This document shows, one piece after another, positions 1-64,000 of a DNA stretch of 64,000 nucleotides. Below the pieces are notes generated by a model. It was not told where the DNA came from and searched no databases. It saw nothing but the letters and a program-made list of their open reading frames with translations. Every line of letters starts with the position of its first letter. Positions within the stretch are counted from its first letter, which is position 1. Source of the DNA: Diplonema papillatum (Eukaryota; Euglenozoa; Diplonemea; Diplonemida; Diplonemidae); the NCBI GenBank assembly GCA_030068145.1, contig JAPJBO010000514.1:62001-126000 (forward strand), given 5' to 3'. Both the position numbers and the translations under genes were made by a program.

Positions 1-94
1 AAGAAAAAGTGAAACCAAAAAAAGAAGAATGCAGAATATGTGCGATGCACGAAAATAAAATGAACAAAAAATGTATAGGTTAGAGCGTTGCCAT

Positions 95-308
95 GTTGTC
101 TTGTGACATGAAGCTGGTGAAGCCGCTGCCCGTCCTCATTGTTTGTAGAGGTGAAGTTCAGGTGACACAGGCTTCACCTGGCTGCTCCACCTAGACCTTT
201 TCTTTGGGTGTGAAAAAGTCTGCACATCATCAAGAAGTTCTACAGCTACCCACACATCGTGACTGTTTTTTTCTGTGTAGAGTCCAGTGCTCAAGACCCA
301 GGGACAAC
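95..308 (+). repeat. Dispersed repeat, first of two copies
   Basis: The stretch beginning GTTGTCTTGTGACATGAAGC and ending near CTCAAGACCCAGGGACAACC recurs at 3161-3322 in the same orientation with moderate divergence and internal length differences. Neither copy has a reading frame that is conserved between them, so it looks like non-coding repeat. Confidence 0.7.
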
Positions 309-357
309 CTTGGAGCGGTGACTTTGCGAACAAATACTGTACTGCCACTACCGCAGA

Positions 358-478
358 TACGATACGCACACTAACATACGATACCTTAAAGGAACCTTTG
401 CGACAATGGTCACCCGGAGACTATAATACCCCGGATCCCTAAGTGAACTTGCACTCTAAATACACGGTGGAAAAGGGG
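358..478 (+). repeat. Dispersed repeat family C (GGAGACT...CTCTAAA)
   Basis: This about 120-bp unit matches 15030-15138 at roughly 90 percent and 11711-11801 more weakly. The core reads CACCCGGAGACT, then a CCCCGGA block, then CAAGCGAACTTTCACTCTAAA. Shorter copies of the core sit at 5833-5895, 6233-6285, 8503-8563, 15142-15195, 46671-46737 and 56960-57018, always in this orientation. Confidence 0.7.
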
Positions 479-1730
479 CAAGTGGGCGCGACTGCCCCGC
501 CTCTGTCCCTCCCAGGGTGCGGCACCCCGGGAGAGTCGCGTGCAGTTCTTTGGTACTGTATCTTTTGCCATACTTCAACGCTCTTGGACCTTCAAAATCA
601 CCCGCACTTGTTTCAGCGCACACTGTTTGCCACCGTACGCCCGCGGCGCACACTTACCACTGTTCCCCTTGGCGAGCCCGAGGAAAGCGAATTATCGAAC
701 ACTAGAATGCTCGGAGGGGCCGCCCGGTGCTTGTTTCGAAGAAGACTCGGAAAGGAGAACCAATACACCTGCACGTTGGTCTTCCTGCTGCAGCTTTGCG
801 ATCTTGCACCCGGGGGCCGCTCCGAAAGTTCTCCTACAAAGCGGGAGCTTCGGAGTTATGCTTGTAGGCGGTCGGCGCAGAAATTCACCGATAATTGAGA
901 ATCGGGTGAGTGTTTCTGGTTATAATGTCCACTGGACTGGGCAGTCTGTAATGGGAGCCGTCTCTCCCAGGATCAGCCCCGGCACCACCCCAGACGGAAT
1001 CGCTCGTCAACAGCAGCGGCTTGGTGTCTGTCCTGAAGCAGATGACCGGCCGCATAAGGTCCTGAAAGACAGTGCTCCCGCGACCCCAAAATCGTGGTCA
1101 ATTAACCCAAAAAAGCCTGCTTCCCGAAGAACGGCTTTGGTTAGTTAACCGCAAGTAGAAAAGTAACAAGTCCTGGCTGGGTGGTTGATTACCCAAGGTG
1201 CACAGTATGCTAGCCTCCTGAGAAGCTTGGGGCTTGCGACATACACACCGTCACGCAATGGGCTTCAATGCACTGTATACAGCTGCTGATATCGCTGCTT
1301 GACACCGCTTGTGCCAAGCCGTGGCAGGCACAGGGTTACATTTGTTTCCAGCCAGTTTTTCGTCATTAACCAAAACATTTGTGAGAAGCGGGAACACTGC
1401 CTGAGGAGCTCATTCAAAAAAAGGATGTACTCAATGCAACGAGAGTTCCCCAGCTACCATACCCGACCATGAATACGATTGTGGAAGGGGAACTCGCGGA
1501 GAGAGTCTCACTCACTCTCCCATGTCTCTCTCTGCTCCTTTATTTCACCCATGCCCTTTCTCGCGCCTCGTTTGCCTTGTTCCCCTTTTCCTTTTCCTTT
1601 TCGCTTTCCAGATCTTGAGAACATTTCATTGTCAAAATGCAGCAGCCGGGCTAGGCTTGACCCTTTCCCGAGCAGGTGAGTAACGACACTTCATTGCCAG
1701 CCCAAAGTCTCGTCCGGTCCAATAATACCG
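479..1730. other. Gene-free stretch
   Basis: Overlapping open frames of up to 202 codons exist at 443-1148 but share no family motif, overlap one another in different frames and begin inside repeat family C. I see no RNA gene or repeat of note here. Confidence 0.5.
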
Positions 1731-1950
1731 TACCTAGCCCCCCCCGTGCATAAGATGGATAGCCAAACCCCCTTGATTAAGATGGATAACGGGCGAGAAT
1801 GCCAATCCATCTTAAACACGGGGGTGAGGTACCCCTGTGCAAAGTGACTACACGGTAGTCTCGTGTTTAAGATGGATACCCCCCTTGATTAAGATGGATA
1901 CCGCCAAAACCCGAGTTTTTATCCATCTTATGCACGGGGGGGGCTAGGTA
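1731..1950. mobile_element. MITE-like element with 30-bp perfect terminal inverted repeats
   Basis: Positions 1731-1760 (TACCTAG, eight C, GTGCATAAGATGGAT) are the exact reverse complement of 1921-1950. The outermost TA on each side could be a TA target duplication, as made by Tc1/mariner-type transposases. A second inverted pair lies inside (about 1807-1822 against 1862-1877, ATCCATCTTAAACACG), and AAGATGGATA recurs, so the element is a nested palindrome. It encodes no protein. Confidence 0.85.
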
Positions 1951-2060
1951 ATTGGAATAATGTTGAACTGGACTAAAGCTGGAACGGGTGAATGACAGAC
2001 CGGGTAAAACCTCCTATATGTTGAACCGGGGTTTACCCGGTTCAACATTTAATCCAATTA
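1949..2060. repeat. Imperfect palindrome abutting the 1731 element
   Basis: TAATTGGAATAATGTTGAAC at 1949 is mirrored by GTTCAACATTTAATCCAATTA ending at 2060, with one indel and one mismatch. Inside the right half a perfect 12-bp stem (TGTTGAACCGGG / CCCGGTTCAACA) encloses the loop GTTTA. It may be a separate small foldback element next to which the MITE inserted. Confidence 0.7.
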
Positions 2061-2482
2061 CGGTAACAATAACGACAAACGCTCGTGTGTGCACCACGTA
2101 CATACAGGGTCCGCGTGACGGCCCGAGGGTAGGGGGGCCACCCCCTTCTTTCATGTCCATCTTAGAAGATTACCACTTCCCGACTACAATCGAATATCGT
2201 CTTTCATCCGGGCCGTCTCGGAAGATTGACACTTTTCCGACTAGAAGCGAATAGCGAACTGCACACAACAGAGCCTCTCCCTCAAAAGCACTTTCTTGCC
2301 GCCTGCCCTCGCTTACCACCTGCTTTGTGGGAAATACTCGAGGAAGGAGGAAATATGCTACACCACACGGGGACACAGGTAAATCTGGGTTGCGTGCTGG
2401 GCTTCCCAACACAGAAGAGGCACTAAAGCATAGTGTGGTACTCATTTGCTTGCAAATGACTCCCCACTAACGCAACAATATT

Positions 2483-2657
2483 GAGCCGGTTCGTCCCTAT
2501 CTCTTGAAACTGCATCGAAGTGCCTGCCGCTGTTCATCACAGTGAATCACGGTCCACCACGGTCTATCAGGTCCATCCCTAGTCCCTAGAGCTGCATCGA
2601 ATTGCCCGGTGCTGTATTCTTCGGTTTATCACGGTCTATCAAGAGGGGAGCCGGCTC
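2483..2657 (+). mobile_element. MITE family GAGCCGG, copy 1
   Basis: The element starts GAGCCGGTTCGTCCC and ends GGGAGCCGGCTC, giving short imperfect terminal inverted repeats. A second copy lies in the opposite orientation at 35778-35916 and is highly similar over about 130 bp, including the internal block around CCCTAGAGCTGCATCGAATT. The copy here carries about 35 extra bases with degenerate CACGGTCTATCA repeats. Confidence 0.8.
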
Positions 2658-3160
2658 AAACATTGCGAAGAAGGCGACGCCTGACACGCGGCCGTGCGCC
2701 GAAGGAAGACGACCGGTAGGGCAAGCAGCTCGCAGACACGACAGACGGCCGCAGGCACATCCGTGCATTCGAAAGAGTGGAGGACGAGAGAGCCCGCTCG
2801 CTCTTGAGTTCATCCCGTGCATCAGAATCGCGAGACGACCTGACCGCTAACTTCACCAGTACTCGATCTTGCCGACACAACGGCAGGTGACGACTACATC
2901 ATAAAGGAACCAAGCCCGTCAGAAAGTGCGCACGGCTTCATAGTGCACGGATTCACAAAGGATCCCAGTGCCTCATCTTCTTGTTGCGTTAGTGGTATGG
3001 TCCTTTGACAGAGTGAGCCGATGCCTCTCATCTCACCTTTAAAACACGGCTGAGTCACGCATGCTCTTGACAGACGCTAGCGTCCGACATTTCGCACGCG
3101 CGTCGCAGTCGTTGGGTGGTATTGGCAAGGGGTTTCATCGGACACTCGGATGAGCTTCTT

Positions 3161-3322
3161 GTTGTCTTGCGACATGAAGCTGTTGAAGCCGCTGCCCGCA
3201 GTTCAGGTGACACAAACTTCACCGGGCTGCGTCACCTGCGAGTTTCTTTTTCTGGACAGATTCCGGTGCGTCGCCTGCGCTTCACCTGAATACGTTCAGG
3301 CTCAAGACCCAGGGGCAACATT
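3161..3322 (+). repeat. Dispersed repeat, second copy of 95-308
   Basis: Begins GTTGTCTTGCGACATGAAGC and continues through the GTTCAGGTGACACA block to CTCAAGACCCAGGGGCAAC. It matches the copy at 95-308. Confidence 0.7.
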
Positions 3323-4093
3323 GCTTCGTCGGCTTCTAGCGTCCGGCTATTGGGCTGCTGTTCGGCTGGGCCACCACCCTTTTCTTCCGTATCATCGGAC
3401 GTTCGCGGCGTCACCGGCAACCTACAAGGAAGGGGGTCACCGAGAGCGCCGGGCAACTGTCCGCCAAATTCCAGCAGGCACTCTATCCTTGTACAGCCAC
3501 GAATTATAAACGACCTACAATAATAACAATCACTGCGCCGGTCCAGATTCTGGCCGGCCACGGCCACCGCCCAACCCTTCTGCTGTCGCAGCCCCGACTC
3601 CCCCAACTAAGATTTCCCCCCCAACCTTCCCTCCCCGTCTTTTTTGGCTAGCCAAAGAGAGTAAAAGAGTGAAAGAGTAGTAGTGTGTAGAAGAGAACGA
3701 GTGTAAAAGAATGGAGGTAGCACGGACTACCAGACCAGCGGAGGCCACCGCAAAAAGATTTCTTACCTTTTCCTTATCCCTCAAACCAGCACCAATAACA
3801 ACGACCCCCAACCTTCCCTTCGGAAACTTCGGAAAGAAAGAAGCAAGAACAGAGCAACTCAAAAAAAAAAGAATCAGCAGGCTCCCCCCAAGCAATCTTT
3901 TCTGTTCTTTTCCCTCCTTCCTGGGGTCAAAAACCGAGCCTTTCCCTGTAGAAATCACCACCTCCGGGCGAGTCCTGTGGGCAGTGCCCCCAGTTGCCGC
4001 GAGTTCCCCGTACCTGCTCTCACGGCGCAGGGAGAAACTGTGCACCTCCACCCTGCGAAAGCAAACTATTTACCCCATGCACACGGCGGAGCC
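3323..4093. other. Gene-free stretch
   Basis: Opposing frames of 119 to 173 codons occupy this stretch without recognisable motifs. Base composition alternates between purine-rich and pyrimidine-rich tracts. I see no supportable feature. Confidence 0.5.
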
Positions 4094-4231
4094 CAGCCTC
4101 AGAAGCTGGAGTTAAGGCTGGAGTTGAAAACGTGGGTGTCCCATCCGCTTTTCGGGTCCCGTTTAGGCTGTAGCACACCCGCTTTTTGGGTGTGACTCGG
4201 GCACGCCCTGTACCTACAGCTTCTGAGGCTG
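4094..4231. repeat. Small foldback element
   Basis: CAGCCTCAGAAGCTG at 4094 is perfectly complemented by CAGCTTCTGAGGCTG ending at 4231. The right half resembles 51870-51925, which suggests a dispersed family. There is no coding content. Confidence 0.65.
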
Positions 4232-4449
4232 AATCTCACCGTGTAAAGAACAGGCAGTTTCCCTCGGGGATCCGCGAGAGTTCGTTCTTGCGGGTACATT
4301 TCGCTGTTTGCGAACCTGCTTCGTGGAAAAAAACTGGAGGATGCCGCCAGTTGCAAAACCTCAAAGGACAGTGCTAATGCGGCACTCATCAGCATCGCCG
4401 GAGACTCCCCACAAATCCAGGGAGAGTCCTCAACCCCGGGGAGAACTAC

Positions 4450-4648
4450 GGACGGAGGGGGAAGGAGTCCAGCGCGCTGAAAGCCTTCTGGGGAACCTGC
4501 GCATCAAACGAGAGAGTTTTACGACTCCAAAATTGGAAACCTGGTGCTCCTTGGAAGGTTTCGAGGCACATCTCTTCATTCACAGCAGCAAACATTGTTC
4601 CTTTTTGACGTACCTTTGCTCTGGAGGCGCAATGTCTGAACCTTTTCG
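4450..4648 (+). repeat. Dispersed repeat family E, copy 1
   Basis: The block with AAAGCCTTCTGGGGAACCTG, GAGAGTTTTACGACTCCAAA and GGAAACCTGGTGCT recurs at 56680-56868 with about 80 percent identity and the same order of blocks. Confidence 0.75.
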
Positions 4649-5595
4649 ACATAAATATATGAGACGATGCCAAACCCCCCCCCCCCCTCCCCTTTGCACT
4701 AATAAAATACTTTTCGATGAAAGGTGAGAGAGAGGCAACGGCTCACTCCGTTAAAGGACACCACAAAGACAAGAATTGGCTGCCGCAAGAAAGGAAATCC
4801 GGATAGGTCCTCACAGAGATAGCTGAAACAGCTCTCAGGGTCTCGAGCCGGAAAAGAAAGGCTGGATCAGTCCTGTCCGGAACGCAGCCGCCTCGGCCTG
4901 GTAGCAGAAAATATAGCTGTTTCAGTCCGATGAAGTCACACCGAAAAGGAGCGGCTGAAGCACAAAGGGTGGCTGAAACGGTGGAATCGGCCCTTAAACG
5001 GATAGCTGAAACAAAAGCAGACTGAAACAGTCTCTACATTGTTTGACACTGGAAACGATGGCTGCAACCGCACACAAAAAATTGGCGTGGGAAATGCTCG
5101 AGGGACTGCCTTGCGCTCACTTCGAAGGAGGCTAGAGGCGAGGAAAACATTACAACTACTACAAAGCGGGTCTCTTTTGTTGAACGCTTACACCCGCCAC
5201 TAAACCCAGATTTACCTGCGTTCTTGTGGGCTACAGCACATTTACATCCTTTGAGATTGGAATCTGGTTGCGATGGTGGGGAGTCACCGGCACGCCGAGT
5301 ACCACACTATGCCTGCCTTTCGCTACGTGACACCAGGTCACTCTTGGCGCGCTTCCGTCGTGGTGCAACCCGCGACGGCTGCAGTTGCTGGTAGCTTGTG
5401 ACAAGTTCGTAGCCAGATCCGGAATCGGAGTCCCAGTTCTCTCGCTTCCGGCCTTTGAGATTTCGCAACTGTCAGTCTCCTTAAGTATTTCCTCGCAGCA
5501 GGTGCTTAATACAAAGGTAGGCGCTCCGTCTTGCTCTTGATTCGGTCGATCGATGGCCGTTGTTTCACCCCCCAACCCTGTTTCCTGTTTCTTTT
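4649..5595. other. Gene-free stretch with repeat family B
   Basis: A C14 tract lies at about 4675. Positions 5165-5250 carry family B in reverse (ACCCAGATTTACCTG, TGTGGGCTACAGCACATTTAC). The remainder shows degenerate GATAGCTGAAACAG-type repeats between 4800 and 5040. No gene is visible. Confidence 0.5.
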
Positions 5596-5703
5596 TTCTT
5601 TGGTTAGGAATTCTGATCAACCACCAAAACACGCTGCCTACGTCTTTTTCGTCTTCGCAATACAATGCAGAGCAACCCGCAAAGATTTGTTAGTACTAAA
5701 AAA
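5596..5703 (-). repeat. Dispersed repeat family A, reverse copy
   Basis: Read on the minus strand this matches the copies at 13858, 26785 and 45700: TTAGTACTAACAA, TTGCGGGTTGC, GCAGGCTAAAA-like spacer, GACGTAGGCAGCGTG, TTTTGGTGGTTGATCAGAAT. Copies of the family sit both between genes and inside introns. Confidence 0.8.
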
Positions 5704-5944
5704 AAGCCTACTATCGTATGTAAGGTACGTGGATAATGGCCGAGACAACCAACAATCAACGACAAAGGTACACATCGATACTCTTACCTCGTGTAGAATA
5801 TGCTATGCTGCGTAATGCAGGACATTCCTGTCGCCGAAAGTCACCCGGAGACTCTAAATTCCCAGAGTTTCAGGCGAACTTTCCCTCTAAAAAGAACGCT
5901 GGAAGAGAAGACCGAGTTGGCCGCTATGGGTTAAAGTTTCCACA

Positions 5945-6406
5945 CGGTGTATTCCAGCACCGGGTGGGGAGTTAACTGGGCGGTCCAAGTGTCGGGTGTG
6001 GGTACCCGCAAATCCAGTGTGACAACCCGCAATTTTGGTGTGGAATCCAGTGTGACAACCCGCAATTTTAGTGTGAAATCCAGTGTGACAACCCGCAATT
6101 TCAGTGTGAAATCCAGTGTGACAACCCGCAATTTCAGTGTGAAATCCAGTGTGACAACCCGCAATTTCAGTGTGAAATCCAGCGTGACAACCCGCAGTTT
6201 CAGTGTGAAATCCAGTGGACACCCGCAAAAAACCCGGCGACTTTAAAACCTCCGGATTTTCAAGCGAACTCTTTCACTCTGAAAACAGGCGACCACACCC
6301 ATGTGGTGCCCGGTGTCACCGGATTTCACACAAGATTTTCGGGTGTGCCACACCCGCAAAATGGACCGCTCAGTTTTAACTCTCCTACGCGGTGCTGGAG
6401 CACACT
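5945..6406. mobile_element. Foldback element with tandem-repeat core
   Basis: Long imperfect terminal inverted repeats of about 60 bp bound this element. The left end runs CCAGCACCGGGTGGGGAGTT, CGGTCC, CGGGTGTGGG. The right end is its complement at 6343-6406. A 33-bp tandem array fills the left half of the interior. A shorter relative with the same ends is at 7931-8055. No transposase is encoded. Confidence 0.75.
6011..6215 (+). repeat. 33-bp tandem repeat, about 6 units
   Basis: The unit combines CCAGTGTGACAACCCGCAAT with TTCAGTGTGAAAT. The first two units differ at the TTTTGG/TTTTAG step and the sixth has two substitutions. The repeats stay open in several frames on both strands, so the GFHTEIAGCH-type peptides are most likely by-products. 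Confidence 0.9.
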
Positions 6407-6624
6407 GTTCATTTACCCAAAATTGAATACGTGCCAGGGGCAGCTATTCGCCCCCTTCCCCCAGCCCTACGCTCACAATGTCAGTGCGGCCTCGCGAGTC
6501 GCAGTCACAATCAGGGCGAGGGCCTGGGTTCTTTAACTGATTGCTCGGACACGGTTGTAGGGGCCTGCTCCCCGTGACGAATTTTCCTGTGCTCCGGTGG
6601 TCCTGGCTGTGACGAGCTACGAAC

Positions 6625-6765
6625 AGCCGTCTGACAAACCAGACTCACACCGCTGTCCTGTCTGCAGACACTCAGGTTCCGCGCTGATGGTGGTCCGCCT
6701 CATGTATGCGTGACTTAAAGGACCGAAACACGGCGCAGACGGGACCAGTGCGGCGTATCAAACCC
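6625..6765 (+). repeat. Dispersed copy of the sequence downstream of the 20863 gene
   Basis: CTGACAAACCAGACTCACACC, TCTGCAGACACTCAGG, GGACCGAAACACGG and GACCAGTGCGGCG match 22262-22380 and 22690-22815. It is the only copy far from that gene. Confidence 0.75.
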
Positions 6766-7074
6766 AAAAAGAGAGGGCCCTAGTCCCCTCATCCCTCATG
6801 GAAATTCCTTGCATACGAAGCCTTGCACTTGGGATCGATTCGAGTTGGATTCTTCGGACATGTATTAGATCCCGCAGGCAGCTTGCTTTATGCTAATGAG
6901 AAAGAAGCGAAGCTGCGTCTGTGTGTATTCCTAGCTAGTGCGCGCAAACAAAGGAAAGCGCCATGCTAACCGGCACTGCGCACCGTGACAAGGGCCCCCC
7001 GAATCAGCTGGTTCGGATCGTGGACTTGTCCCCTAAAGACCCCGTCCTCCCGCTGACTCGTCTCGACTCTTTAC

Positions 7075-7282
7075 CATGCAGGGTCAAAACCTTGTGTCTT
7101 TTCTAAATGCTGCCGCGGGGCAGATGGCCCTCAATTTTTTTTTCGGATTTTTCTTTTGCTCAACTTCATCAAAAATTACTGCAGTGTTTGTTCCAAAAAT
7201 TTAAAATTTAAAAAACCCATTTTATTTCCGGAAAAAATGGGTGGCCATTTACCAAAAAGACACAAGGTTTTGACCCTGCATG
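7075..7282. mobile_element. MITE-like element, 28-bp perfect inverted repeats, TTAC duplication
   Basis: CATGCAGGGTCAAAACCTTG and the following TGTCTTTT (7075-7102) are perfectly complemented at 7255-7282. Both sides are flanked by TTAC (7071-7074 and 7283-7285 region), which looks like a 4-bp target duplication. The interior is AT-rich and non-coding. Confidence 0.8.
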
Positions 7283-7688
7283 TTACGACAGCCGCTACGA
7301 CGAGTTTTCAACAGCTGGAAGCTCAAAGGAGGAGGTGGAGTCACTTCTTGTTTCCCCTTCCGGATCTTTTCTCTTTCATTTCCTGAAGAACTACTTCAGC
7401 CTTGAAACCTTGCAAACGCACGAAACAGTCTAAAGGTCGGCACAATCTATGAGTTTCAAGCGAATTTTTCACCCAAAAAGAAGAAGAAGAGCTACCAACA
7501 AGCAACTTCCGCCGGTACAGAAACTTGTCAAAAGGAATCAACAGCCTTCGGGTGGACCGGTCTGACACGTGCTGTCGTTGTGGAAAGAGAAAATGAAACC
7601 TCAAACCAAAGCCAAGACGCAAGTTATTGTTCCATTTCTCCTTTTCCGTTTTTCACCTCCATACTCGTCGGCAGTCTTTCTATTCTCG

Positions 7689-7690
<2 letters not shown>

Positions 7691-7728
<38 letters not shown>
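7691..7728 (+). repeat. (CT)n microsatellite
   Basis: About 19 uninterrupted TC dinucleotides are followed by a T-rich tract. Short hydrophobic or Ser-Leu frames across it are artefacts. Confidence 0.95.
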
Positions 7729-7734
<6 letters not shown>

Positions 7735-7895
7735 CTCTGGCATGTTTTCGCTAACAAGCGCAGGGCTGATTGCGCTCTGTGTTGTAACTAGCTTGAAACA
7801 GGCGAATGTGCATATGCGGTGCAGCGAAAGAGTTATCTCTGACCCGTGTTTCAAAAACTGACGGGCCAGAGCAGGGTTACCCATAATTGAATTCC

Positions 7896-7921
7896 ACTCA
7901 CACACACACACACACACACAC
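7896..7921 (+). repeat. (CA)n microsatellite
   Basis: Thirteen CA dinucleotides lie immediately left of the foldback element at 7931. Confidence 0.95.
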
Positions 7922-7930
7922 CCACAGCCA

Positions 7931-8055
7931 CACCGTGTGCTCCAGCACCGGGTGGGGGGAGTTAAACTGCGTGGTCCGTTTTGCGGGTGTCCCACACCCG
8001 ACACATTGACCGCACAGGTACCTCCCCCGCCGGGTGCTGGGGTACATGGTGTACC
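7931..8055. mobile_element. Short foldback element related to 5945-6406
   Basis: It starts GTGTGCTCCAGCACCGGGTG, continues GGAGTTAAACTG and GTGGTCC, and ends with the complementary CGGGTGCTGGGGTAC. The termini match the larger element at 5945, but the 33-bp array is absent. Confidence 0.7.
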
Positions 8056-9394
8056 GGCTGATTAGGCTGCCCGACCTCGATGCATTTTCCGCCCCCCACC
8101 TTCGCCTTATGCGTCCGTGGCTGAACCCTATTCCGACGGGGCACCTACAGAGTCATTCTGGGTTTTCAAAAAAAACTGCGACAGGGTCGACGTGGGCATA
8201 CCCACTGATACCTCGGGTCGACGTTTGTTTGTGCGATTTAACCTACATGTGTTCTGGTTAAACCGCTGCCAACGTTCTTTTTAGCCGTAACAAATACTGT
8301 CTCCAGGGAAGCAGAAATTGGTTGTCGCAAAAAGAACTTGTAGAACGTGGGGGGCCCAAGATTACACTCCACGAAGGAATGTACTTGGTGTCGGTCACAA
8401 ACAGTCCCGGATATGGCTAGCCATAACCCATAACGAAAGCATGCACTAAATATACAATCCGTAACCATAAAGCCCTTTCTTGCTCTAAGAGAACCCATTC
8501 ATGAACGGTCACACGGAGACCCTAAAACCCCGGTATTTCAAGCGAACTTTAACTCTAAAAAAACCGTCAGTGGGTGCCGATCTTTTTGGCCTCGGAGCGC
8601 GGCAAATGGAAAGATACACCACAAATCGTTGGGTTCCATATTTTTCTCGAATTCTTTCGGTGCCTCCGGCGCACATTTTAAGCGCCAAAGGAAAGCAATG
8701 CCGAGTCAACCGGGACACATATATGAGTTGCTTGTGCGCACTCCTTCAAACCTGTTTTGTTCATCTAACGGGAGTGAGTATAGTACGCTGCCATCGATCT
8801 GTTTTTGTTCTTGACAAATTGCATTTGTTAGACACAAAAACACCTCAGAAATTGTGCCCATTTTCAATTTGCGACAAGGCGTTGCCACGCGGGTGTCCCT
8901 GACCCGTACCGTTCCTATACGAAGTTTCTGAGCTTGGATTGGCCACTAGATGACTCCTGCGAGGCTTCTATGTCTCCCAGAATCCGATTTTATGGGGGTT
9001 CGTGCAGCACGTCGGACGAAAAAGTGTCACAGATTTCGGCTTTTTTCGGATTTCTGCCGAAGATTTCCATCTGCAGGTCCGAAAATGGTCGGTTTCGAGA
9101 TTTTTAGGACACGTTTGAATCCGTTGAGGACAGGGCTTTCCGAATATCTGGTCGGATAAAAATTTTGACCGACCCCCCCCCCCATAAATTGAGGCCGGGT
9201 CTCCAAAAAATGGGGTCTGAAAATCGACTTTTTTTTCTCTCGGCATGCAGGAACAAGTCAGATTTGACTCGCCACAGAATTCTACGGGGGTGCCGATACG
9301 GTCCCGTGACAGAACTACGCGATTCCTCAAAAATCTGGCGGAAAATCCCAAAATTGTGCCTCCTCCGGCCGGATACGACGAAATTTTTTTCGAG
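8056..9394. other. Gene-free stretch
   Basis: Contains a repeat family C copy (8503-8563). From 8950 onward the sequence is A/T-run rich with phrases such as AATCTGGTCGGA. Opposing frames of 116 to 145 codons show no domain signal. Confidence 0.5.
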
Positions 9395-9476
9395 AAAAAA
9401 AACACCCAAAGCGGGACTCGAACCGGCGACCAAAAGAGTCATCGGTGAGTGCACTGACGGCTACGCTACTTGTGCC
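9395..9476 (-). tRNA. tRNA-like Pol III unit, degenerate
   Basis: On the minus strand a perfect B box (GGTTCGAGTCC, complement of 9413-9423) closes a T arm with one mismatch. An A-box/D-arm-like block TAGCGTAGCCG lies 5' of it (9459-9469 complement), with a pairable GCGT/GTGC D stem. A run of eight T (9395-9402) follows at once, as a Pol III terminator would. The acceptor and anticodon stems do not pair well and no anticodon can be assigned, so a tRNA pseudogene or tRNA-derived SINE head is more likely than a working tRNA. Confidence 0.5.
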
Positions 9477-9692
9477 AAAAATTCGAGAATATTTTTCTCT
9501 TATTCCCTCGCAAACCACCAAAATGGTCGCTGGTCCGATTTCTCGTGGCGTCGAGCGTTTTGGAGCTCGGAGTGCGTGTTCTGCTTACAGTGGTGGTGTA
9601 GCGGGGGTCAAACCGCAGACTTCCTGACGGGGCACGCGAACCACCGGAAGGATGATTCAAATACCGAAAATGAAATCGCCCGCGTTTTTTTC

Positions 9693-9746
9693 GCCCATGG
9701 TCTAACGGGTAGCACGCCCACTTGTGGTTCTGGAGTGTTTTTTTTT
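9693..9746 (+). tRNA. tRNA-like 5' half followed by T run
   Basis: GGTCTAACGGGTAGCACGCC is a good A box plus D arm. Only a collapsed GTGGTTCTGGAG remains in place of the B box, followed directly by nine T. It resembles an internally deleted tRNA-derived sequence. It is the second such unit within 350 bp. Confidence 0.35.
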
Positions 9747-12683
9747 GAGGACCGAAAATCGGCCCAAAAACGTCTAAAGTGCCATCTGGGGGTCAGATTT
9801 TTGGCCATATCGAGTTCCAAAAAGGTGCTGATACTTGCCGTGGATAGCTCTTTCCATCCCAAAAAAAATTTCCGAATTTTGCTCAAAATTTGACCTGAAC
9901 ATGTCGGATATGAGGAAGCAAAATCTGTGACACGTTTTCGTGGAATGAGTGCTATACTGATGGCAACGCCTGGTCGCAAAATTGAAAAAGGGGCACAAGT
10001 TCTAACGTGTTGTTGAGACGTACTCATATGTCCGGCTCGTCGGAATAGGGTTAGACCGAAGCACGGGGCAGATGGAATTAAAGCGGTGTTGAGCATTCCG
10101 AGCACACACCTTCTTGCATTCTCTCTCCGCAACACTGCACAAGCGCGAGTCAGAGATTCTATTTACGGGGGGGTGTGGGGGGTCAAAAAAGGCACGCTGC
10201 TAGAGCAGGCCGTGCAAGTGGTACACGAGCTTGATACCATCCAAGAGCCTGTCCAACATGTCTCTGCTTGTGGCGATGCCGTGCCTGGTCAGGCGTCTTG
10301 GGCCAGTCCTACCTCGTAACTCAGGGGTATTTTCCTGATGGAGTGGCCTGTTGGCTGTGCCCCTTGGCCTGGTCACCACCGGACTTGTGAGAGGAGTTCT
10401 TTTGAGGCCATTCTGCCTGACCCCCCCCCCCCCCCCCCCCCCCCTCCCACAAGGTCCGAAAAAAACACGACTTCAAAAAAAGCACCCGGGCGCGAGTGAA
10501 AAAAACGAAGCAGTCCAAAATATGTAGCCGTCTTTCGTACATAGAGGGCCGCCCCAGTTCAATACTAACTTATGGAGTCTTGCACTTCGTTCGTTTTTGG
10601 AGTGGAAGTTTGATTTCCCTCTCTCTGTTTTCTCTCTCTCTCTCTCTCTTCACCAAACATCAAACATTGCATGAACGGCAAAGTTCTGCCTATACATTGG
10701 CCTAACGCTTCCCCCGCGTAGCACAAGTCCGTATGAGCGTGCGAAGTATCAATAATCACCCGCGCATGCCGTGGCGGACAATCGTACCACGTGCGGGTGA
10801 CAGACAATCCTTCCTTGTCTGTCTGGGATACACTGTCGCGCGTACGGCACACCCCCTCCTCCCCGTGTCGGAAGAATTCCAAGCCCAGGCGGTCTGGACT
10901 ATCGTTTGCGCAAGTGGGGAGTCATTTGGCAGGCGTGCGCAGCCGGGACATGGTTGATGATGGTTTGCCGCAGCTGAGCTTGTGCCAGTGCTCCGGCTGC
11001 AGCATGCCAGGCTATATCCAGGCCCGAGCCAGACTGCAGCCAAACTGAAGCCAGCCTAAGTCAGACGGCAGCCGAAGTCAAGCCAGCCCACGGAGATTTT
11101 GCGTGGAGGCTATGCGGGAGTTCGGTGGATTGGGTTTCCCGGACGAGTACAAAAAGGGGGCAACGGTGGGGTCGGTGTTCGTCTGTTAGAGCTTTACACC
11201 TCCAACCTCGCTTTTGGCGAGTGAACACGAGGAGTTCGCCCAGAAACGTAGGGATTCCAACATGGCGTGAAGGCGCTCACGCAAGCTTACCAAACCTGAA
11301 ACGGTAACATACCCAGTCTCACTGGAGTGCCCGTTCCCGGCGAGCTACGAGGGAACGAACCTGTAGGAGTGCCAACACCACTCTTTCTATCACGTAGTCA
11401 TTTTCATGATAACCAACTACATATGAAAGGTGTCACAGAATAAGCCGGCAGCCGCTGCTTAACGACTTCCTCACGTGGGCGGCCCTGAGATCATCCCCTC
11501 AGGTGGCACCACTTTATCTTTAGCCATACTTCAACTTTCTTAGGCGGGAAGGAATGCTGCAACCCGGCTTGCCTGCCCCCTCCCTCGTGCCCAGGTTCTA
11601 ACGCAGCTTTAAAAAGAGAACCGCGTGCGCGTGGGGGCCCATTCGGATCGTCCAAGCTTCTGTTGCGAGACGGCTTGCCGGCTGCCTCAGTTTTGCTCGG
11701 ATCGACCAGGATTCGATACCTAGTAGGAACCTTTACGACGATGGCCACCAGAGACTTTAAACCCCTCGGATCTCTAAGCGAACCTACACTCTAAAAAATA
11801 GTCGAGAGATTGGTCGACCCGTATGCGCACGGTGTACGCGCAAGCGCTTTCATCCCGATGAAGTGATTGGCACAGGACCCCCACCCCGTCTCACGGTGAC
11901 AAGCGGAGACCTAAAAAAAACCGACTTCTTAAAACAATTGAAACAGTTTGTTTGTGTGATTTAGCACAGCATGCTGCCATCCGACACTTTTTGATACAGA
12001 CAAGCAAGCTTGTTACCATAAGAAAGCAGCAAACGAAGAGCCCGAGGAAATGGATACGAGGGCAAGAGAGAGGCGAAAAGGCCGCCGAGACGTCAAGCTG
12101 GCCGTTGAGTGAAGCGTGCACCATGTGACGAGGGTGTGGGCTTGCGGCTGACATAGTACTGTCACAACGAACAAGTATAGGAATAAATCAAAACTACGCA
12201 TTGCTTTTTCTTCCGCTGCGGCCTTCTGGGTGGCAGCTGTGTCAGGTCAAGTAGCGAGATCTGGGACCCTGTGTTGGCTGAGTGCACACCTAAGCAGGGC
12301 TGCATCCTCGTGTTGTAGCCGTGTTGAGTATAAGGTTTCGTGAGGGCCTGGTCAACCACCTCATCACTATAGGGCACAAATTTTCGCGACCGTGATTGGA
12401 CAGTCGGGATTGCCGGGGGCGGGTCTCCATGAAGAAGAGAATTGTAAAGCAAGACCTGCCCCCTGCGCCTGCTGTCTCCGGCTGCTTCGGCAGATGACAC
12501 ATACTACTACTACTACTACCATTAGCAGGGGCTGAGCACGACCTCGTAGAGACGGTCAGCCACACACAGGACAGAGCGGACGGGGCCGTGGCACTGTGCA
12601 AACTTTGACTCAAGCTTTGCATGCTGCGGCTGACCTGTACGCTTTCGCCGCGGGCGAACTACTTACTGCTCCTCCTCTCCATA
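9747..12683. other. Gene-free stretch with scattered repeats
   Basis: Contains a C24 tract (10421-10444), a CT-rich tract (about 10617-10650), a family C copy (11711-11801), a (TAC)n tract near 12502-12520 and part of repeat family D (about 12540-12640, GACTCAAGCTTTGCATGCTG). Open frames are short and unconvincing. Confidence 0.5.
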
Positions 12684-12765
12684 AACTGAAGCGCGTCACC
12701 AGCACTCCTTTCCAAACAAACAAAGCCCGCAACTGATAGGATCGACGGTAGCACAAAAAGAAAAC
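12684..12765 (+). mobile_element. Solitary 3' tail of the non-LTR retrotransposon
   Basis: AACTGAAGCGCGTCACCAGC through GGATCGACGGTAGCACAAAA matches the 3' untranslated tail of the retrotransposon at 55147-55241, including the terminal CGACGGTARCAC followed by A residues. No coding sequence precedes it, so this is a heavily 5'-truncated insertion of the same family. Confidence 0.8.
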
Positions 12766-13185
12766 TCACCGAAAGAGAAAACGTAGCATCAAGAAATAAG
12801 CCACAATCTGCACAAACAGCGGCAGCATCAACCGCTTCCCTTAGTTTTTTTTTTTATAGTAGTACTGTTGTACATAAGTGGACATTGACAACGGCTGCAC
12901 ATGAGAAAAGATAAACGAACCCAACCAAAACGTGCTGATATAAGAAACACCCTCCGTCAGTTGCTGCTGATCGTCCGTTTTCTCGTTTATCAGTGGACTC
13001 TACACTGTACCGGTACAGATTGGCCCCCCAGGTCCGAGCTTGTGTTACCTCCCACATGGCCTTCTGTTTGAAGTAAGAAGAAGCGTTTGCCGATGAAAAC
13101 AACAGGGCTTCGCCTTCATGTCTACTGTGGCTCTGGCTCGCATTGTTCACGCTTTTGCCGGAGTCGAAGGTCTTGAACTCGGAAA

Positions 13186-13719
13186 GTGTTTAATGCGGCG
13201 CTTACACAAGGCGACACCGTACCCAGGTTCCTCTGTGTTCTGTTTGAGTTTGTCCAAAGGGGGGACTACTCGCAGGCCCTGAGTCTGGCCTTGCGCAACG
13301 CAGCAGGGTTCCCGCTGCAGAGATTCCGCCCATTTCTCAGACTGTTTCTTTTGTGTTCAGGAGCTCGTACTGAAGACCATTTCAGCGGTTCGTTTCACAT
13401 GCCCGTGCTCCGCATGGAGATCCCAACCAGGCGAAAAGGAAAAAAACCCACCTGGAGAGAAGAGACCCCCGTCGCCCCACTGAGAAAAGAGGAGTGTGGA
13501 TGCGTCACCGCAAAGGTATTGGGCAACAGGACAAAAAAGAAGGCATCTTTTGTCGGCATCATCGACGCAAACACATTCGCTACAAGCAATGCGCGACAGG
13601 GGACTTTAGCACGTTGTCTGGCTGTCGACCGGTTTGAGCCAAACCCCCTCGGGTTGAGGCTTCCACAGCGCCTGTGCGCAGTGTCTGACTGCCTGGAATC
13701 AGACGTTTGCGCGTGCTGA
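13186..13719 (+). other. Weak open frame, possible retrotransposon relic
   Basis: A 177-codon frame with no recognised domain. Around 13390-13470 the DNA (CCCGTGCTCCGCATGGAGAT, then a GGCGAAAAGGAAAA purine block) resembles 52530-52610, the start of the retrotransposon ORF. It may therefore be a decayed 5' piece of that family rather than a host gene. The frame itself is not preserved between the two places. Confidence 0.25.
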
Positions 13720-13857
13720 ACAACAGACGGCAAGTCCCGTTTAGAGCTCCCGCCCGCCTCAAGCCGTTTTCGAATTTGGTTTCCACCTGGGTAAAGTTCC
13801 CTGGTGTTGTGAGGAATTCGGCCGCCCGATGGCGTACAATTGCCTCCTGCGCAGGAT

Positions 13858-14050
13858 TTTTAGTACTAACAATCTTGCGGGTTGCCCTCCGATGTATTGT
13901 GCAGGCTAAAAAAAAGACGTAGGCAGCATGTTTTGGTGGCACGGTGGGTCAGAACTCCTTACCTGAAAATGACACAGGGTAAATACAAGTGGAAACCGAT
14001 CAACCGGCACGCACAAACAAAACGAAGCGCCTGTCTTTTTGGTCCAGGGT
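13858..14050 (+). repeat. Dispersed repeat family A, longest copy
   Basis: Starts TTTAGTACTAACAATCTTGC, passes TGACACAGGGTAAATACAAG and ends near GAAGCGCCTGTCTTTTTGG. Matching copies are at 26785-26925, 45700-45850 and, in part, 35427-35495; 5596-5703 is a reverse copy. Confidence 0.8.
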
Positions 14051-14559
14051 AGGGTTTGCGGTCGAGGAAGCTCTTGCTTTCGGTTATTTCTCAACACAGA
14101 CTACGCGTCTGTTTTCGCCCACTCTCGCGGTGTACGGGGTTTGACTCTTTTCCATCACTCACCGTTTTCCACCTCCCTCCTGTAGGCTGCATGGTGGACC
14201 GCCACTCGTCGTTTTGTTTTCACCTTTGTGCGCGCCTTCTCTCTTCCCGCCCTTTGTGCCAATCTGCTGTCCATCCTACGCGTAAAAAGAACCTGATGGG
14301 AAAAAGAGAGAGAAAGACGACGAAAAATGGAGCCCAAGCAACTTCCAGAACCCGCCGAGAAGGAGCGATTCACCCCTCCCTTCTCCCGGGCGGGGCCAGG
14401 CTGTCGTCGGGGGAAGGGGGAAAGGAAAGAAAGAGACCCCCCCTCCGCCGGACATTTCTTCTTCTTCTTTTTCTATTCCGTTCTTTCCGTCCCCTTGTTC
14501 TTTTTCCGCGCCCCTGACTTCGTTCTTCGTTCTGCGCCTTTCTTTTTTGTATAAGCACC

Positions 14560-14690
14560 TGCTTTGTAGGAAATGCTTGAGGAGACTGCCAGTTGCAATA
14601 GATCAAAGGAGGTAAATGTGCTATAGCCCACACGAAACACAGGTAAATCTGGGTTTCGTGGCGGGCGTAAGCGTTCAACAACTAGCTACA
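14560..14690 (+). repeat. Dispersed repeat family B
   Basis: GGAAATGCTTGAGGAGACTG, TAGCCCACACGAAACACAGG, AAATCTGGGTTTCGTGGCGG. Very close copies lie in the decarboxylase intron (45985-46120), and weaker ones at 2310-2420 and, reversed, 5165-5250. Confidence 0.75.
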
Positions 14691-15195
14691 GCTAGCTAAA
14701 ACACCGAGCCTCTGAACCACAACAATGTTGCGGGCTCATGTTCTGCGCCTCTTTTTTGCTAGGCGGTTCGTTGCACAACTGTCAGTCACGGGACCTTCCG
14801 TCTTAATTCACCAGCACTCCGTACGGCTGGTCAGGCGCTGATGAGCTGCAAGCGGAAGTCCTGGGCCACGTAGACGAAGGCCCCAGTGGTCTCCGACTGT
14901 TTGGCGGGATTGCAAAACCTGTTTGTGCACGCTAATGGAACTCACCTGCCTGTAAGTTTTATGTAAAACCTCGTGCGACAATAAAAAAACAACGCTTTGT
15001 TACCACGGAAAGTTACCACGCACAAGTACATACGATACGCACCCTAACATACGATACCTGAAAGGAACCTTTACGATAATGGCCACCCGGAGACTTATAT
15101 CCCCCCGGATCCCTAAGTGAACTTGCATTCTGAAAAGGAGGGGCTTTTACGACCCCGGATTCTCAAGCGAACTTTCACTCAAAAAAAAAAAAAAG
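14691..15195. other. Gene-free spacer ending in repeat family C
   Basis: Two family C units follow one another (15030-15138 and 15142-15195), the second ending in A14. The remainder is unremarkable. Confidence 0.55.
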
Positions 15196-15479
15196 CAGTT
15201 TCAAAAAGCAGGTGCTCACTCAAAAATAGGCAGAAAAGGGCACACCCGAAGCACCTCAAACAAAGGAAGAAAAGGCGTTCGGGTTCTCGCGGGCTGCGTG
15301 CCTGGGCAGGCACGAGTGAGAGCACCCTCTGGATGTCCTGGTGCGTAGCGGGGACCGCCTGGCGCGTCGGGCGCATAGCGCCCTGCCTTCGTAGAGACCT
15401 CTCGAAATCGCGCACCACCTGCGAGTCGCTGATGGGCGCGCCAACTCGGCGCTGGGCTGACTTCAACACACTATGGGAG

Positions 15480-18105
15480 CGCGCCCTGCCGGCGGATCAC
15501 GTAGGCGGGGGCGGGAGAGGATGGGGCGGTCGCCACCGAGACGAGCGCCGACGGCGAGACGCGATCTTTTGGTACCCGCGCACGTCGTCCACCACGGACG
15601 CGGCCAAGGAGCAGTGCAAGCGGCCCGAGCTGGCCGGCCGCTGGTTCGCGGTGCTCGCGGACCAGCAGCGTCCCGTCCACAACCCGACACCAATCCTCAT
15701 CGGGAGAGTCTTCACAACACCGAAGCCTTAAACCTTCAAAATCTGGTTGCGCACACTGGCAGAACTCACCTTGCTCTCTGGTAAGTTTTATGTACAAGTT
15801 CCGTGCAGTACACTGCCAGCTACTAATTCTTCGTACCAACTGAGTATTGCTACCACGAAGAGGAGGAGACTTCACAACCCGCATGTTACTCTAAAAAGAA
15901 AAAACCGCTAAAAAAGCAGGCGCTCACTCGAAAGGGGGCAAAAAGGGCACACCCGAGCACCTCAAACAAAGGAAGAAAAGACGTTCGGGTTCTCGCAGGC
16001 TGCGTGCCTGGGCAGGCTCGCCGGGGGCTGCCTGCCGGCGGATCACGCAGGGCGAGGATGGGGCGGTCGCCACCGAGACGAGCGCCGACGGCGAGCCGCG
16101 ATCTTTTGGTACCCGCGCACGTCGTCCGCCACGGACGCGGCCAAGGAGCAGTGCAAACGGCCCGAGCTGGCCGGCCGCTGGTTCGCGGGGCTCGCGGGCC
16201 AGCAGCGCTTCCGTCCACAACCCAACACCAATCCTCATCGGGAGAGTCTTCACAACACCGAAGCCTTAAACCTTCAAAATCTGGTTGCGCACACTGGCAG
16301 AACTCACCTTGCTCTCTGGTAAGTTTTATGTACAAGTTCCGTGCAGTACACTGCCAGCTACTAATTCTTCGTACCAACTGAGTATTGATACCACGAAGAG
16401 GAGGAGACTTCACAACCCGCATGTTACTCTAAAAAGAAAAAACCGCTAAAAAAGCAGGCGCTCGCGGCAAAAAGGGCACACCCGAGCACCTCAAAAAAAG
16501 GAAGAAAAGACGTTCGGGTTCTCGCGGGCTGCGTGCCTGGGCAGGCTCGCCGGGGGCTGCCGCCGGCGGATTACGTAGGCGGGGGCGGGAGAGGATGGGG
16601 CGGTAGTCACCGAGACGAGCGCCGACGGCGAGACGCGATCTTTTGGTACCCGCGCACGTCGTCCACGCGGCCCGAGCTGGCCGGCCGCTGGTTCGCGGTG
16701 CTCGCGGACCAGCAGCGCCCCCTTCACAACCCGCCACCAATCCTCAGCGGGAGCCTCAACCGAGTCTCCACAGCACCGGAACCTTAAACTTCGAAATCTG
16801 GTTGTGCACACTGGCAGAACTCACCTGCTCTCTGTGTAGTACAAGTTCCACGCAGCATTGCCAGCTACTAATTCTTAGTACCAACAGAGTATTGTTACCA
16901 CGAAGAGGAGAGACTCCACAACCCCGCATGCTACTCTAAAAAGAAAATAGTAACAGAAAATCTGTCTCCCACGGGATCGTCGGGAACACATATAACGCTA
17001 AAAAAGCAGGCGCTCACTCGAAAGGGGGCAAAAAGGGCACACCCGAGCACCTCAAAAAAAGGAAGAAAAGACGTTCGGGTTCTCGCGGGCTGCGTGCCTG
17101 GGCAGGCTCGCCGGGGGCTGCCGCCGGCGGATCACGCAGGGCGAGGATGGGGCGGTAGCCACCGAGACGAGCGCCGACGGCGAGACGCGATCTTTTGGTA
17201 CCCGCGCACGTCGTCCGCCACGGACGCGGCCAAGGAGCAGTGCAAGCAGCCCGAGCTGGCCGGCCGCTGGTTCGCGGGGCTCGCGGACCAGCAGCGCTTC
17301 TGTCCACAACCCGACACCAATCCTCATCGGGAGAGTCTTCACAACACCGGACCCTTAAACCTCAAAATCTGGTTGTGCACACTGGCAGAACTCACCTGCT
17401 CTAAGTTTTATGTAGTACAAGTTCACGCAGCACACTACCAACTACTATATCTTAGTACCAACAAAGCGTATTGTTACCACGAGGAGGAGGAGACTCTAAA
17501 ATTCCGCATTTCGCTCTAAAGAACTAGGTGTCTTTCGAAAGGGGCACACCCGAGCACCTCAAAAAAAGGAAGAAAAGACGTTCGGGTTCTCGCGGGCTGC
17601 GTGCCTGGGCAGGCTCGCCGGGGGCTGCCGCCGGCGGATCACGCAGGGCGAGGATGGGGCGGTAGCCACCGAGACGAGCGCCGACGGCGAGACGCGATCT
17701 TTTGGTACCCGCGCACGTCGTCCGCCACGGACGCGGCCAAGGAGCAGTGCAAGCAGCCCGAGCTGGCCGGCCGCTGGTTCGCGGGGCTCGCGGACCAGCA
17801 GCGCTTCTGTCCACAACCCGACACCAATCCTCATCGGGAGAGTCTTCACAACACCGGACCCTTAAACCTCAAAATCTGGTTGTGCACACTGGCAGAACTC
17901 ACCTGCTCTAAGTTTTATGTAGTACAAGTTCACGCAGCACACTACCAACTACTATATCTTAGTACCAACAAAGCGTATTGTTACCACGAGGAGGAGGAGA
18001 CTCTAAAATTCCGCATTTCGCTCTAAAGAACTAGGTGTCTTTCGAAAGGGGCACACCCGAGCACCTCAAAAAAAGGAAGAAAAGACGTTCGGGTTCTCGC
18101 GGGCT
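15480..18105 (+). pseudogene. Tandem array of five 5' fragments of the biotin ligase gene
   Basis: Five units carry the start region of the neighbouring ligase gene (reference ATGGGGCGG points at 15521, 16058, 16595, 17147 and 17654; the intact gene at 18161), so periods are 537, 537, 552, 507 and 507 bp. Units 4 and 5 are essentially identical. Each preserves the frame for TSSxxDAAKEQ and GRWFA, then breaks off at the same point, right after the CAGCAGCG that encodes the biotin-site Gln residues. It then runs into a unique spacer of about 230 bp ending in a family C-like CTCTAAA. Every unit has ACG or GCCACG where the intact gene has ATG, and unit 3 lacks an internal piece. These cannot make a working enzyme. 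Confidence 0.9.
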
Positions 18106-18231
18106 GCGTGCCTGGGCAGGCTCGCCGGGGGCTGCCGCCGGCGGATCACGCAGGGCGAGGATGGGGCGGTAGCCACCGAGACGAGCGCCGACGGCGATGC
18201 GATCTTTTGGTACCCGCGCACGTCGTCCACC

Positions 18232-18945
18232 ATGGACGCGGCCAAGGAGCAGTGCAGGCGGCCCGAGCTGGCCGGCCGCTGGTTCGCGGTGCTCGCGGAC
18301 CAGCAGCGCGACGGCCGCGGCACCGCCCACCGGCCCTGGCACTCCCGCCGCGGAAACCTGCACGCAAGCATCTGCGTCCCGAAGTCTGGCGACGCCGTCA
18401 CCCCTCGCACCCTCCCGTTTCTGCCGCTGGAGACCGGCCTCTCCGTGCTCCTCAGCATCGAAGAACACAAACCCCCGGATTCGCCCGTTAAGGCTCTCCC
18501 GGAATCCGCGGCGCCCGACTGCCAGTTGGCGGTCAAATGGCCCAACGACGTGCTCTTGGGGCAGAAAAAGGTGTCCGGTAGCCTCATAGAGGACGGGGGC
18601 ACGCACATGATCGTCGGCATCGGCGTCAACATCGTAGAAGCGCCTGTGGTGTCGGACGGCGGGCGGGCCACGTGCTGCCTGGCCGACCACCGCTTCGAGG
18701 TGACCGCGCCGCAGCTGGGGCTGCGGATCCTCGAAAACCTGAAGGCGGCGCTCTGCTTGCGGAGGGGCGCCGCCGTGGTCCCGCTGTACGCGGCCAGGAT
18801 CGACTGGCAGCAGAGGGTCCACGAGCGGGGCCCCGACGGGAGCAGGGGCGCGGCCGGCATGCCGGTGCGGCTCACCAAGGACGGCCACCTCGTCATCGCA
18901 CAGCGGGGGAAGGAGAAGACGCTCGTGCACGACTACCTCTACTGA
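18232..18945 (+). CDS. birA: Biotin-protein ligase (BirA/holocarboxylase synthetase family)
   Basis: Joins biotin to a lysine of carboxylase carrier domains through biotinyl-AMP. Visible motifs are the TSSTMDAAKE substrate motif, ADQQRDGRG (biotin/ATP loop), RGNLHASI, VKWPNDVLL, KKVSGSLIE (the KVSG lysine corresponds to the catalytic biotin-contacting Lys) and IVGIGVNI. The C-terminal 80 residues form the usual small domain. At 237 residues it is a stand-alone catalytic module without a DNA-binding domain. The first ATG lies within the conserved TSSTM motif in a strong CCACCATGG context. The frame stays open for more than 180 bp upstream without an ATG, so the true start may lie upstream or on a spliced leader exon. 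The residue after GRG is Thr where BirA has Arg118. The gene is embedded among fragments of its own two ends. Confidence 0.88.
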   Translation: MDAAKEQCRRPELAGRWFAVLADQQRDGRGTAHRPWHSRRGNLHASICVPKSGDAVTPRTLPFLPLETGLSVLLSIEEHKPPDSPVKALPESAAPDCQLAVKWPNDVLLGQKKVSGSLIEDGGTHMIVGIGVNIVEAPVVSDGGRATCCLADHRFEVTAPQLGLRILENLKAALCLRRGAAVVPLYAARIDWQQRVHERGPDGSRGAAGMPVRLTKDGHLVIAQRGKEKTLVHDYLY

Positions 18946-18956
18946 GGAGGGTGGAT

Positions 18957-19720
18957 CGGAGGCTACCGGCATACTCGTTCCATCCTGGCACGCACACTTC
19001 TGTGGCATGTTCTAAACGTGGACAACCATACTTGGATACTTGGATATATCACCGGGTCCTGAACCCGTCAGTACATCCTTTTCTGAAAGGGCACTGGCAT
19101 GCTCGTTAGATCATGTACAATCATACTTGGATGTGTTAGAAGGTCCTGAACCCTCCGCTGCCTCTTTCTGCCGCTTTGTAGCTCATCTACCCTCGTACGT
19201 CCGTCTAATGGGCGGCGGAATGATCAGCAGACGTAGAAGGTCTAGCCTCACGACGTGCGCATGCTGGGGCTGTGGATCCTCGAGTACCTCATCATCGCAG
19301 CGGGGGAAGGAGAAGACGCAGTGTACTATTACCTGAGGAGGCCGTGTGCTCTAGAACACACGGGTGGATCGGAGGGTCCTGAACCCCTTACCAAATCTCG
19401 TTGGAAGGGTTACCGGCATACTCGTTCCGCCAAGCACGCATTGCTGTGGCATGCTCTAGATCATGTACAACCGTAGTTGGATGGGTTAGAAGGTCCTGAA
19501 CCCTTCACCAAATCCCTTTGGAAGGGTTACCGGCATAATCGTTCCGCCTAGCACACACACTTCGGTGGCATGTTCTAAACATGAACAACCATACTTGGCT
19601 GGATCGACTGGTCCTGAACCCTTCACCATGTCCCTTTCGGAGGATCCAACCTAGCACACACACTGCTGTGGCATACTCTAGAACATGTGCAACCATACTT
19701 GGATGCATTAGAAGGTCCTG
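18957..19720 (+). repeat. Degenerate tandem repeat of about 110 bp
   Basis: About six units share GGAAGGGTTACCGGCATACT, CGTTCCGCC(T)AGCACACACA, GTGGCATG(T/C)TCTA and ACCATACTTGGAT followed by AAGGTCCTGAACCCT. A weaker unit continues at about 19935-19985. The array begins directly behind the ligase stop codon. Confidence 0.85.
19255..19340 (+). pseudogene. Internally deleted 3' fragment of the biotin ligase gene
   Basis: CTGGGGCTGTGGATCCTCGA matches 18715-18735 of the intact gene. It is joined directly to CTCATCATCGCAGCGGGGGA, GGAGAAGACG and ACCTGAGGAGG, which match the last 60 bp of the gene (from 18890). About 150 bp in between are missing and two codons differ. It sits inside the minisatellite, so the 3' end of the gene was copied along with its downstream repeat. 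Confidence 0.8.
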
Positions 19721-20862
19721 ATCCCTCCGCTACCTCTTTCTGCCGCTTTGTACCTCATCTACCCCGTACGTCCGGCCTGGCGCCTTCGTGGGCGCTTGAA
19801 TGGTCAGCAGACGTACTCCTGGAGCAAGAGAAAGTCTAGCCTCGCGACGTACACGTGCTCGTCGTCGTAGAGTAAGTTTAAAAAAAAGTTGCTCGGTTCC
19901 TCGTAGTTTTCTGTTGCCACAGGGATACCTCAACTTGGCATACTCGTTCCTAGCCTATACACATGCTGTGGCATGCTCTCGGCTTCGGCACTTCTATATC
20001 AGACAAGTGAATGTGTGGAGTGCCAACCTCTAGTAGTGTGTGACTGGAGTGCTTTACCTAGCACCTAGCGAAAGTCGGCGCGCATCATTGCCCTTCAGTA
20101 TTGCCAGTGGTCTTCGCTGCGGGAATGCGATCCGCGGATCGCTCTTGAGCACTGTCACTTGGTCGTCGCTACCAAAGGCCGCTGTCATACCCAGGTGAGT
20201 TCCGCTAGTGCGTGCAAAGCGCCAAACTAATTTTCAATGTACGTTCTCGAATCTGCCCACACACACGAAGCACGATCCCGCAGCAGCAGCAAGGGCCCTG
20301 TGTCAACAGTTTCCTTTTCACCAAATCGTCAAAGAAATGGCTCCTGTACCATCAGACCAGCATCATGCCACCGAGCGGTAAATGGGGGCCGGCTTGCGAA
20401 CATCGATCCCACTCCAATAGGCAACCCTCTCCTCCCCCCCCCCATTCACCCATCAGTCCCCTCCCTTTGCCCAGTTTTCTTTCTTTGCTTGCTTCTGTGT
20501 AGAGTACTTGTTCTGTAGAGGAGTGCCGGAGTGTACTCGATCCTTCCGAGACCACATACAACCACCGCCGCCCCCTCACCAACCCCCGTCCGATAAAGCA
20601 CAGCAACCATCCTGCATTTTTTTGCGTTGTTCTCCAGAACAGCGGAAGCAGGACCTCACGAGTCGCATCCAAAAAGAGCAGACCAGTGACAGTTCTCACG
20701 AGTCGCATTCAAAGAGCAAAAAACAGTGGCAATCGCCATCCTCATCGCACCTTTCCGAACCACACCGCCTCCTTCGCGTGTTGGAGGATTCTTTTTTTTG
20801 GTGGCGGGGGAGTGGGAACGGGTGGACGCGATCCACGCGGGGCCCGCCCTTGAGGAGCGGAG
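19721..20862. other. Gene-free spacer
   Basis: A second copy of the block TCATCTACCC...GTACGTCCG...GTCAGCAGACGTA (19190-19265) occurs at 19753-19860. The rest shows a CAGCAGCAGCAAGG patch at 20280 and pyrimidine-rich tracts before the next gene. No exon is evident. Confidence 0.5.
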
Positions 20863-22242
20863 ATGGACGACGATTTGCCCGACGTCTGCGACGGCGGCGC
20901 GGACGTGCTGTCGATGGACTTCAACGAGGCCCGGCCGCTGCTGCTGCGGCAGCAGCAGCAGCAGCATCAGCAGCAGCAGCAGCAGCAGCAACAGTCGATG
21001 CACGCGTGTGTCAAGGCGCTCTCCGAGGCGGTCCTAGAGCTCAGCGGGCGGCTGGCGACGGTGGAGGCCGAGCTGGCGAAGGGTCGCGGGGCTCCGGCGG
21101 TCGACGAGTACATTCCGGCGCTGCAGTCGAACTTCCGCAGGGTCGCGGAGGCGCTGCACGACAGGGTCAACGCCCTCGAGCTCACGGCAACCGCCGCGGC
21201 GGCTACCGCCGCTCAAAGCCCGGCGAAGCAGCCGGTCAAAGACACAGCGAAACCGGCACGCCCGGACACAGACACCCGCCTCCGGAAACCGACCAGGTCT
21301 AGGACCCCGCCGAGAGGCGCCGCCGCCAGCCGGGGCTTCGGGACGCTGTTCCCGAGGAAGTCGGCCGCCGCCGCGGCGGACTGCGCCCGCCGCCCGACCG
21401 GCCCCAGGGCAGCGGCAGCCTCCGACGCGAAGGCGAGGGACAGGCCGCGCAGGGCACCGGCCGCGGCGGCGGCCGAGCGGTTTGCGAAGCCCCCGGGGCC
21501 GGAAGCGGAGGCGGACGCGCACCCGCGGCTGTCGAGAACCGCGCACAAGGCGCCGCACCGCGGGTCGGCGCCGGGCCGGCCTTCGAGCACGGGCCCGCCG
21601 GCGGCGGGCGACCAGTTGCTGCGGCGGGCGACGTTTTCGGTGCAGTCGCGCCGGTCGCTGGCGAGCCTGCCAGACCCCAGCAGCGGGTACCGCTCGGACG
21701 GCCCGGAGGCCGACGTCCCCGTCATCGGCGGGGGCGCGACGCCGCCGCGGAAGGCGCCGTTTTACGACCGAATCGCGAGCACCGACGACCTGGCGCCGCG
21801 CTGCGGGACGGGCAAGGGGAGCGACGTGCTGGAGGCGTTGGCCGATCTCCCGGTCCTGCCGCAGGCGGCTGGGTTCCACCGGTCGCCCAGCTCGAACGAG
21901 CACTTCGCTGCGTCGCCGGAGTCGCGGGCGACGGAGGTGTTGAACCTCAACGTCAGCGGGGCCGACCTGCAGGCCGCCGTTGAGCGTGCACACAGTGACG
22001 CGGCTTCCGCAGCCGACTGCTTCAAGCCGGTTTCCCGTGGCAGGTTCTCCGTCGAACCCGCTGCCGCCGCCGGATTGACGGAGCGCAGGGCGCCCGTTGA
22101 CGAGCCGGGTAACGGGGTGGTCAATTCGCCGCCGTCTTCGGTGTGCTCCCGGCAGGCTTCGGAGGAGGAGCTGCGCCCCGAAGGCTTCTCCCGCGGGCCG
22201 GCCGCCGGTTTCCGCCACTCGAGACCCAGGAACAGCGAATGA
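20863..22242 (+). CDS. Coiled-coil, polyQ and low-complexity protein, unknown function
   Basis: A 459-residue protein beginning MDDDLPDVCDGG. Residues about 29-45 are glutamine-rich (CAG repeat). Residues about 47-108 form an amphipathic helix pattern ending VAEALHDRVNALE. The remainder is disordered, rich in Ala, Arg, Pro and Ser, with scattered basic clusters. The helical segment aligns with residues 25-90 of the next gene downstream (VGESLHNRLTAVE), so the two are probably tandem paralogs that have diverged outside the coiled coil. ATG was chosen because it is the first in-frame start after the pyrimidine-rich upstream tract. The 3' 220 bp are copied again 445 bp downstream. No enzyme motif is present. 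A cytoskeletal or scaffold role is only a guess. Confidence 0.65.
   Translation: MDDDLPDVCDGGADVLSMDFNEARPLLLRQQQQQHQQQQQQQQQSMHACVKALSEAVLELSGRLATVEAELAKGRGAPAVDEYIPALQSNFRRVAEALHDRVNALELTATAAAATAAQSPAKQPVKDTAKPARPDTDTRLRKPTRSRTPPRGAAASRGFGTLFPRKSAAAAADCARRPTGPRAAAASDAKARDRPRRAPAAAAAERFAKPPGPEAEADAHPRLSRTAHKAPHRGSAPGRPSSTGPPAAGDQLLRRATFSVQSRRSLASLPDPSSGYRSDGPEADVPVIGGGATPPRKAPFYDRIASTDDLAPRCGTGKGSDVLEALADLPVLPQAAGFHRSPSSNEHFAASPESRATEVLNLNVSGADLQAAVERAHSDAASAADCFKPVSRGRFSVEPAAAAGLTERRAPVDEPGNGVVNSPPSSVCSRQASEEELRPEGFSRGPAAGFRHSRPRNSE
20949..20996 (+). repeat. (CAG)n in coding sequence
   Basis: About 15 CAG codons interrupted by one CAT and one CAA encode the polyglutamine tract of the host protein. 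Confidence 0.95.
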
Positions 22243-22462
22243 CAGCAGCTAGGTACAGCCGTCTCGCAAACCAGATTCACAACCGCCGCCGCGTCTGCAG
22301 ACACTCAGGCTCCGCGTTGAAGGTGGCCCGCCTTCCGTGGCCTAAAGGACCGAAACACGGTGCAGATACGACCAGTGCGGTGCAAGCACAATACCATTCC
22401 AAGCGCGTTCTCCCCCATCTGCAGTCACAATTAGTGCAGACAGTGACGCAAGCTCTACTATG

Positions 22463-22685
22463 GACTGCTTCAAGCCAGTTCCTCCGTCGAACCCGCCGCT
22501 GCCGCCGGATTGACCGAGCGCAGGGCGCCCGTTGACGAGCCGGGTAACGGGGTGGTCAATTCGCCGCCGTCTTCGGTGCTCCCGGCAGGCTTCGGAGGAG
22601 GAGCTGCGCCCCGAAGGCTTCTCCCGCAGGCCGGCTGCCGAGTTCCGCCACTCGAGACCCAGGAACAGCGAATGACAGCAGCTAG
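22463..22685 (+). pseudogene. Copy of the 3' end of the 20863 gene
   Basis: GACTGCTTCAAGCC through GAATGACAGCAGCTAG repeats 22016-22254 at high identity. A 10-bp deletion near its start (CGTGGCAGGT missing) shifts the frame, so the original reading ends early. The flanking non-coding block (CAAACCAGRTTCACAACCGC) is duplicated too, giving a tandem unit of about 445 bp. Confidence 0.85.
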
Positions 22686-22689
22686 CGAA

Positions 22690-24904
22690 CAGCCGCCTGG
22701 CAAACCAGGTTCACAACCGCTGCCCCGTCTGCAGGCACTCAGGTTCCGCGTTGACGATTTCGGTGTCCGCGGCTTAAGTGACCGAACCACGGTGTAGATA
22801 GGACCAGTGCGGTGTCGGGCCTAATCATTTCTATACTCACGTTCCTGCAATCCCCCATCCGTAGTCACATTCACCAGTAGTGTCGTTTCGACTAACGCGA
22901 GGTGGGGGCGGGGAGAAACAAAAGGGTCTTCCCGGTGTTGGACATTCCATCGTTTTTTTTACGTGGGCGCCAGCTTGAAATGCCCGACGATGCTGCCAGA
23001 CAAAGAACCGAAGGGATCCCAAGTGCTGTAGCTACCGAACCACGTGTTGAACGAACGTGAGGTTATGCGGGTCTATCCCTATACGACAAGACACACACAC
23101 ACACACACACACACACAACAGACCAAAAGTCCTGGGTGAGAAACCAACACAGGTGGTGTAAGCGAAGAACCAACACAAGAGCCCTACCTCTATATTTCCT
23201 CCCACTCGGAGTCAAAGCAGCTGCGTCGAGTACTCTTGGCTTGGGCGTTTCGTATAATCGGTCATTTCGACGTTTGCTGGCATGGAAGCATGCTAGCAGA
23301 GGCAATCAGCCATTTCGTTAGTTTTTGGTATGGAGAGAGACTCATTTGTGTATCGACCGTTTCGATGCTTTCTGGCATCGTTTTTTTGACGTGTGTTGCG
23401 GCATGGCAGCATGCCAGCGAGGCTCGTTCTTGTATCGTCCATCCGGTCAGTTTTCGTCATTGTTTCCTTGCACCGTCCTCGGTGCACGGCAGAGAACGTG
23501 GAGCCTGCGCCCTCCCTAGCTGCAACTGTCACGGTTCGAGATTACAGCTCCGCGGTAAACAAGCCGCAAGGCTGCAATGTGGCATGTTACGAACTGGTAC
23601 CCGGAAGTCACGGCACGGCTTCACCCTCGCCCCGTCTTGTTGCCACAAGGTGGTTCCTCAGTGCTCAGCACCGGCTTCTGAAGCCGGTAGCTACTCGCAT
23701 TGGTTCCCTCCAACGGCACAATCAAAAAGAAGTTAGTCAAGCTTCGTGGCACCGCAGTGTGCCATCGCTGCAACCTGGGGCGTGCTGCCAGTCAACCCAC
23801 TGCACTGAGTATAGAGGCGCTCAATATTCCCCGAGCAATGCCAGGTCAATAGCCCCCGGCTTTGGTGCCCTGGAAAGAAGGAATACGCAGCCTGACAGCA
23901 CTGTTTGATCTGTCGAGTGACAGCACACACACACCACACCCACTCACACACACGCGCATGCGCAATCCGTAAAAGCTATCCTAAAAGTCTCGACGGACCG
24001 GCCGTTGGTCCGTCGAGCTCAGCGCCGGCTGCCTTGTGTTCCCCGGCGGAGCAGCGAGAAAGTTGTTCTTCTCTTCCTTTGACCCATTCCTGCGACCCAT
24101 AAGGACCCTCTTTTGCCGAAAAAAGGGGGGTCGGCAGAACCCACATGGAAAAGCAGCCAGGTGGCCTAGAACGCCCGGGAGATCCAGAAAAAGTGGTCGG
24201 ATGCTCGTTTAGGCTGGAATGATGGCCACAGAATGCGAAACCAAGGCCGCAGAATGCGAAAGGACCAAGGAGAATGCTCAAAAAGGTCAACCAAAGAGAG
24301 GTGCGGCGCAGAAGTAGAGGAGCCGCAGAGTTGGTCGACCACAAAGCCAAGCGGACGGAGCTGTGATGTGCCAAGACGGTTGGATAGCATGGCCTACGGG
24401 TCAAGGCGTGCCTTGGGTTGGGGCTTGGAGCTTGCGCTGAAGATGAGCCTGTAGAACACAAGCCAAAGCGGGAGTGGTTGCGCCGCCAAGACAGTTGGAT
24501 AGCATGGGTCAACGGGTGAAGTAGCTGCCGACTTCCCGAATTATTGCAACAGGGCGTACCTTGGGTTGGGGCTAGGCTTGCGCTCAAAACAAGCCCGTAG
24601 ATTTTGTCTACCCCAACAGAGCTGGCGGGGTTGTCGAACTGTCCTAACTCCGACTCAAGCTTTGCATGCTGCGGCTGACCACGTCTTCAGTGAAAGTCCT
24701 GGAACACACACGGCTGCGCAAAAAATTCAGCGCCGCCACAATACAGGGCCGACGTCGAGTAATAACACCCATGTGTCGAACTGTAGCAGGGTCAACTGCG
24801 GGCAGTGTTTTTTGACAGCCAGACACATGTCAACATTTTTTGACCCCTCCCCGTTACCCGAAGAAGAAAGAGAAAGAGGAGAAAGGGAAAAAGCCGCTCC
24901 GGGT
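22690..24904. other. Gene-free spacer with repeats
   Basis: Holds a (CA)n tract at 23091-23117, a loose tandem duplication of CATTTCGACGTTTGCTGGCA-like sequence at 23255-23430 and a CA-rich patch at 23920-23960. One reverse piece of the 570-bp satellite lies at about 24183-24245, and two reverse copies of family D at 24340-24690. Several short frames overlap and none looks genuine. Confidence 0.5.
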
Positions 24905-25170
24905 TCAGGAACGTGACGGTCATCCGCACCATGCAAAGCTTGAGTCGGACGCAGCACAGTGCTACAACGCCGCCCGCTCTCCCTGTGGCTGACCGTCTCG
25001 ACGAGCTTGTGTTCAGCACAAGCCTCAAGCCCCGAGGTGCGCCCACGCCTTCATGCCTTAGCTTGGGAAATCGGTAGCGACTTGACCCGCAGGCCCGTGG
25101 CTCTGCAGTACCGCCGAACACGCGAAGCTTGGCTCCTGTGCAGCAGGGCACCTAATTCCCCGTTACCCGA
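24905..25170 (+). repeat. Dispersed repeat family D
   Basis: CATGCAAAGCTTGAGTCGGA, GGCTGACCGTCTCGACGAGC and CCGTGGCTCTGCAGTACCGC recur at 28240-28500 in the same orientation. Reverse or partial copies lie at 12540, 24340-24690, 43605-43770 and 51660-51870. This copy ends only about 60 bp before the next start codon. Confidence 0.8.
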
Positions 25171-25227
25171 AGCTTGAGAACACAGGGAAGCGACAGGGAG
25201 GGGGGAGGGGAGGAGGAGTCTTTGAGG

Positions 25228-28200
25228 ATGTCGGACCGCGGCTCTGACTACTCGACGCCGCTGCTGGACCTCGTGGCGAAGGATGCGTACGCGGTGCTGC
25301 CGCCGCAGCCCCTGGGGGACTACCTGCAGGCCATCGTCGAGGCGCTGAAGGACCTGGGCCAGCGGCTGGCCGCGTCCGAGGAGCGGGAGAAGACGACAGC
25401 GCACGACGTCACAGCCCTCGCCGACCTGCTGCCCCAGGTGCAAGACAACCTGAAGGAGGTGGGCGAGTCCTTGCACAACCGGCTGACGGCAGTCGAGGCT
25501 TCGCAGGCCGACGCGGACGAGGAAGACTTCCCCGCGAGGATCCAAGCGCTGACGACCCGCCTGGACACCATGGAGGTAGACCTGCCCCAAACGCTCAACG
25601 ACCGCCTCGAGGAGCAGCAGCAGCGCGCCGCGGAGGAGACCACCGCCATCGCCGCCGACATCGCCGGCATCGCCGCTACCCTGCGCCAGCTGCAAGGCGG
25701 GCGCCCGGACGACCTGCGGCTGCGGGCGATTGAGGCAGACTTGACCCGCCCGCTGACTCCGTTCCAAAGCAACCCGATCACCCTGCGCCTGGCGGCGCCG
25801 CTCACCCGGTTCGAAGCCAACGGGGGCGCCCGAGCCCTGCGGGCGTCGATCGCCGAAAAAGTGGACCTCCTGCAGCAGGAGGTGCACGTCATCGCGTCCC
25901 CAAGCGAGGATGCGCCGGGCGAGACGACAGTGGCCCTCCGCGTGGCTTACGCGGGGTTCGGCAAAGTCGGGAAGCGGCAGGAATCGACGGCGGTGCCGGC
26001 CGAGGCGCTGGTCGAGCAGCTGTGCAACCGGTTCAACGCCGGGACCGCCGGCAGCGTGATGGCCGACATAGAGGTCGCCGCCGCGTCCCGCCCCGACCCG
26101 CTGCTCTTCGAGTTCTTCGCGCAGAGGCGCGGCAGGGTCGGCTTCGGCCGCCGGCAGCTGGGGTCCGTGTGCACGGGGGTCATCTCGCTGCTGTGCGACA
26201 GCATGCGCCGCCTGCACGACGCCGAGTTCTGGATCCGGAACGCGCGGGCGTACTACGACAAGCTCCGCCGCTTCCAGCGCAAGCGCTGGACCCGCAACAA
26301 GCCGGCCATCGCGGCCGCGGCGAAGGCGAGCGCACTCTCGACCCTGGCTCGGTACTGGGGCAAGCTCTCGCGGCACCTCTCCGCCGCGAAGCGGGACCGG
26401 CGGCGCCTGCGCGCCTGCCGGGCCGTCGAGGCGTCCGCCGACATGCACGCCCGCCGCCGGTGCCACCGACAGGCCCTCGCGTGGCTCGCCGCACGCAAGG
26501 AGCGGGCGAAGCGCGACGCGCGCCGGCAGCGGGCGCTGAACACCGTCGCCAGAAGCGCGGACGACGCCCTGCGGCGGTTCTACCTCGGCAAGGCAACGGC
26601 TTGGCTCGACACGAAGCTGTCGCGACGGAAGAGGGCCGGCCGCGTTGGAGGGGTCTGCCCGTCTTTTTGTGCATCTGTGGTGTTGCCCGCTCAAGCAACT
26701 TCTGAAACCTTGCTGGCCGTATGGGCAGTCTGAAACTTTGCGGGCCAGTATACGCAACTTTTGAAACCTTGCTGGCCAGCAGTTTTTAGTACTAACAATC
26801 TTGCGGGTTGCCCTTCAATGTATTGTGCAGGCTACAAAGACGTAGGCAGCGTGTTTTGGTGGTTGATCAGAATTCCTTACCTGAATGCACAGGGTAAATA
26901 CAAGTGGGAAAACGATCACCCGACATATTGACGATCCTGTTGACCATGTCCACAGGCCCCGGATGTTGCAGTCGTCTCTTTTTGAAGGAAGGGTTGACCC
27001 TTGAAACGCTTCACGCGGGGACAGGGTTAACTATCGTGGACAGCTGCACTTTCTTCGTGTAGTAGTTCATAGAACAATACCTCTCATTCTTGCTCACCTC
27101 GTTTCTCCAACTCACCACAGGGCGCGGCGGACAACCTGCTTCTGAAGAACAACATGGCCTGCAGGCGCTCCTTCTTCAGCTTGTTGCGTGCCTTTGCCAA
27201 GAAGCGAAAAGCAAGAAGGAGGGTGGTCGCAAACCGGGAGCTCGCCAACCAGAGATTGCTGACGGCGAAGTACTACGGCCAATGGTCCGCGTTCGTGAGA
27301 AAGCGCAGGGCGCATGCCAAGGCGCACCGTCGGCGCGTATGCCTTTTTATCAAGCCTTTTTATCTGGCAGCTCCGGGAAAACAAACCACGTCCTTTTATG
27401 CCCCGTGGTCAGTGCTCCCGCTATGAAAAAAGCCGGTCTCTTATGACACCATTTTTTTTCTTCAAAAAACACCCGGCAAAAAAAGGACGGTCTTTTTTTA
27501 GCCGAAAAAAGACCGGCTAGCCGGCCTTCTTTCGGCAAAAAAAGACTGGCTAGCCGGCCCTTTTTCGGCAAAAAAAGACCGGCTGCAACCGATCAGTGCA
27601 GTAGGCCGTGGCATTGAGTAGTAGTGCAGGTGGGCTCATCGCAACAACAGTTCAGCAGGAAAGAGGGACTCTCGTGAACAAAATACCTGGACAAAAACGC
27701 AGTCGTCAGGATAATGAGGACGGAGCGCAGAAAAATCTGCGGCAGACGACACTGTTCGGCACAGTTTCGAAGGTGAGCCGTCCAGAGCCTCTCGCGGGTG
27801 GATGCTGCGGGCCTTCAGGAACTTGATAACTCGCTGAATGCCAAGTTCAAACTGGCCACTATATTCGGATTGTCAACGTCGATTGACAGCGTCGTACACC
27901 GACGAAAGAATCTCTGGGCTGCTCTGTTGCAAAGCGAGAAGAGCGGCTGGTGTTCGGTGAACACAACTGGCGCTCCACCAGGAGCAGCTGCAACTGTTGG
28001 TGCGTTCAATCCGAACGGTACTGCTCTTCCCCCATGAACCACATACTGGAGAAAAAACCCAGCCACAGCCCAGCGCACGAAAAAAAATAGCCCAGGAGCC
28101 ATTTTTTAAAAAAAGACCGGGTCATCGGCCTTAGCGGGAACACTGCCCATGGTACGGAAAACCCCCTGATTTCTTTTGGGTACCAAGATACATCGGAAGG

Positions 28201-30635
28201 AAAGGAAAAAAGCCGGAAAAAGGAATAAGGCCACACCGGGTCCAGGAACGTGACGGTCAACCACAGCTTGCAAAGCTTGAGTCGGAGGCAGCACAGTGCT
28301 ACAACCCCGTCCGCTCTGCCCTGTGATTGACCGTCTCGATGAGCTAGTGTTCAGCCTCAAGGTGCGCCACGCCTTGATGCTTTAGTTTGGGAAATCGGCA
28401 GCCACTTGACCCGTAGGCCCGTGGCTCTGCAGTACCGCCGAACACGTGAAGCTTGGCTCTCATGTAGCAGGCTTTCCCTGGTACCAGATACATCGGAAGA
28501 AAGTCAAATCAATCAAGAAAATAAGGAGAAAAGTGGAGGCCTCACATGTCTCCCCGCCCAGCCGACTTTCATGGCCTCAAGATGACGACACCCTTTGTGG
28601 GATCTGATGAGCAATCACTCGGACACCTTAAGTCAGCTCTCGGTTCATCCCGCGTCGCCAGTCCTGCTTATCAGAAGTGGCCCACTTAAGAGAAGGACGG
28701 CGATTTAGACGTAGAATCCTGATTCTAAGCCACACAAAAAACGCAAGAAGACAAATCGGACCAACTCGACAGATAAAGGCACTGCACGAGCTGACCACGC
28801 GGACCCTGCGGAACTCCCTGCGGCGCCCGTTCGATTTGCTGAAGATCAACTGCAGGCAGGCCAGCCAGTACCGGCAGCAAGCGGTGATGGACAACGTGCT
28901 GAACTGCCTCGACAACGACGCGAGGGTGGAGGCGAAGTTCGACCAAGTCTCAGAACGGTGCGAGCGCATGCTCACCGACCTTTCCCAACGGGTCGGCGGG
29001 CACATGCAGACTGTCTCCGAAAACTGCGACGACAAAGTGAAGGAAATGACTCGCAAGTGCGAGACCCTCGGCGTGCAAGTGGACGTCGGTCTCAAGACCC
29101 TGTCCAACACGAACTCCGTGCTCAACAAGCTGGTCGACCGCCTCATCTCCGTCGACGAACAACTCGACCACTTGGACCGTGAAAAAGTCAACAGGCAGGA
29201 GCTTGGTACCAGGAGGCCGGGGGACCCCTTCTCCGCCGGTCCGCACGGCCTGCAAACCCACGTCTCGGCCAGCTCGATGATGCCCGCGGGGCATCTGGGG
29301 GCAGGCCTCGAGCAGTCGCGCCTGTCCTCTCAGTCGCCGGAGCGCGGCGCATTCTCGGGCTCGCAGCTGGCGGGAAGCTATGCCTCGGGTGCTCTCGGCA
29401 TGCACGGAATGCCTGGCGGCCCTCCAGGTTCCGGCGTAAGCGGATTCCCCGGCTCAAGTGGCGCACCCGGAATGCCAGGAATGCACGGGATGCCCGGCAT
29501 GAGCGGCATGCCCGGATCGAGTGGCCTACCCGGCGCGCATGGAATGGTCGGTTCCGGATCTGGCGCGAGCGGGTTTCCTGGGTCAAGCGGTGCGCCCGGT
29601 GCGTCAGGAATGCACGGGATGCCTGGCATGAGCGGCATGCCTGGCGCAAGCGGCGCCCCAGGGATGCACGGAGTGTCCGGGATGCCTGGCATGAGCGGAA
29701 TGCCTGGCGCAAGCGGCGCCCCAGGGATGCACGGAGTGTCCGGGATGCCCGGCATGAGCGGAATGCCTGGCTCGTACGGCGGCTCCGGTGCGCACGGCGC
29801 ACCTGGAGTGAGTGGGTCACCTGGCTCACCTGGGAGGCATGGCATGCCTGGACTGGGTGGCACGGGTGGATATCCTGGCTCGGGTGGCATGCATGGAGTT
29901 TCCGGGTCAGGTGTGCATGGTGGGGGGCAAAGCGCGCTGCACGGCGGCGGGGTGTCAAGCGGAGCCGCGAGCGGAATGCCCGGCGGCCTGCCCAGCACGA
30001 CGGCGGGGATCCACGCAGCCGGCGTCCAGCTTCACTTGTCGCAGACGACGAATCCTTCTTCCCAACCGCCAGGCCCCGTGCCGACGCCGTGGCAGGCGCC
30101 TGCGGCACGCACGGCGGGTGGGATGACACCGCCCACGCAGCCGGCGAGCGACCCGCGGCACATGCACATTCGGGACTACAGGACGCAGCTGCCGTCGCCC
30201 GATGATCCACGGGGCGACGAGTACCAGCAAGGCCAAGGTGGCATCCACGAGTCGCTGCGCAGGAGGGTCAGCGCGAGCCTCGGAGCCGACCGGAAGCAGA
30301 TCTCGCCGCCCCGCAACCGGCCCCGCGTCGTCGGGGACCCCCTCACGCCGGTCCACGACAAGGAGGCGCAGCAGTGGCAGCTGCTCCAGAAGGACAGGCA
30401 GCGGCTGCGCGAGGCGGAGGCCCGGTCCGCCAGCGCCGTCAGCCAGCAGCAGCAGCAGCAGCAGCAGCCCGTCCCCACCGGCCAGCCCCTCAGCGCGGAA
30501 GAAGCGCTGCAGCGGGCGCGCCAGTGGCAGCGAAACCGCACGCAGACCTCGACGCGCGCCGTCTCCCCGCAGGCGAGCAGCGACAAGGCACCCTCCGCCC
30601 AGCGCCCACAAGCACACACCTGGCGTCTCGACTAG
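25228..30635 (+). CDS. Five-exon gene: coiled coil, Sfi1-like repeats, Met-Pro-Gly-rich protein
   Basis: Reconstructed exons: 25228-26643, 27121-27336, 27659-27772, 27819-27956 and 28773-30635. All junctions are GT-AG and phase 0, giving about 1248 residues. The donor of exon 1 could instead be 26653. Residues 1-320 are coiled-coil-rich. Residues about 325-545, spanning exons 1 and 2, are basic helices with spaced aromatic residues (TLARYWGKLSR, RQALAWLAARKER, YYGQWSAFVRKRR) like Sfi1/centrin-binding repeats. Exons 3-4 carry a KRSRQD basic patch and the segment RKNLWAALLQ. Exon 5 begins with a coiled coil (to about 760), then about 190 residues of GMPGMSG/GASGAPG-type repeats, and a basic tail with a short polyQ. 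The family is not recognised. Exon 5 alone could be a separate gene if the junctions are wrong, but it has no ATG near its start while the splice phases fit. Confidence 0.6.
26785..26925 (+). repeat. Repeat family A inside intron 1
   Basis: TTTTTAGTACTAACAATCTT through CAGGGTAAATACAAGTGGGA, in the first intron of the 25228 gene. Confidence 0.8.
26921..27062 (-). repeat. Intronic repeat shared with the HMG-box gene
   Basis: The 140 bp containing ATTGACGATCCTGTTGACCA, CCACAGGCCCCGGATG and GAAACGCTTCACGCGGGGAC are the reverse complement of 60158-60298 with few changes. Both copies lie inside introns of unrelated genes. Confidence 0.85.
27430..27600 (+). repeat. Palindromic GACCGGCTAGCCGG tandem repeat
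   Basis: About three units of AAAAAAGACCGGCTAGCCGG followed by CCTTTTTTCGGC lie in intron 2 of the 25228 gene. The GGCTAGCC core is self-complementary. A stray half unit is at 28110. Confidence 0.8.
28240..28500 (+). repeat. Repeat family D inside intron 4
   Basis: Collinear with 24905-25170, including GTGGCTCTGCAGTACCGCCG and GAAGCTTGGCTC. It lies within the fourth intron of the 25228 gene. Confidence 0.8.
28574..28689 (+). repeat. Intronic repeat with conserved open frame
   Basis: More than 90 percent identical to 60731-60842 over about 110 bp. Both copies stay open and stop at the same codon, reading TPFVGSDE, SLGHLKSALGSS, ASPAY and KWPT-stop. The differences are mostly amino-acid changing, which argues against selected coding. 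It could still be a short 3' exon remnant carried by a mobile repeat. Confidence 0.7.
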
Positions 30636-32084
30636 CTCGATTCACAGAACAACCCAGCACCGCCGCCACGAGGGGATCCACCCTGATGAGTAAGAAGCAC
30701 CTAGGCCCTTTGCATGCACATCACGCAGCTGTTGACAAGTTGTTGCTCTTCGAAAGTGGGGGCACATACCGCATACCTCACATGCACAGCATACAGAATC
30801 TTTCTGCCCAACCCTCGTTCATCAGTCAGAGCTTAGACCTTAGCCATGTCTTGCATGCAATGGAAGTACATGCTCACAGGTGAGAGACGTTGAATAAAAA
30901 TCGGATAAACTGTGTGGTAAAACCGACTCACCCTGCACAAATGGTCATTCGGTCTTCTAGATCATCTAAATTTGGCTCGCGCAACAGCTCGATGGCAACA
31001 CACACGTCGCTTGCCTGTCCCAATCGTACCCAATGATATTCTCTGCATGCATTCCACCCCGACCTAGAGACACCATCCGCTCTGTGCAAAAACGCGCGAA
31101 CGCGCTTTTCCTTGCCTTGCAGTACACCGGTACTGCAACCCACCCTGCCCATTAGAGTCACTTTCCGTTTTCTTTCTCCCCGCTTGTGTTTTTACCGTAT
31201 TTTCCCTGTAGCTCCTCCACCTCCTCCATCCGCCACCTGTGGGACCGCAGGTCGGGGCTTGTTCATAATGGGCGGGCTCCATGGGAGTCTTTTTCTCACC
31301 CCTTCACCCCACGTGTCAAGAACGGAAAGCTGCGCGGCACCTTTTCTTTACTTCGTGTTGCCGCGTTCGATTGCAGCCGCACGCTTTGCCGATTGTAGTT
31401 CTCACGCGAAATGTCGAGTCAAACTGGAAGCTCGAAACAGGAGACATACTTGGCAGTCATACCTCATACCGAGTTAGTTCGGGTCTGACTTTAGTCTGAC
31501 TTCCGTCAAACCTTGGTCTGACCTTCGTCTGATGGTTCGTCTGGCTATATAGTCCGGCGTTCAACAATTTTCTGTCTTACTCAGACGCTCGCGGTTGCAG
31601 TCCGACCGCAGGTCGAAAGCTGAAATAATGCCGCCTGTATTCACAATTTGGCTTTTGTAGAAGAAGTCCGCGCCAGCGTTCTACCATCCCAGTGCGCAGC
31701 CGCTCGCTTTGCACGGCCGCATTCTCCGTCTATGTACCTAGATCCACTTCTCGCCCCTCTTTTTTTTTGCTTTGCCATTGTTGATTCGGAATCCGCCCTC
31801 TATATTCCGGTGGCAGCGTTTGCTTCGTGTTCCCTTGTCTTCAGAACAGCAAGCGCAGTTCGCTGCGCTGCACGAGGTCAGATCGATGGCGTTTGTAGAA
31901 GAGTAGAGAGAGGGCCCGCGGCGTAACAGGACGGCGATCTCCCGCAAGGCGAGCTCACTGGCCAGAACGCCCGATCAACGTCTCGCAAGACAACAGATGC
32001 TATCCAGATCGGTCAGGTCCTACGCAGCCAGAAGGTTGTTGTCGTTTGTCCTGCACCTGAGCTACTTAGCAAAACGCGAGTTTG
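30636..32084. other. Gene-free spacer
   Basis: AT-richer sequence with short opposing frames only. Near 31480-31550 degenerate GTCTGACTTCGTC repeats are present. TTTGTAGAAGA occurs at 31656 and again at 31889. No exon or RNA gene is recognisable. Confidence 0.5.
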
Positions 32085-33085
32085 CAACAAACTGGGTCCC
32101 CCACAGTCCCAGTTTGCAACAAACTGGGTTCCCCCAACAGCCCCAGTTTGCAACAAACTGGGCCCACAGCTCCAGTTTGCAACAAACTGGGTTCCCCCAC
32201 AGCCCCAGTTTGCAACAAACTGGGTCCCCCCACAGCCCCAGTTTGCAACAAACTGGGTTCCCCCACAGCCCCAGTTTGCAACAAACTGGGCCCACAGCTC
32301 CAGTTTGCAACAAACTGGGTCCCCCCACAACAAACTGGGTTCCCCCACAGCCCCAGTTTGCAACAAACTGGGCCCACAGCTCCAGTTTGCAACAAACTGG
32401 GTTCCCCCACAGCCCCAGTTTGCAACAAACTGGGTCCCCCCACAGCCCCAGTTTGCAACAAACTGGGTTCCCCCACAGCCCCAGTTTGCAACAAACTGGG
32501 CCCACAGCTCCAGTTTGCAACAAACTGGGTCCCCCCACAACAAACTGGGTTCCCCCACAGCCCCAGTTTGCAACAAACTGGGCCCACAGCTCCAGTTTGC
32601 AACAAACTGGGCCCACAGACCCAGTTTGCAACAAACTGGGTCCCCCCACAGCCCCAGTTTGCAACAAACTGGGTCCCCCCACAGCCCCAGTTTGCAACAA
32701 ACTGGGTTCCCCCACAGCCCCAGTTTGCAACAAACTGGGCCCACAGCTCCAGTTTGCAACAAACTGGGTCCCCCCACAACAAACTGGGTTCCCCCACAGC
32801 CCCAGTTTGCAACAAACTGGGCCCACAGCTCCAGTTTGCAACAAACTGGGCCCACAGACCCAGTTTGCAACAAACTGGGTCCCCCCACAGCCCCAGTTTG
32901 CAACAAACTGGGTCCCCCCACAGCCCCAGTTTGCAACAAACTGGGTTCCCCCACAGCCCCAGTTTGCAACAAACTGGGCCCACAGCTCCAGTTTGCAACA
33001 AACTGGGTTCCCCCACAGCCCCAGTTTGCTACAACTGGGTTCCCCCACAGCCCCAGTTTGCAACAAACTGGGTCCCCTCACACAG
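32085..33085. repeat. Array of about 30 perfect hairpin units
   Basis: Each unit has 9-bp arms CCCAGTTTG and CAAACTGGG around a CAA loop, separated by spacers of the types TTCCCCCACAGC, TCCCCCCACAGC and CCCACAGCT. Units come in a higher-order order that repeats about every six or seven units, and three units are followed by an extra half repeat AACAAACTGGG. The first arm of unit 1 and all of unit 29 are decayed. The array stays open in several frames on both strands, so frames of 291 to 404 codons across it are not evidence of a protein. It ends 74 bp before the CHFR-like start codon. Confidence 0.97.
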
Positions 33086-33158
33086 CCCCAAAAAGACTGG
33101 AAACGGCCCGGTTTGCACTCAACTCCACAGGCGGCAGCGGGAAGGGCTGGGCCACGAA

Positions 33159-35351
33159 ATGGACAAAACCTGCGCGCTGATCCCCGACGATGCGTCGAGA
33201 CACCCGATTGAAGTGCCGTGGCCCAAGTCGGTGTGCGACGACGCCGTGCCCGTGGTGATCGGGAGGGACCGGAAGCTGGAGGAGGAGTTCCGGTTCCAGA
33301 AGGCGAAGCTGAGCAGCCGGCACTGCTCCGTGCATGTCGACCCGCTCTCGGAGCGGATGGTCCTGACCGACCTCAGCAAGAACGGAACTTTCGTCAACGG
33401 CGTCAACATCGGAGAAGGCCTTCTGTCCTCAAAAACGGCGACCCTGCAGGAAGGCGACCGCATTGCGCTTCTGCACCCGACCAAGCACGACGCCTCCGAC
33501 AACGTCGAGCTGACCGCGACGTACAAACAGACCGTCATCCAGGCTCGGAAAGCGGCGGTGGCTGACGATTCGACTGAGTCTTCGCAGCAGAGCGGCGCCG
33601 GCGCCGTGCAGAAGAAGCGGCCCCTCGAAGCTCCCGGCTCACCCGTCCAGCCCCCGACGAAGCTCGCGAAGACGACGCAGGGGGAAGCCGCGGTGCACGA
33701 GAACTTGACGTGCGCGATTTGCCACGAGATCATGTACCGCCCCATGTCCCTGCTGCCGTGCCTGCACACCTTCTGCGGCCCGTGCCTGCAGCAGTGGCTC
33801 TCGAGCAAGAACCTCATCATGAAGCAGCACCCCGGCGATTCCGCGAGGTTGTCGCCGAAGGCGGAGTGCCCTACCTGCAGGGGGCCGGTGCAGACCATCA
33901 AAAAAAACCACGCCATGCAAGGCGCCGTCGACGGCTGGGCGGTCGCGCATCCGGAGCTCAACCGAAGCGTGTCGAACTTGGCCGCGCTCGATGCGACGAG
34001 CCAGGGGAAGCTGGATAGCTTGGAAGGCCTACGGGTTGCGGCACTGCCACCGGCGGACGGAAGCTGGTCATCCGACCATTACGACGAAGAAGACGAGGAG
34101 GACGATGAAGACTATTCGGATGGCGTGGCACCCACGTGTCCGGAGTGCACACAGCCGAACCCAGTGGACCAGTACAAGTGTCCCGCGGGGGCGTCATGGG
34201 GCCACCACGCCTCGTGCGCGAAGTGCGGGACCCTCATTCCGAAGCGGCCGGAGCTCCGCGGGACGCCGCGGCAGCAGTCGTGCTCGGTTTGCTGCCAGTA
34301 CCGCTGCGAGCCGTACTACTCCGCGTGCCAGGCGCAGGCCGGCGGGCCGTGGGGGGCCGGCGGCGGGTTCGACTTCGCGAGCCCGGCCGCGCCGGTGACC
34401 GCCGAGCCCCTGCACCGGGACAGCGCGGGGGTCCGGGGCCTGCGGGGTCTCGCGCCCCTTGGCGAGATCATCCCGACTGCGCTGCCCGCCGGCCGCGACC
34501 TGTTCGGCGGCAACGCGGCGGAGCAGAAGATCCTCGGCGATTGGCTGGCCGCGGCGCACAAGAACGTCGACGCCGACGTCTGGCAGGCGTGCCTGAGCAA
34601 ACTCTCGACCGGCGAGTGGATCCCGCGGCACCCGCACGTGCAGCAGCGCCTGACCATGCCGCTGACCAAGGACACAATCGTGTGCGGCACCTGCTTCTCG
34701 GCCATCTTCGGCTCGCTCCTTCTCGACTTCCGCATCACCATCGACCCCGCAGAGCTACCAGCCGAGGTGGTCTCGCGGCAAAATTGTTGGTACGGTTTCG
34801 GCTGCCGGACGCAGTACCACAAGGTATCCTTTGCAACACCAATCACCAACGATCTCACCGTGTTTTGGCAGCTCACCAGAGCTCCCAACCTGATGAAGAA
34901 ACAGGGGGCGAAACCAAGCGAGGGAGGGCAACCAATCGGCACGCGCAAGGAAAAGTTAGGAGGTTTGACCGCGACGACGTGTGAGGAAACTGAACCGACC
35001 ACACTGGACCCTATCAATTTTTCAAGGTGCAGGGTCGTGCTGACCAATGAATAGCTCTTGGGCGTTCTCCGACCCTCGCGATGTACGGAGCTGCATTCGA
35101 AGCTCGAAAGTGAACGCTGACAGCGTACATCAGAAGCACAGTTCTGCTCAGTCGAGCTTAGAACATTGAGATACTTCAGCCGTTGGCTCAGGAGTTTATA
35201 GCACCAAGTCGTCAATCCTGCGTGTTGCCCATCAAGCCGACCGACACACGCGGACAAAGCGAACAACGAGCAAACACACAAACAGCCGCCGCACGCTGAA
35301 AAGCTCAACCACGCCTGCCTGCCGGCACCGCCGCCGCCGAAGGCAACTTGA
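33159..35351 (+). CDS. CHFR: CHFR-like E3 ubiquitin ligase (FHA, RING, PBZ finger)
   Basis: Exons 33159-34823 and 35286-35351 (GTATCC donor, AACAG acceptor, phase 0) encode 576 residues. An FHA domain spans about residues 10-120 (VIGRDRK, LSSRHCSVHV, DLSKNGTFVNGV). A RING finger covers about 185-250 (CAICHEIMYRP, CLHTFCGPC, CPTCRGP). A nuclear-type basic patch KKRPLE precedes it and an acidic stretch DEEDEEDDEDYSD follows. The Cys-rich C-terminal region includes CSVCCQYRCEPYY and DTIVCGTC, and ends in a poly(ADP-ribose)-binding zinc finger. That finger has C-x5-C in exon 1 (NCWYGFGC) and H-x5-H in exon 2 (PPHAEKLNH). In CHFR this architecture ubiquitylates mitotic regulators at the antephase checkpoint. 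Read-through of the intron would add an unrelated tail and lose the finger. Confidence 0.92.
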
Positions 35352-35777
35352 TCGCAGGCAACAGCAAACCCCGCGACATGCAGACTCGGGCAGAAGCACG
35401 GCACAGACGGTCAGACTTGATCGGAATTCCATACCTGGAAATGACACAGGGTAAATACAAGTGGAAAACGATCAACCGGCACTCACAAACACTCCATTCC
35501 CAGCCCCGGCCTCGCGGGGCTCTGGTAGTCTTTCTGTCACCTCCGGTTCCATCCCTTGGACATGAAAGACGAGACCAAAGGATCGTTAGGCCACGCTTTT
35601 TTAAAACGTGTATCGACGTTACCCAAGCCTTGTTTGCAAAGCTGATGCAGAGGCGCACTTTATCCCAGCCTGGACACCCCCCCGGCAGCTGCGCAGAAGG
35701 CGTGCCCACAAAGAAGAAAGTGTGTGCCGACAGACCCGACAGAAAAAGCATCCGTCGGCTGCTCACTTTAGTATTAT
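35352..35777. other. Gene-free spacer with partial repeat family A
   Basis: Positions 35427-35495 match family A (TGACACAGGGTAAATACAAG). Nothing else is recognisable. Confidence 0.55.
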
Positions 35778-35916
35778 GAGCCGGTCCATCCCCTCTTGAT
35801 AGACCGTGATAGACCGAAGAATACAGCACCGGGCAATTCGATGCAGCTCTAGGGACTAGGGATGGACCTCATAGACCGTGGGGATGCAGGTTCAAGAGAT
35901 AGGGACGGACCGGCTC
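35778..35916 (-). mobile_element. MITE family GAGCCGG, copy 2
   Basis: Reverse-oriented, shorter copy of 2483-2657, with cleaner termini GAGCCGGTCC and GGACCGGCTC and an AT-rich flank on both sides. Confidence 0.8.
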
Positions 35917-37170
35917 ATATTAGAAGAAAGGCTCTTGGACGACGGCTATCTTTTTTTCAAGCACATCTTTCCAACCGAAGAAGACCAACCTCAGACAAGA
36001 GTAAAACCAGCCAATACGTTCAACGGAGTTCTGCGACGAAGGGCGAAATGCCACTAGCCTAGCGAAATGCCACTAGCCTAGCGAAATGCCACTAGCCTAC
36101 CACACCATCCACATATGAAGCTAGGACGAAATGCCTCTTGCCTAACACACCATTAACACACGAAGCTAACCAGTTAGAAAGGGGCAGAAAAATGTAGAAC
36201 CTCTAAAAAAGCTCTAAATGAAAAGGAAGAAAACTTACCCTCCTGTTTGTCTACCTTCTATCGGCGGGTACAAAAAAAGCGAAGCGAAACGAAGTTTCAT
36301 GAGAAGACTTTTCAAGCAATGCAGACAGTAACTCTTTTTTGTCCTTTGAAGGACTTCTGATTAACTCGATTTTCGACCGCAATTCTGACCAATTCCGTTG
36401 ACCAAAAGTGTTTTTTAACGCGGGAAACCTCGTTGCTGAACAGTTCTCACGCACATCGCGCGCAGAAAAAGCGAAGTCCGTGTTTCGAAGGAGTACCCGC
36501 GCATATGGGCATGCGTGCACAGCTGCTGCCGTGCACGTCAGGACGGCTGCTGCGGGTTAAACGCCCACACCGCTGTCAGGCCAGCCAGTGAAGAAAGCCG
36601 GATCTGTCTATCTCCGATCTTTGGAGCAGTGCCGGGGGAGAAGGGGTACGCAATTCGATGAAAATCATAGGCATGGCTGAAGGCGTCTATAATCTTTGCC
36701 GTTCCTCGCGTCAGGGGTGCATTATGGTTTCCAACTCCCGCATCAAATGGTCTAGCCAACTACCCCTTGCGGGTTTTGCATTTCACTGCAAAGTTGGATC
36801 CGATAAGGGGGTTTGGCTCGCGTTTTGGGCTCGCGGGCACAGTCAGAGCTGAACACCCCTCTGCTTATTCAAAACGACAAGCAATTAAGTACAGCCCGCT
36901 AACCCCAATGTCTTCAGCTGACACCATTCGCGCACGTAACCGTGGTTAAGAAGACGTACGAAAACCTGGACACAAATAGCTCAAAGCATCTGCAGAAAAA
37001 CACGAAAAGCCTCAAGGCAAACCCCCCGTTTTCACCCTTCTTCCACCAGTAAAGAAACCCCCCACCCAAAAGGAACCAACCGCCTTCGGTGGGCTAGTCT
37101 GACGATTGCTGTCGTTGGGGTGGGGGGAGTGAAGAACGCAGAGAAACCGAGATGAACGCCAGGTGAGAGA
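35917..37170. other. Gene-free spacer with 19-bp tandem repeat
   Basis: GCGAAATGCCACTAGCCTA is repeated three times at 36042-36098, with a decayed unit at 36127-36145. The 36911-37037 block is a direct repeat of 42200-42327. The 5' leader of the next gene (37067-37116) resembles 7530-7580. Confidence 0.55.
36911..37037 (+). repeat. Direct repeat flanking the 37171 gene, left copy
   Basis: CTTCAGCTGACACCATTCGC, CAAAGCATCTGCAGAAAAAC and CACGAAAAGCCTCAAGGCAA match 42200-42327 in order and orientation. It lies 130 bp upstream of the start codon. Confidence 0.85.
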
Positions 37171-40100
37171 ATGACCGTCGCTGCTGGCTGCCGGCGGCTT
37201 GTCTTCGTGCTGGGATGCGCGGCGGGGCTGGTGCCCACCGACAGCCTCGTTGAGGTGGCCGTGCATCCAGCGGGCAACGCACAGCGGCTGATGAACCCGC
37301 AGCCGGTGTTCAGGGTCGTTTCGCCGACGTCGCCGGTGGCCCTGCCGCCGGGGACGACGGCCTCGCTGACGGTGCTGTCGGGCCCCGGCTTGCTCTCGGG
37401 CACTCTGACGATCCCTTTCGAGAACGAGAACGCGTTTCCGTTCACGAACCTCGAGATCAACACCCCGGGGACCTACAACTTGCAGTTCCTCGCAACGACC
37501 CCCGCCTCCGTCAGCTTCCGGAAGGCGCTGTCCCTCAACGTGGCCAACGCCGTTCCGACGCAGGTCATCCTCGCCACGGACGAGGGCATGTACGGATTCA
37601 TCGGCGGGCAGTTGTTCCCGCAGCCGGTCCTGTTTCTGGCAGACTCCAGCGGCGTGGCAACGATGGACGCGGGCCTCTCCGCGTTTTGCGTCGTGGAGCC
37701 CGTTTCTCCGTTGGTCGCCTTGATCGGGCAGAACAACAGCACCGTGTCGGCGGACGGCGTCACGTTCACGTACGTCGGCCTCCGCATGGACACGCTGGGC
37801 CAGCACCAGCTGAACGCGACGGCCACGCTGACGAGCGGCGTCCAGCTGTCGACGGTATTCAGCGTCACGGTCGACCAGGCCCAGCGGCTCCCCGTCTCGG
37901 CGGTGTTGGAAACGACGCCGCGCGCGGCGGCGCAGGCGGACTTCGCGACGCCGATCTCGATCCTGCTCGTCGACAGCGCCGGCGGCCCGGTCCCGAACGA
38001 TGCGCGCGCGACTCTATCGGTCGTCTCGGCGCCCGCAGGCGGCGGTTTGACGGGCGCTGTGACCGCCGGCGCGGACGTGTCAAAGGCGCGCATCACCTTC
38101 CCCGCCGTGCAGGCGACGGCCGCCGGCCGGTACGTCGTGCTGGCCTCGGTGACGCTGTCCAGCGGAACCGTGCTGACGGCGTCGCTGCCGTTCGAAGTGA
38201 CGCCGCAAGACCCCGAGCCGGCCTGCATCTGCATCCTGCAGCAAGGCGTCGGCCGCAGCGGGGTCGTGCTCGCGCAGCAGCCGATCCTCGCGATGGCGAG
38301 CGCGTGCCTGGGGTCCAGCTGCGCAGACTTGATGGCCTCCCCGAACGCTACGCTGTACCTGAGCCTGGCGTCGGGCCCTGGGAACGGGACGATGACCGGC
38401 GAGACCCTCGTCACCAGCGACGCGCAAGGCAGGTTTCTCTTCAGAAACCTCGCCTTCGCGGCACCCGGCGTGTACTTGTTGACAGCCTCGGTCCGGCTGG
38501 CCACCGGCACCCTGCTGCCGGACTTTGGCTTCGTCCTGCACCTGGCCGTGAACTTGGAACCGGCGGTCATCGCGATCGCGACCAGCCCGCGCGCCACGGC
38601 TGCCGGGGCGGTGCTGCTGCCGGCGTTGGAGGTCGAGCTGATTGCGGTGGACGGCGCGCCCGCCGCCGACGACGGGGCGAGCGTCGCCTGCTTCTTGACG
38701 CGGGCGCCCGCCGGACCCCCGGCGGCGCTGGCGGGTTCGACGCTCGCCGTGCGGGTCGACGAAACGAGCGACGCTCGGTACCGGTTCGAAAGCCTCGCCA
38801 TCAGCGCAGCCGGCGTCCACGTCCTCGAAATCTCGGCCGTGCTGTCGACCGGAGACGTGCTGTACACAACAGTCGCCGTGACCGTCTCGCCCGCCTACCG
38901 CCGCCCCCCCCGGGGCCTGCTCCCGGAACCCTCGCCGACCGTTTCGGTCGCCGGAGTTGGCGGCGGTGTTCCGCTGCTTGCGGAGCCTCGGTTCGCGTTC
39001 GTCGACATCCTCGGGGAACCTGTCAACTCGTCGGCCGGGGCGCTGTGCACCTTATCCAACACGACGGTCGAGTTTGAGGACGGGGGGCCCGCCGATCCGT
39101 CCACCGGGCGCTTGGTGCCCGTGGCGCCGCTCGCGCTGCAGGCGGCCTCGCGGTTCGCGCTGCCGGCGCTGGCGGCGGACGCGCCGGGTGTGTACCGGCT
39201 GAGCGTCGCGTGCGCGATGGCCGACGGGGCGACGGTGGTTACCGGCGCCGACACGCTGCGCACGCAGGAGCGGCCGGCGGCCGGAGGCCACGGCACAGCC
39301 GCGAAGATGATGCGGGCCGCGGTCGTCTTCGTCGGGCTGCTGCTCCTGCTCAGCTACGCCCTGCTCCGCATCCTCGCACGGTCCGGCGTCCCGGTCGCCA
39401 CACTGCTCGCCGGCGGGACGAAACCGGCCTCCGGGGACACCGCATTGCCCCCGCGGAAGCGTTCCGGCGGGTTTGCCCTGTTCGAGGGTGGGGGGAATGT
39501 GTCGGTCGCGGCGCAAACGGACGCCGCTGTGATGCTGCGAATCGCGGGGGCCGGCGGCGACCCGCGGGCGCAGGCGGACGAGATGCTGAAGGCGCTGGTG
39601 CGGTGCGTCGACGGCTCGGGCGAGAGCGCGCCCTTGAAGCGCCAACTGCTCTTCGCTCTCCTCCACGCCGACGTCTGCGCGGCCGCCGACGAGGAGCTGG
39701 GCGGCAGCGAGGGGTCCGCGTCCACCTTCGGCGGGATCGACGTGCAAACCCGCGGGACCGCCCGCTCGCACGAATCCCTCGCAACGACGCCCTACGCCGG
39801 CCCCGGCGACGCTCCCTCATCCGCCGGCGGCGGCCCGCAGCCGGACTCCTCCGACGCAAACAGCTCCCGGCGCCCGTCTACTGTTCAGTTCGCCGAAAAC
39901 CGAGAGGCGTCAACCTCGTCGCCCCGGCACCCCAACGGCAGGCCCCGGCACCCGTTCGCGCCGGGTGCGTCGGCGGGCTGCAACATTTCCGACAGAGATG
40001 CCGACGAGGACGCGGCGTCCTACACTAACGAGATGGACGACCTGTTAGGCCGGTGCGTCGGCGGCCCGAGAGCGGCCGGCAGCGGGGAGAGGGATCCGGA

Positions 40101-41766
40101 CGGCGGTGTTCAGTGCAGACGAGAGTCAACCTTGCCGCTGAAGCAGAAAAGAGACATGCGGGAAGCCATCCGCGAGCTCGATCTGCTGGAGCAGAGGGCG
40201 TTGGAACGTGCTGGCACCACCAGCCCCCCTGGCAGGTTCCCGCGAGGAGGCGTCGCGCAAGCGCAACCCTACGCGGCGAGGCCGTACGACACGTTGTTCA
40301 AAGGTCCGTCCCTTGCCCGCTACGGGTTCCCGGACGCCCTGCCGCAAGCGAAGCCGAAGCCGGCCGCGCACCCGATCCCGCCTGCCGGCTACGTGCTGCC
40401 GGGCGGGATGTCGCCCGCGCGCTACCACACGCCGACCGCCTTCCAAACCCCGCCGTTCGGCACCCCAGCTCCGTCGTCGGTGAAGAGCGGCAACCGCACG
40501 GTGCCCGCGCCGCAGCTCCTCCCCGGCGGCCACGAGACCCCCGCCCGCCCGGCGCCGCACCCGCTGCTCTCGAACGGAAACGCGGAAGACCCCCTCCCCG
40601 CCGCGTCGCCCCCCTACTACGACCACGCCGCGGGCTTCGGTCAGCCCCCGCAGCGGTGGTTCCGGGGGCGGGGCAATGATGCCACAGACTTCCAGGCAGG
40701 GTACTCAGGACGGGGCGACGCAACAGGCTTCCAGGCAGGGTACTCAGGACGGGGCGATGCAACAGGCTTCCAGGCAGGGTACTCAGGACGGGGCGATGCA
40801 ACAGGCTTCCAGGCAGGGTTCTCAGGGCGGGGTGATGCCACCGGATTGCAGGCAGGACACCCAGGGAGCGGCGGCAGCGGCGAAGCGACGCCGGGACCGG
40901 GGCCGAAAGAAGAAGAAGACGGCGCCGAAGAGGAGATCATCTTCTGGAAGCACGCGCTCGCCCGCGCGGAGTCCGGGACGCCCCGCCGCCCGCGGGAGGC
41001 GGCCGAGAGCCTGGCGGCGCCGCCGGGCGGCAGCTCGCAGCCGCCGCCGGCACCGGCGTCGGACGCGGCGCCCGAGCTGTCAGTGGAGCCCGGGTACCAG
41101 CTGCTGCCGGAGGAGCAGCGGCGGAAGATCGCGGCGTTCGCGGCGGCGTCGGTCGCGCAGCGGCAGGACGAGCGGGCGCGCAGGGAGGCGGGCGCCGGCA
41201 CGCGGGCCGCCGGGCCGGCCTTTTCCGGCGCCGCGATCGCCGCCGCCGTCCAGAAGCAGGACGACGTTCTCGCACAGCTCGTCGCGAAGGTCGACGGCGT
41301 GACCTCTGCAGTCACGGAGCTGCGCTCGAGGGACAAGGACCGCGAACCGCCGCCGGCGCCGCCGCCTCCCCCGCGCAAAGCGTCCCAGGACGGCGCCAAC
41401 GACAGCCACCTCACGCTGATGTCCGCGGCCTCCGCGGCGCACGGCCCGCCGTCCACCTCGAGCACGCTGGGGGTCAACTGCTCCGACAACCCGCACGTCA
41501 TCACCGTGACGTCACCGTCCTCCATAGCTACAGAGGCCCCGCCGTTCCCGGGCAGCCATTACCGGGTTTTGAAGACACCCCGCGATCTGTCTGCGACGGT
41601 GTCTTCCGTGTCCGACGAGACCGTCACCAATTCGAGCGTGAAGACCCAACTTCCAGCTGCAGAGCTTCGCAAGAAGAAGAAGCCAACTCAGCTGAAAGCC
41701 CTCATGCGCCCCAGCGGCGAGCGGGACAGGACCAGAGAGCTCATCCACGAGCAGCTGTTGTCTTGA
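37171..41766 (+). CDS. Large single-pass membrane protein, unknown function
   Basis: A 1531-residue protein without introns. Residues 1-25 look like a signal peptide (basic MTVAAGCRRL then a hydrophobic core). The next 680 residues form about five diverged repeats of roughly 130 residues with beta-rich Ig/filamin-like pattern. Each ends in phrases such as FRNLAFAAPGVYLLTASV and ARITFPAVQATAAGRYVVLA. One transmembrane helix lies at about 713-735 (AAVVFVGLLLLLSYALL). The 800-residue cytoplasmic part is low in complexity, with RGDATGFQAGYSG repeats at about 1170-1235 and a charged helix pattern near 1300-1390. Type I topology is inferred. It may be a surface or adhesion receptor; no catalytic motif is visible. 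Direct repeats flank the gene and a decayed 3' copy follows it. Confidence 0.72.
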   Translation: MTVAAGCRRLVFVLGCAAGLVPTDSLVEVAVHPAGNAQRLMNPQPVFRVVSPTSPVALPPGTTASLTVLSGPGLLSGTLTIPFENENAFPFTNLEINTPGTYNLQFLATTPASVSFRKALSLNVANAVPTQVILATDEGMYGFIGGQLFPQPVLFLADSSGVATMDAGLSAFCVVEPVSPLVALIGQNNSTVSADGVTFTYVGLRMDTLGQHQLNATATLTSGVQLSTVFSVTVDQAQRLPVSAVLETTPRAAAQADFATPISILLVDSAGGPVPNDARATLSVVSAPAGGGLTGAVTAGADVSKARITFPAVQATAAGRYVVLASVTLSSGTVLTASLPFEVTPQDPEPACICILQQGVGRSGVVLAQQPILAMASACLGSSCADLMASPNATLYLSLASGPGNGTMTGETLVTSDAQGRFLFRNLAFAAPGVYLLTASVRLATGTLLPDFGFVLHLAVNLEPAVIAIATSPRATAAGAVLLPALEVELIAVDGAPAADDGASVACFLTRAPAGPPAALAGSTLAVRVDETSDARYRFESLAISAAGVHVLEISAVLSTGDVLYTTVAVTVSPAYRRPPRGLLPEPSPTVSVAGVGGGVPLLAEPRFAFVDILGEPVNSSAGALCTLSNTTVEFEDGGPADPSTGRLVPVAPLALQAASRFALPALAADAPGVYRLSVACAMADGATVVTGADTLRTQERPAAGGHGTAAKMMRAAVVFVGLLLLLSYALLRILARSGVPVATLLAGGTKPASGDTALPPRKRSGGFALFEGGGNVSVAAQTDAAVMLRIAGAGGDPRAQADEMLKALVRCVDGSGESAPLKRQLLFALLHADVCAAADEELGGSEGSASTFGGIDVQTRGTARSHESLATTPYAGPGDAPSSAGGGPQPDSSDANSSRRPSTVQFAENREASTSSPRHPNGRPRHPFAPGASAGCNISDRDADEDAASYTNEMDDLLGRCVGGPRAAGSGERDPDGGVQCRRESTLPLKQKRDMREAIRELDLLEQRALERAGTTSPPGRFPRGGVAQAQPYAARPYDTLFKGPSLARYGFPDALPQAKPKPAAHPIPPAGYVLPGGMSPARYHTPTAFQTPPFGTPAPSSVKSGNRTVPAPQLLPGGHETPARPAPHPLLSNGNAEDPLPAASPPYYDHAAGFGQPPQRWFRGRGNDATDFQAGYSGRGDATGFQAGYSGRGDATGFQAGYSGRGDATGFQAGFSGRGDATGLQAGHPGSGGSGEATPGPGPKEEEDGAEEEIIFWKHALARAESGTPRRPREAAESLAAPPGGSSQPPPAPASDAAPELSVEPGYQLLPEEQRRKIAAFAAASVAQRQDERARREAGAGTRAAGPAFSGAAIAAAVQKQDDVLAQLVAKVDGVTSAVTELRSRDKDREPPPAPPPPPRKASQDGANDSHLTLMSAASAAHGPPSTSSTLGVNCSDNPHVITVTSPSSIATEAPPFPGSHYRVLKTPRDLSATVSSVSDETVTNSSVKTQLPAAELRKKKKPTQLKALMRPSGERDRTRELIHEQLLS
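40678..40860 (+). repeat. 39-bp in-frame tandem repeat
   Basis: About five units with TTCCAGGCAGGGTACTCAGG and ACGGGGCGATGCAACAGGC encode FQAGYSGRGDATG in the cytoplasmic region of the membrane protein. Period in multiples of three suggests tolerated copy-number change. Confidence 0.95.
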
Positions 41767-41902
41767 TTTCAGGAGACCGTCAGAATACATGCGTGATTGA
41801 ACTCTCCCGTGCGGTATCGCGTCCCAAGCCAAGCCAGTCTTGATTTCAGGAGACAGTCAGGACACATGCAGATTGAACTCTTTTGTGCGGGATTGCGTCC
41901 AA

Positions 41903-42090
41903 GCCACCGCCAGCGACAGCCGCGCCACGCTGATGTCGGCTGCCTCCGCGGCGCACGCACCCCGTCCTCACCTCGGCACAGCTGGTGTCAACTACTCCGC
42001 AGCCCGCATGTCGTCGCCGTGATCGCCCTCCTTCCTCATGCGCCCGAGCGAGCGACAAAGCAAGGGAGCAGCTTTTGTCTTGATTCCTGG
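41903..42090 (+). pseudogene. Decayed 3' fragment of the 37171 gene
   Basis: AGCGACAGCCGCGCCACGCT, CTCCGCGGCGCACG and CTCCGCAGCCCGCATGTC correspond to 41401-41515. CTCATGCGCCC and CAGCTTTTGTCTTGATT correspond to the last coding bases and stop of the gene (41701-41770). Several deletions and frameshifts are present. The post-stop block GTCAGGA(T)ACATGCAGATTGAACTC also recurs at 41782, 41858 and 42092. Confidence 0.8.
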
Positions 42091-42199
42091 ACCGTCAGGA
42101 TACTTGCAGATTGAACTCGCCTGTGCGGTATAGCGTTCCAAAAGCCGCTGCAACCGACAGCTGCCTCGCGCTGATTTTACGCGGGCTTTACTGCAAATT

Positions 42200-42327
42200 C
42201 TTTCGGCTGACACCATTTGCGCACTGAACCATGGTTGGAAGACGACTGAAAGCATAGACACAAAGATAGCTCGAAGCATCTGCAGAATAACACGAAAAGC
42301 CTCCAGGCAAAAACCCGTTTTCACATT
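42200..42327 (+). repeat. Direct repeat flanking the 37171 gene, right copy
   Basis: TTTCGGCTGACACCATTTGC, CGAAGCATCTGCAGAATAAC and CACGAAAAGCCTCCAGGCAA match 36911-37037. Position relative to the 3' fragment is what a tandem gene duplication with a collapsed second copy would leave. Confidence 0.85.
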
Positions 42328-43241
42328 TCTTTGGAGAGCACAGCCGCGCTTATGTCTACCGTTGGAAAGCGTTTTGGGGAACCACATGGAACGCAAGCCG
42401 AGGATCCGTGCCCAAACTCACAGGCAAACCGTATCTTATTGCACTGATGGGAGGGCGAGAACCGTCCTGTGCCGACAACCTTCACTGTCGACCTTTGACA
42501 CCCGCAGGACATGTTACATATCAACCCGGTAGGGTAGAAGCCGCGAACAGCCAACCAATAGAAGGGAATGGTTGTCCTCCCGCCCCCCCCCGCGAATAGA
42601 GGGACCGAGGGAACCAAACAACAAAAAAAACAACGAAGTAGTGGCATTGCATTCCGTATCGAAGATTCATTTTCTGTCTTTTCGAGTTAGGCTCTGCTTT
42701 GTAAAATACTCGAGGGGGCCACATGGCAAGTCACACATGCACAGTGACTCCACACGAAACGACCCACTGTGGACTGTGGGACCAGTGTGGCACCCACTTT
42801 GGGCTGTGGACCCACACTTAGCATTGTGGACCATGTGCCCACTCTGGACTGTGGTCAACCACACATAGGACTGTGTACCTGGTACAGAGGGGGGGCGTAT
42901 TCGTTGAACAACACAACCCATTCTTCAGTTGCATTGCTTCTTTTGCTGACGAGAGACCCTCTCCGAGTGTTCTTTGGCGCAAGTAGATCTCGGACAAAAC
43001 AAGTTGTCGACACCTAACAAGTAAGCTAATCCAACAAAACGACGCAGTTCTCCGCGTTTTGTTCTTCGTGTTCAGTCCTAAAATGCTCGACTCGACGGCG
43101 ATAACCGACCGCCTTCATGGCAGGGTTATAGTATTACATTGGTGTCTGTGTACCAGCTAGCTTCGGGGAGGAATTGCAGCCCCTCAGCTCGTCAGCATTG
43201 CATTTCTTCCCCACGTCGGTAGGCAGCCGTGGACCCGGCCA
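42328..43241. other. Gene-free spacer
   Basis: Contains a family B fragment (42690-42725) and a degenerate repeat of GGACTGTGGACCA / CCCACTTTGG at 42755-42880. No gene seen. Confidence 0.5.
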
Positions 43242-43565
43242 TATCTGGCATGCGAGCATTGAGTTCTGTAGTGCAACTGCCATGCAGGCAACGGATCTGG
43301 CATGTGAGCATTGAAGGCATGTGTGCATTGAGTTCTGTAGTGCAACTGCCATGCAGGATCTGGCATGTGAGCATTGATGGCATGTGTGCATTGAGTTCTG
43401 GAGTGCAACTGCCATGGATCTGGCATGTGAGCATTGATGGCATGTGTGCATTGAGTTCTGTAGTGCAACTGTCATGCAGGCAACGGATCTGGCATGTGAG
43501 CATTGATGGCATGTGTGCATTGAGTTCTGTAGTGCAACTGCCATGCAGGCAACGGATCTGGCATG
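43242..43565 (+). repeat. Tandem repeat of about 70 bp, five units
   Basis: The unit contains ATCTGGCATGTGAGCATTGA, GGCATGTGTGCATTGAGTTC and TGTAGTGCAACTGCCATGCA. Internal GCATTGA phrases make it a nested repeat, and units differ by presence of GGCAACG. It is open on both strands, which explains spurious Met-His-Cys-rich frames. Confidence 0.92.
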
Positions 43566-44570
43566 CTACACGGGAGCCTTGCCGGGAGCCAAGCTTCACG
43601 GCGGTACTGCAACCCAGGGGTCAAGTGGCTTCCGAGTTCCCAAGACCAAACCATCAATCAAGGCGTGGCGTGCCCTTTAGGACTTGCTCTGAACATGAGC
43701 CCGTGGAGATGGTCGACTACAGGGCCAGAGCGGACGGGGTTGTGAATCCGACTTGAGCTTTTGCATGCTGTGGTTGCGCTCTTGCAATCCCCCCCCCCTG
43801 AAGCGAGCTTTCTTTTTCTTCTTCATCTTTCCAACGTGTCGAGCGTTTCTGGAACCACGCCCTTGCTCGGCCGACACCCACGAACACGACAAAAAAAGAC
43901 AATAGAAGGCCCAAATGCACAGCCCACTCTTCCGTCCCTTCGAACAGCAGCTTTTAGGATCCGGGCCCGGCAGGCTGGCTTTTGCATTGAGACGAAACCG
44001 GCAACAGCTTGGGGAGGCTGAAAAGAATGCGGGTCCCCAGAACGAGTGAAAGGTGAACATAGCGAAGAGTCGGAGTTCAGCATACCCCCTCCCTGGCTTG
44101 TCCCGCCGAAGCAGAACGACACACCCTACCCAATCCCAAACACTCCCGAAACGCGTTGGGGGACCTTACAAGATTTCACAACAGAGTTGACACATCACCC
44201 GAAACGAGCTGCACCTTCTCACTGTATTCAAGCCCTCCCTACCCAAGTCTCTACTGTCAACCGGAGACTTTTGAATACCGACCTTCTAGTCCGCAAACAA
44301 CGCTAGAGGCACGAGGTCACAACTCGTGAGGCAGTCGAGCTGCAACTCTGTTCCCTGGTATTTGCGCGTTGTTCCCTGCAGTAAAAGGAGACTCGTCGAA
44401 GGCGCCAGCGGAGACCACAAGGAAGTTCACAGGCAAACAGGCCATCCTTGGCACCCTGAACCACACCTGGAAAGCGCGTGTTTTTTTGGGACAGTTTCAA
44501 GCGGGCCAACACACATACACACCAGGTCGCGAGAGAAAAGGAAGAAACAACAACCGGGTTGACTTGAACG
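43566..44570. other. Gene-free spacer with repeat families D and F
   Basis: Positions 43605-43770 hold a reverse copy of family D. Positions 44090-44280 match 57888-58070 (family F: CACTACCCAATC...AAACAC, ACAACAGAGT...GACACATC, GTCAACC(G/A)GAGACTTT). No exon is evident before the decarboxylase start. Confidence 0.55.
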
Positions 44571-46356
44571 ATGAGTGACCTGCCTCCGATGAAGGCAACG
44601 GACAAGGCGCGCAGGATGCTGAGCGCACTGAAGGGAGAGAACACGCACGAGACGACGCCTGTGTGGGCCATGAGGCAGGCGGGGAGGTACCTGCCGGAGT
44701 ACATGAGCTACACCGCGGGGACAGATTTCTTCCACAACTGCCAGACACCCGAGCGCGCCGCCGAGATCACCCTGCAACCGGCCAGGCTCGATATCGACGC
44801 CGCGATCCTTTTCTCCGACATCCTGATCATCCCGCAGGCGCTGGGCATGGTCGTGAAGATGCACCCTGGCAAAGGCCCGCAGTTCGACGCACCGCTGTTG
44901 GAGGTCGGCAACGTGGAGCCGTTGATTGCGCCTTTGCTCGTGAAGTACGGCGCTGAGAAGGTAGCCGCGTCACAGACCCTCACGCACGACAGGGAAAAGC
45001 AACTCGGAAAGGACGCCGTCGAGTCCCTGGCGTACACAAGGGAAGCCCTTCGCCTGATCCGCCAGAGGCTTGACGGGAGCATGCCGTTGATCGGCTTCAC
45101 CGGGGCGCCCTTCACCCTCATGTGCTACATGGTCGAAGGTGTGAGCAAGGCAAACTACTCAGGCGCGCGGCGGTGGTTCTACGACTGCCCGGACGTCGCC
45201 AGGAAGCTGCTCGCCCTTATCACCAACGCGTGCATCGAGCTCCTCCTCATGCAGATCGAATCCGGAGCTCAAATCATCCAAGTTTTCGAGTCGCACGGCG
45301 GAGAGCTGACGCCGCAGGTCTTTGAAGAGTTCGAGCGCCCGTGTCTCGAGCTGATCGCGACGACGCTCAAAAAGCTGCACCCGGAAGTCCCGGTGACCCT
45401 CTTCGCCCGGAACTGCCTGCACTCCCTCGAAAAGTGCTTCGCGTCGCCCTACGACGCGATCTCCATCGACTGCACCGTGTCGATGACGGACGCTTGCGTC
45501 CTCGCCAAACGGTACGGGAAGGCCGTGCAAGGCAACCTCGACCCCTGCATCTTCTACGGCGGGCCGGAGGTCATCAAGGCACACACAACCGCAATGCTCA
45601 AAGAGGCCGCCGCAGTGCTCGGCACCACCCCCTCCGGCGCACCGAAGTCCTTCGTTGCCAACCTGGGGTGTGCAAAACAAACACGCAGTTTCTTTTAATT
45701 TAGTACCAACAATCTTGCGGGACGCAGGCTAAAATGGCGTAGGGGCAGCGTGTTTGTTGGTGGTTTGATCAGGGTTCCTTACCATGCAAAATGACACATG
45801 GAAAAACGACCAGCCACAGCACACATGAACGAAACGAAGCGCCTGTCTTTTTTTTTCTTTTTTCGAGGAGGCCGCCAGTTCAAACCATAGGAGGAAATCT
45901 TCGTGTAGCGCCCACGAAACCAGGCAAAAATGGGTCCCACGCCAGGTGTCGGAGTTCAGCAACTTCCACTTGGTTGTTGTATTGTGGATGTAGGAAATAC
46001 TTGAGGAGGCTGCCAGCTGCAAAAGACCAAAGGAGGTAAATGTGCTGTAGCCCACACGAAACACAGGTGAATCTGGGTTTAGTGGCGGGCATAAACGTTC
46101 AACAAAAATGACCCATTTTGTAGTTGTATTGTTTCTCCCCCTCTAGCCTTCTTCGAAGTAAGCACAAGGCAGCCCTCGAGTATTTCCATCTGTCTTTGCC
46201 AAGAGCTGCCTCAACTATTCTGATGAGCAATCATCTGTTGTACCGGAGACACGAAAACCACAACACATACACGCACACAGGTGGGGTATGATGCCCTCTC
46301 ACAAGCCGGAGCAACTCCAGGCCTTCATTGACGCAGTCCACGACTTTACGAAGTAG
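44571..46356 (+). CDS. UROD: Uroporphyrinogen decarboxylase, two exons
   Basis: Converts uroporphyrinogen III to coproporphyrinogen III in heme synthesis by removing four carboxyl groups; the enzyme is a dimer of TIM barrels. Exon 1 (44571-45667) carries VWAMRQAGRYLPEY (substrate-binding Arg35 and Arg39), ILFSDILIIPQALG with the catalytic Asp, GFTGAPFTLMCYMVEG, IQVFESHGGELTP and GNLDPCIFYGG. Continuing past 45667 gives only an unrelated tail, whereas the GTGTGC donor at 45668 and the ACACAG acceptor ending at 46280 join in phase 2. Exon 2 (46281-46356) then supplies the expected family C terminus, MMPSHKPEQLQAFIDAVHD. Total 390 residues. The usual NLGHG motif reads NLGWG. No plastid-like presequence is visible; cytosolic location is inferred. 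Confidence 0.96.
45668..46280 (+). other. Decarboxylase intron filled with repeats A and B
   Basis: This 613-bp intron contains family A (45700-45850) and two family B units (45865-45965, 45985-46120), in the same order and orientation as at 13858-14690 between genes. Confidence 0.85.
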
Positions 46357-47670
46357 CTGGTCCCGAGCCGCTGTTGTGAGCCTTCTCGTTGCGTTTCTCG
46401 CGAGTTCGCAAGCATCACTATTTTCAGGCGGCGCACCCTAGTGTAGCTTGCCGACCCGCCAACCCGAAAGACCTGTGTGAGTGCCGCCCGCGCTGGCGAG
46501 ACCTTTTTTTTGTTTCCATATTTTTTTCACGGTCTATTGGTACTGAGAGATTTCAGGAACAACGTTGCACATGAAAAGTTGAACGAAGCCAGCAACAAAG
46601 GCACCCACCGATGCTCTTCCCTCGTGTACGTGACACCTTCATGAACACATTGCATATAAATGTTATACTCCTATTGCCGAAAGACACGCGGGAACTCTAA
46701 ACCCCCGGAGTTTCAAGCGATCTTTCACTCTAAGAACAGTATTTTCCCGGAGACAGGTTTGTACCCTGCACACGCGAAGACCAAGGATATTTTGCTTGAG
46801 CATTTCATTTTTCCGCCGTTGCCTTCCAAAAGTTGTGGTTGGCTGAAGCAGCGTCAGCTTGAGCCAGTTGAGTTGTCAACAGAGCATGGATTCGAAGGAT
46901 AGCTGCATGCAGGAACCAGGGTGCCGCCACCTACCAAAGGTTCCAGTCGGCTGAAGCAAGGGAAGAACTTGTCACCCCCTCCTGGGTTCCCGTCATCAGA
47001 CCCCAGCTGAGCTCGTGTCACAGTGTCACACCAGAAATACACTACCGCTTGCAATCGGGACACTTCTGAGCCAGCCGCTAAAATAGGGGTCTCAAGTACA
47101 CGGGAGTACGGTTGTACTGAAGGGAACATTGCCGAAGAACAGTTGCACATGAAAAGTTAAACGAAGCCAACAAAAAGTGCTGATATTCGGACTCGAACAT
47201 ACTACATACAGTCCATTTTCATCGTCATCGATCAGTTGATGCTTCGATAGCAAGTGTTCATTTTTTAATGTTGACATTGTCGACAGCCGGAGACCGCTCC
47301 CCCTCCGCCCCATACCATGCATGGCTGTGGATCTTTCTGCCGTTTCTCTTTTCGTGCGCTAAAGCGCTTCCCCGGCTGCTCAGGAAAATATTAATTGCCG
47401 TTCGTGGGTCTTGTCGCGCTGACCAAACGAGATCCCACACACAGCTTTCCCACCCTTTGCAGGCATTTCTTTTGAAAGGTTCCCAGCCGCGAAACGTGTC
47501 ATACAGCACGAACCAGTTCCTGGGGGTATCGAAGTAGAGCTGCAGAAAATGACGTCTCCGTTTTCCAGCCCGCACCACGCGCGCTTCTTGCATCGACATG
47601 GCACAGGAAATTGAGAATGCCGAGCATCGGTGAAAAAGCAAGCAAGCAGCTGTACAGCTCCGGTTTCTGT
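46357..47670. other. Gene-free spacer
   Basis: Holds a repeat family C copy (46671-46737) and two related phrases AACA(A/G)TTGCACATGAAAAGTT (46563, 47140). No open frame with domain character. Confidence 0.5.
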
Positions 47671-47726
47671 TGCATGCGGTCTCAGCCACCATCCAAGCTT
47701 CTCTTCATTCTAGAAGAAGAGACACG

Positions 47727-47970
47727 ATGAAGAAGTTGGCGTTCGCAATCACCGGCGGCACCGCACGGGAGCGAGCGGTCGGCGTCGTCAGCGACGGGGC
47801 CGCCGCGATGGCGCGCCTGCGCGTGCTGCCCGAGAGCGAGCGGAAGGAGCGGATCCAGCGCATGTACGACCGGCACCGGCGGCGGGAGTTGGCGAAGGTC
47901 GTCGTGTCGCAGTGGAAGTGGGTCGCCCGGACGCGCCTGCAGCGCGTCCGCGACCGGACCGGCCGCGCTT
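47727..47970 (+). pseudogene. Truncated 5' copy of the Sfi1-like gene
   Basis: MKKLAFAITGGTARERAVGV and the next 60 codons match the start of the gene at 48257 with very few differences. After RDRTGRA the copy breaks and runs into unrelated codons that stop at 48128. The leader just before the ATG (about 47671-47726) is also duplicated. A small protein of about 130 residues could be made, but the repeats that define the family are missing after the first. Confidence 0.8.
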
Positions 47971-48256
47971 CTGGCACTGCGAAGTACAAGCACCCCTTGT
48001 TCTTACAGTACCCCCGGGTAAAAACCCGAGCTGCAGCTACATCCGTGACCCAGCCACCCGAGTCCTCTCTTAAAGAAGAGAACTTATGCACACACTGTTC
48101 CAAGTCCTGGTCATTGACTGATGCCTGAAATGTAAACCCACCGTTCTCACAATAGGCTTCACTCCCACTCCCTGCCCTTCTCAACAAACCCGAGCTGGTC
48201 ACGGGTTGCATGTAGTCCCAGCCACCGCCCAAGTCCTTCTTAAAAGGAGAGGAACG

Positions 48257-50827
48257 ATGAAGAAGGTGACATTCACGGTCTCCGGCGGCACCGCACGGGA
48301 GCGAGCGGTCGGCGTCGTCAGCGACGGGGCCGCCGCGATGGCGCGCCTGCGCGTGCTGCCCGAGAGCGAGCGGAAGGAGCGGATCCAGCGCATGTACGAC
48401 CGGCACCGGCGGCGGGAGCTGGCGAAGGTCGTCGTGTCGCAGTGGAAGTGGGTCGCCCGGACGCGCCTGCAGCGCGTCCGCGACCGGACCAGCCGCGCGC
48501 GCGAGCTCGTCGCGGCGGCCCACCACCGCAACGGGCTGCTCCGGAAGACGTTCGCCGCCGTCTCCCGGTACGCGAGGTACAAGGCAGACCGCCGCGCCGC
48601 CCGGGCGGCGGACCTGGTATTCCTCCGGCGGCACCTCTCCTCGTGGCGCCGCCGCGCCCTGCGGAGCGGGGAGCGCTCGAGGGAAGAGGCCGCGGCCGGG
48701 CTGGCGTGGTGGTGGCACCGGCTGCAACGGGGCGTCTTCGCCTCTAAGTCGGCCCGCCGCGTGGCGGCCGCCGCCTTGTGCACGTGGCGCCGCGCCGCCG
48801 CCGCCGCGGCGCGGGAGAGCTTGCTCGCATTGGGCCGCGCCTTCGCCGCCTGGCGGGCCTCCCAGGCCGCCGGCGCCGCGAGGATCGCAGCCGGCAAGGC
48901 CTCGCTGCGGGTCGCAAAGGCGCAGCGGCACTTCGTGTGCTGGCGGCAGCTGTCGGACGCGTCGTCCACCCGCCGCCGGAACCTGCTGCGGCACGCGTGG
49001 GCGGCGCTTCGCGGCGTGGTCGCGCTGGGGAGGGCCGAAGTGTCGCGCAGCCACTTCAACGCTTGGCGCGAGGTTTTGCGGGACGCGCGCCTCTCGCGGC
49101 GCTTCGCGGCGTCAGCCCTGCTCGTGCCCGCTTTCCGGACGTGGAAGGCCGCGCGCTTCAAGCGGCGGAGGGTCGCTGCCTGCCTGCAAGGCGTGGTGCG
49201 CCGGTGGTGCGTGTTTGCAACGATGTCGAAACTCGAGAAGCGACGGCATGTCCGGCTGCTGGCCCACGCGATGCACCGCTGGGGCTTGCTGGGGCTTGCG
49301 CGGCGCGTCGCGAAGCGAAACGACGCCCGGTGCGCCTCCGCGAAGTGGTGCCTGTGGCGCTGCTGGGCAGCCGCTGCTGGCACCAGGAAGTCGCAGGCCC
49401 TGCAGCACCACCGCGCGAAGATGAACCGGCCGCTGCCGCACGTCCCCAGCAGCTCGGATGCTGGGTCAGTGGGAAAGCGCCTCCGAGAACCGCCCAGAGT
49501 GTCGTCGTACATGCGACTGATGGGCGGCAGCCTCACCGACAGCGGCAGCTTCCGCCCGCAACCGGAACACTGCACGGCCCCGCAGGAACCTCCTGGGTGG
49601 GCGCTCCGCCAGCCGTCGGGCCAAACCGACGGTTTCCCGGCATCGATGCTTCAACACCGGTCTCTCGAACCCGGCCGCACCGCAGAAGGCGCACGGCCTC
49701 CTCCTCTCTGCAAAACCAACGACACCCGCGGTTCCAAGCCCGGCCCTATATCTATGGATATCACCTGCGCGGCTTCATCAAACGGCGTCTACCACCCAGC
49801 CGACCCTGTCGCGCGAGTCGCGCCGGGCAACACCAGTCCTCCCACACACCCTTTCGGCACATATCACGGCGGAGTGCAAGCTGTGTCCAAGCCCCGCACA
49901 GTCACCACTGTAGCGAGCACGACGGCGACACCGCTCGTGCACCTGGTAGCCAGGAACACCGGCGATCGGAAAAGGAGGGCCAAGATCTCGCTGGCGAACC
50001 CCGACGCCTTCGCCCCGCAGCTCATGTCCGGATGCCCCGCGTTGCGTCCAAACACAAAGAACGACTCCCGGAAATCCGAGCAGAATTCTGAGAGTCGGCA
50101 GAGCCCCATCTCACATCCGAAGCACGTCGCTGCTGCCGGGGAAACACCGCCTGCCGTGCCATCCAGTGCGGCACACATCCCATCAGACATGCATCGCCGC
50201 AGCAGCGTGGCAGCACCGCCTGCTGGCAGTAAAGGGACACCCTCAAAACTGTTTTTACCCATCGGACCTGGCTGCGAAGAATCGGCTGCAGGCACAGCAT
50301 CTGCAGCAACATCGCCGATAGCCTTTCCTGACCCAGCACCGAATGCACGGACAAGCTCCGACAATACACTTTCCAGAACAGAGGGTGAGGCTGATTCACA
50401 ACAGTACGCGTGTCCGGAGTTCGTCGCCACCACTGCGACACTGACACGAAGACACCTCGCACACGATCCTCGAGCAGTCCAATCCGTAAGTACTGGGGTC
50501 ACGGTAAATGCAAGTCGAAGCAGGGAGCGCATTGGACATGCTTCAACCCCATCGCATCTGACCCTACCAAGCACAGAGCAAGAAGCAGATTCGGCTGTAC
50601 TTGACGGTAGCCTTCCGTCCGACACTGTGGCTCTCGAAGGTGAAGACAGTGTCCGCCTCGCTGGCCAGATCTTCGAGATTGCGAGCCTCTATGCGACATC
50701 GCGGTTGTCTGTGGAGCACTCGACTGGCTGCCCAGTAGAAGGCGATGCGCACTGTGCCGCGGTTCACGAGAAACTGAAGAATCGTTTGGCCTCGCTTCGC
50801 CGGAGAATTATGCCATTCTGTGTCTGA
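48257..50827 (+). CDS. Sfi1-like centrin-binding repeat protein (putative)
   Basis: An 856-residue intronless ORF. Residues about 60-420 hold around eleven basic helical repeats with a conserved aromatic-x-x-Trp pattern: SQWKWVARTRL, LSSWRRRALRS, FAAWRASQAA, HFVCWRQLSDA, HFNAWREVLRD, AFRTWKAARFK, RRWCVFATMSK, CLWRCWAAAAG. Sfi1 proteins use such repeats as a long helix that binds centrins at centrosomes or basal bodies; that role is inferred by pattern only. Residues about 430-800 are Pro/Ser/Thr-rich and disordered. The last 50 residues (GQIFEIASLYATSRL) return to helix. The first ATG after a purine-rich leader was taken as start, and the same ATG and leader occur in the truncated copy upstream. 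The exon is extremely GC-rich in the repeat half and closer to neutral in the tail. Confidence 0.78.
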   Translation: MKKVTFTVSGGTARERAVGVVSDGAAAMARLRVLPESERKERIQRMYDRHRRRELAKVVVSQWKWVARTRLQRVRDRTSRARELVAAAHHRNGLLRKTFAAVSRYARYKADRRAARAADLVFLRRHLSSWRRRALRSGERSREEAAAGLAWWWHRLQRGVFASKSARRVAAAALCTWRRAAAAAARESLLALGRAFAAWRASQAAGAARIAAGKASLRVAKAQRHFVCWRQLSDASSTRRRNLLRHAWAALRGVVALGRAEVSRSHFNAWREVLRDARLSRRFAASALLVPAFRTWKAARFKRRRVAACLQGVVRRWCVFATMSKLEKRRHVRLLAHAMHRWGLLGLARRVAKRNDARCASAKWCLWRCWAAAAGTRKSQALQHHRAKMNRPLPHVPSSSDAGSVGKRLREPPRVSSYMRLMGGSLTDSGSFRPQPEHCTAPQEPPGWALRQPSGQTDGFPASMLQHRSLEPGRTAEGARPPPLCKTNDTRGSKPGPISMDITCAASSNGVYHPADPVARVAPGNTSPPTHPFGTYHGGVQAVSKPRTVTTVASTTATPLVHLVARNTGDRKRRAKISLANPDAFAPQLMSGCPALRPNTKNDSRKSEQNSESRQSPISHPKHVAAAGETPPAVPSSAAHIPSDMHRRSSVAAPPAGSKGTPSKLFLPIGPGCEESAAGTASAATSPIAFPDPAPNARTSSDNTLSRTEGEADSQQYACPEFVATTATLTRRHLAHDPRAVQSVSTGVTVNASRSRERIGHASTPSHLTLPSTEQEADSAVLDGSLPSDTVALEGEDSVRLAGQIFEIASLYATSRLSVEHSTGCPVEGDAHCAAVHEKLKNRLASLRRRIMPFCV

Positions 50828-52097
50828 CCACCAGACTGCCGGCTAGTTACACCATTCATTTGCGACCCTTGCAACCCATCGTCCCGCCAGTTCGGCACTT
50901 CACGACAGCCGTTTCTCGGTGTGCCGTACAGCGGAAACGATTGCTAACGACACAGACAGGATTGGGACGGAACGAATAGGGTACTCCAGGGCCTGCCCCA
51001 GAAAATCGGGATAGCTTGTTACAGAGAGCTAACTTTGAGAATTTCAAACTTACCTATCTTCCATACTCGGGTGGGTAAGTCGACCCTGTCACCCAGAATT
51101 AATCTGTAGGTGCCCTGTCGGAATAGGGTTAAGCGTTTGTTGCGTTTTAGTTTATGGTGTGATCCGGTGGCCTTACTTGTGTACTCGTGTACAAGGGGTG
51201 TGCACGGGAAGTACTTGGGAAGTTTACAGGAAGTACTCAATGCAAAAAAAAAATTGCCAGAAAGAACGGGGCTGCAAAAAAAAACCGTTGGAAGGCCTTT
51301 GGGAAACGTGGTGTAAACGCGTTTCCAGGTGCACAACAAAGGGCTGGTTGCTTGGAGGCCTTTCACAGAAGTCGACACCTAGCGGACTGTGGCATGCGCG
51401 GTTCTAACCGTGCCTTGATCTACAAGGGGTAAATATATTCGAGTTTCTAGCTCTCCCGAAGTGCTGAAGACAAAAATGCACCCCCCAAACATTGCCATTC
51501 TTCCTTTTAGAACCTAGAGCTTAGAGACAAAAGATTTTCCCACCCCGCGTTCCCTCTTCTGACATTGTTGGTAGGGCAGCGTTCTACCGGCATCTTACCA
51601 AAACAAGCGAGTTCCGTTGGTACACAAGCAGAAGGAAGCACTATACATGTTTTTTGCGAGCTGAAGTGTACCGGCACACTGAAGCCAAGCTTTGCATGTT
51701 TGATGGCACGGCAGAGCCCACAGTTCAAGTGCTACCAAACAGATGCATCGAGGCGTGGCATACCTTGAGGCTTGGCGCTTGCCCGATCACAAGCCCGTAG
51801 AGGCGGTCAACGACAGAACAGACAAATGTTTCGACTCAAGCTTGCATTGCTGTGGTTGACCATACCCGTTTTTCGGTGCCACTCGGGCACTCCTTCTTTT
51901 ATAACTCCAGCTTCTGAGTCTTGACCCACTGAAAGACGACCAATCCCCCAGCATTTCCTCAAAGAAGGCTTGATGCTTGCACCAAACGTGCACGAGGCAG
52001 GATTCACCTCTTAGGTGGTAGTTCCTACAAAAGCAGGCGTTTTGATACAAGAATTCCGGGATTGGTAAGGCTGGGTATATTGGCGGACGCAACACCT
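50828..52097. other. Gene-free spacer
   Basis: Contains a family D relative in reverse (51660-51870) and a block resembling the right half of the 4094 foldback (51870-51925). A (A)9-12 rich patch lies at 51245-51285. Confidence 0.5.
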
Positions 52098-55000
52098 ATG
52101 ACGGAGGGAGTGGCGGAAGTAGATGCACCCGAGGTTGCTGTCAATGTAGAACCTTCTCAAGATAATGCCGGAGCGCCGGGCACAGGCGACACAGACATAC
52201 AGCCGGCATCACAGGAGACTAACATGCGTGATACGGCCACACCGCAGGAAAATGGCGAGGATGTTGCTATCAAGGCCGAAGTTGCAGATTTCGATGAAGC
52301 CGACAGCAGTGCACAGGCGGCAGAACAAGAGGCTACATCCGAACACAACGAGAAAGAAAGCGAGGGTCTGTTCTCTTTTTTTCTCAGGTCCTTAGTAGTT
52401 CGTAGCCGTCCTATGAAGCTAGCTTTTTTTTTTTTTTCCGAGACATTGCAATGCGTTCCAAAAATGTAAGCCTGAGCAATGAGCGAACCAACACCAAACT
52501 GAAGATCATGTCACTGTCACAGTTTACATGTCCGTGCTTCACATGGAGATCCCTAACTCAAGACATACCAGGTGAAAAAGAAGAAGAACAACCTGAAGAG
52601 AGGCCTGGAACTCGGCCCAGGGATTTATACGCCGGTCTAGATGGGCGGGTCACCCGTCCATCCTCAAAAAAAAAAAAAAATGTCGTTATGGAGTACTACC
52701 GAGAGCGCTACAATGCCGTCTTATTCAAAGCCGTCAACAACGCATCCACTCCATCAAACGCACCGAAGGAAGCCTTTCGCGACGCTGTGCACAGAAGAAA
52801 AGAGAGACCAGCGAAGATCGTCGACATCGAAAGCGCAGACGTGAAGAAGGCCATCGACGCCCTGAAGAAGACCGCAAGAACGACGGACTTTTCCGCAACT
52901 TTCCTCACCACCATCCGACCTGCAGAAATAGACATAGTTACAACACAGTTCAACAGATGGATTGCAGAAGGGATACCGGAAAAACACGCGCTCTCGTGGA
53001 TTTTTCTCATCCGGAAGATCGGCCACAAACGCACGTCCGCAGCGGGATACCGGCCTATAGCCATCATGCCCCTTATGGTGAAACTACTGCACGTGTGTCT
53101 CTACCTCAAAATGAACCACACGTGTCAACAGATCATCAGGGAGCAGAACTTTCAATTCGGTTGCGGAAGGCCAGACGCGACGCTCGAGATCTTTCAGAGA
53201 GCCCAAGACTGGCTTGATGCAGACGACGGCGACGACGATGACCATGCCGTGGTCATAGCGGACATCGAGGCAGCTTACGACTCGGTGCCGCACACTCAAC
53301 TTCTCAACGTCGTCAGGTGCTCCCTAGGTGAAACATGGGCCAACACGCTGGAGCCAGTAGTCCGGTCTCAGCTTTTCACGCTGACGACTCACGAAGGCTT
53401 CACACCCGCCATGCTCCCACAACAGGGCCTGCTGCAGGGCTCGCCGCTCAGTGTCGTGCTCTATCTTCTTTATACAGCGACGCCACCGAAAATCACCTCC
53501 TCGTACTGCAAGGCCTACGTTGACGACCTCACCGTCCTCCTAAAATGGTCGCAGATAGCTCAGCACGTCCAACGACTCAACGAGTGGCTTCGAGAAAAGC
53601 ATTTCCGTATGGCGAAAGCCAAGTTCAAAATTGTCGCGCGACGGCAACGAAGTCTGCAGGTACCCGGACTGGGATGCACCGCGACGGTAACGCAGGCGCG
53701 ACTGCTCGGGGGTTGCCTGCACGCGGAAAAGACAGTCACGGCATGTAAGCGAAATGATGGAAAGGTGGAACGATTCAGCCGCGCGTGTGCTTTAGTTCGG
53801 CAGTCCTACTTCCAGTCGACAAGAAGGAAAGCCGACCTATTCCGGAGCCACGCCCTACCCACCCTGTCAGCACACGTACTGTCTCGATGTTTCCAACCCG
53901 ACCATTGGAAGCTGAACGCGGCCTACAACTCCTTGGTACCGACGCACAGAAACAGCAAAGGCGTGCGAGACTACACGGCTAGTGGAATTGGCTTTCGCCT
54001 GACGCGGATATCGGACTACTGCGACGCGCAGAGGACACGGGCCCACATCGCAGCGAGGCCGCACACCCGAAGCCAGCAGCTTCCAGCGAGGGACTTCCAA
54101 CTGCGACCCGTCCGGACAGGAGCCAAGCCGAAGATCCTCGCAGATCTGGAATGCGCGCTGCAGAGAGCAACGGGGCAGGTCGTCGAAATAGCGACAGACG
54201 GAAGCTTTCGAGAGGAAGCGCAGGTTGGTGCTGTGGGTGTCTACCTGAACGGCAAGGCCTACGGAGCCAAAATCGTCGGGAAGATATGCTCAAGTACGCA
54301 AGCGGAGCTTTGCGCGATCGCACTCGTAGCAACCGCGATCGCGAACACCTCGTCGCCCCTACTCCGCAAGTGGTGGTGCGACAGCAAGAGCGCGATCGCA
54401 AGGGCAGCGAGCGCGAGGAGAGGAGACCCGCTGGCAGTCGTCCTGAAAGACGCTCCGGAGATCACGTGGGCGAAGGGTCACGCGCAGAACATGGCCATCA
54501 ACGCCGCCGATGCAGCCGCCACCGCCGCCTACAAGACACGCAGCCGGTATGACCTGGAGTGGAGCTACCACGCAGCCGGGATCACGCACGTGTGCGCGCA
54601 CGAAGAAGAAGACTATGTGCAGATGGACGAACCGGGGCGTTTTGTAAGGAAGACGCGAGAACACATACGGGACACGGGCCTGCGACGGCGGCTACTGCAG
54701 GATGGAACCCCCGCCGCCCTGCTAAACCCGCGCATCCTTGCCGGTCTACGAAAATGTCACGGCGCCACTGACATACTGCAAGCCCTAGTGCGGCGGGCGA
54801 TCATGCCACGACACACGAGGCGACAGTGCACGGTACCAGGATGTCAGCAGCCGGGAAACGCAGACCACGTCCTCACAGCCAACGACGCGGCTCACCTCCA
54901 GAGCTTTTCAGAACCCGCTGGGCTTGAATCCATCTACGGTAGAGAGCCGAAGCTAAATGATGTGCTGATCGAATTCTCGCGGTGCAACAAAGCTGCAATG

Positions 55001-58000
55001 AAGAGCGTCTGCGAGCGGATACGAGTACAAGAGTCGGAAGACAAGGCCGCAGAGTGGGCAAACTGGCTGAGAAGCGAATTGAGCACCCGGTAAGAGGGCG
55101 AGCAAACTGATTTTGGCATCTTATTTCTTATTTTCTTTCTCTAACTAAAGCGCGTCACCAAAACTCCTTGCCAAACAAACAAAGGTCGCAAGACACCAAA
55201 CTGATCGTCCTTCGGGATCGACGGTAACACAAAAAAAAAAACCCACGGGCTGGCGGGTGTGGGTAGGCTACCACAGCAGTCATAGGGGGTCATGGGGGGG
55301 CCCATAGGGGGTCCATAGGGGGGTCATGGGGGGGTCATGGGGGTCCCAGGGGGTCATAGGGGGGGGGGGGTCATGGAGGCGAGCAAGCGGCCCAACCCGG
55401 CGAGACACAGCCGAACTTCCAACCGCAGTGGTGGATTCTATCACGCCCAACTCAGGATGGGGCCGGGTCAATGCCGGGGAAAAGGAAGGACATGCTAGGG
55501 CAACATACGTTGTTCAGCTCCTGGAAGAGACAGTGCACGGCAACCCAGCCAGCCTCACGAAGCGAAACCCCACCGCCTCCATACACGAAGGACTACAGCC
55601 TATGGGAAGACTCGAGGACCCGTTGCGGTACACGAACGTACGCCGAACATTATTGAAGTTCGCAAAGGCTTCGGTGTACTTCGATGCCGTGTCGGCGGTC
55701 CTCGCAAAGAGAGAGCAGTTGGCACGACGCCCCATGCCCTTATTCTCCAACTCTTCCTTGTAATCCAACTGCTGTGTTTTCCCCCTCACGCGCCCTTTGC
55801 CGGACAACTGCTGGTTCTCCCACCTCTCTGCTGCACCCTCCACCCTCTGGAACATCTGGCTCGGAATCTATACACGGTGCGCAGTGATGCACGGTGATGC
55901 ACAGTGATCCACGCTAGTGCGGTGTGCACAGTGACACGATAGCGCATGGTGGTGCATAGTGATCCACAGTGGAGGACAGTGGTGGCACTAATTTTCGGGC
56001 CCTCAACGACTTTGCAGGGCTGGCTGGGGTGGCTGGACAGGCTGGACCACCACTGGGGGGGGGGGTCTGGGGGGTCGACAAACACGTGCTCGGCACCCCG
56101 GTGCAAAAGACGGGTACCCGTCCATCTACATGGACTATTGCTCTAGGCCGAAATCCCCTTATAAATCCCTGACTCGGCCTGCTCAAAAAAAAAAAAAAAA
56201 ACAGAGGTCTGTGTGGATGCGTCAACGCAGGTTTTATTATCCTGCAATCGAACCAGGTGTAACACCTAAGCACATACACCTTCTTCGGTAGTTCCTCGGT
56301 TGGGTTCTTACCTTCCAGGAAACGGGGTTCGTGCACTCTGCTTCTGCAGATTTTGGTTGCGAAATGTAAGGGATAATTTATGAGAGGTGTCACCCTGCAG
56401 GACCTCGGATGCTCGGAGAAGAAAGGTCTTTAACCACTTAAGTGTGTTAATTTGGAAAAAGGGCGGGCTCCGTAGTGAACATCAGGTATCCGTTAGAGCT
56501 CGGAGCCCATCTGCCCGATGAAGGATGAGTTCAAAGATTTGTGTCAGGTCTTTCCAATAAAGCAAACGGCGACCACTTTCGACCATTCTTTGGCCTCTCA
56601 CCTGCGAACTTGACATCCGCGAACTTTCTTGATTTACTACCACTACAGCAGTAGTTCGTCCAAAAGTGGTTAACCCCTTACAGAGGAGGGAGGTTGTCCA
56701 GCGCACAGAAAGCCTTCTGGGGAATCTGTGGATTGAACTCGAGAGTTTTACGACTCCAAAGTGGGAAACCTGGTGCTTGTCGGAAAGGTTTCGTAGCACA
56801 TCTATCCGCGTTGATCATTTCTGATGTGTATCTTTGCTGGATGCCCGTGTCCGAACTCCGGAACGGAAAGAAATCTGCTCCACCGTTTCGAAGTAGCGGC
56901 ACACAATGCACGTTAAATCATTACACGCACCTATTTTACTGTACTACACAAGAACCCCACCAGGAGACTTTGAACCTTGAATTACTGAACCATTTCTCAA
57001 GCGAACACTCACTCTAAATATGCCACAGGCGCGCTCTCGCCCAAGTCGAAGAAAGAGAAAAAGGAGAAGAAGCACAAGAAGGACAAGAAAGACAAGAAGG
57101 ACAAGAAGTCGAAAGAAAAGCGGAAGCGAGCCAAGGACAGCGATGATGATGACGACGAAGAGGTGCGACCGGCAAAGCGTCCCCGCACGAAGGCCGATGT
57201 GTCGTCACCCAAGAAAAAAGGAGACAACATGCCAAACAAGCCAAAGGGCCCTCAGACAGCTTACTTTATGTTCATGGGACAGAAGCGACAAGAGGTCTGT
57301 GTTTTGTGGTTGCATGAACACCTCACACAAGTTGCTACCCGTGTTACTTCTAATGCCACTCAAAAGGTACCTCGCAAAACCCGGGCAAAGTGTGGCACTA
57401 CTCACCGTGCTGGTAACTCCCTCTAATGCAACAGGAGACCCAAATATCAAAGGAGGAAATGTGCTGGTACATGGTTCCAAGCATGTCCTTCCAAAACTGT
57501 TCCCACCACATGTACTACGATTGCGAATGGTCGGATGGTTGCACCGCCCCACCTTCCCATCCAAAAAAAAAGCAAATTACTCGGTTCCCCCAAAAAAGAA
57601 GTGTTCCCTATTCATGCAATCCCCGAATGCCGTTGCTTTGGTAGCCGGAAGCTGTTGCATCTTTCGATGTCGTGCCTCACCGTTCACTCACACCCAACTA
57701 CAACCGAACTCCTGAAGGAGCGTCACAACAAAGAAAGCTGCTGCCGGTACTTGGCACCCATGGTGCCCAGAACGCCTTTTCCGTGCAATTACAGTCACAA
57801 TTGTAGGCCATGTTACCATTTTGCCTCTAGGGGCTCAGATTGGACACCGAACGAAAAGCCAAGATTCGGAGTTTGGCATCGAAACACCCTGGCTTTTCAC
57901 GCCAAAGCAGCACACTACCCAATCGCAAACACCCCCCCTAAATGCGTTAGGAAACCTCACAAGGTTTCACAACAGAGTGACACATCTCCCAAAACGAACG

Positions 58001-61000
58001 AGCTGCATCACTGTCTTCAACTCCTTCACTACCCACACCACTGTGGTCAACCAGAGACTTTAAAATACCGAACTAGAAAATCAACATAAAAGTAAAACCC
58101 GCAGATAAAGGACGCGAACCCTACAATGAAGATAGGAGACTTGGCCAAGGAGCTCGGCCGGCAGTGGGGTTTAATAGACGACAGCGAAAAAGCCATATAC
58201 AAGGAAATGGCTGAAGAGGACAAGTATGTGCGATTTGTTAGTTGTGTGTTAGTGGGAAGTTTGTGGGGGTGTCTTACCCTAAACGGAAGTATTCTGGATC
58301 GGAATACACTTAGAACAACCCCCCTGTTCCAAGTTCTTATCGATCCAAAAAGTTGTTCGGGCCATTTCCGCACTTTTGTTTGGCAGGTGTCGCCAGTCTG
58401 TCCAGTGAGCACACAGCGTCGAAGAGCCGCCACACACAGTAGGTGTCATAGAATCCTGGGGCAGGGCTTCGGAAGACAACAGAAGGCGACAGCAACAGCA
58501 ACTGCAAAAAGACAACGGTGCTGGCCCTTCGTTGCATGCGAACGTCAAAGCCTGCACAGAACACTGCATCAACTATCATTTTTCGCTGAAAGCACATTGC
58601 CATCCTCAGAGCCTGCAACCTAGTAATGCACCTGCAAAGGCGGCCCCGAGGCCAATATTCAAAATGCCAGTGCCTCCTAAGCACTTGGCAACTGAAATGT
58701 TAGCCGCCAGCTTCACGAAACGAGCTGTGGCAGAGGAAATCGTAGAAGACCAACCACAAGAAGCCGCAGCTGGAGAAGTTGCAGGCACAGTGGCTGACAG
58801 AGCACTTGTTGTGAAGCGTGTTTTCGACCACTATTCAAGCATTGAAAGCAATACCATGGAGCAACCAGAGTTGTTGTCGACAACATATTGTTGAGGTGTC
58901 CTTGTCTTGAAAGCACATCAGTGCCAGCTGCAAATCTGCAGTTGGTGTAGCCTTATTTCGTTATTTTGCTCTCCACTTGGTTGGCCCTCGGAGTCTCGAA
59001 TACGGGTCGAATACATGGTTCTTGAGTGGTTTACACGTTCTCGCATTTCTACTCGTATCATTCTCATATGCGAGAATACACGAGGATTTCATGCGAGAAT
59101 GCGAGAATCATTCTCGCATCCGAGTCGGATCGGATATATGCCTAGAGCGTGAGCCCAAGGGTCAAGCTCGAGATGCATCCGGACTCCGGGCTTATTAACC
59201 AGCCAGGGCCCTTGGGGGGAGGGGGGGCTGTTCACCCAGTTTTTTCCCAAGCAGCCAGCAGAGCAGTGTAATCGGATCCCTACCCGTACCCAACAGGCAA
59301 CGTTTTGCATCAGAGATGGCAGAATACACGAAGACACGTGAATACAAAGAGGGCATGCAACAAAAAGCGGCAGCCAAAGCAGCTTCACCAAAGAAACGGT
59401 CCTCAGGGGCCAGGAGTGCACCGTCCACTCCGGCTGCGACTCCAAGTAAAGGCACACCCAGGAAATCTGGCGGGTTTCAGTCCGAAGCAGCAGATCTGGA
59501 GACACGACGCCGAGAGCGCGCAGAGGAAGCTCGGGTGCACAAGGTGACCAAGGTCAGGCCATTGCCTGCCAACGAATACCTGGCGAGTTTCGACATTAAT
59601 AAAATCCCTGTGTATGCCTTTCCTTTGGAGCTAAATACTGTGCACCCACAGGCGAGATAAACCAATTGTGCAGGGATATTTTCTTGTGATCAGAGTCATA
59701 GTTGCTCCACCGTTTACCCTCTCAGCGTTGACATTCAGGGCACTGGGCAGAAGTCACATCCCACTCGCCACCGCTGTGATGAAGCGAAATGCTGTGGTTT
59801 AATTAACCAGTTTGGATTCCTCTTGTTCGTAGCAGTTCCAAGCTGACACTTCATAGCGGGCACAACATGCAAGAAGGCCTGGAAGAAATCAGGGGCCGCG
59901 GGTAGCACCCGAGAGCGCCACTCACATCACCTTGAATCTGAGCCCAGACCTGACCCGCACTGACAATCCCGCATGTGTCCTCAGAGCCAATCCTTTTCCG
60001 GAAGTTACAGATCCAGTTTGCCGACTTCCCTTACCTACATTGTTCTGTCAGCCAGAGGCTTTTAGCCTAGGAGACCTATTGCGGTTAACGGTACGGCCCG
60101 ATGCAAGAGAATGAGATCTCCCCTGTTTTTTCCATGCACATCCACAAGACACCCTACTACACGAAGAAAGTGCAGCTTTCCAGGATAGTTAACCCTGTCC
60201 CCGCGTGAAGCGTTTCAAGGGTCAACCCTTCCTTCAAAAAGAGACGACTGCATCATCCGGGGCCTGTGGACATGGTCAACAGGATCGTCAATGTGTCACC
60301 ACTTCAGATCTCTGCATCCGGGTTGCGGAATGTTCACGCATTCCCTTTCGGCAATCCTGCACGTCCGAGCAAGCTCGTCAGTGGCAGCTTTGAGGCGAGC
60401 AATTACACCTTGCCTTAGGACCGACTGACCCATGTCCAATTGCTGTTGACACGGAAACCTTCTCCACTTCGGCCTTCAATGTTCTCCATTGAATATTCGC
60501 TACTACAACCAAGATCTGCACTCAACCACACTCCATCGAGGCTCACACCAACGACTTCGCGGCGTGGGCCACGCACTCCTACACACGCCTGGCTTTGTGA
60601 TACCAGTACACGGCCAACTATGGGTGGATCGCTTGAGCATCATCCATTTTCGGGACCGGTGCATTCGGCAGGTGAGTTGTTACACACTCATTATCGGATG
60701 CCGACTTCCATGGCCACCGTCCTGCTGTCAAGATGAACCGACACCCTTTGTGGGATCTGATGAGCGATCACTCGGACACCTTAAGTCAGCTCTCGGTTCA
60801 TCCCACATCGCCAGTCCTGCTTACAAGAAGTGGCCCACTTAGAACCAGGATTCTATGTCAGGGTTCAATGAAGTATCCCCCATTTAAAGTTTGAGAATAG
60901 GTCGAGGAAGCGATTTCCCCAATGCCTCCAATCATTCGCTTTACCTGGTGTAACTCCTGTTTTGGTTCTATCTATCCTGAGGGAAACTTCGGAGTGAACC

Positions 61001-61892
61001 AGCTACTAGATGGTTCGATGGGTCTTTCGCCCCCATACCCAGCTTTCACGAGCGATTTGCACATCAACACCGCAACAGACCTCCACCAGGGTTTCCGCCG
61101 GCTTCGTCCTATCCAGGCTTAGTTCACCATCTTTCGGGTCCCAACAAGTGTACTTAACTCCTGAGCCGAGCCACAGGACTCAGAAGAAGCCAGCCAGTAA
61201 AAGGAGCAAGTGGCCTTTGCTAGCTCATTTCCAATGGAAAAAAACCATGAACATGAATCTCACACAAACACAGCTTATGCGACAGGAACAAGGTTCAGCA
61301 ATACTTGGATCGCCTGGAAAGAATGCGAGCGAACCCGTCTCAGAAGTTGATTGAGCCACTTGTACGGAAAATGGAGGCGAGCTTGGTGAAGAAGCTGAAG
61401 AAGCTGATGGAGCAAATTGGCACAGAACCAGTTGGACATTCGGCAGATGTCGAAATCGTTGGTGTTAACTACAACCCGTCAGCATCCGGCGAGCAGAAGA
61501 AGCGGATTAAGCTCATGAGCAAGCTTAGGACACCCGACATGTCTCCTTCACAGACTTCAGCTCAGGGGAGAAGGAGTCTAGCGTGGTCCCAGGCTTCTGC
61601 AGATGTTCCCAGGTTGTCGTCAGCAGGAGTGGATGACTTGACAGCCACACCTGCCACAGGTCGACGCTCCATTCATTCACAATCAGCAACACCCCACATG
61701 CAGTCACTACTTGATGCTGCTGCTGAGACCGACTCAACGATCCGCACCGGCCGTGCAGATGGCGTTCAAAATTCATCTCCTGCTTTTACACTCGCAATGT
61801 GCATGGACGATGAGAACATTTCAGAGAGCTTTCTCGACGCAAGTATGACACAGGATTTCTCGGAGCCCCACACTGAGCTCGTTGCTTCGTGA
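52098..61892 (+). CDS. HMG-box chromatin protein, six exons
   Basis: Exons: 52098-52365, 57029-57294, 58105-58223, 58465-58517 (or to 58817), 59314-59609 and 61299-61892. All are GT-AG and phases 1,0,2,1,0 stay in frame, giving 531 residues (631 with the longer exon 4). Exon 1 is acidic (MTEGVAEVDAPEVAVNVEPS onward). Exon 2 is a Lys-rich KKEKKHKKDKKD tract, an acidic run and the first HMG helix (PKGPQTAYFMFMGQKRQE). Exon 3 completes the box (IKDANPTMKIGDLAKELGRQ, then W and the DDSEKAIYKEMAEEDK helix). Exons 5-6 are Lys/Ala-rich then Ser/Thr-rich with a coiled segment LVRKMEASLVKKLKKLMEQ. HMG boxes bend DNA, so a nuclear chromatin role is inferred. Exon GC is clearly lower than in neighbouring genes. 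Intron 1 (4.7 kb) contains a retrotransposon ORF. A link of exon 1 to exon 2 rests on phase and on acidic/basic composition, so exon 1 is the least certain. Confidence 0.75.
52451..55093 (+). CDS. Reverse transcriptase with RNase H and CCHH-like C terminus
   Basis: An 880-residue ORF. RT motifs: VVIADIEAAYD (first catalytic Asp, about residue 270), LLQGSPLSVVLYLL and KAYVDDLTVLL (YVDD, about 355). RNase H motifs follow: EIATDGSF (about 580), STQAELCAI, WWCDSKSAIA and WAKGHAQNMAINAADA, which provide the D-E-D-(H/N)-D set. CTVPGCQQPGNADH near 792 is a small zinc-knuckle-like motif. RT plus RNase H without LTRs fits I/ingi-type LINEs. Residues 1-75 include a lysine run coded by A14 and may be non-element sequence. 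The frame is intact, so this copy may be young. Confidence 0.93.
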   Translation: MRSKNVSLSNERTNTKLKIMSLSQFTCPCFTWRSLTQDIPGEKEEEQPEERPGTRPRDLYAGLDGRVTRPSSKKKKNVVMEYYRERYNAVLFKAVNNASTPSNAPKEAFRDAVHRRKERPAKIVDIESADVKKAIDALKKTARTTDFSATFLTTIRPAEIDIVTTQFNRWIAEGIPEKHALSWIFLIRKIGHKRTSAAGYRPIAIMPLMVKLLHVCLYLKMNHTCQQIIREQNFQFGCGRPDATLEIFQRAQDWLDADDGDDDDHAVVIADIEAAYDSVPHTQLLNVVRCSLGETWANTLEPVVRSQLFTLTTHEGFTPAMLPQQGLLQGSPLSVVLYLLYTATPPKITSSYCKAYVDDLTVLLKWSQIAQHVQRLNEWLREKHFRMAKAKFKIVARRQRSLQVPGLGCTATVTQARLLGGCLHAEKTVTACKRNDGKVERFSRACALVRQSYFQSTRRKADLFRSHALPTLSAHVLSRCFQPDHWKLNAAYNSLVPTHRNSKGVRDYTASGIGFRLTRISDYCDAQRTRAHIAARPHTRSQQLPARDFQLRPVRTGAKPKILADLECALQRATGQVVEIATDGSFREEAQVGAVGVYLNGKAYGAKIVGKICSSTQAELCAIALVATAIANTSSPLLRKWWCDSKSAIARAASARRGDPLAVVLKDAPEITWAKGHAQNMAINAADAAATAAYKTRSRYDLEWSYHAAGITHVCAHEEEDYVQMDEPGRFVRKTREHIRDTGLRRRLLQDGTPAALLNPRILAGLRKCHGATDILQALVRRAIMPRHTRRQCTVPGCQQPGNADHVLTANDAAHLQSFSEPAGLESIYGREPKLNDVLIEFSRCNKAAMKSVCERIRVQESEDKAAEWANWLRSELSTR
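52451..55241 (+). mobile_element. Non-LTR retrotransposon, 5' end unclear
   Basis: Comprises the RT/RNase H ORF, a 3' untranslated tail of about 140 bp and a terminal A11 run (55231-55241). The tail is found again alone at 12684-12765. No long terminal repeats or apurinic-type endonuclease domain are visible, so the copy is probably 5'-truncated. It lies on the sense strand of the HMG-gene first intron. Confidence 0.85.
55285..55376 (+). repeat. G-rich GGGGGTCAT repeat
   Basis: About nine units of (G)5-11 TCAT/CCAT follow the retrotransposon poly(A). Runs of G on one strand could fold as G-quadruplexes. Confidence 0.9.
55432..55763 (+). other. Protein-like open frame in HMG-gene intron 1
   Basis: The frame reads through TYVVQLLEETVHGNPASLTK and FAKASVYFDAVSAVLAKREQ to a TAA at 55761. 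It has helix-like character and balanced composition, but no ATG at a sensible place. Acceptors at 55431 or 55450 would be in phase with HMG exon 1, but no donor inside it matches exon 2. It could be an alternative 3' terminal exon of that gene, a relic of another gene, or chance. Confidence 0.35.
55885..55985 (+). repeat. Degenerate 11-bp GCACAGTGATC repeat
   Basis: GCAGTGATGCACGGTGATGC and similar phrases run for about 100 bp. They resemble the CACAGTGAATCACGG phrases inside the 2483 element. Confidence 0.6.
56680..56868 (+). repeat. Dispersed repeat family E, copy 2
   Basis: Matches 4450-4648; lies in HMG-gene intron 1. Confidence 0.75.
57888..58070 (+). repeat. Dispersed repeat family F, intronic copy
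   Basis: Matches 44090-44280 (CACTACCCAATCGCAAACAC, GGTTTCACAACAGAGTGACA). Located in HMG-gene intron 2, ending about 35 bp before the acceptor. Confidence 0.75.
60158..60298 (+). repeat. Intronic repeat shared with the 25228 gene (1)
   Basis: Reverse complement of 26921-27062. Located in the last intron of the HMG gene. Confidence 0.85.
60731..60842 (+). repeat. Intronic repeat shared with the 25228 gene (2)
   Basis: Near-identical to 28574-28689, including the terminal KWPT-stop frame. Located in the last intron of the HMG gene. Confidence 0.85.
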
Positions 61893-62383
61893 GCCACTAA
61901 GACATTGCCAGTGTCTTCCATCGACTCTGCTGCACAGAACTCGGTGCAAAGTGGCCTGGCAATATCTGCACGAGGGGGAAGAAGACACAGAGCTAGATAT
62001 GCGAATATTGTTTTGCGAAACAAGGTGTGCCAGTATTCATGTGGCTCCTCAGTTGTGCAACAAACACGATGTGTCTGAGGCTCATACAAGATCTACAAGA
62101 TCCTGGGTCAACAACATACATGGTACCACCTCTGTCTCCCGACATAGAATTACATTTTCACTAGTTAGTAGAGGCCAATAACTCCGGCTAGCTGACACCA
62201 GCGGAAAATTTGCAGATTTGACACCTCACCTTGGTCCCTTCTAAGCCTCAGGTGAACATGGGTGTCAGCATCATTCTGCAATCTTGCTTCCGCTTCCTTT
62301 GTTTCACTTTCTTTGTGTACATGCTATGATATTGTTTCGCTCCAGGTTGCCATCAACGACCATCCAGACTGGTGATCACCAGT
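61893..62383. other. 3' flank of the HMG gene
   Basis: No open frame of note. Probably untranslated region and spacer leading into the satellite. Confidence 0.5.
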
Positions 62384-63893
62384 TGGCGACACATTTTGAG
62401 GGCGTTTTATGAACCCACACCGGTGTGGATCAAACTTTCCTGGGGTTTCCGATTGTTTTTGGGTTCCCTTTGCGGTTGTGTCCTAGTCAGGCTGCTTTTT
62501 GTGGCTGCGGTTTGGGTTTTTGATGATTTTCCTTAAGGAATTGCCTAGGAATTGGCTTGTGGGGGTGATTTGGCCTTGTTTTCGCCTTCTGCAGCCATTA
62601 TTTCAGCCTAAACGAGCGTCTGACCACTTTTTCCGCCGTTTCGGAGCATTTTATGAGCACCTGAGTGGTAGGTTTCGAGTTTTGGATTTCTGGTGACGCC
62701 CCCCCTGGGTTTTCTGATGTTTTCCTTAAGGAATTGCCTTGTGGGAGGTGACTCTGTCTTGTTTTTGCATTCTGCAGCCATTATTTCAGCCTAAACGAGC
62801 ATCCGACCACGTATTTTGCATTTCCCGAGCATTTTAGGACCACCCAAGTGGTAGGTTTCTGGTTTTGAGCTGCTGGGGGCCCCCCTTTTTTCCGAAAAAC
62901 AGGGTCCTTTCAGGGTCCTTTCAGGGTCCTTTCAGGGTCCCGGCGGTTTGGCGACACATTTTGCAGGCGTTTTATGAACCCACACCGGTGTGGATCAAAC
63001 TTTCCTGGGGTTTCCGATTGTTTTTGGGTTCCCTTTGCGGTTGTGTCCTAGTCGGGCTGTTTTTTGTGGCTGCGGTTTGGGTTTTTGATGATTTTCCTTA
63101 AGGAATTGCCTAGGAATTGGCTTGTGGGGGTGATTTGGCCTTGTTTTCGCATTCTGCAGCCATTATTTCAGCCTAAACGAGCGTCTGACCACTTTTTCCG
63201 CCGTTTCGGAGCATTTTATGAGCACCTGAGTGGTAGGTTTCGAGTTTTGGATTTCTGGTGACGCCCCCCCTGGGTTTTCTGATGTTTTCCTTAAGGAATT
63301 GCCTTGTGGGAGGTGACTCTGTCTTGTTTTTGCATTCTGCAGCCATTATTTCAGCCTAAACGAGCATCCGACCACGTATTTTGCATTTCCCGAGCATTTT
63401 AGGACCACCCAAGTGGTAGGTTTCTGGTTTTGAGCTGCTGGGGGCCCCCCTTTTTTCCGAAAAACAGGGTCCTTTCAGGGTCCTTTCAGGGTCCTTTCAG
63501 GGTCCTTTCAGGGTCCCGGCGGTTTGGCGACACATTTTGCAGGCGTTTTATGAACCCACACCGGTGTGGATCAAACTTTCCTGGGGTTTCCGATTGTTTT
63601 TGGGTTCCGTTTGCGGTTGTGTCCTAGTCGGGCTGCTTTTTGTGGCTGCAGTTTGGGTTTTTGATGATTTTCCTTAAGGAATTGCCTAGGAATTGGCTTG
63701 TGGGGGTGATTTGGCCTTGTTTTCGCCTTCTGCAGCCATTATTTCAGCCTAAACGAGCGTCTGACCACTTTTTCCGCCGTTTCGGAGCATTTTATGAGCA
63801 CCTGAGTGGTAGGTTTCGAGTTTTGGATTTCTGATGACGCCCCCCCTGGGTTTTCTGATGTTTTCCTCAAGGAATTGCCTTGTGGGAGGTGAC
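62384..63893. repeat. Satellite of about 570 bp, 2.6 units
   Basis: Units start at GGCGACACATTTTG (62385, 62950, 63525) with periods of about 565 and 575 bp and nearly identical sequence. Each unit is itself a diverged dimer: ATTATTTCAGCCTAAACGAG occurs twice per unit, in a GCGTCTGACCAC form and a GCATCCGACCAC form. The 11-bp GGGTCCTTTCA block has three copies in the first unit and four in the second, explaining the length difference. A reverse fragment is at 24183-24245. Confidence 0.95.
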
Positions 63894-64000
63894 TCGTAAA
63901 AGATCCTGCCCCAAGCTGCCCAGCAGGAACGGGGGGGGCGGTGCAAAGAGGCACCTTCCAGGTGAGCCTTGCCAAGTTTGACTCCCTTGTGGCCCTCTCA
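63894..64000. other. Right edge, satellite interrupted
   Basis: The satellite sequence stops after GTGGGAGGTGACTC and changes to unrelated GC-rich sequence up to the window end. Too short to assign. Confidence 0.5.

Follow-up and report, generated by a model that had tools for sequence, protein, structure and literature searches.

Eight genes were called by a codon model in the stretch of 64 kb that we analysed from the nuclear genome of the marine protist Diplonema (Paradiplonema) papillatum (hereafter the window, on contig C514). All eight are on one strand. The original prediction, which was made from the sequence alone, held that truncated copies in the same orientation lie next to four of these eight genes. 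This was borne out, since self-BLAST of the 64-kb window and sensitive alignment found same-strand partial copies at all four sites, namely a biotin ligase gene, a gene called Sfi1-like in that prediction, and two genes that we designate by their first position, 20863 and 37171 (Table 1).

Table 1. Genes with duplicated ends in the window, their partial copies and the adjoining dispersed elements (window positions).
Feature	Position	Strand	Basis or remark
5' array preceding biotin ligase	15183..18309	+	Offsets 507-546 bp (self-BLAST, alignment)
Biotin ligase ORF	18232..18945	+	Counted from first ATG; Pfam PF03099, E 5.1e-15
Biotin ligase 3' end, partial copy and trailer array	18887..19774	+	Self-BLAST, inspection by eye
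20863 gene, 3' end duplicated	20863..22242	+	ORF list, codon model; no Pfam match
20863 gene, unit 1 (ORF end and trailer)	21986..22398	+	Sensitive alignment
Dispersed element ending in a C-run, within unit 1 of the 20863 gene	22247..22412	+	1636 first-look genome candidates
20863 gene, unit 2 (truncated 3' copy)	22434..22829	+	Sensitive alignment
37171 gene, 3' end duplicated	37171..41766	+	ORF list, codon model; no Pfam match
37171 gene, source segment (3' coding end and trailer)	41380..41836	+	Alignment
Additional copy of 37171 trailer 41760-41837	41837..41913	+	Self-BLAST
37171 gene, truncated 3' copy	41895..42146	+	Sensitive alignment
Dispersed ~131-bp element adjoining the 37171 copy	42202..42332	+	2188 first-look candidates
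Sfi1-like gene, truncated 5' copy (upstream)	47669..47968	+	Self-BLAST, alignment
Leader segment, third copy, Sfi1-like site	48022..48083	+	54/59 identical (sensitive alignment)
Sfi1-like gene 5' edge, source or partner of the copy	48205..48498	+	Self-BLAST, alignment
Sfi1-like gene (name from the original prediction)	48257..50827	+	ORF list; no Pfam match

The biotin ligase gene has copies on both sides. Its PF03099 domain starts 5' of the first ATG, in the same open frame. Every unit of the array preceding the gene includes part of its 5' coding portion, and the terminal partial unit enters the ORF, where the match ends at 18309. The three upstream copies that we compared all have two extra bases relative to the gene, which break the frame, and two adjacent copies are mutually identical over 160 bp. 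Together, these features indicate that the array grew from copies that were already broken. Downstream, the 3' piece is a match of 52 bp at 85% identity by self-BLAST (18887-18938 vs 19286-19334) that, judged by eye, extends into the gene's stop and the next bases; the trailer array has a period of 117 bp (18961-19774).

The two units of the 20863 gene follow each other head to tail at an offset of 434-448 bp and are identical at 349 of 394 positions, the coding part of the second unit having indels of 1, 2 and 13 bases. The organization of the 37171 gene is more intricate. Its coding sequence is matched in two blocks, 41380-41521 by 41895-42032 and the end of the CDS with its stop (41700-41766) by 42034-42083, and its trailer is matched both by 42077-42146 (from 41760-41835) and by 41837-41913 (from 41760-41837). 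The truncated copy contains a stop codon and lacks a counterpart of 41522-41699; most copies of the dispersed element that adjoins it are 93-97% identical among the matches listed. The two members of the Sfi1-like pair are 92% identical, with identity stepping within the copy from 70-72% to 93-100%. This sequence occurs at one place in the genome and is free of dispersed elements. By sensitive alignment, the homology of the Sfi1-like spacer to either flank was at the level of the null. Since some sites, such as this one, have spacers of this kind, not all of them are clean two-unit duplications.

The genome that we searched comprises 271.4 Mb in 2910 contigs. Our counts cover the window, 20 random 10-kb stretches (L009-L028) and three stretches of contig C1 (L044-L046); the other 23 of the 46 fetched loci (L001-L008, L029-L043) were omitted for having been picked by repeat match, overlapping the window or being 100 bases long. 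The random sample consists of the first 20 stretches out of 170 drawn and is confined to contigs 1-950 and positions 5001-70000; local pairs were made non-redundant and had offsets of at most 5 kb. All 20 random stretches have at least one same-strand local pair. Direct repeats cover 19.3% of their bases and inverted ones 2.8%, with 70 same-strand pairs of at least 100 bp vs 12 inverted, and in the window the coverage is 15.9% vs 1.4%. Contig C1 shows the reverse trend, with direct pairs in 4.9% of the bases and inverted pairs in 10.4%. Mononucleotide shuffling of the sampled stretches left no local pair of at least 60 bp. Some matches are longer than their own offset (774 bp at 507, 948 at 565, 578 at 519 and 595 at 460). 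Truncation points are sharp even where the copies are 98.8-99.1% identical, and most of the pairs at gene edges are old or lie within arrays.

The codon model made 30 calls in the window and the random sample and 11 on the reversed sequence, so that about a third of the calls may be false; the ORF list of the full window contains many antisense ORFs and was not taken as a gene set. Edge copies accompany four of eight genes in the window, 9/22 in the random stretches and 1/3 on contig C1. This total of 14/33 compares with 10.0 expected when genes are randomly placed on the duplication map (p 0.09), and stricter gene calls give 12/28 vs 8.7 (p 0.13). The original prediction regarded four of eight as far more than chance, which fails for this genome overall because random placement gives similar numbers: 2.9 genes were expected when eight were placed on the window's own duplication map (p 0.32), and outside the window 10/25 called genes had edge copies vs 7.2 expected (p 0.16). 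Hence, the overall edge rate does not clearly exceed that of random placement on this genome's duplication map. None of the 33 genes of the window, random stretches and contig C1 has an inverted edge copy, and 18 of the 21 edge pairs lie on the same side as the gene end closest to them (0/2 on contig C1). Offsets are divisible by three in all 11 pairs wholly internal to a reading frame, in 9/21 edge pairs and in 38/85 non-genic pairs, the last share being itself above one third. The figure of 11/11 is partly built in, because an out-of-frame duplication would end the called ORF.

Protein-domain searches, which are independent of the gene caller, reveal only the pieces inside the domain and give a lower bound. 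After merging by hand 109, 75 and 38 match rows into 87 Ras-family, 55 cyclophilin and 30 UBC loci, clear nearby partial copies were found at 8 of about 172 loci (3/87 Ras-family, 5/55 cyclophilins and 0/30 UBC). The cyclophilins on C304, C221, C1430, C1278 and C301 and the Ras-family loci on C738 and C137 are flanked by 5' pieces on the upstream side or 3' pieces on the downstream side; at the Ras locus on C292 the upstream piece comes from the middle of the domain and not from its end. In total, 9/10 pieces come from an end and lie where expected; domain-level offsets range from about 330 to 850 bp. Ambiguous overlaps (Ras on C262, cyclophilins on C61, C129, C589 and C6, UBC on C638 and C36) and an in-frame Ras tandem on C348 were left uncounted. 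In the same genome, a profile search for the light-harvesting family PF00504 gave no match. Whether edge copies concern more than a small percentage of genes, which the original prediction had left to a wider scan, has a mixed answer: about 40% at the nucleotide level, flanks included, and about 5% at the domain level, a lower bound.

The basic observation is already known in this species. The "repeat-bounded gene structures" described by Valach et al. 2023 (PMC10161547) in D. papillatum are genes whose 5' or 3' ends are repeated in tandem; expert validation identified dozens of such gene models. The main example has a unit of ~400 bp with copies 71-96% identical, is supported by long reads (PacBio), and its array is absent from the mature mRNA. 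The passages of that paper on these structures offer no mechanism, and among the matches listed by our literature search the term 'repeat-bounded' occurs only there. Species and assembly lineage are the same as here, although the published assembly has 280.3 Mb in 6181 contigs and ours is probably another release or a filtered copy. Like the published structures, ours occur in the nuclear genome of D. papillatum, and the biotin ligase and Sfi1-like genes have part of their 5' region (UTR and CDS) in tandem upstream. The 20863 and 37171 genes and the 3' piece of the biotin ligase appear, from sequence, to belong to the class with repeated 3' ends, whose published copies form 3'-UTR or intron (PMC10161547).

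Very probably, the pieces arose when segments of about 0.3-0.9 kb were duplicated locally, in tandem and head to tail. They have the same orientation, follow each other head to tail, have unit boundaries unrelated to whole genes, and recur across the genome with the frame pattern described above. One breakpoint of each unit falls within the gene, so the copy was incomplete from the moment it formed. When the duplicated segment straddles a gene end, it would leave an intact gene on one side and, on the other, a piece truncated from the outset (of the 5' end if upstream, of the 3' end if downstream). Tandem duplication in which one breakpoint lies within the gene accounts for the position of copies on the near side, the lack of inverted copies, the offsets shorter than the gene and the sharp truncation of near-identical copies. 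The first step may be the repair of staggered breaks or template switching. Natural tandem duplications in a plant, rice, were reportedly attributed by Vaughn and Bennetzen in 2014 to patch-mediated break repair, and the likeness is in this break-repair origin. Small tandem duplications arising by CST-guided Pol alpha-primase fill-in and end joining (Schimmel et al. 2021, PMC8355091) also duplicate head to tail the segment between staggered break ends, but in mammalian cells, where the introduction of that study cites insertions under 100 bp, whereas the units here are of several hundred bp and their repair route is putative.

With direct repeats in place, unequal exchange or gene conversion might add further units, as in the 5' array of the biotin ligase, and might have homogenised parts of the Sfi1-like pair. 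Matches exceeding their offset are consistent with unequal exchange among repeats already present, as is the step in identity within the Sfi1-like pair with conversion. The copies would then decay, with the reading frame filtering the survivors: duplications wholly inside it would persist only as multiples of three, which is how they are seen, while edge duplications are free of this constraint because an intact copy remains. Edge duplication would also be expected to be nearly harmless in an organism with polycistronic transcription and spliced-leader trans-splicing, as reported for D. papillatum (PMC10161547).

The original prediction proposed that a gene and its flank are duplicated in tandem and that one copy is then eroded. 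The tandem, same-strand and recurrent character of the duplications stands, but the erosion of whole-gene copies does not, given the breakpoint inside the gene. Full-length tandem gene copies do occur, such as the four cyclophilin copies on C71 and a Ras-like array on C1847, and decay is seen in truncated copies, where it is secondary. Yet, the four window sites have offsets (434-546 bp) below the length of the gene, the sequence that separates copy from gene shows no homology to the remainder of the gene, and truncation remains sharp in nearly identical copies, so that the reduction of whole-gene copies to an edge is highly improbable. We consider very unlikely, too, that mobile elements made the copies, either by insertion of a short C-tailed element with very long target-site duplications or by transport of a gene end as a 3' truncated retrocopy. 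The C-tailed element within the 20863 gene's first unit does end at the start of the second, and the layout at L020 4897-5605 is similar. But the Sfi1-like site has no dispersed element, 5' pieces cannot come from 3' retrocopies, and the apparent long target-site duplications in L013 and L027 turned out to be dimers: the modules of a dispersed element, R, a simple repeat and X, recur in this order elsewhere in these stretches. An assembly artefact that set two haplotypes or mis-joined reads side by side is the reading to which we give least credence: the organism is reported to be haploid, with fewer than 600 SNV sites across 142 Mb free of repeats, and PacBio reads cross the published array (PMC10161547); the copies studied here are 70-99% identical with indels, and ORFs are kept open by in-frame internal duplications.

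The young R-X-R pairs of L013 and L027 were considered in their own right as C-tailed elements with target-site duplications of 150-190 bp, which a pair in L022 also resembles. This was rejected for L013 and L027, since R and X are modules of the element that recur jointly; the start of X is found at 350 exact places in the genome. In a long target-site duplication the flanking repeat is host sequence, and in these two stretches it is element.

Local tandem duplication leaves room for a process that acts at gene boundaries, with a tandem step of roughly 0.5 kb at trans-splice or polyadenylation boundaries, for example through transcription-linked breaks. That such a process makes the duplications seems rather unlikely, and we entertain it tentatively. 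Offsets of 400-560 bp are found in 11/19 edge pairs vs 8/70 others (p 0.0014 by a label permutation scanning all 150-bp ranges), in line with the ~400-bp unit of the published example (PMC10161547). Edge copies in this range accompany 10/33 genes vs 2.6+-1.5 expected, and, with the window excluded, 6/25 vs 1.6 (p 0.004); among the 33 genes, none of the other three offset classes departs from its null. At identities of at least 90% the figures are 5/33 vs 0.96 (p 0.004), and below 90% they are 5/33 vs 1.49. Preservation bias, by which a selected copy stays detectable longer, was also considered as a cause of the edge enrichment and judged insufficient: since the class is enriched at 90% identity or more as well, the slower decay of conserved copies is not enough to account for it. 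Against a boundary process, the range was read post hoc from the same few data, several pairs share a gene, some of the eight non-edge pairs belong to the biotin ligase arrays, and the possibly false third of gene calls weighs here too. The enrichment across all offsets is weak, the class below 90% identity is not significant with stricter calls (3/28 vs 1.21, p 0.11), dimers of dispersed elements at 380-650 bp also occur away from called genes, and domain-level offsets are broad. The data thus suggest a link to gene boundaries that is limited to the 400-560 bp class, a range chosen after seeing them. We are slightly more doubtful that a process linked to gene boundaries favours a step of about 0.5 kb and goes on surrounding genes with truncated gene ends.

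Beyond the published description (PMC10161547), as far as its passages on these structures go, our analysis gives a rate from a random sample, controls by inverted copies and random placement, the frame pattern and the clustering of edge offsets at 400-560 bp, and this clustering may be new. Local tandem duplication accounts for a puzzling pattern and calls for no special mechanism, in an organism where the pattern was already on record. Annotators should be aware that truncated gene ends mislead gene models, as noted by Valach et al. (PMC10161547). Should the enrichment of copies at offsets of 400-560 bp at gene ends also hold for the published annotation, a boundary-linked mutational process would be indicated in a transformable protist. 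If this process exists and is tied to trans-splicing or polyadenylation boundaries, sites of RNA processing would be coupled to the growth of the genome.

The large-subunit rRNA gene piece in the window matches the Rfam model with 863 bits at model positions 665-1888 of 3401, about one third of it. Window self-BLAST matched parts of this piece to 26922-27065 (97% identity) and 28577-28688 (94%). Dispersed 28S pieces, at most 10% of the gene in size, are described in the D. papillatum genome paper (Valach et al. 2023, PMC10161547).

The modular dispersed elements in two random 10-kb stretches of the genome (L013 and L027) are ordered R, simple repeat, X, where X starts with TTGCAGTTTACTGAGGGAAT, a start that has 350 exact matches genome-wide, and ends in a C-run. 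In the dispersed element ending in TTGCAATCCCC, the C-run is variable, and head-to-tail dimers are frequent, with a spacing of 400-650 bp. The reverse transcriptase ORF probably derives from a non-LTR element.

The 565-bp-step array has 97.7% identity and no called gene nearby; an FHA-RING gene lies directly downstream of the 33-bp-unit array and its ORF. On genome contig 348 (C348), a protein-domain search placed the two Ras domains 603 bp apart. This pair is an in-frame internal duplication, and may be a fused double GTPase.

Features in the window and at other D. papillatum loci (L022, random 10-kb stretch; L030-L040, loci fetched outside the random sample)
Feature	Location	Strand	Match or context
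Large-subunit rRNA gene piece	window 60050-61166	-	Rfam RF02543
Dispersed element ending in TTGCAATCCCC with C-run	window 22247-22412; also L030-L040		
880-aa ORF with reverse transcriptase domain	window 52451-55093	+	RVT_1
33-bp-unit array	window 32079-33090		within 404-aa ORF 31997-33211
Array, 565-bp step	window 62383-63895		
Modular dispersed element, tandem dimers	L013 7840-9850		
Modular dispersed element, tandem dimers	L027 2456-4230		
Candidate modular element	L022 6812-7299		layout related to L013/L027
Two full Ras domains, single open frame	C348 70489-71565
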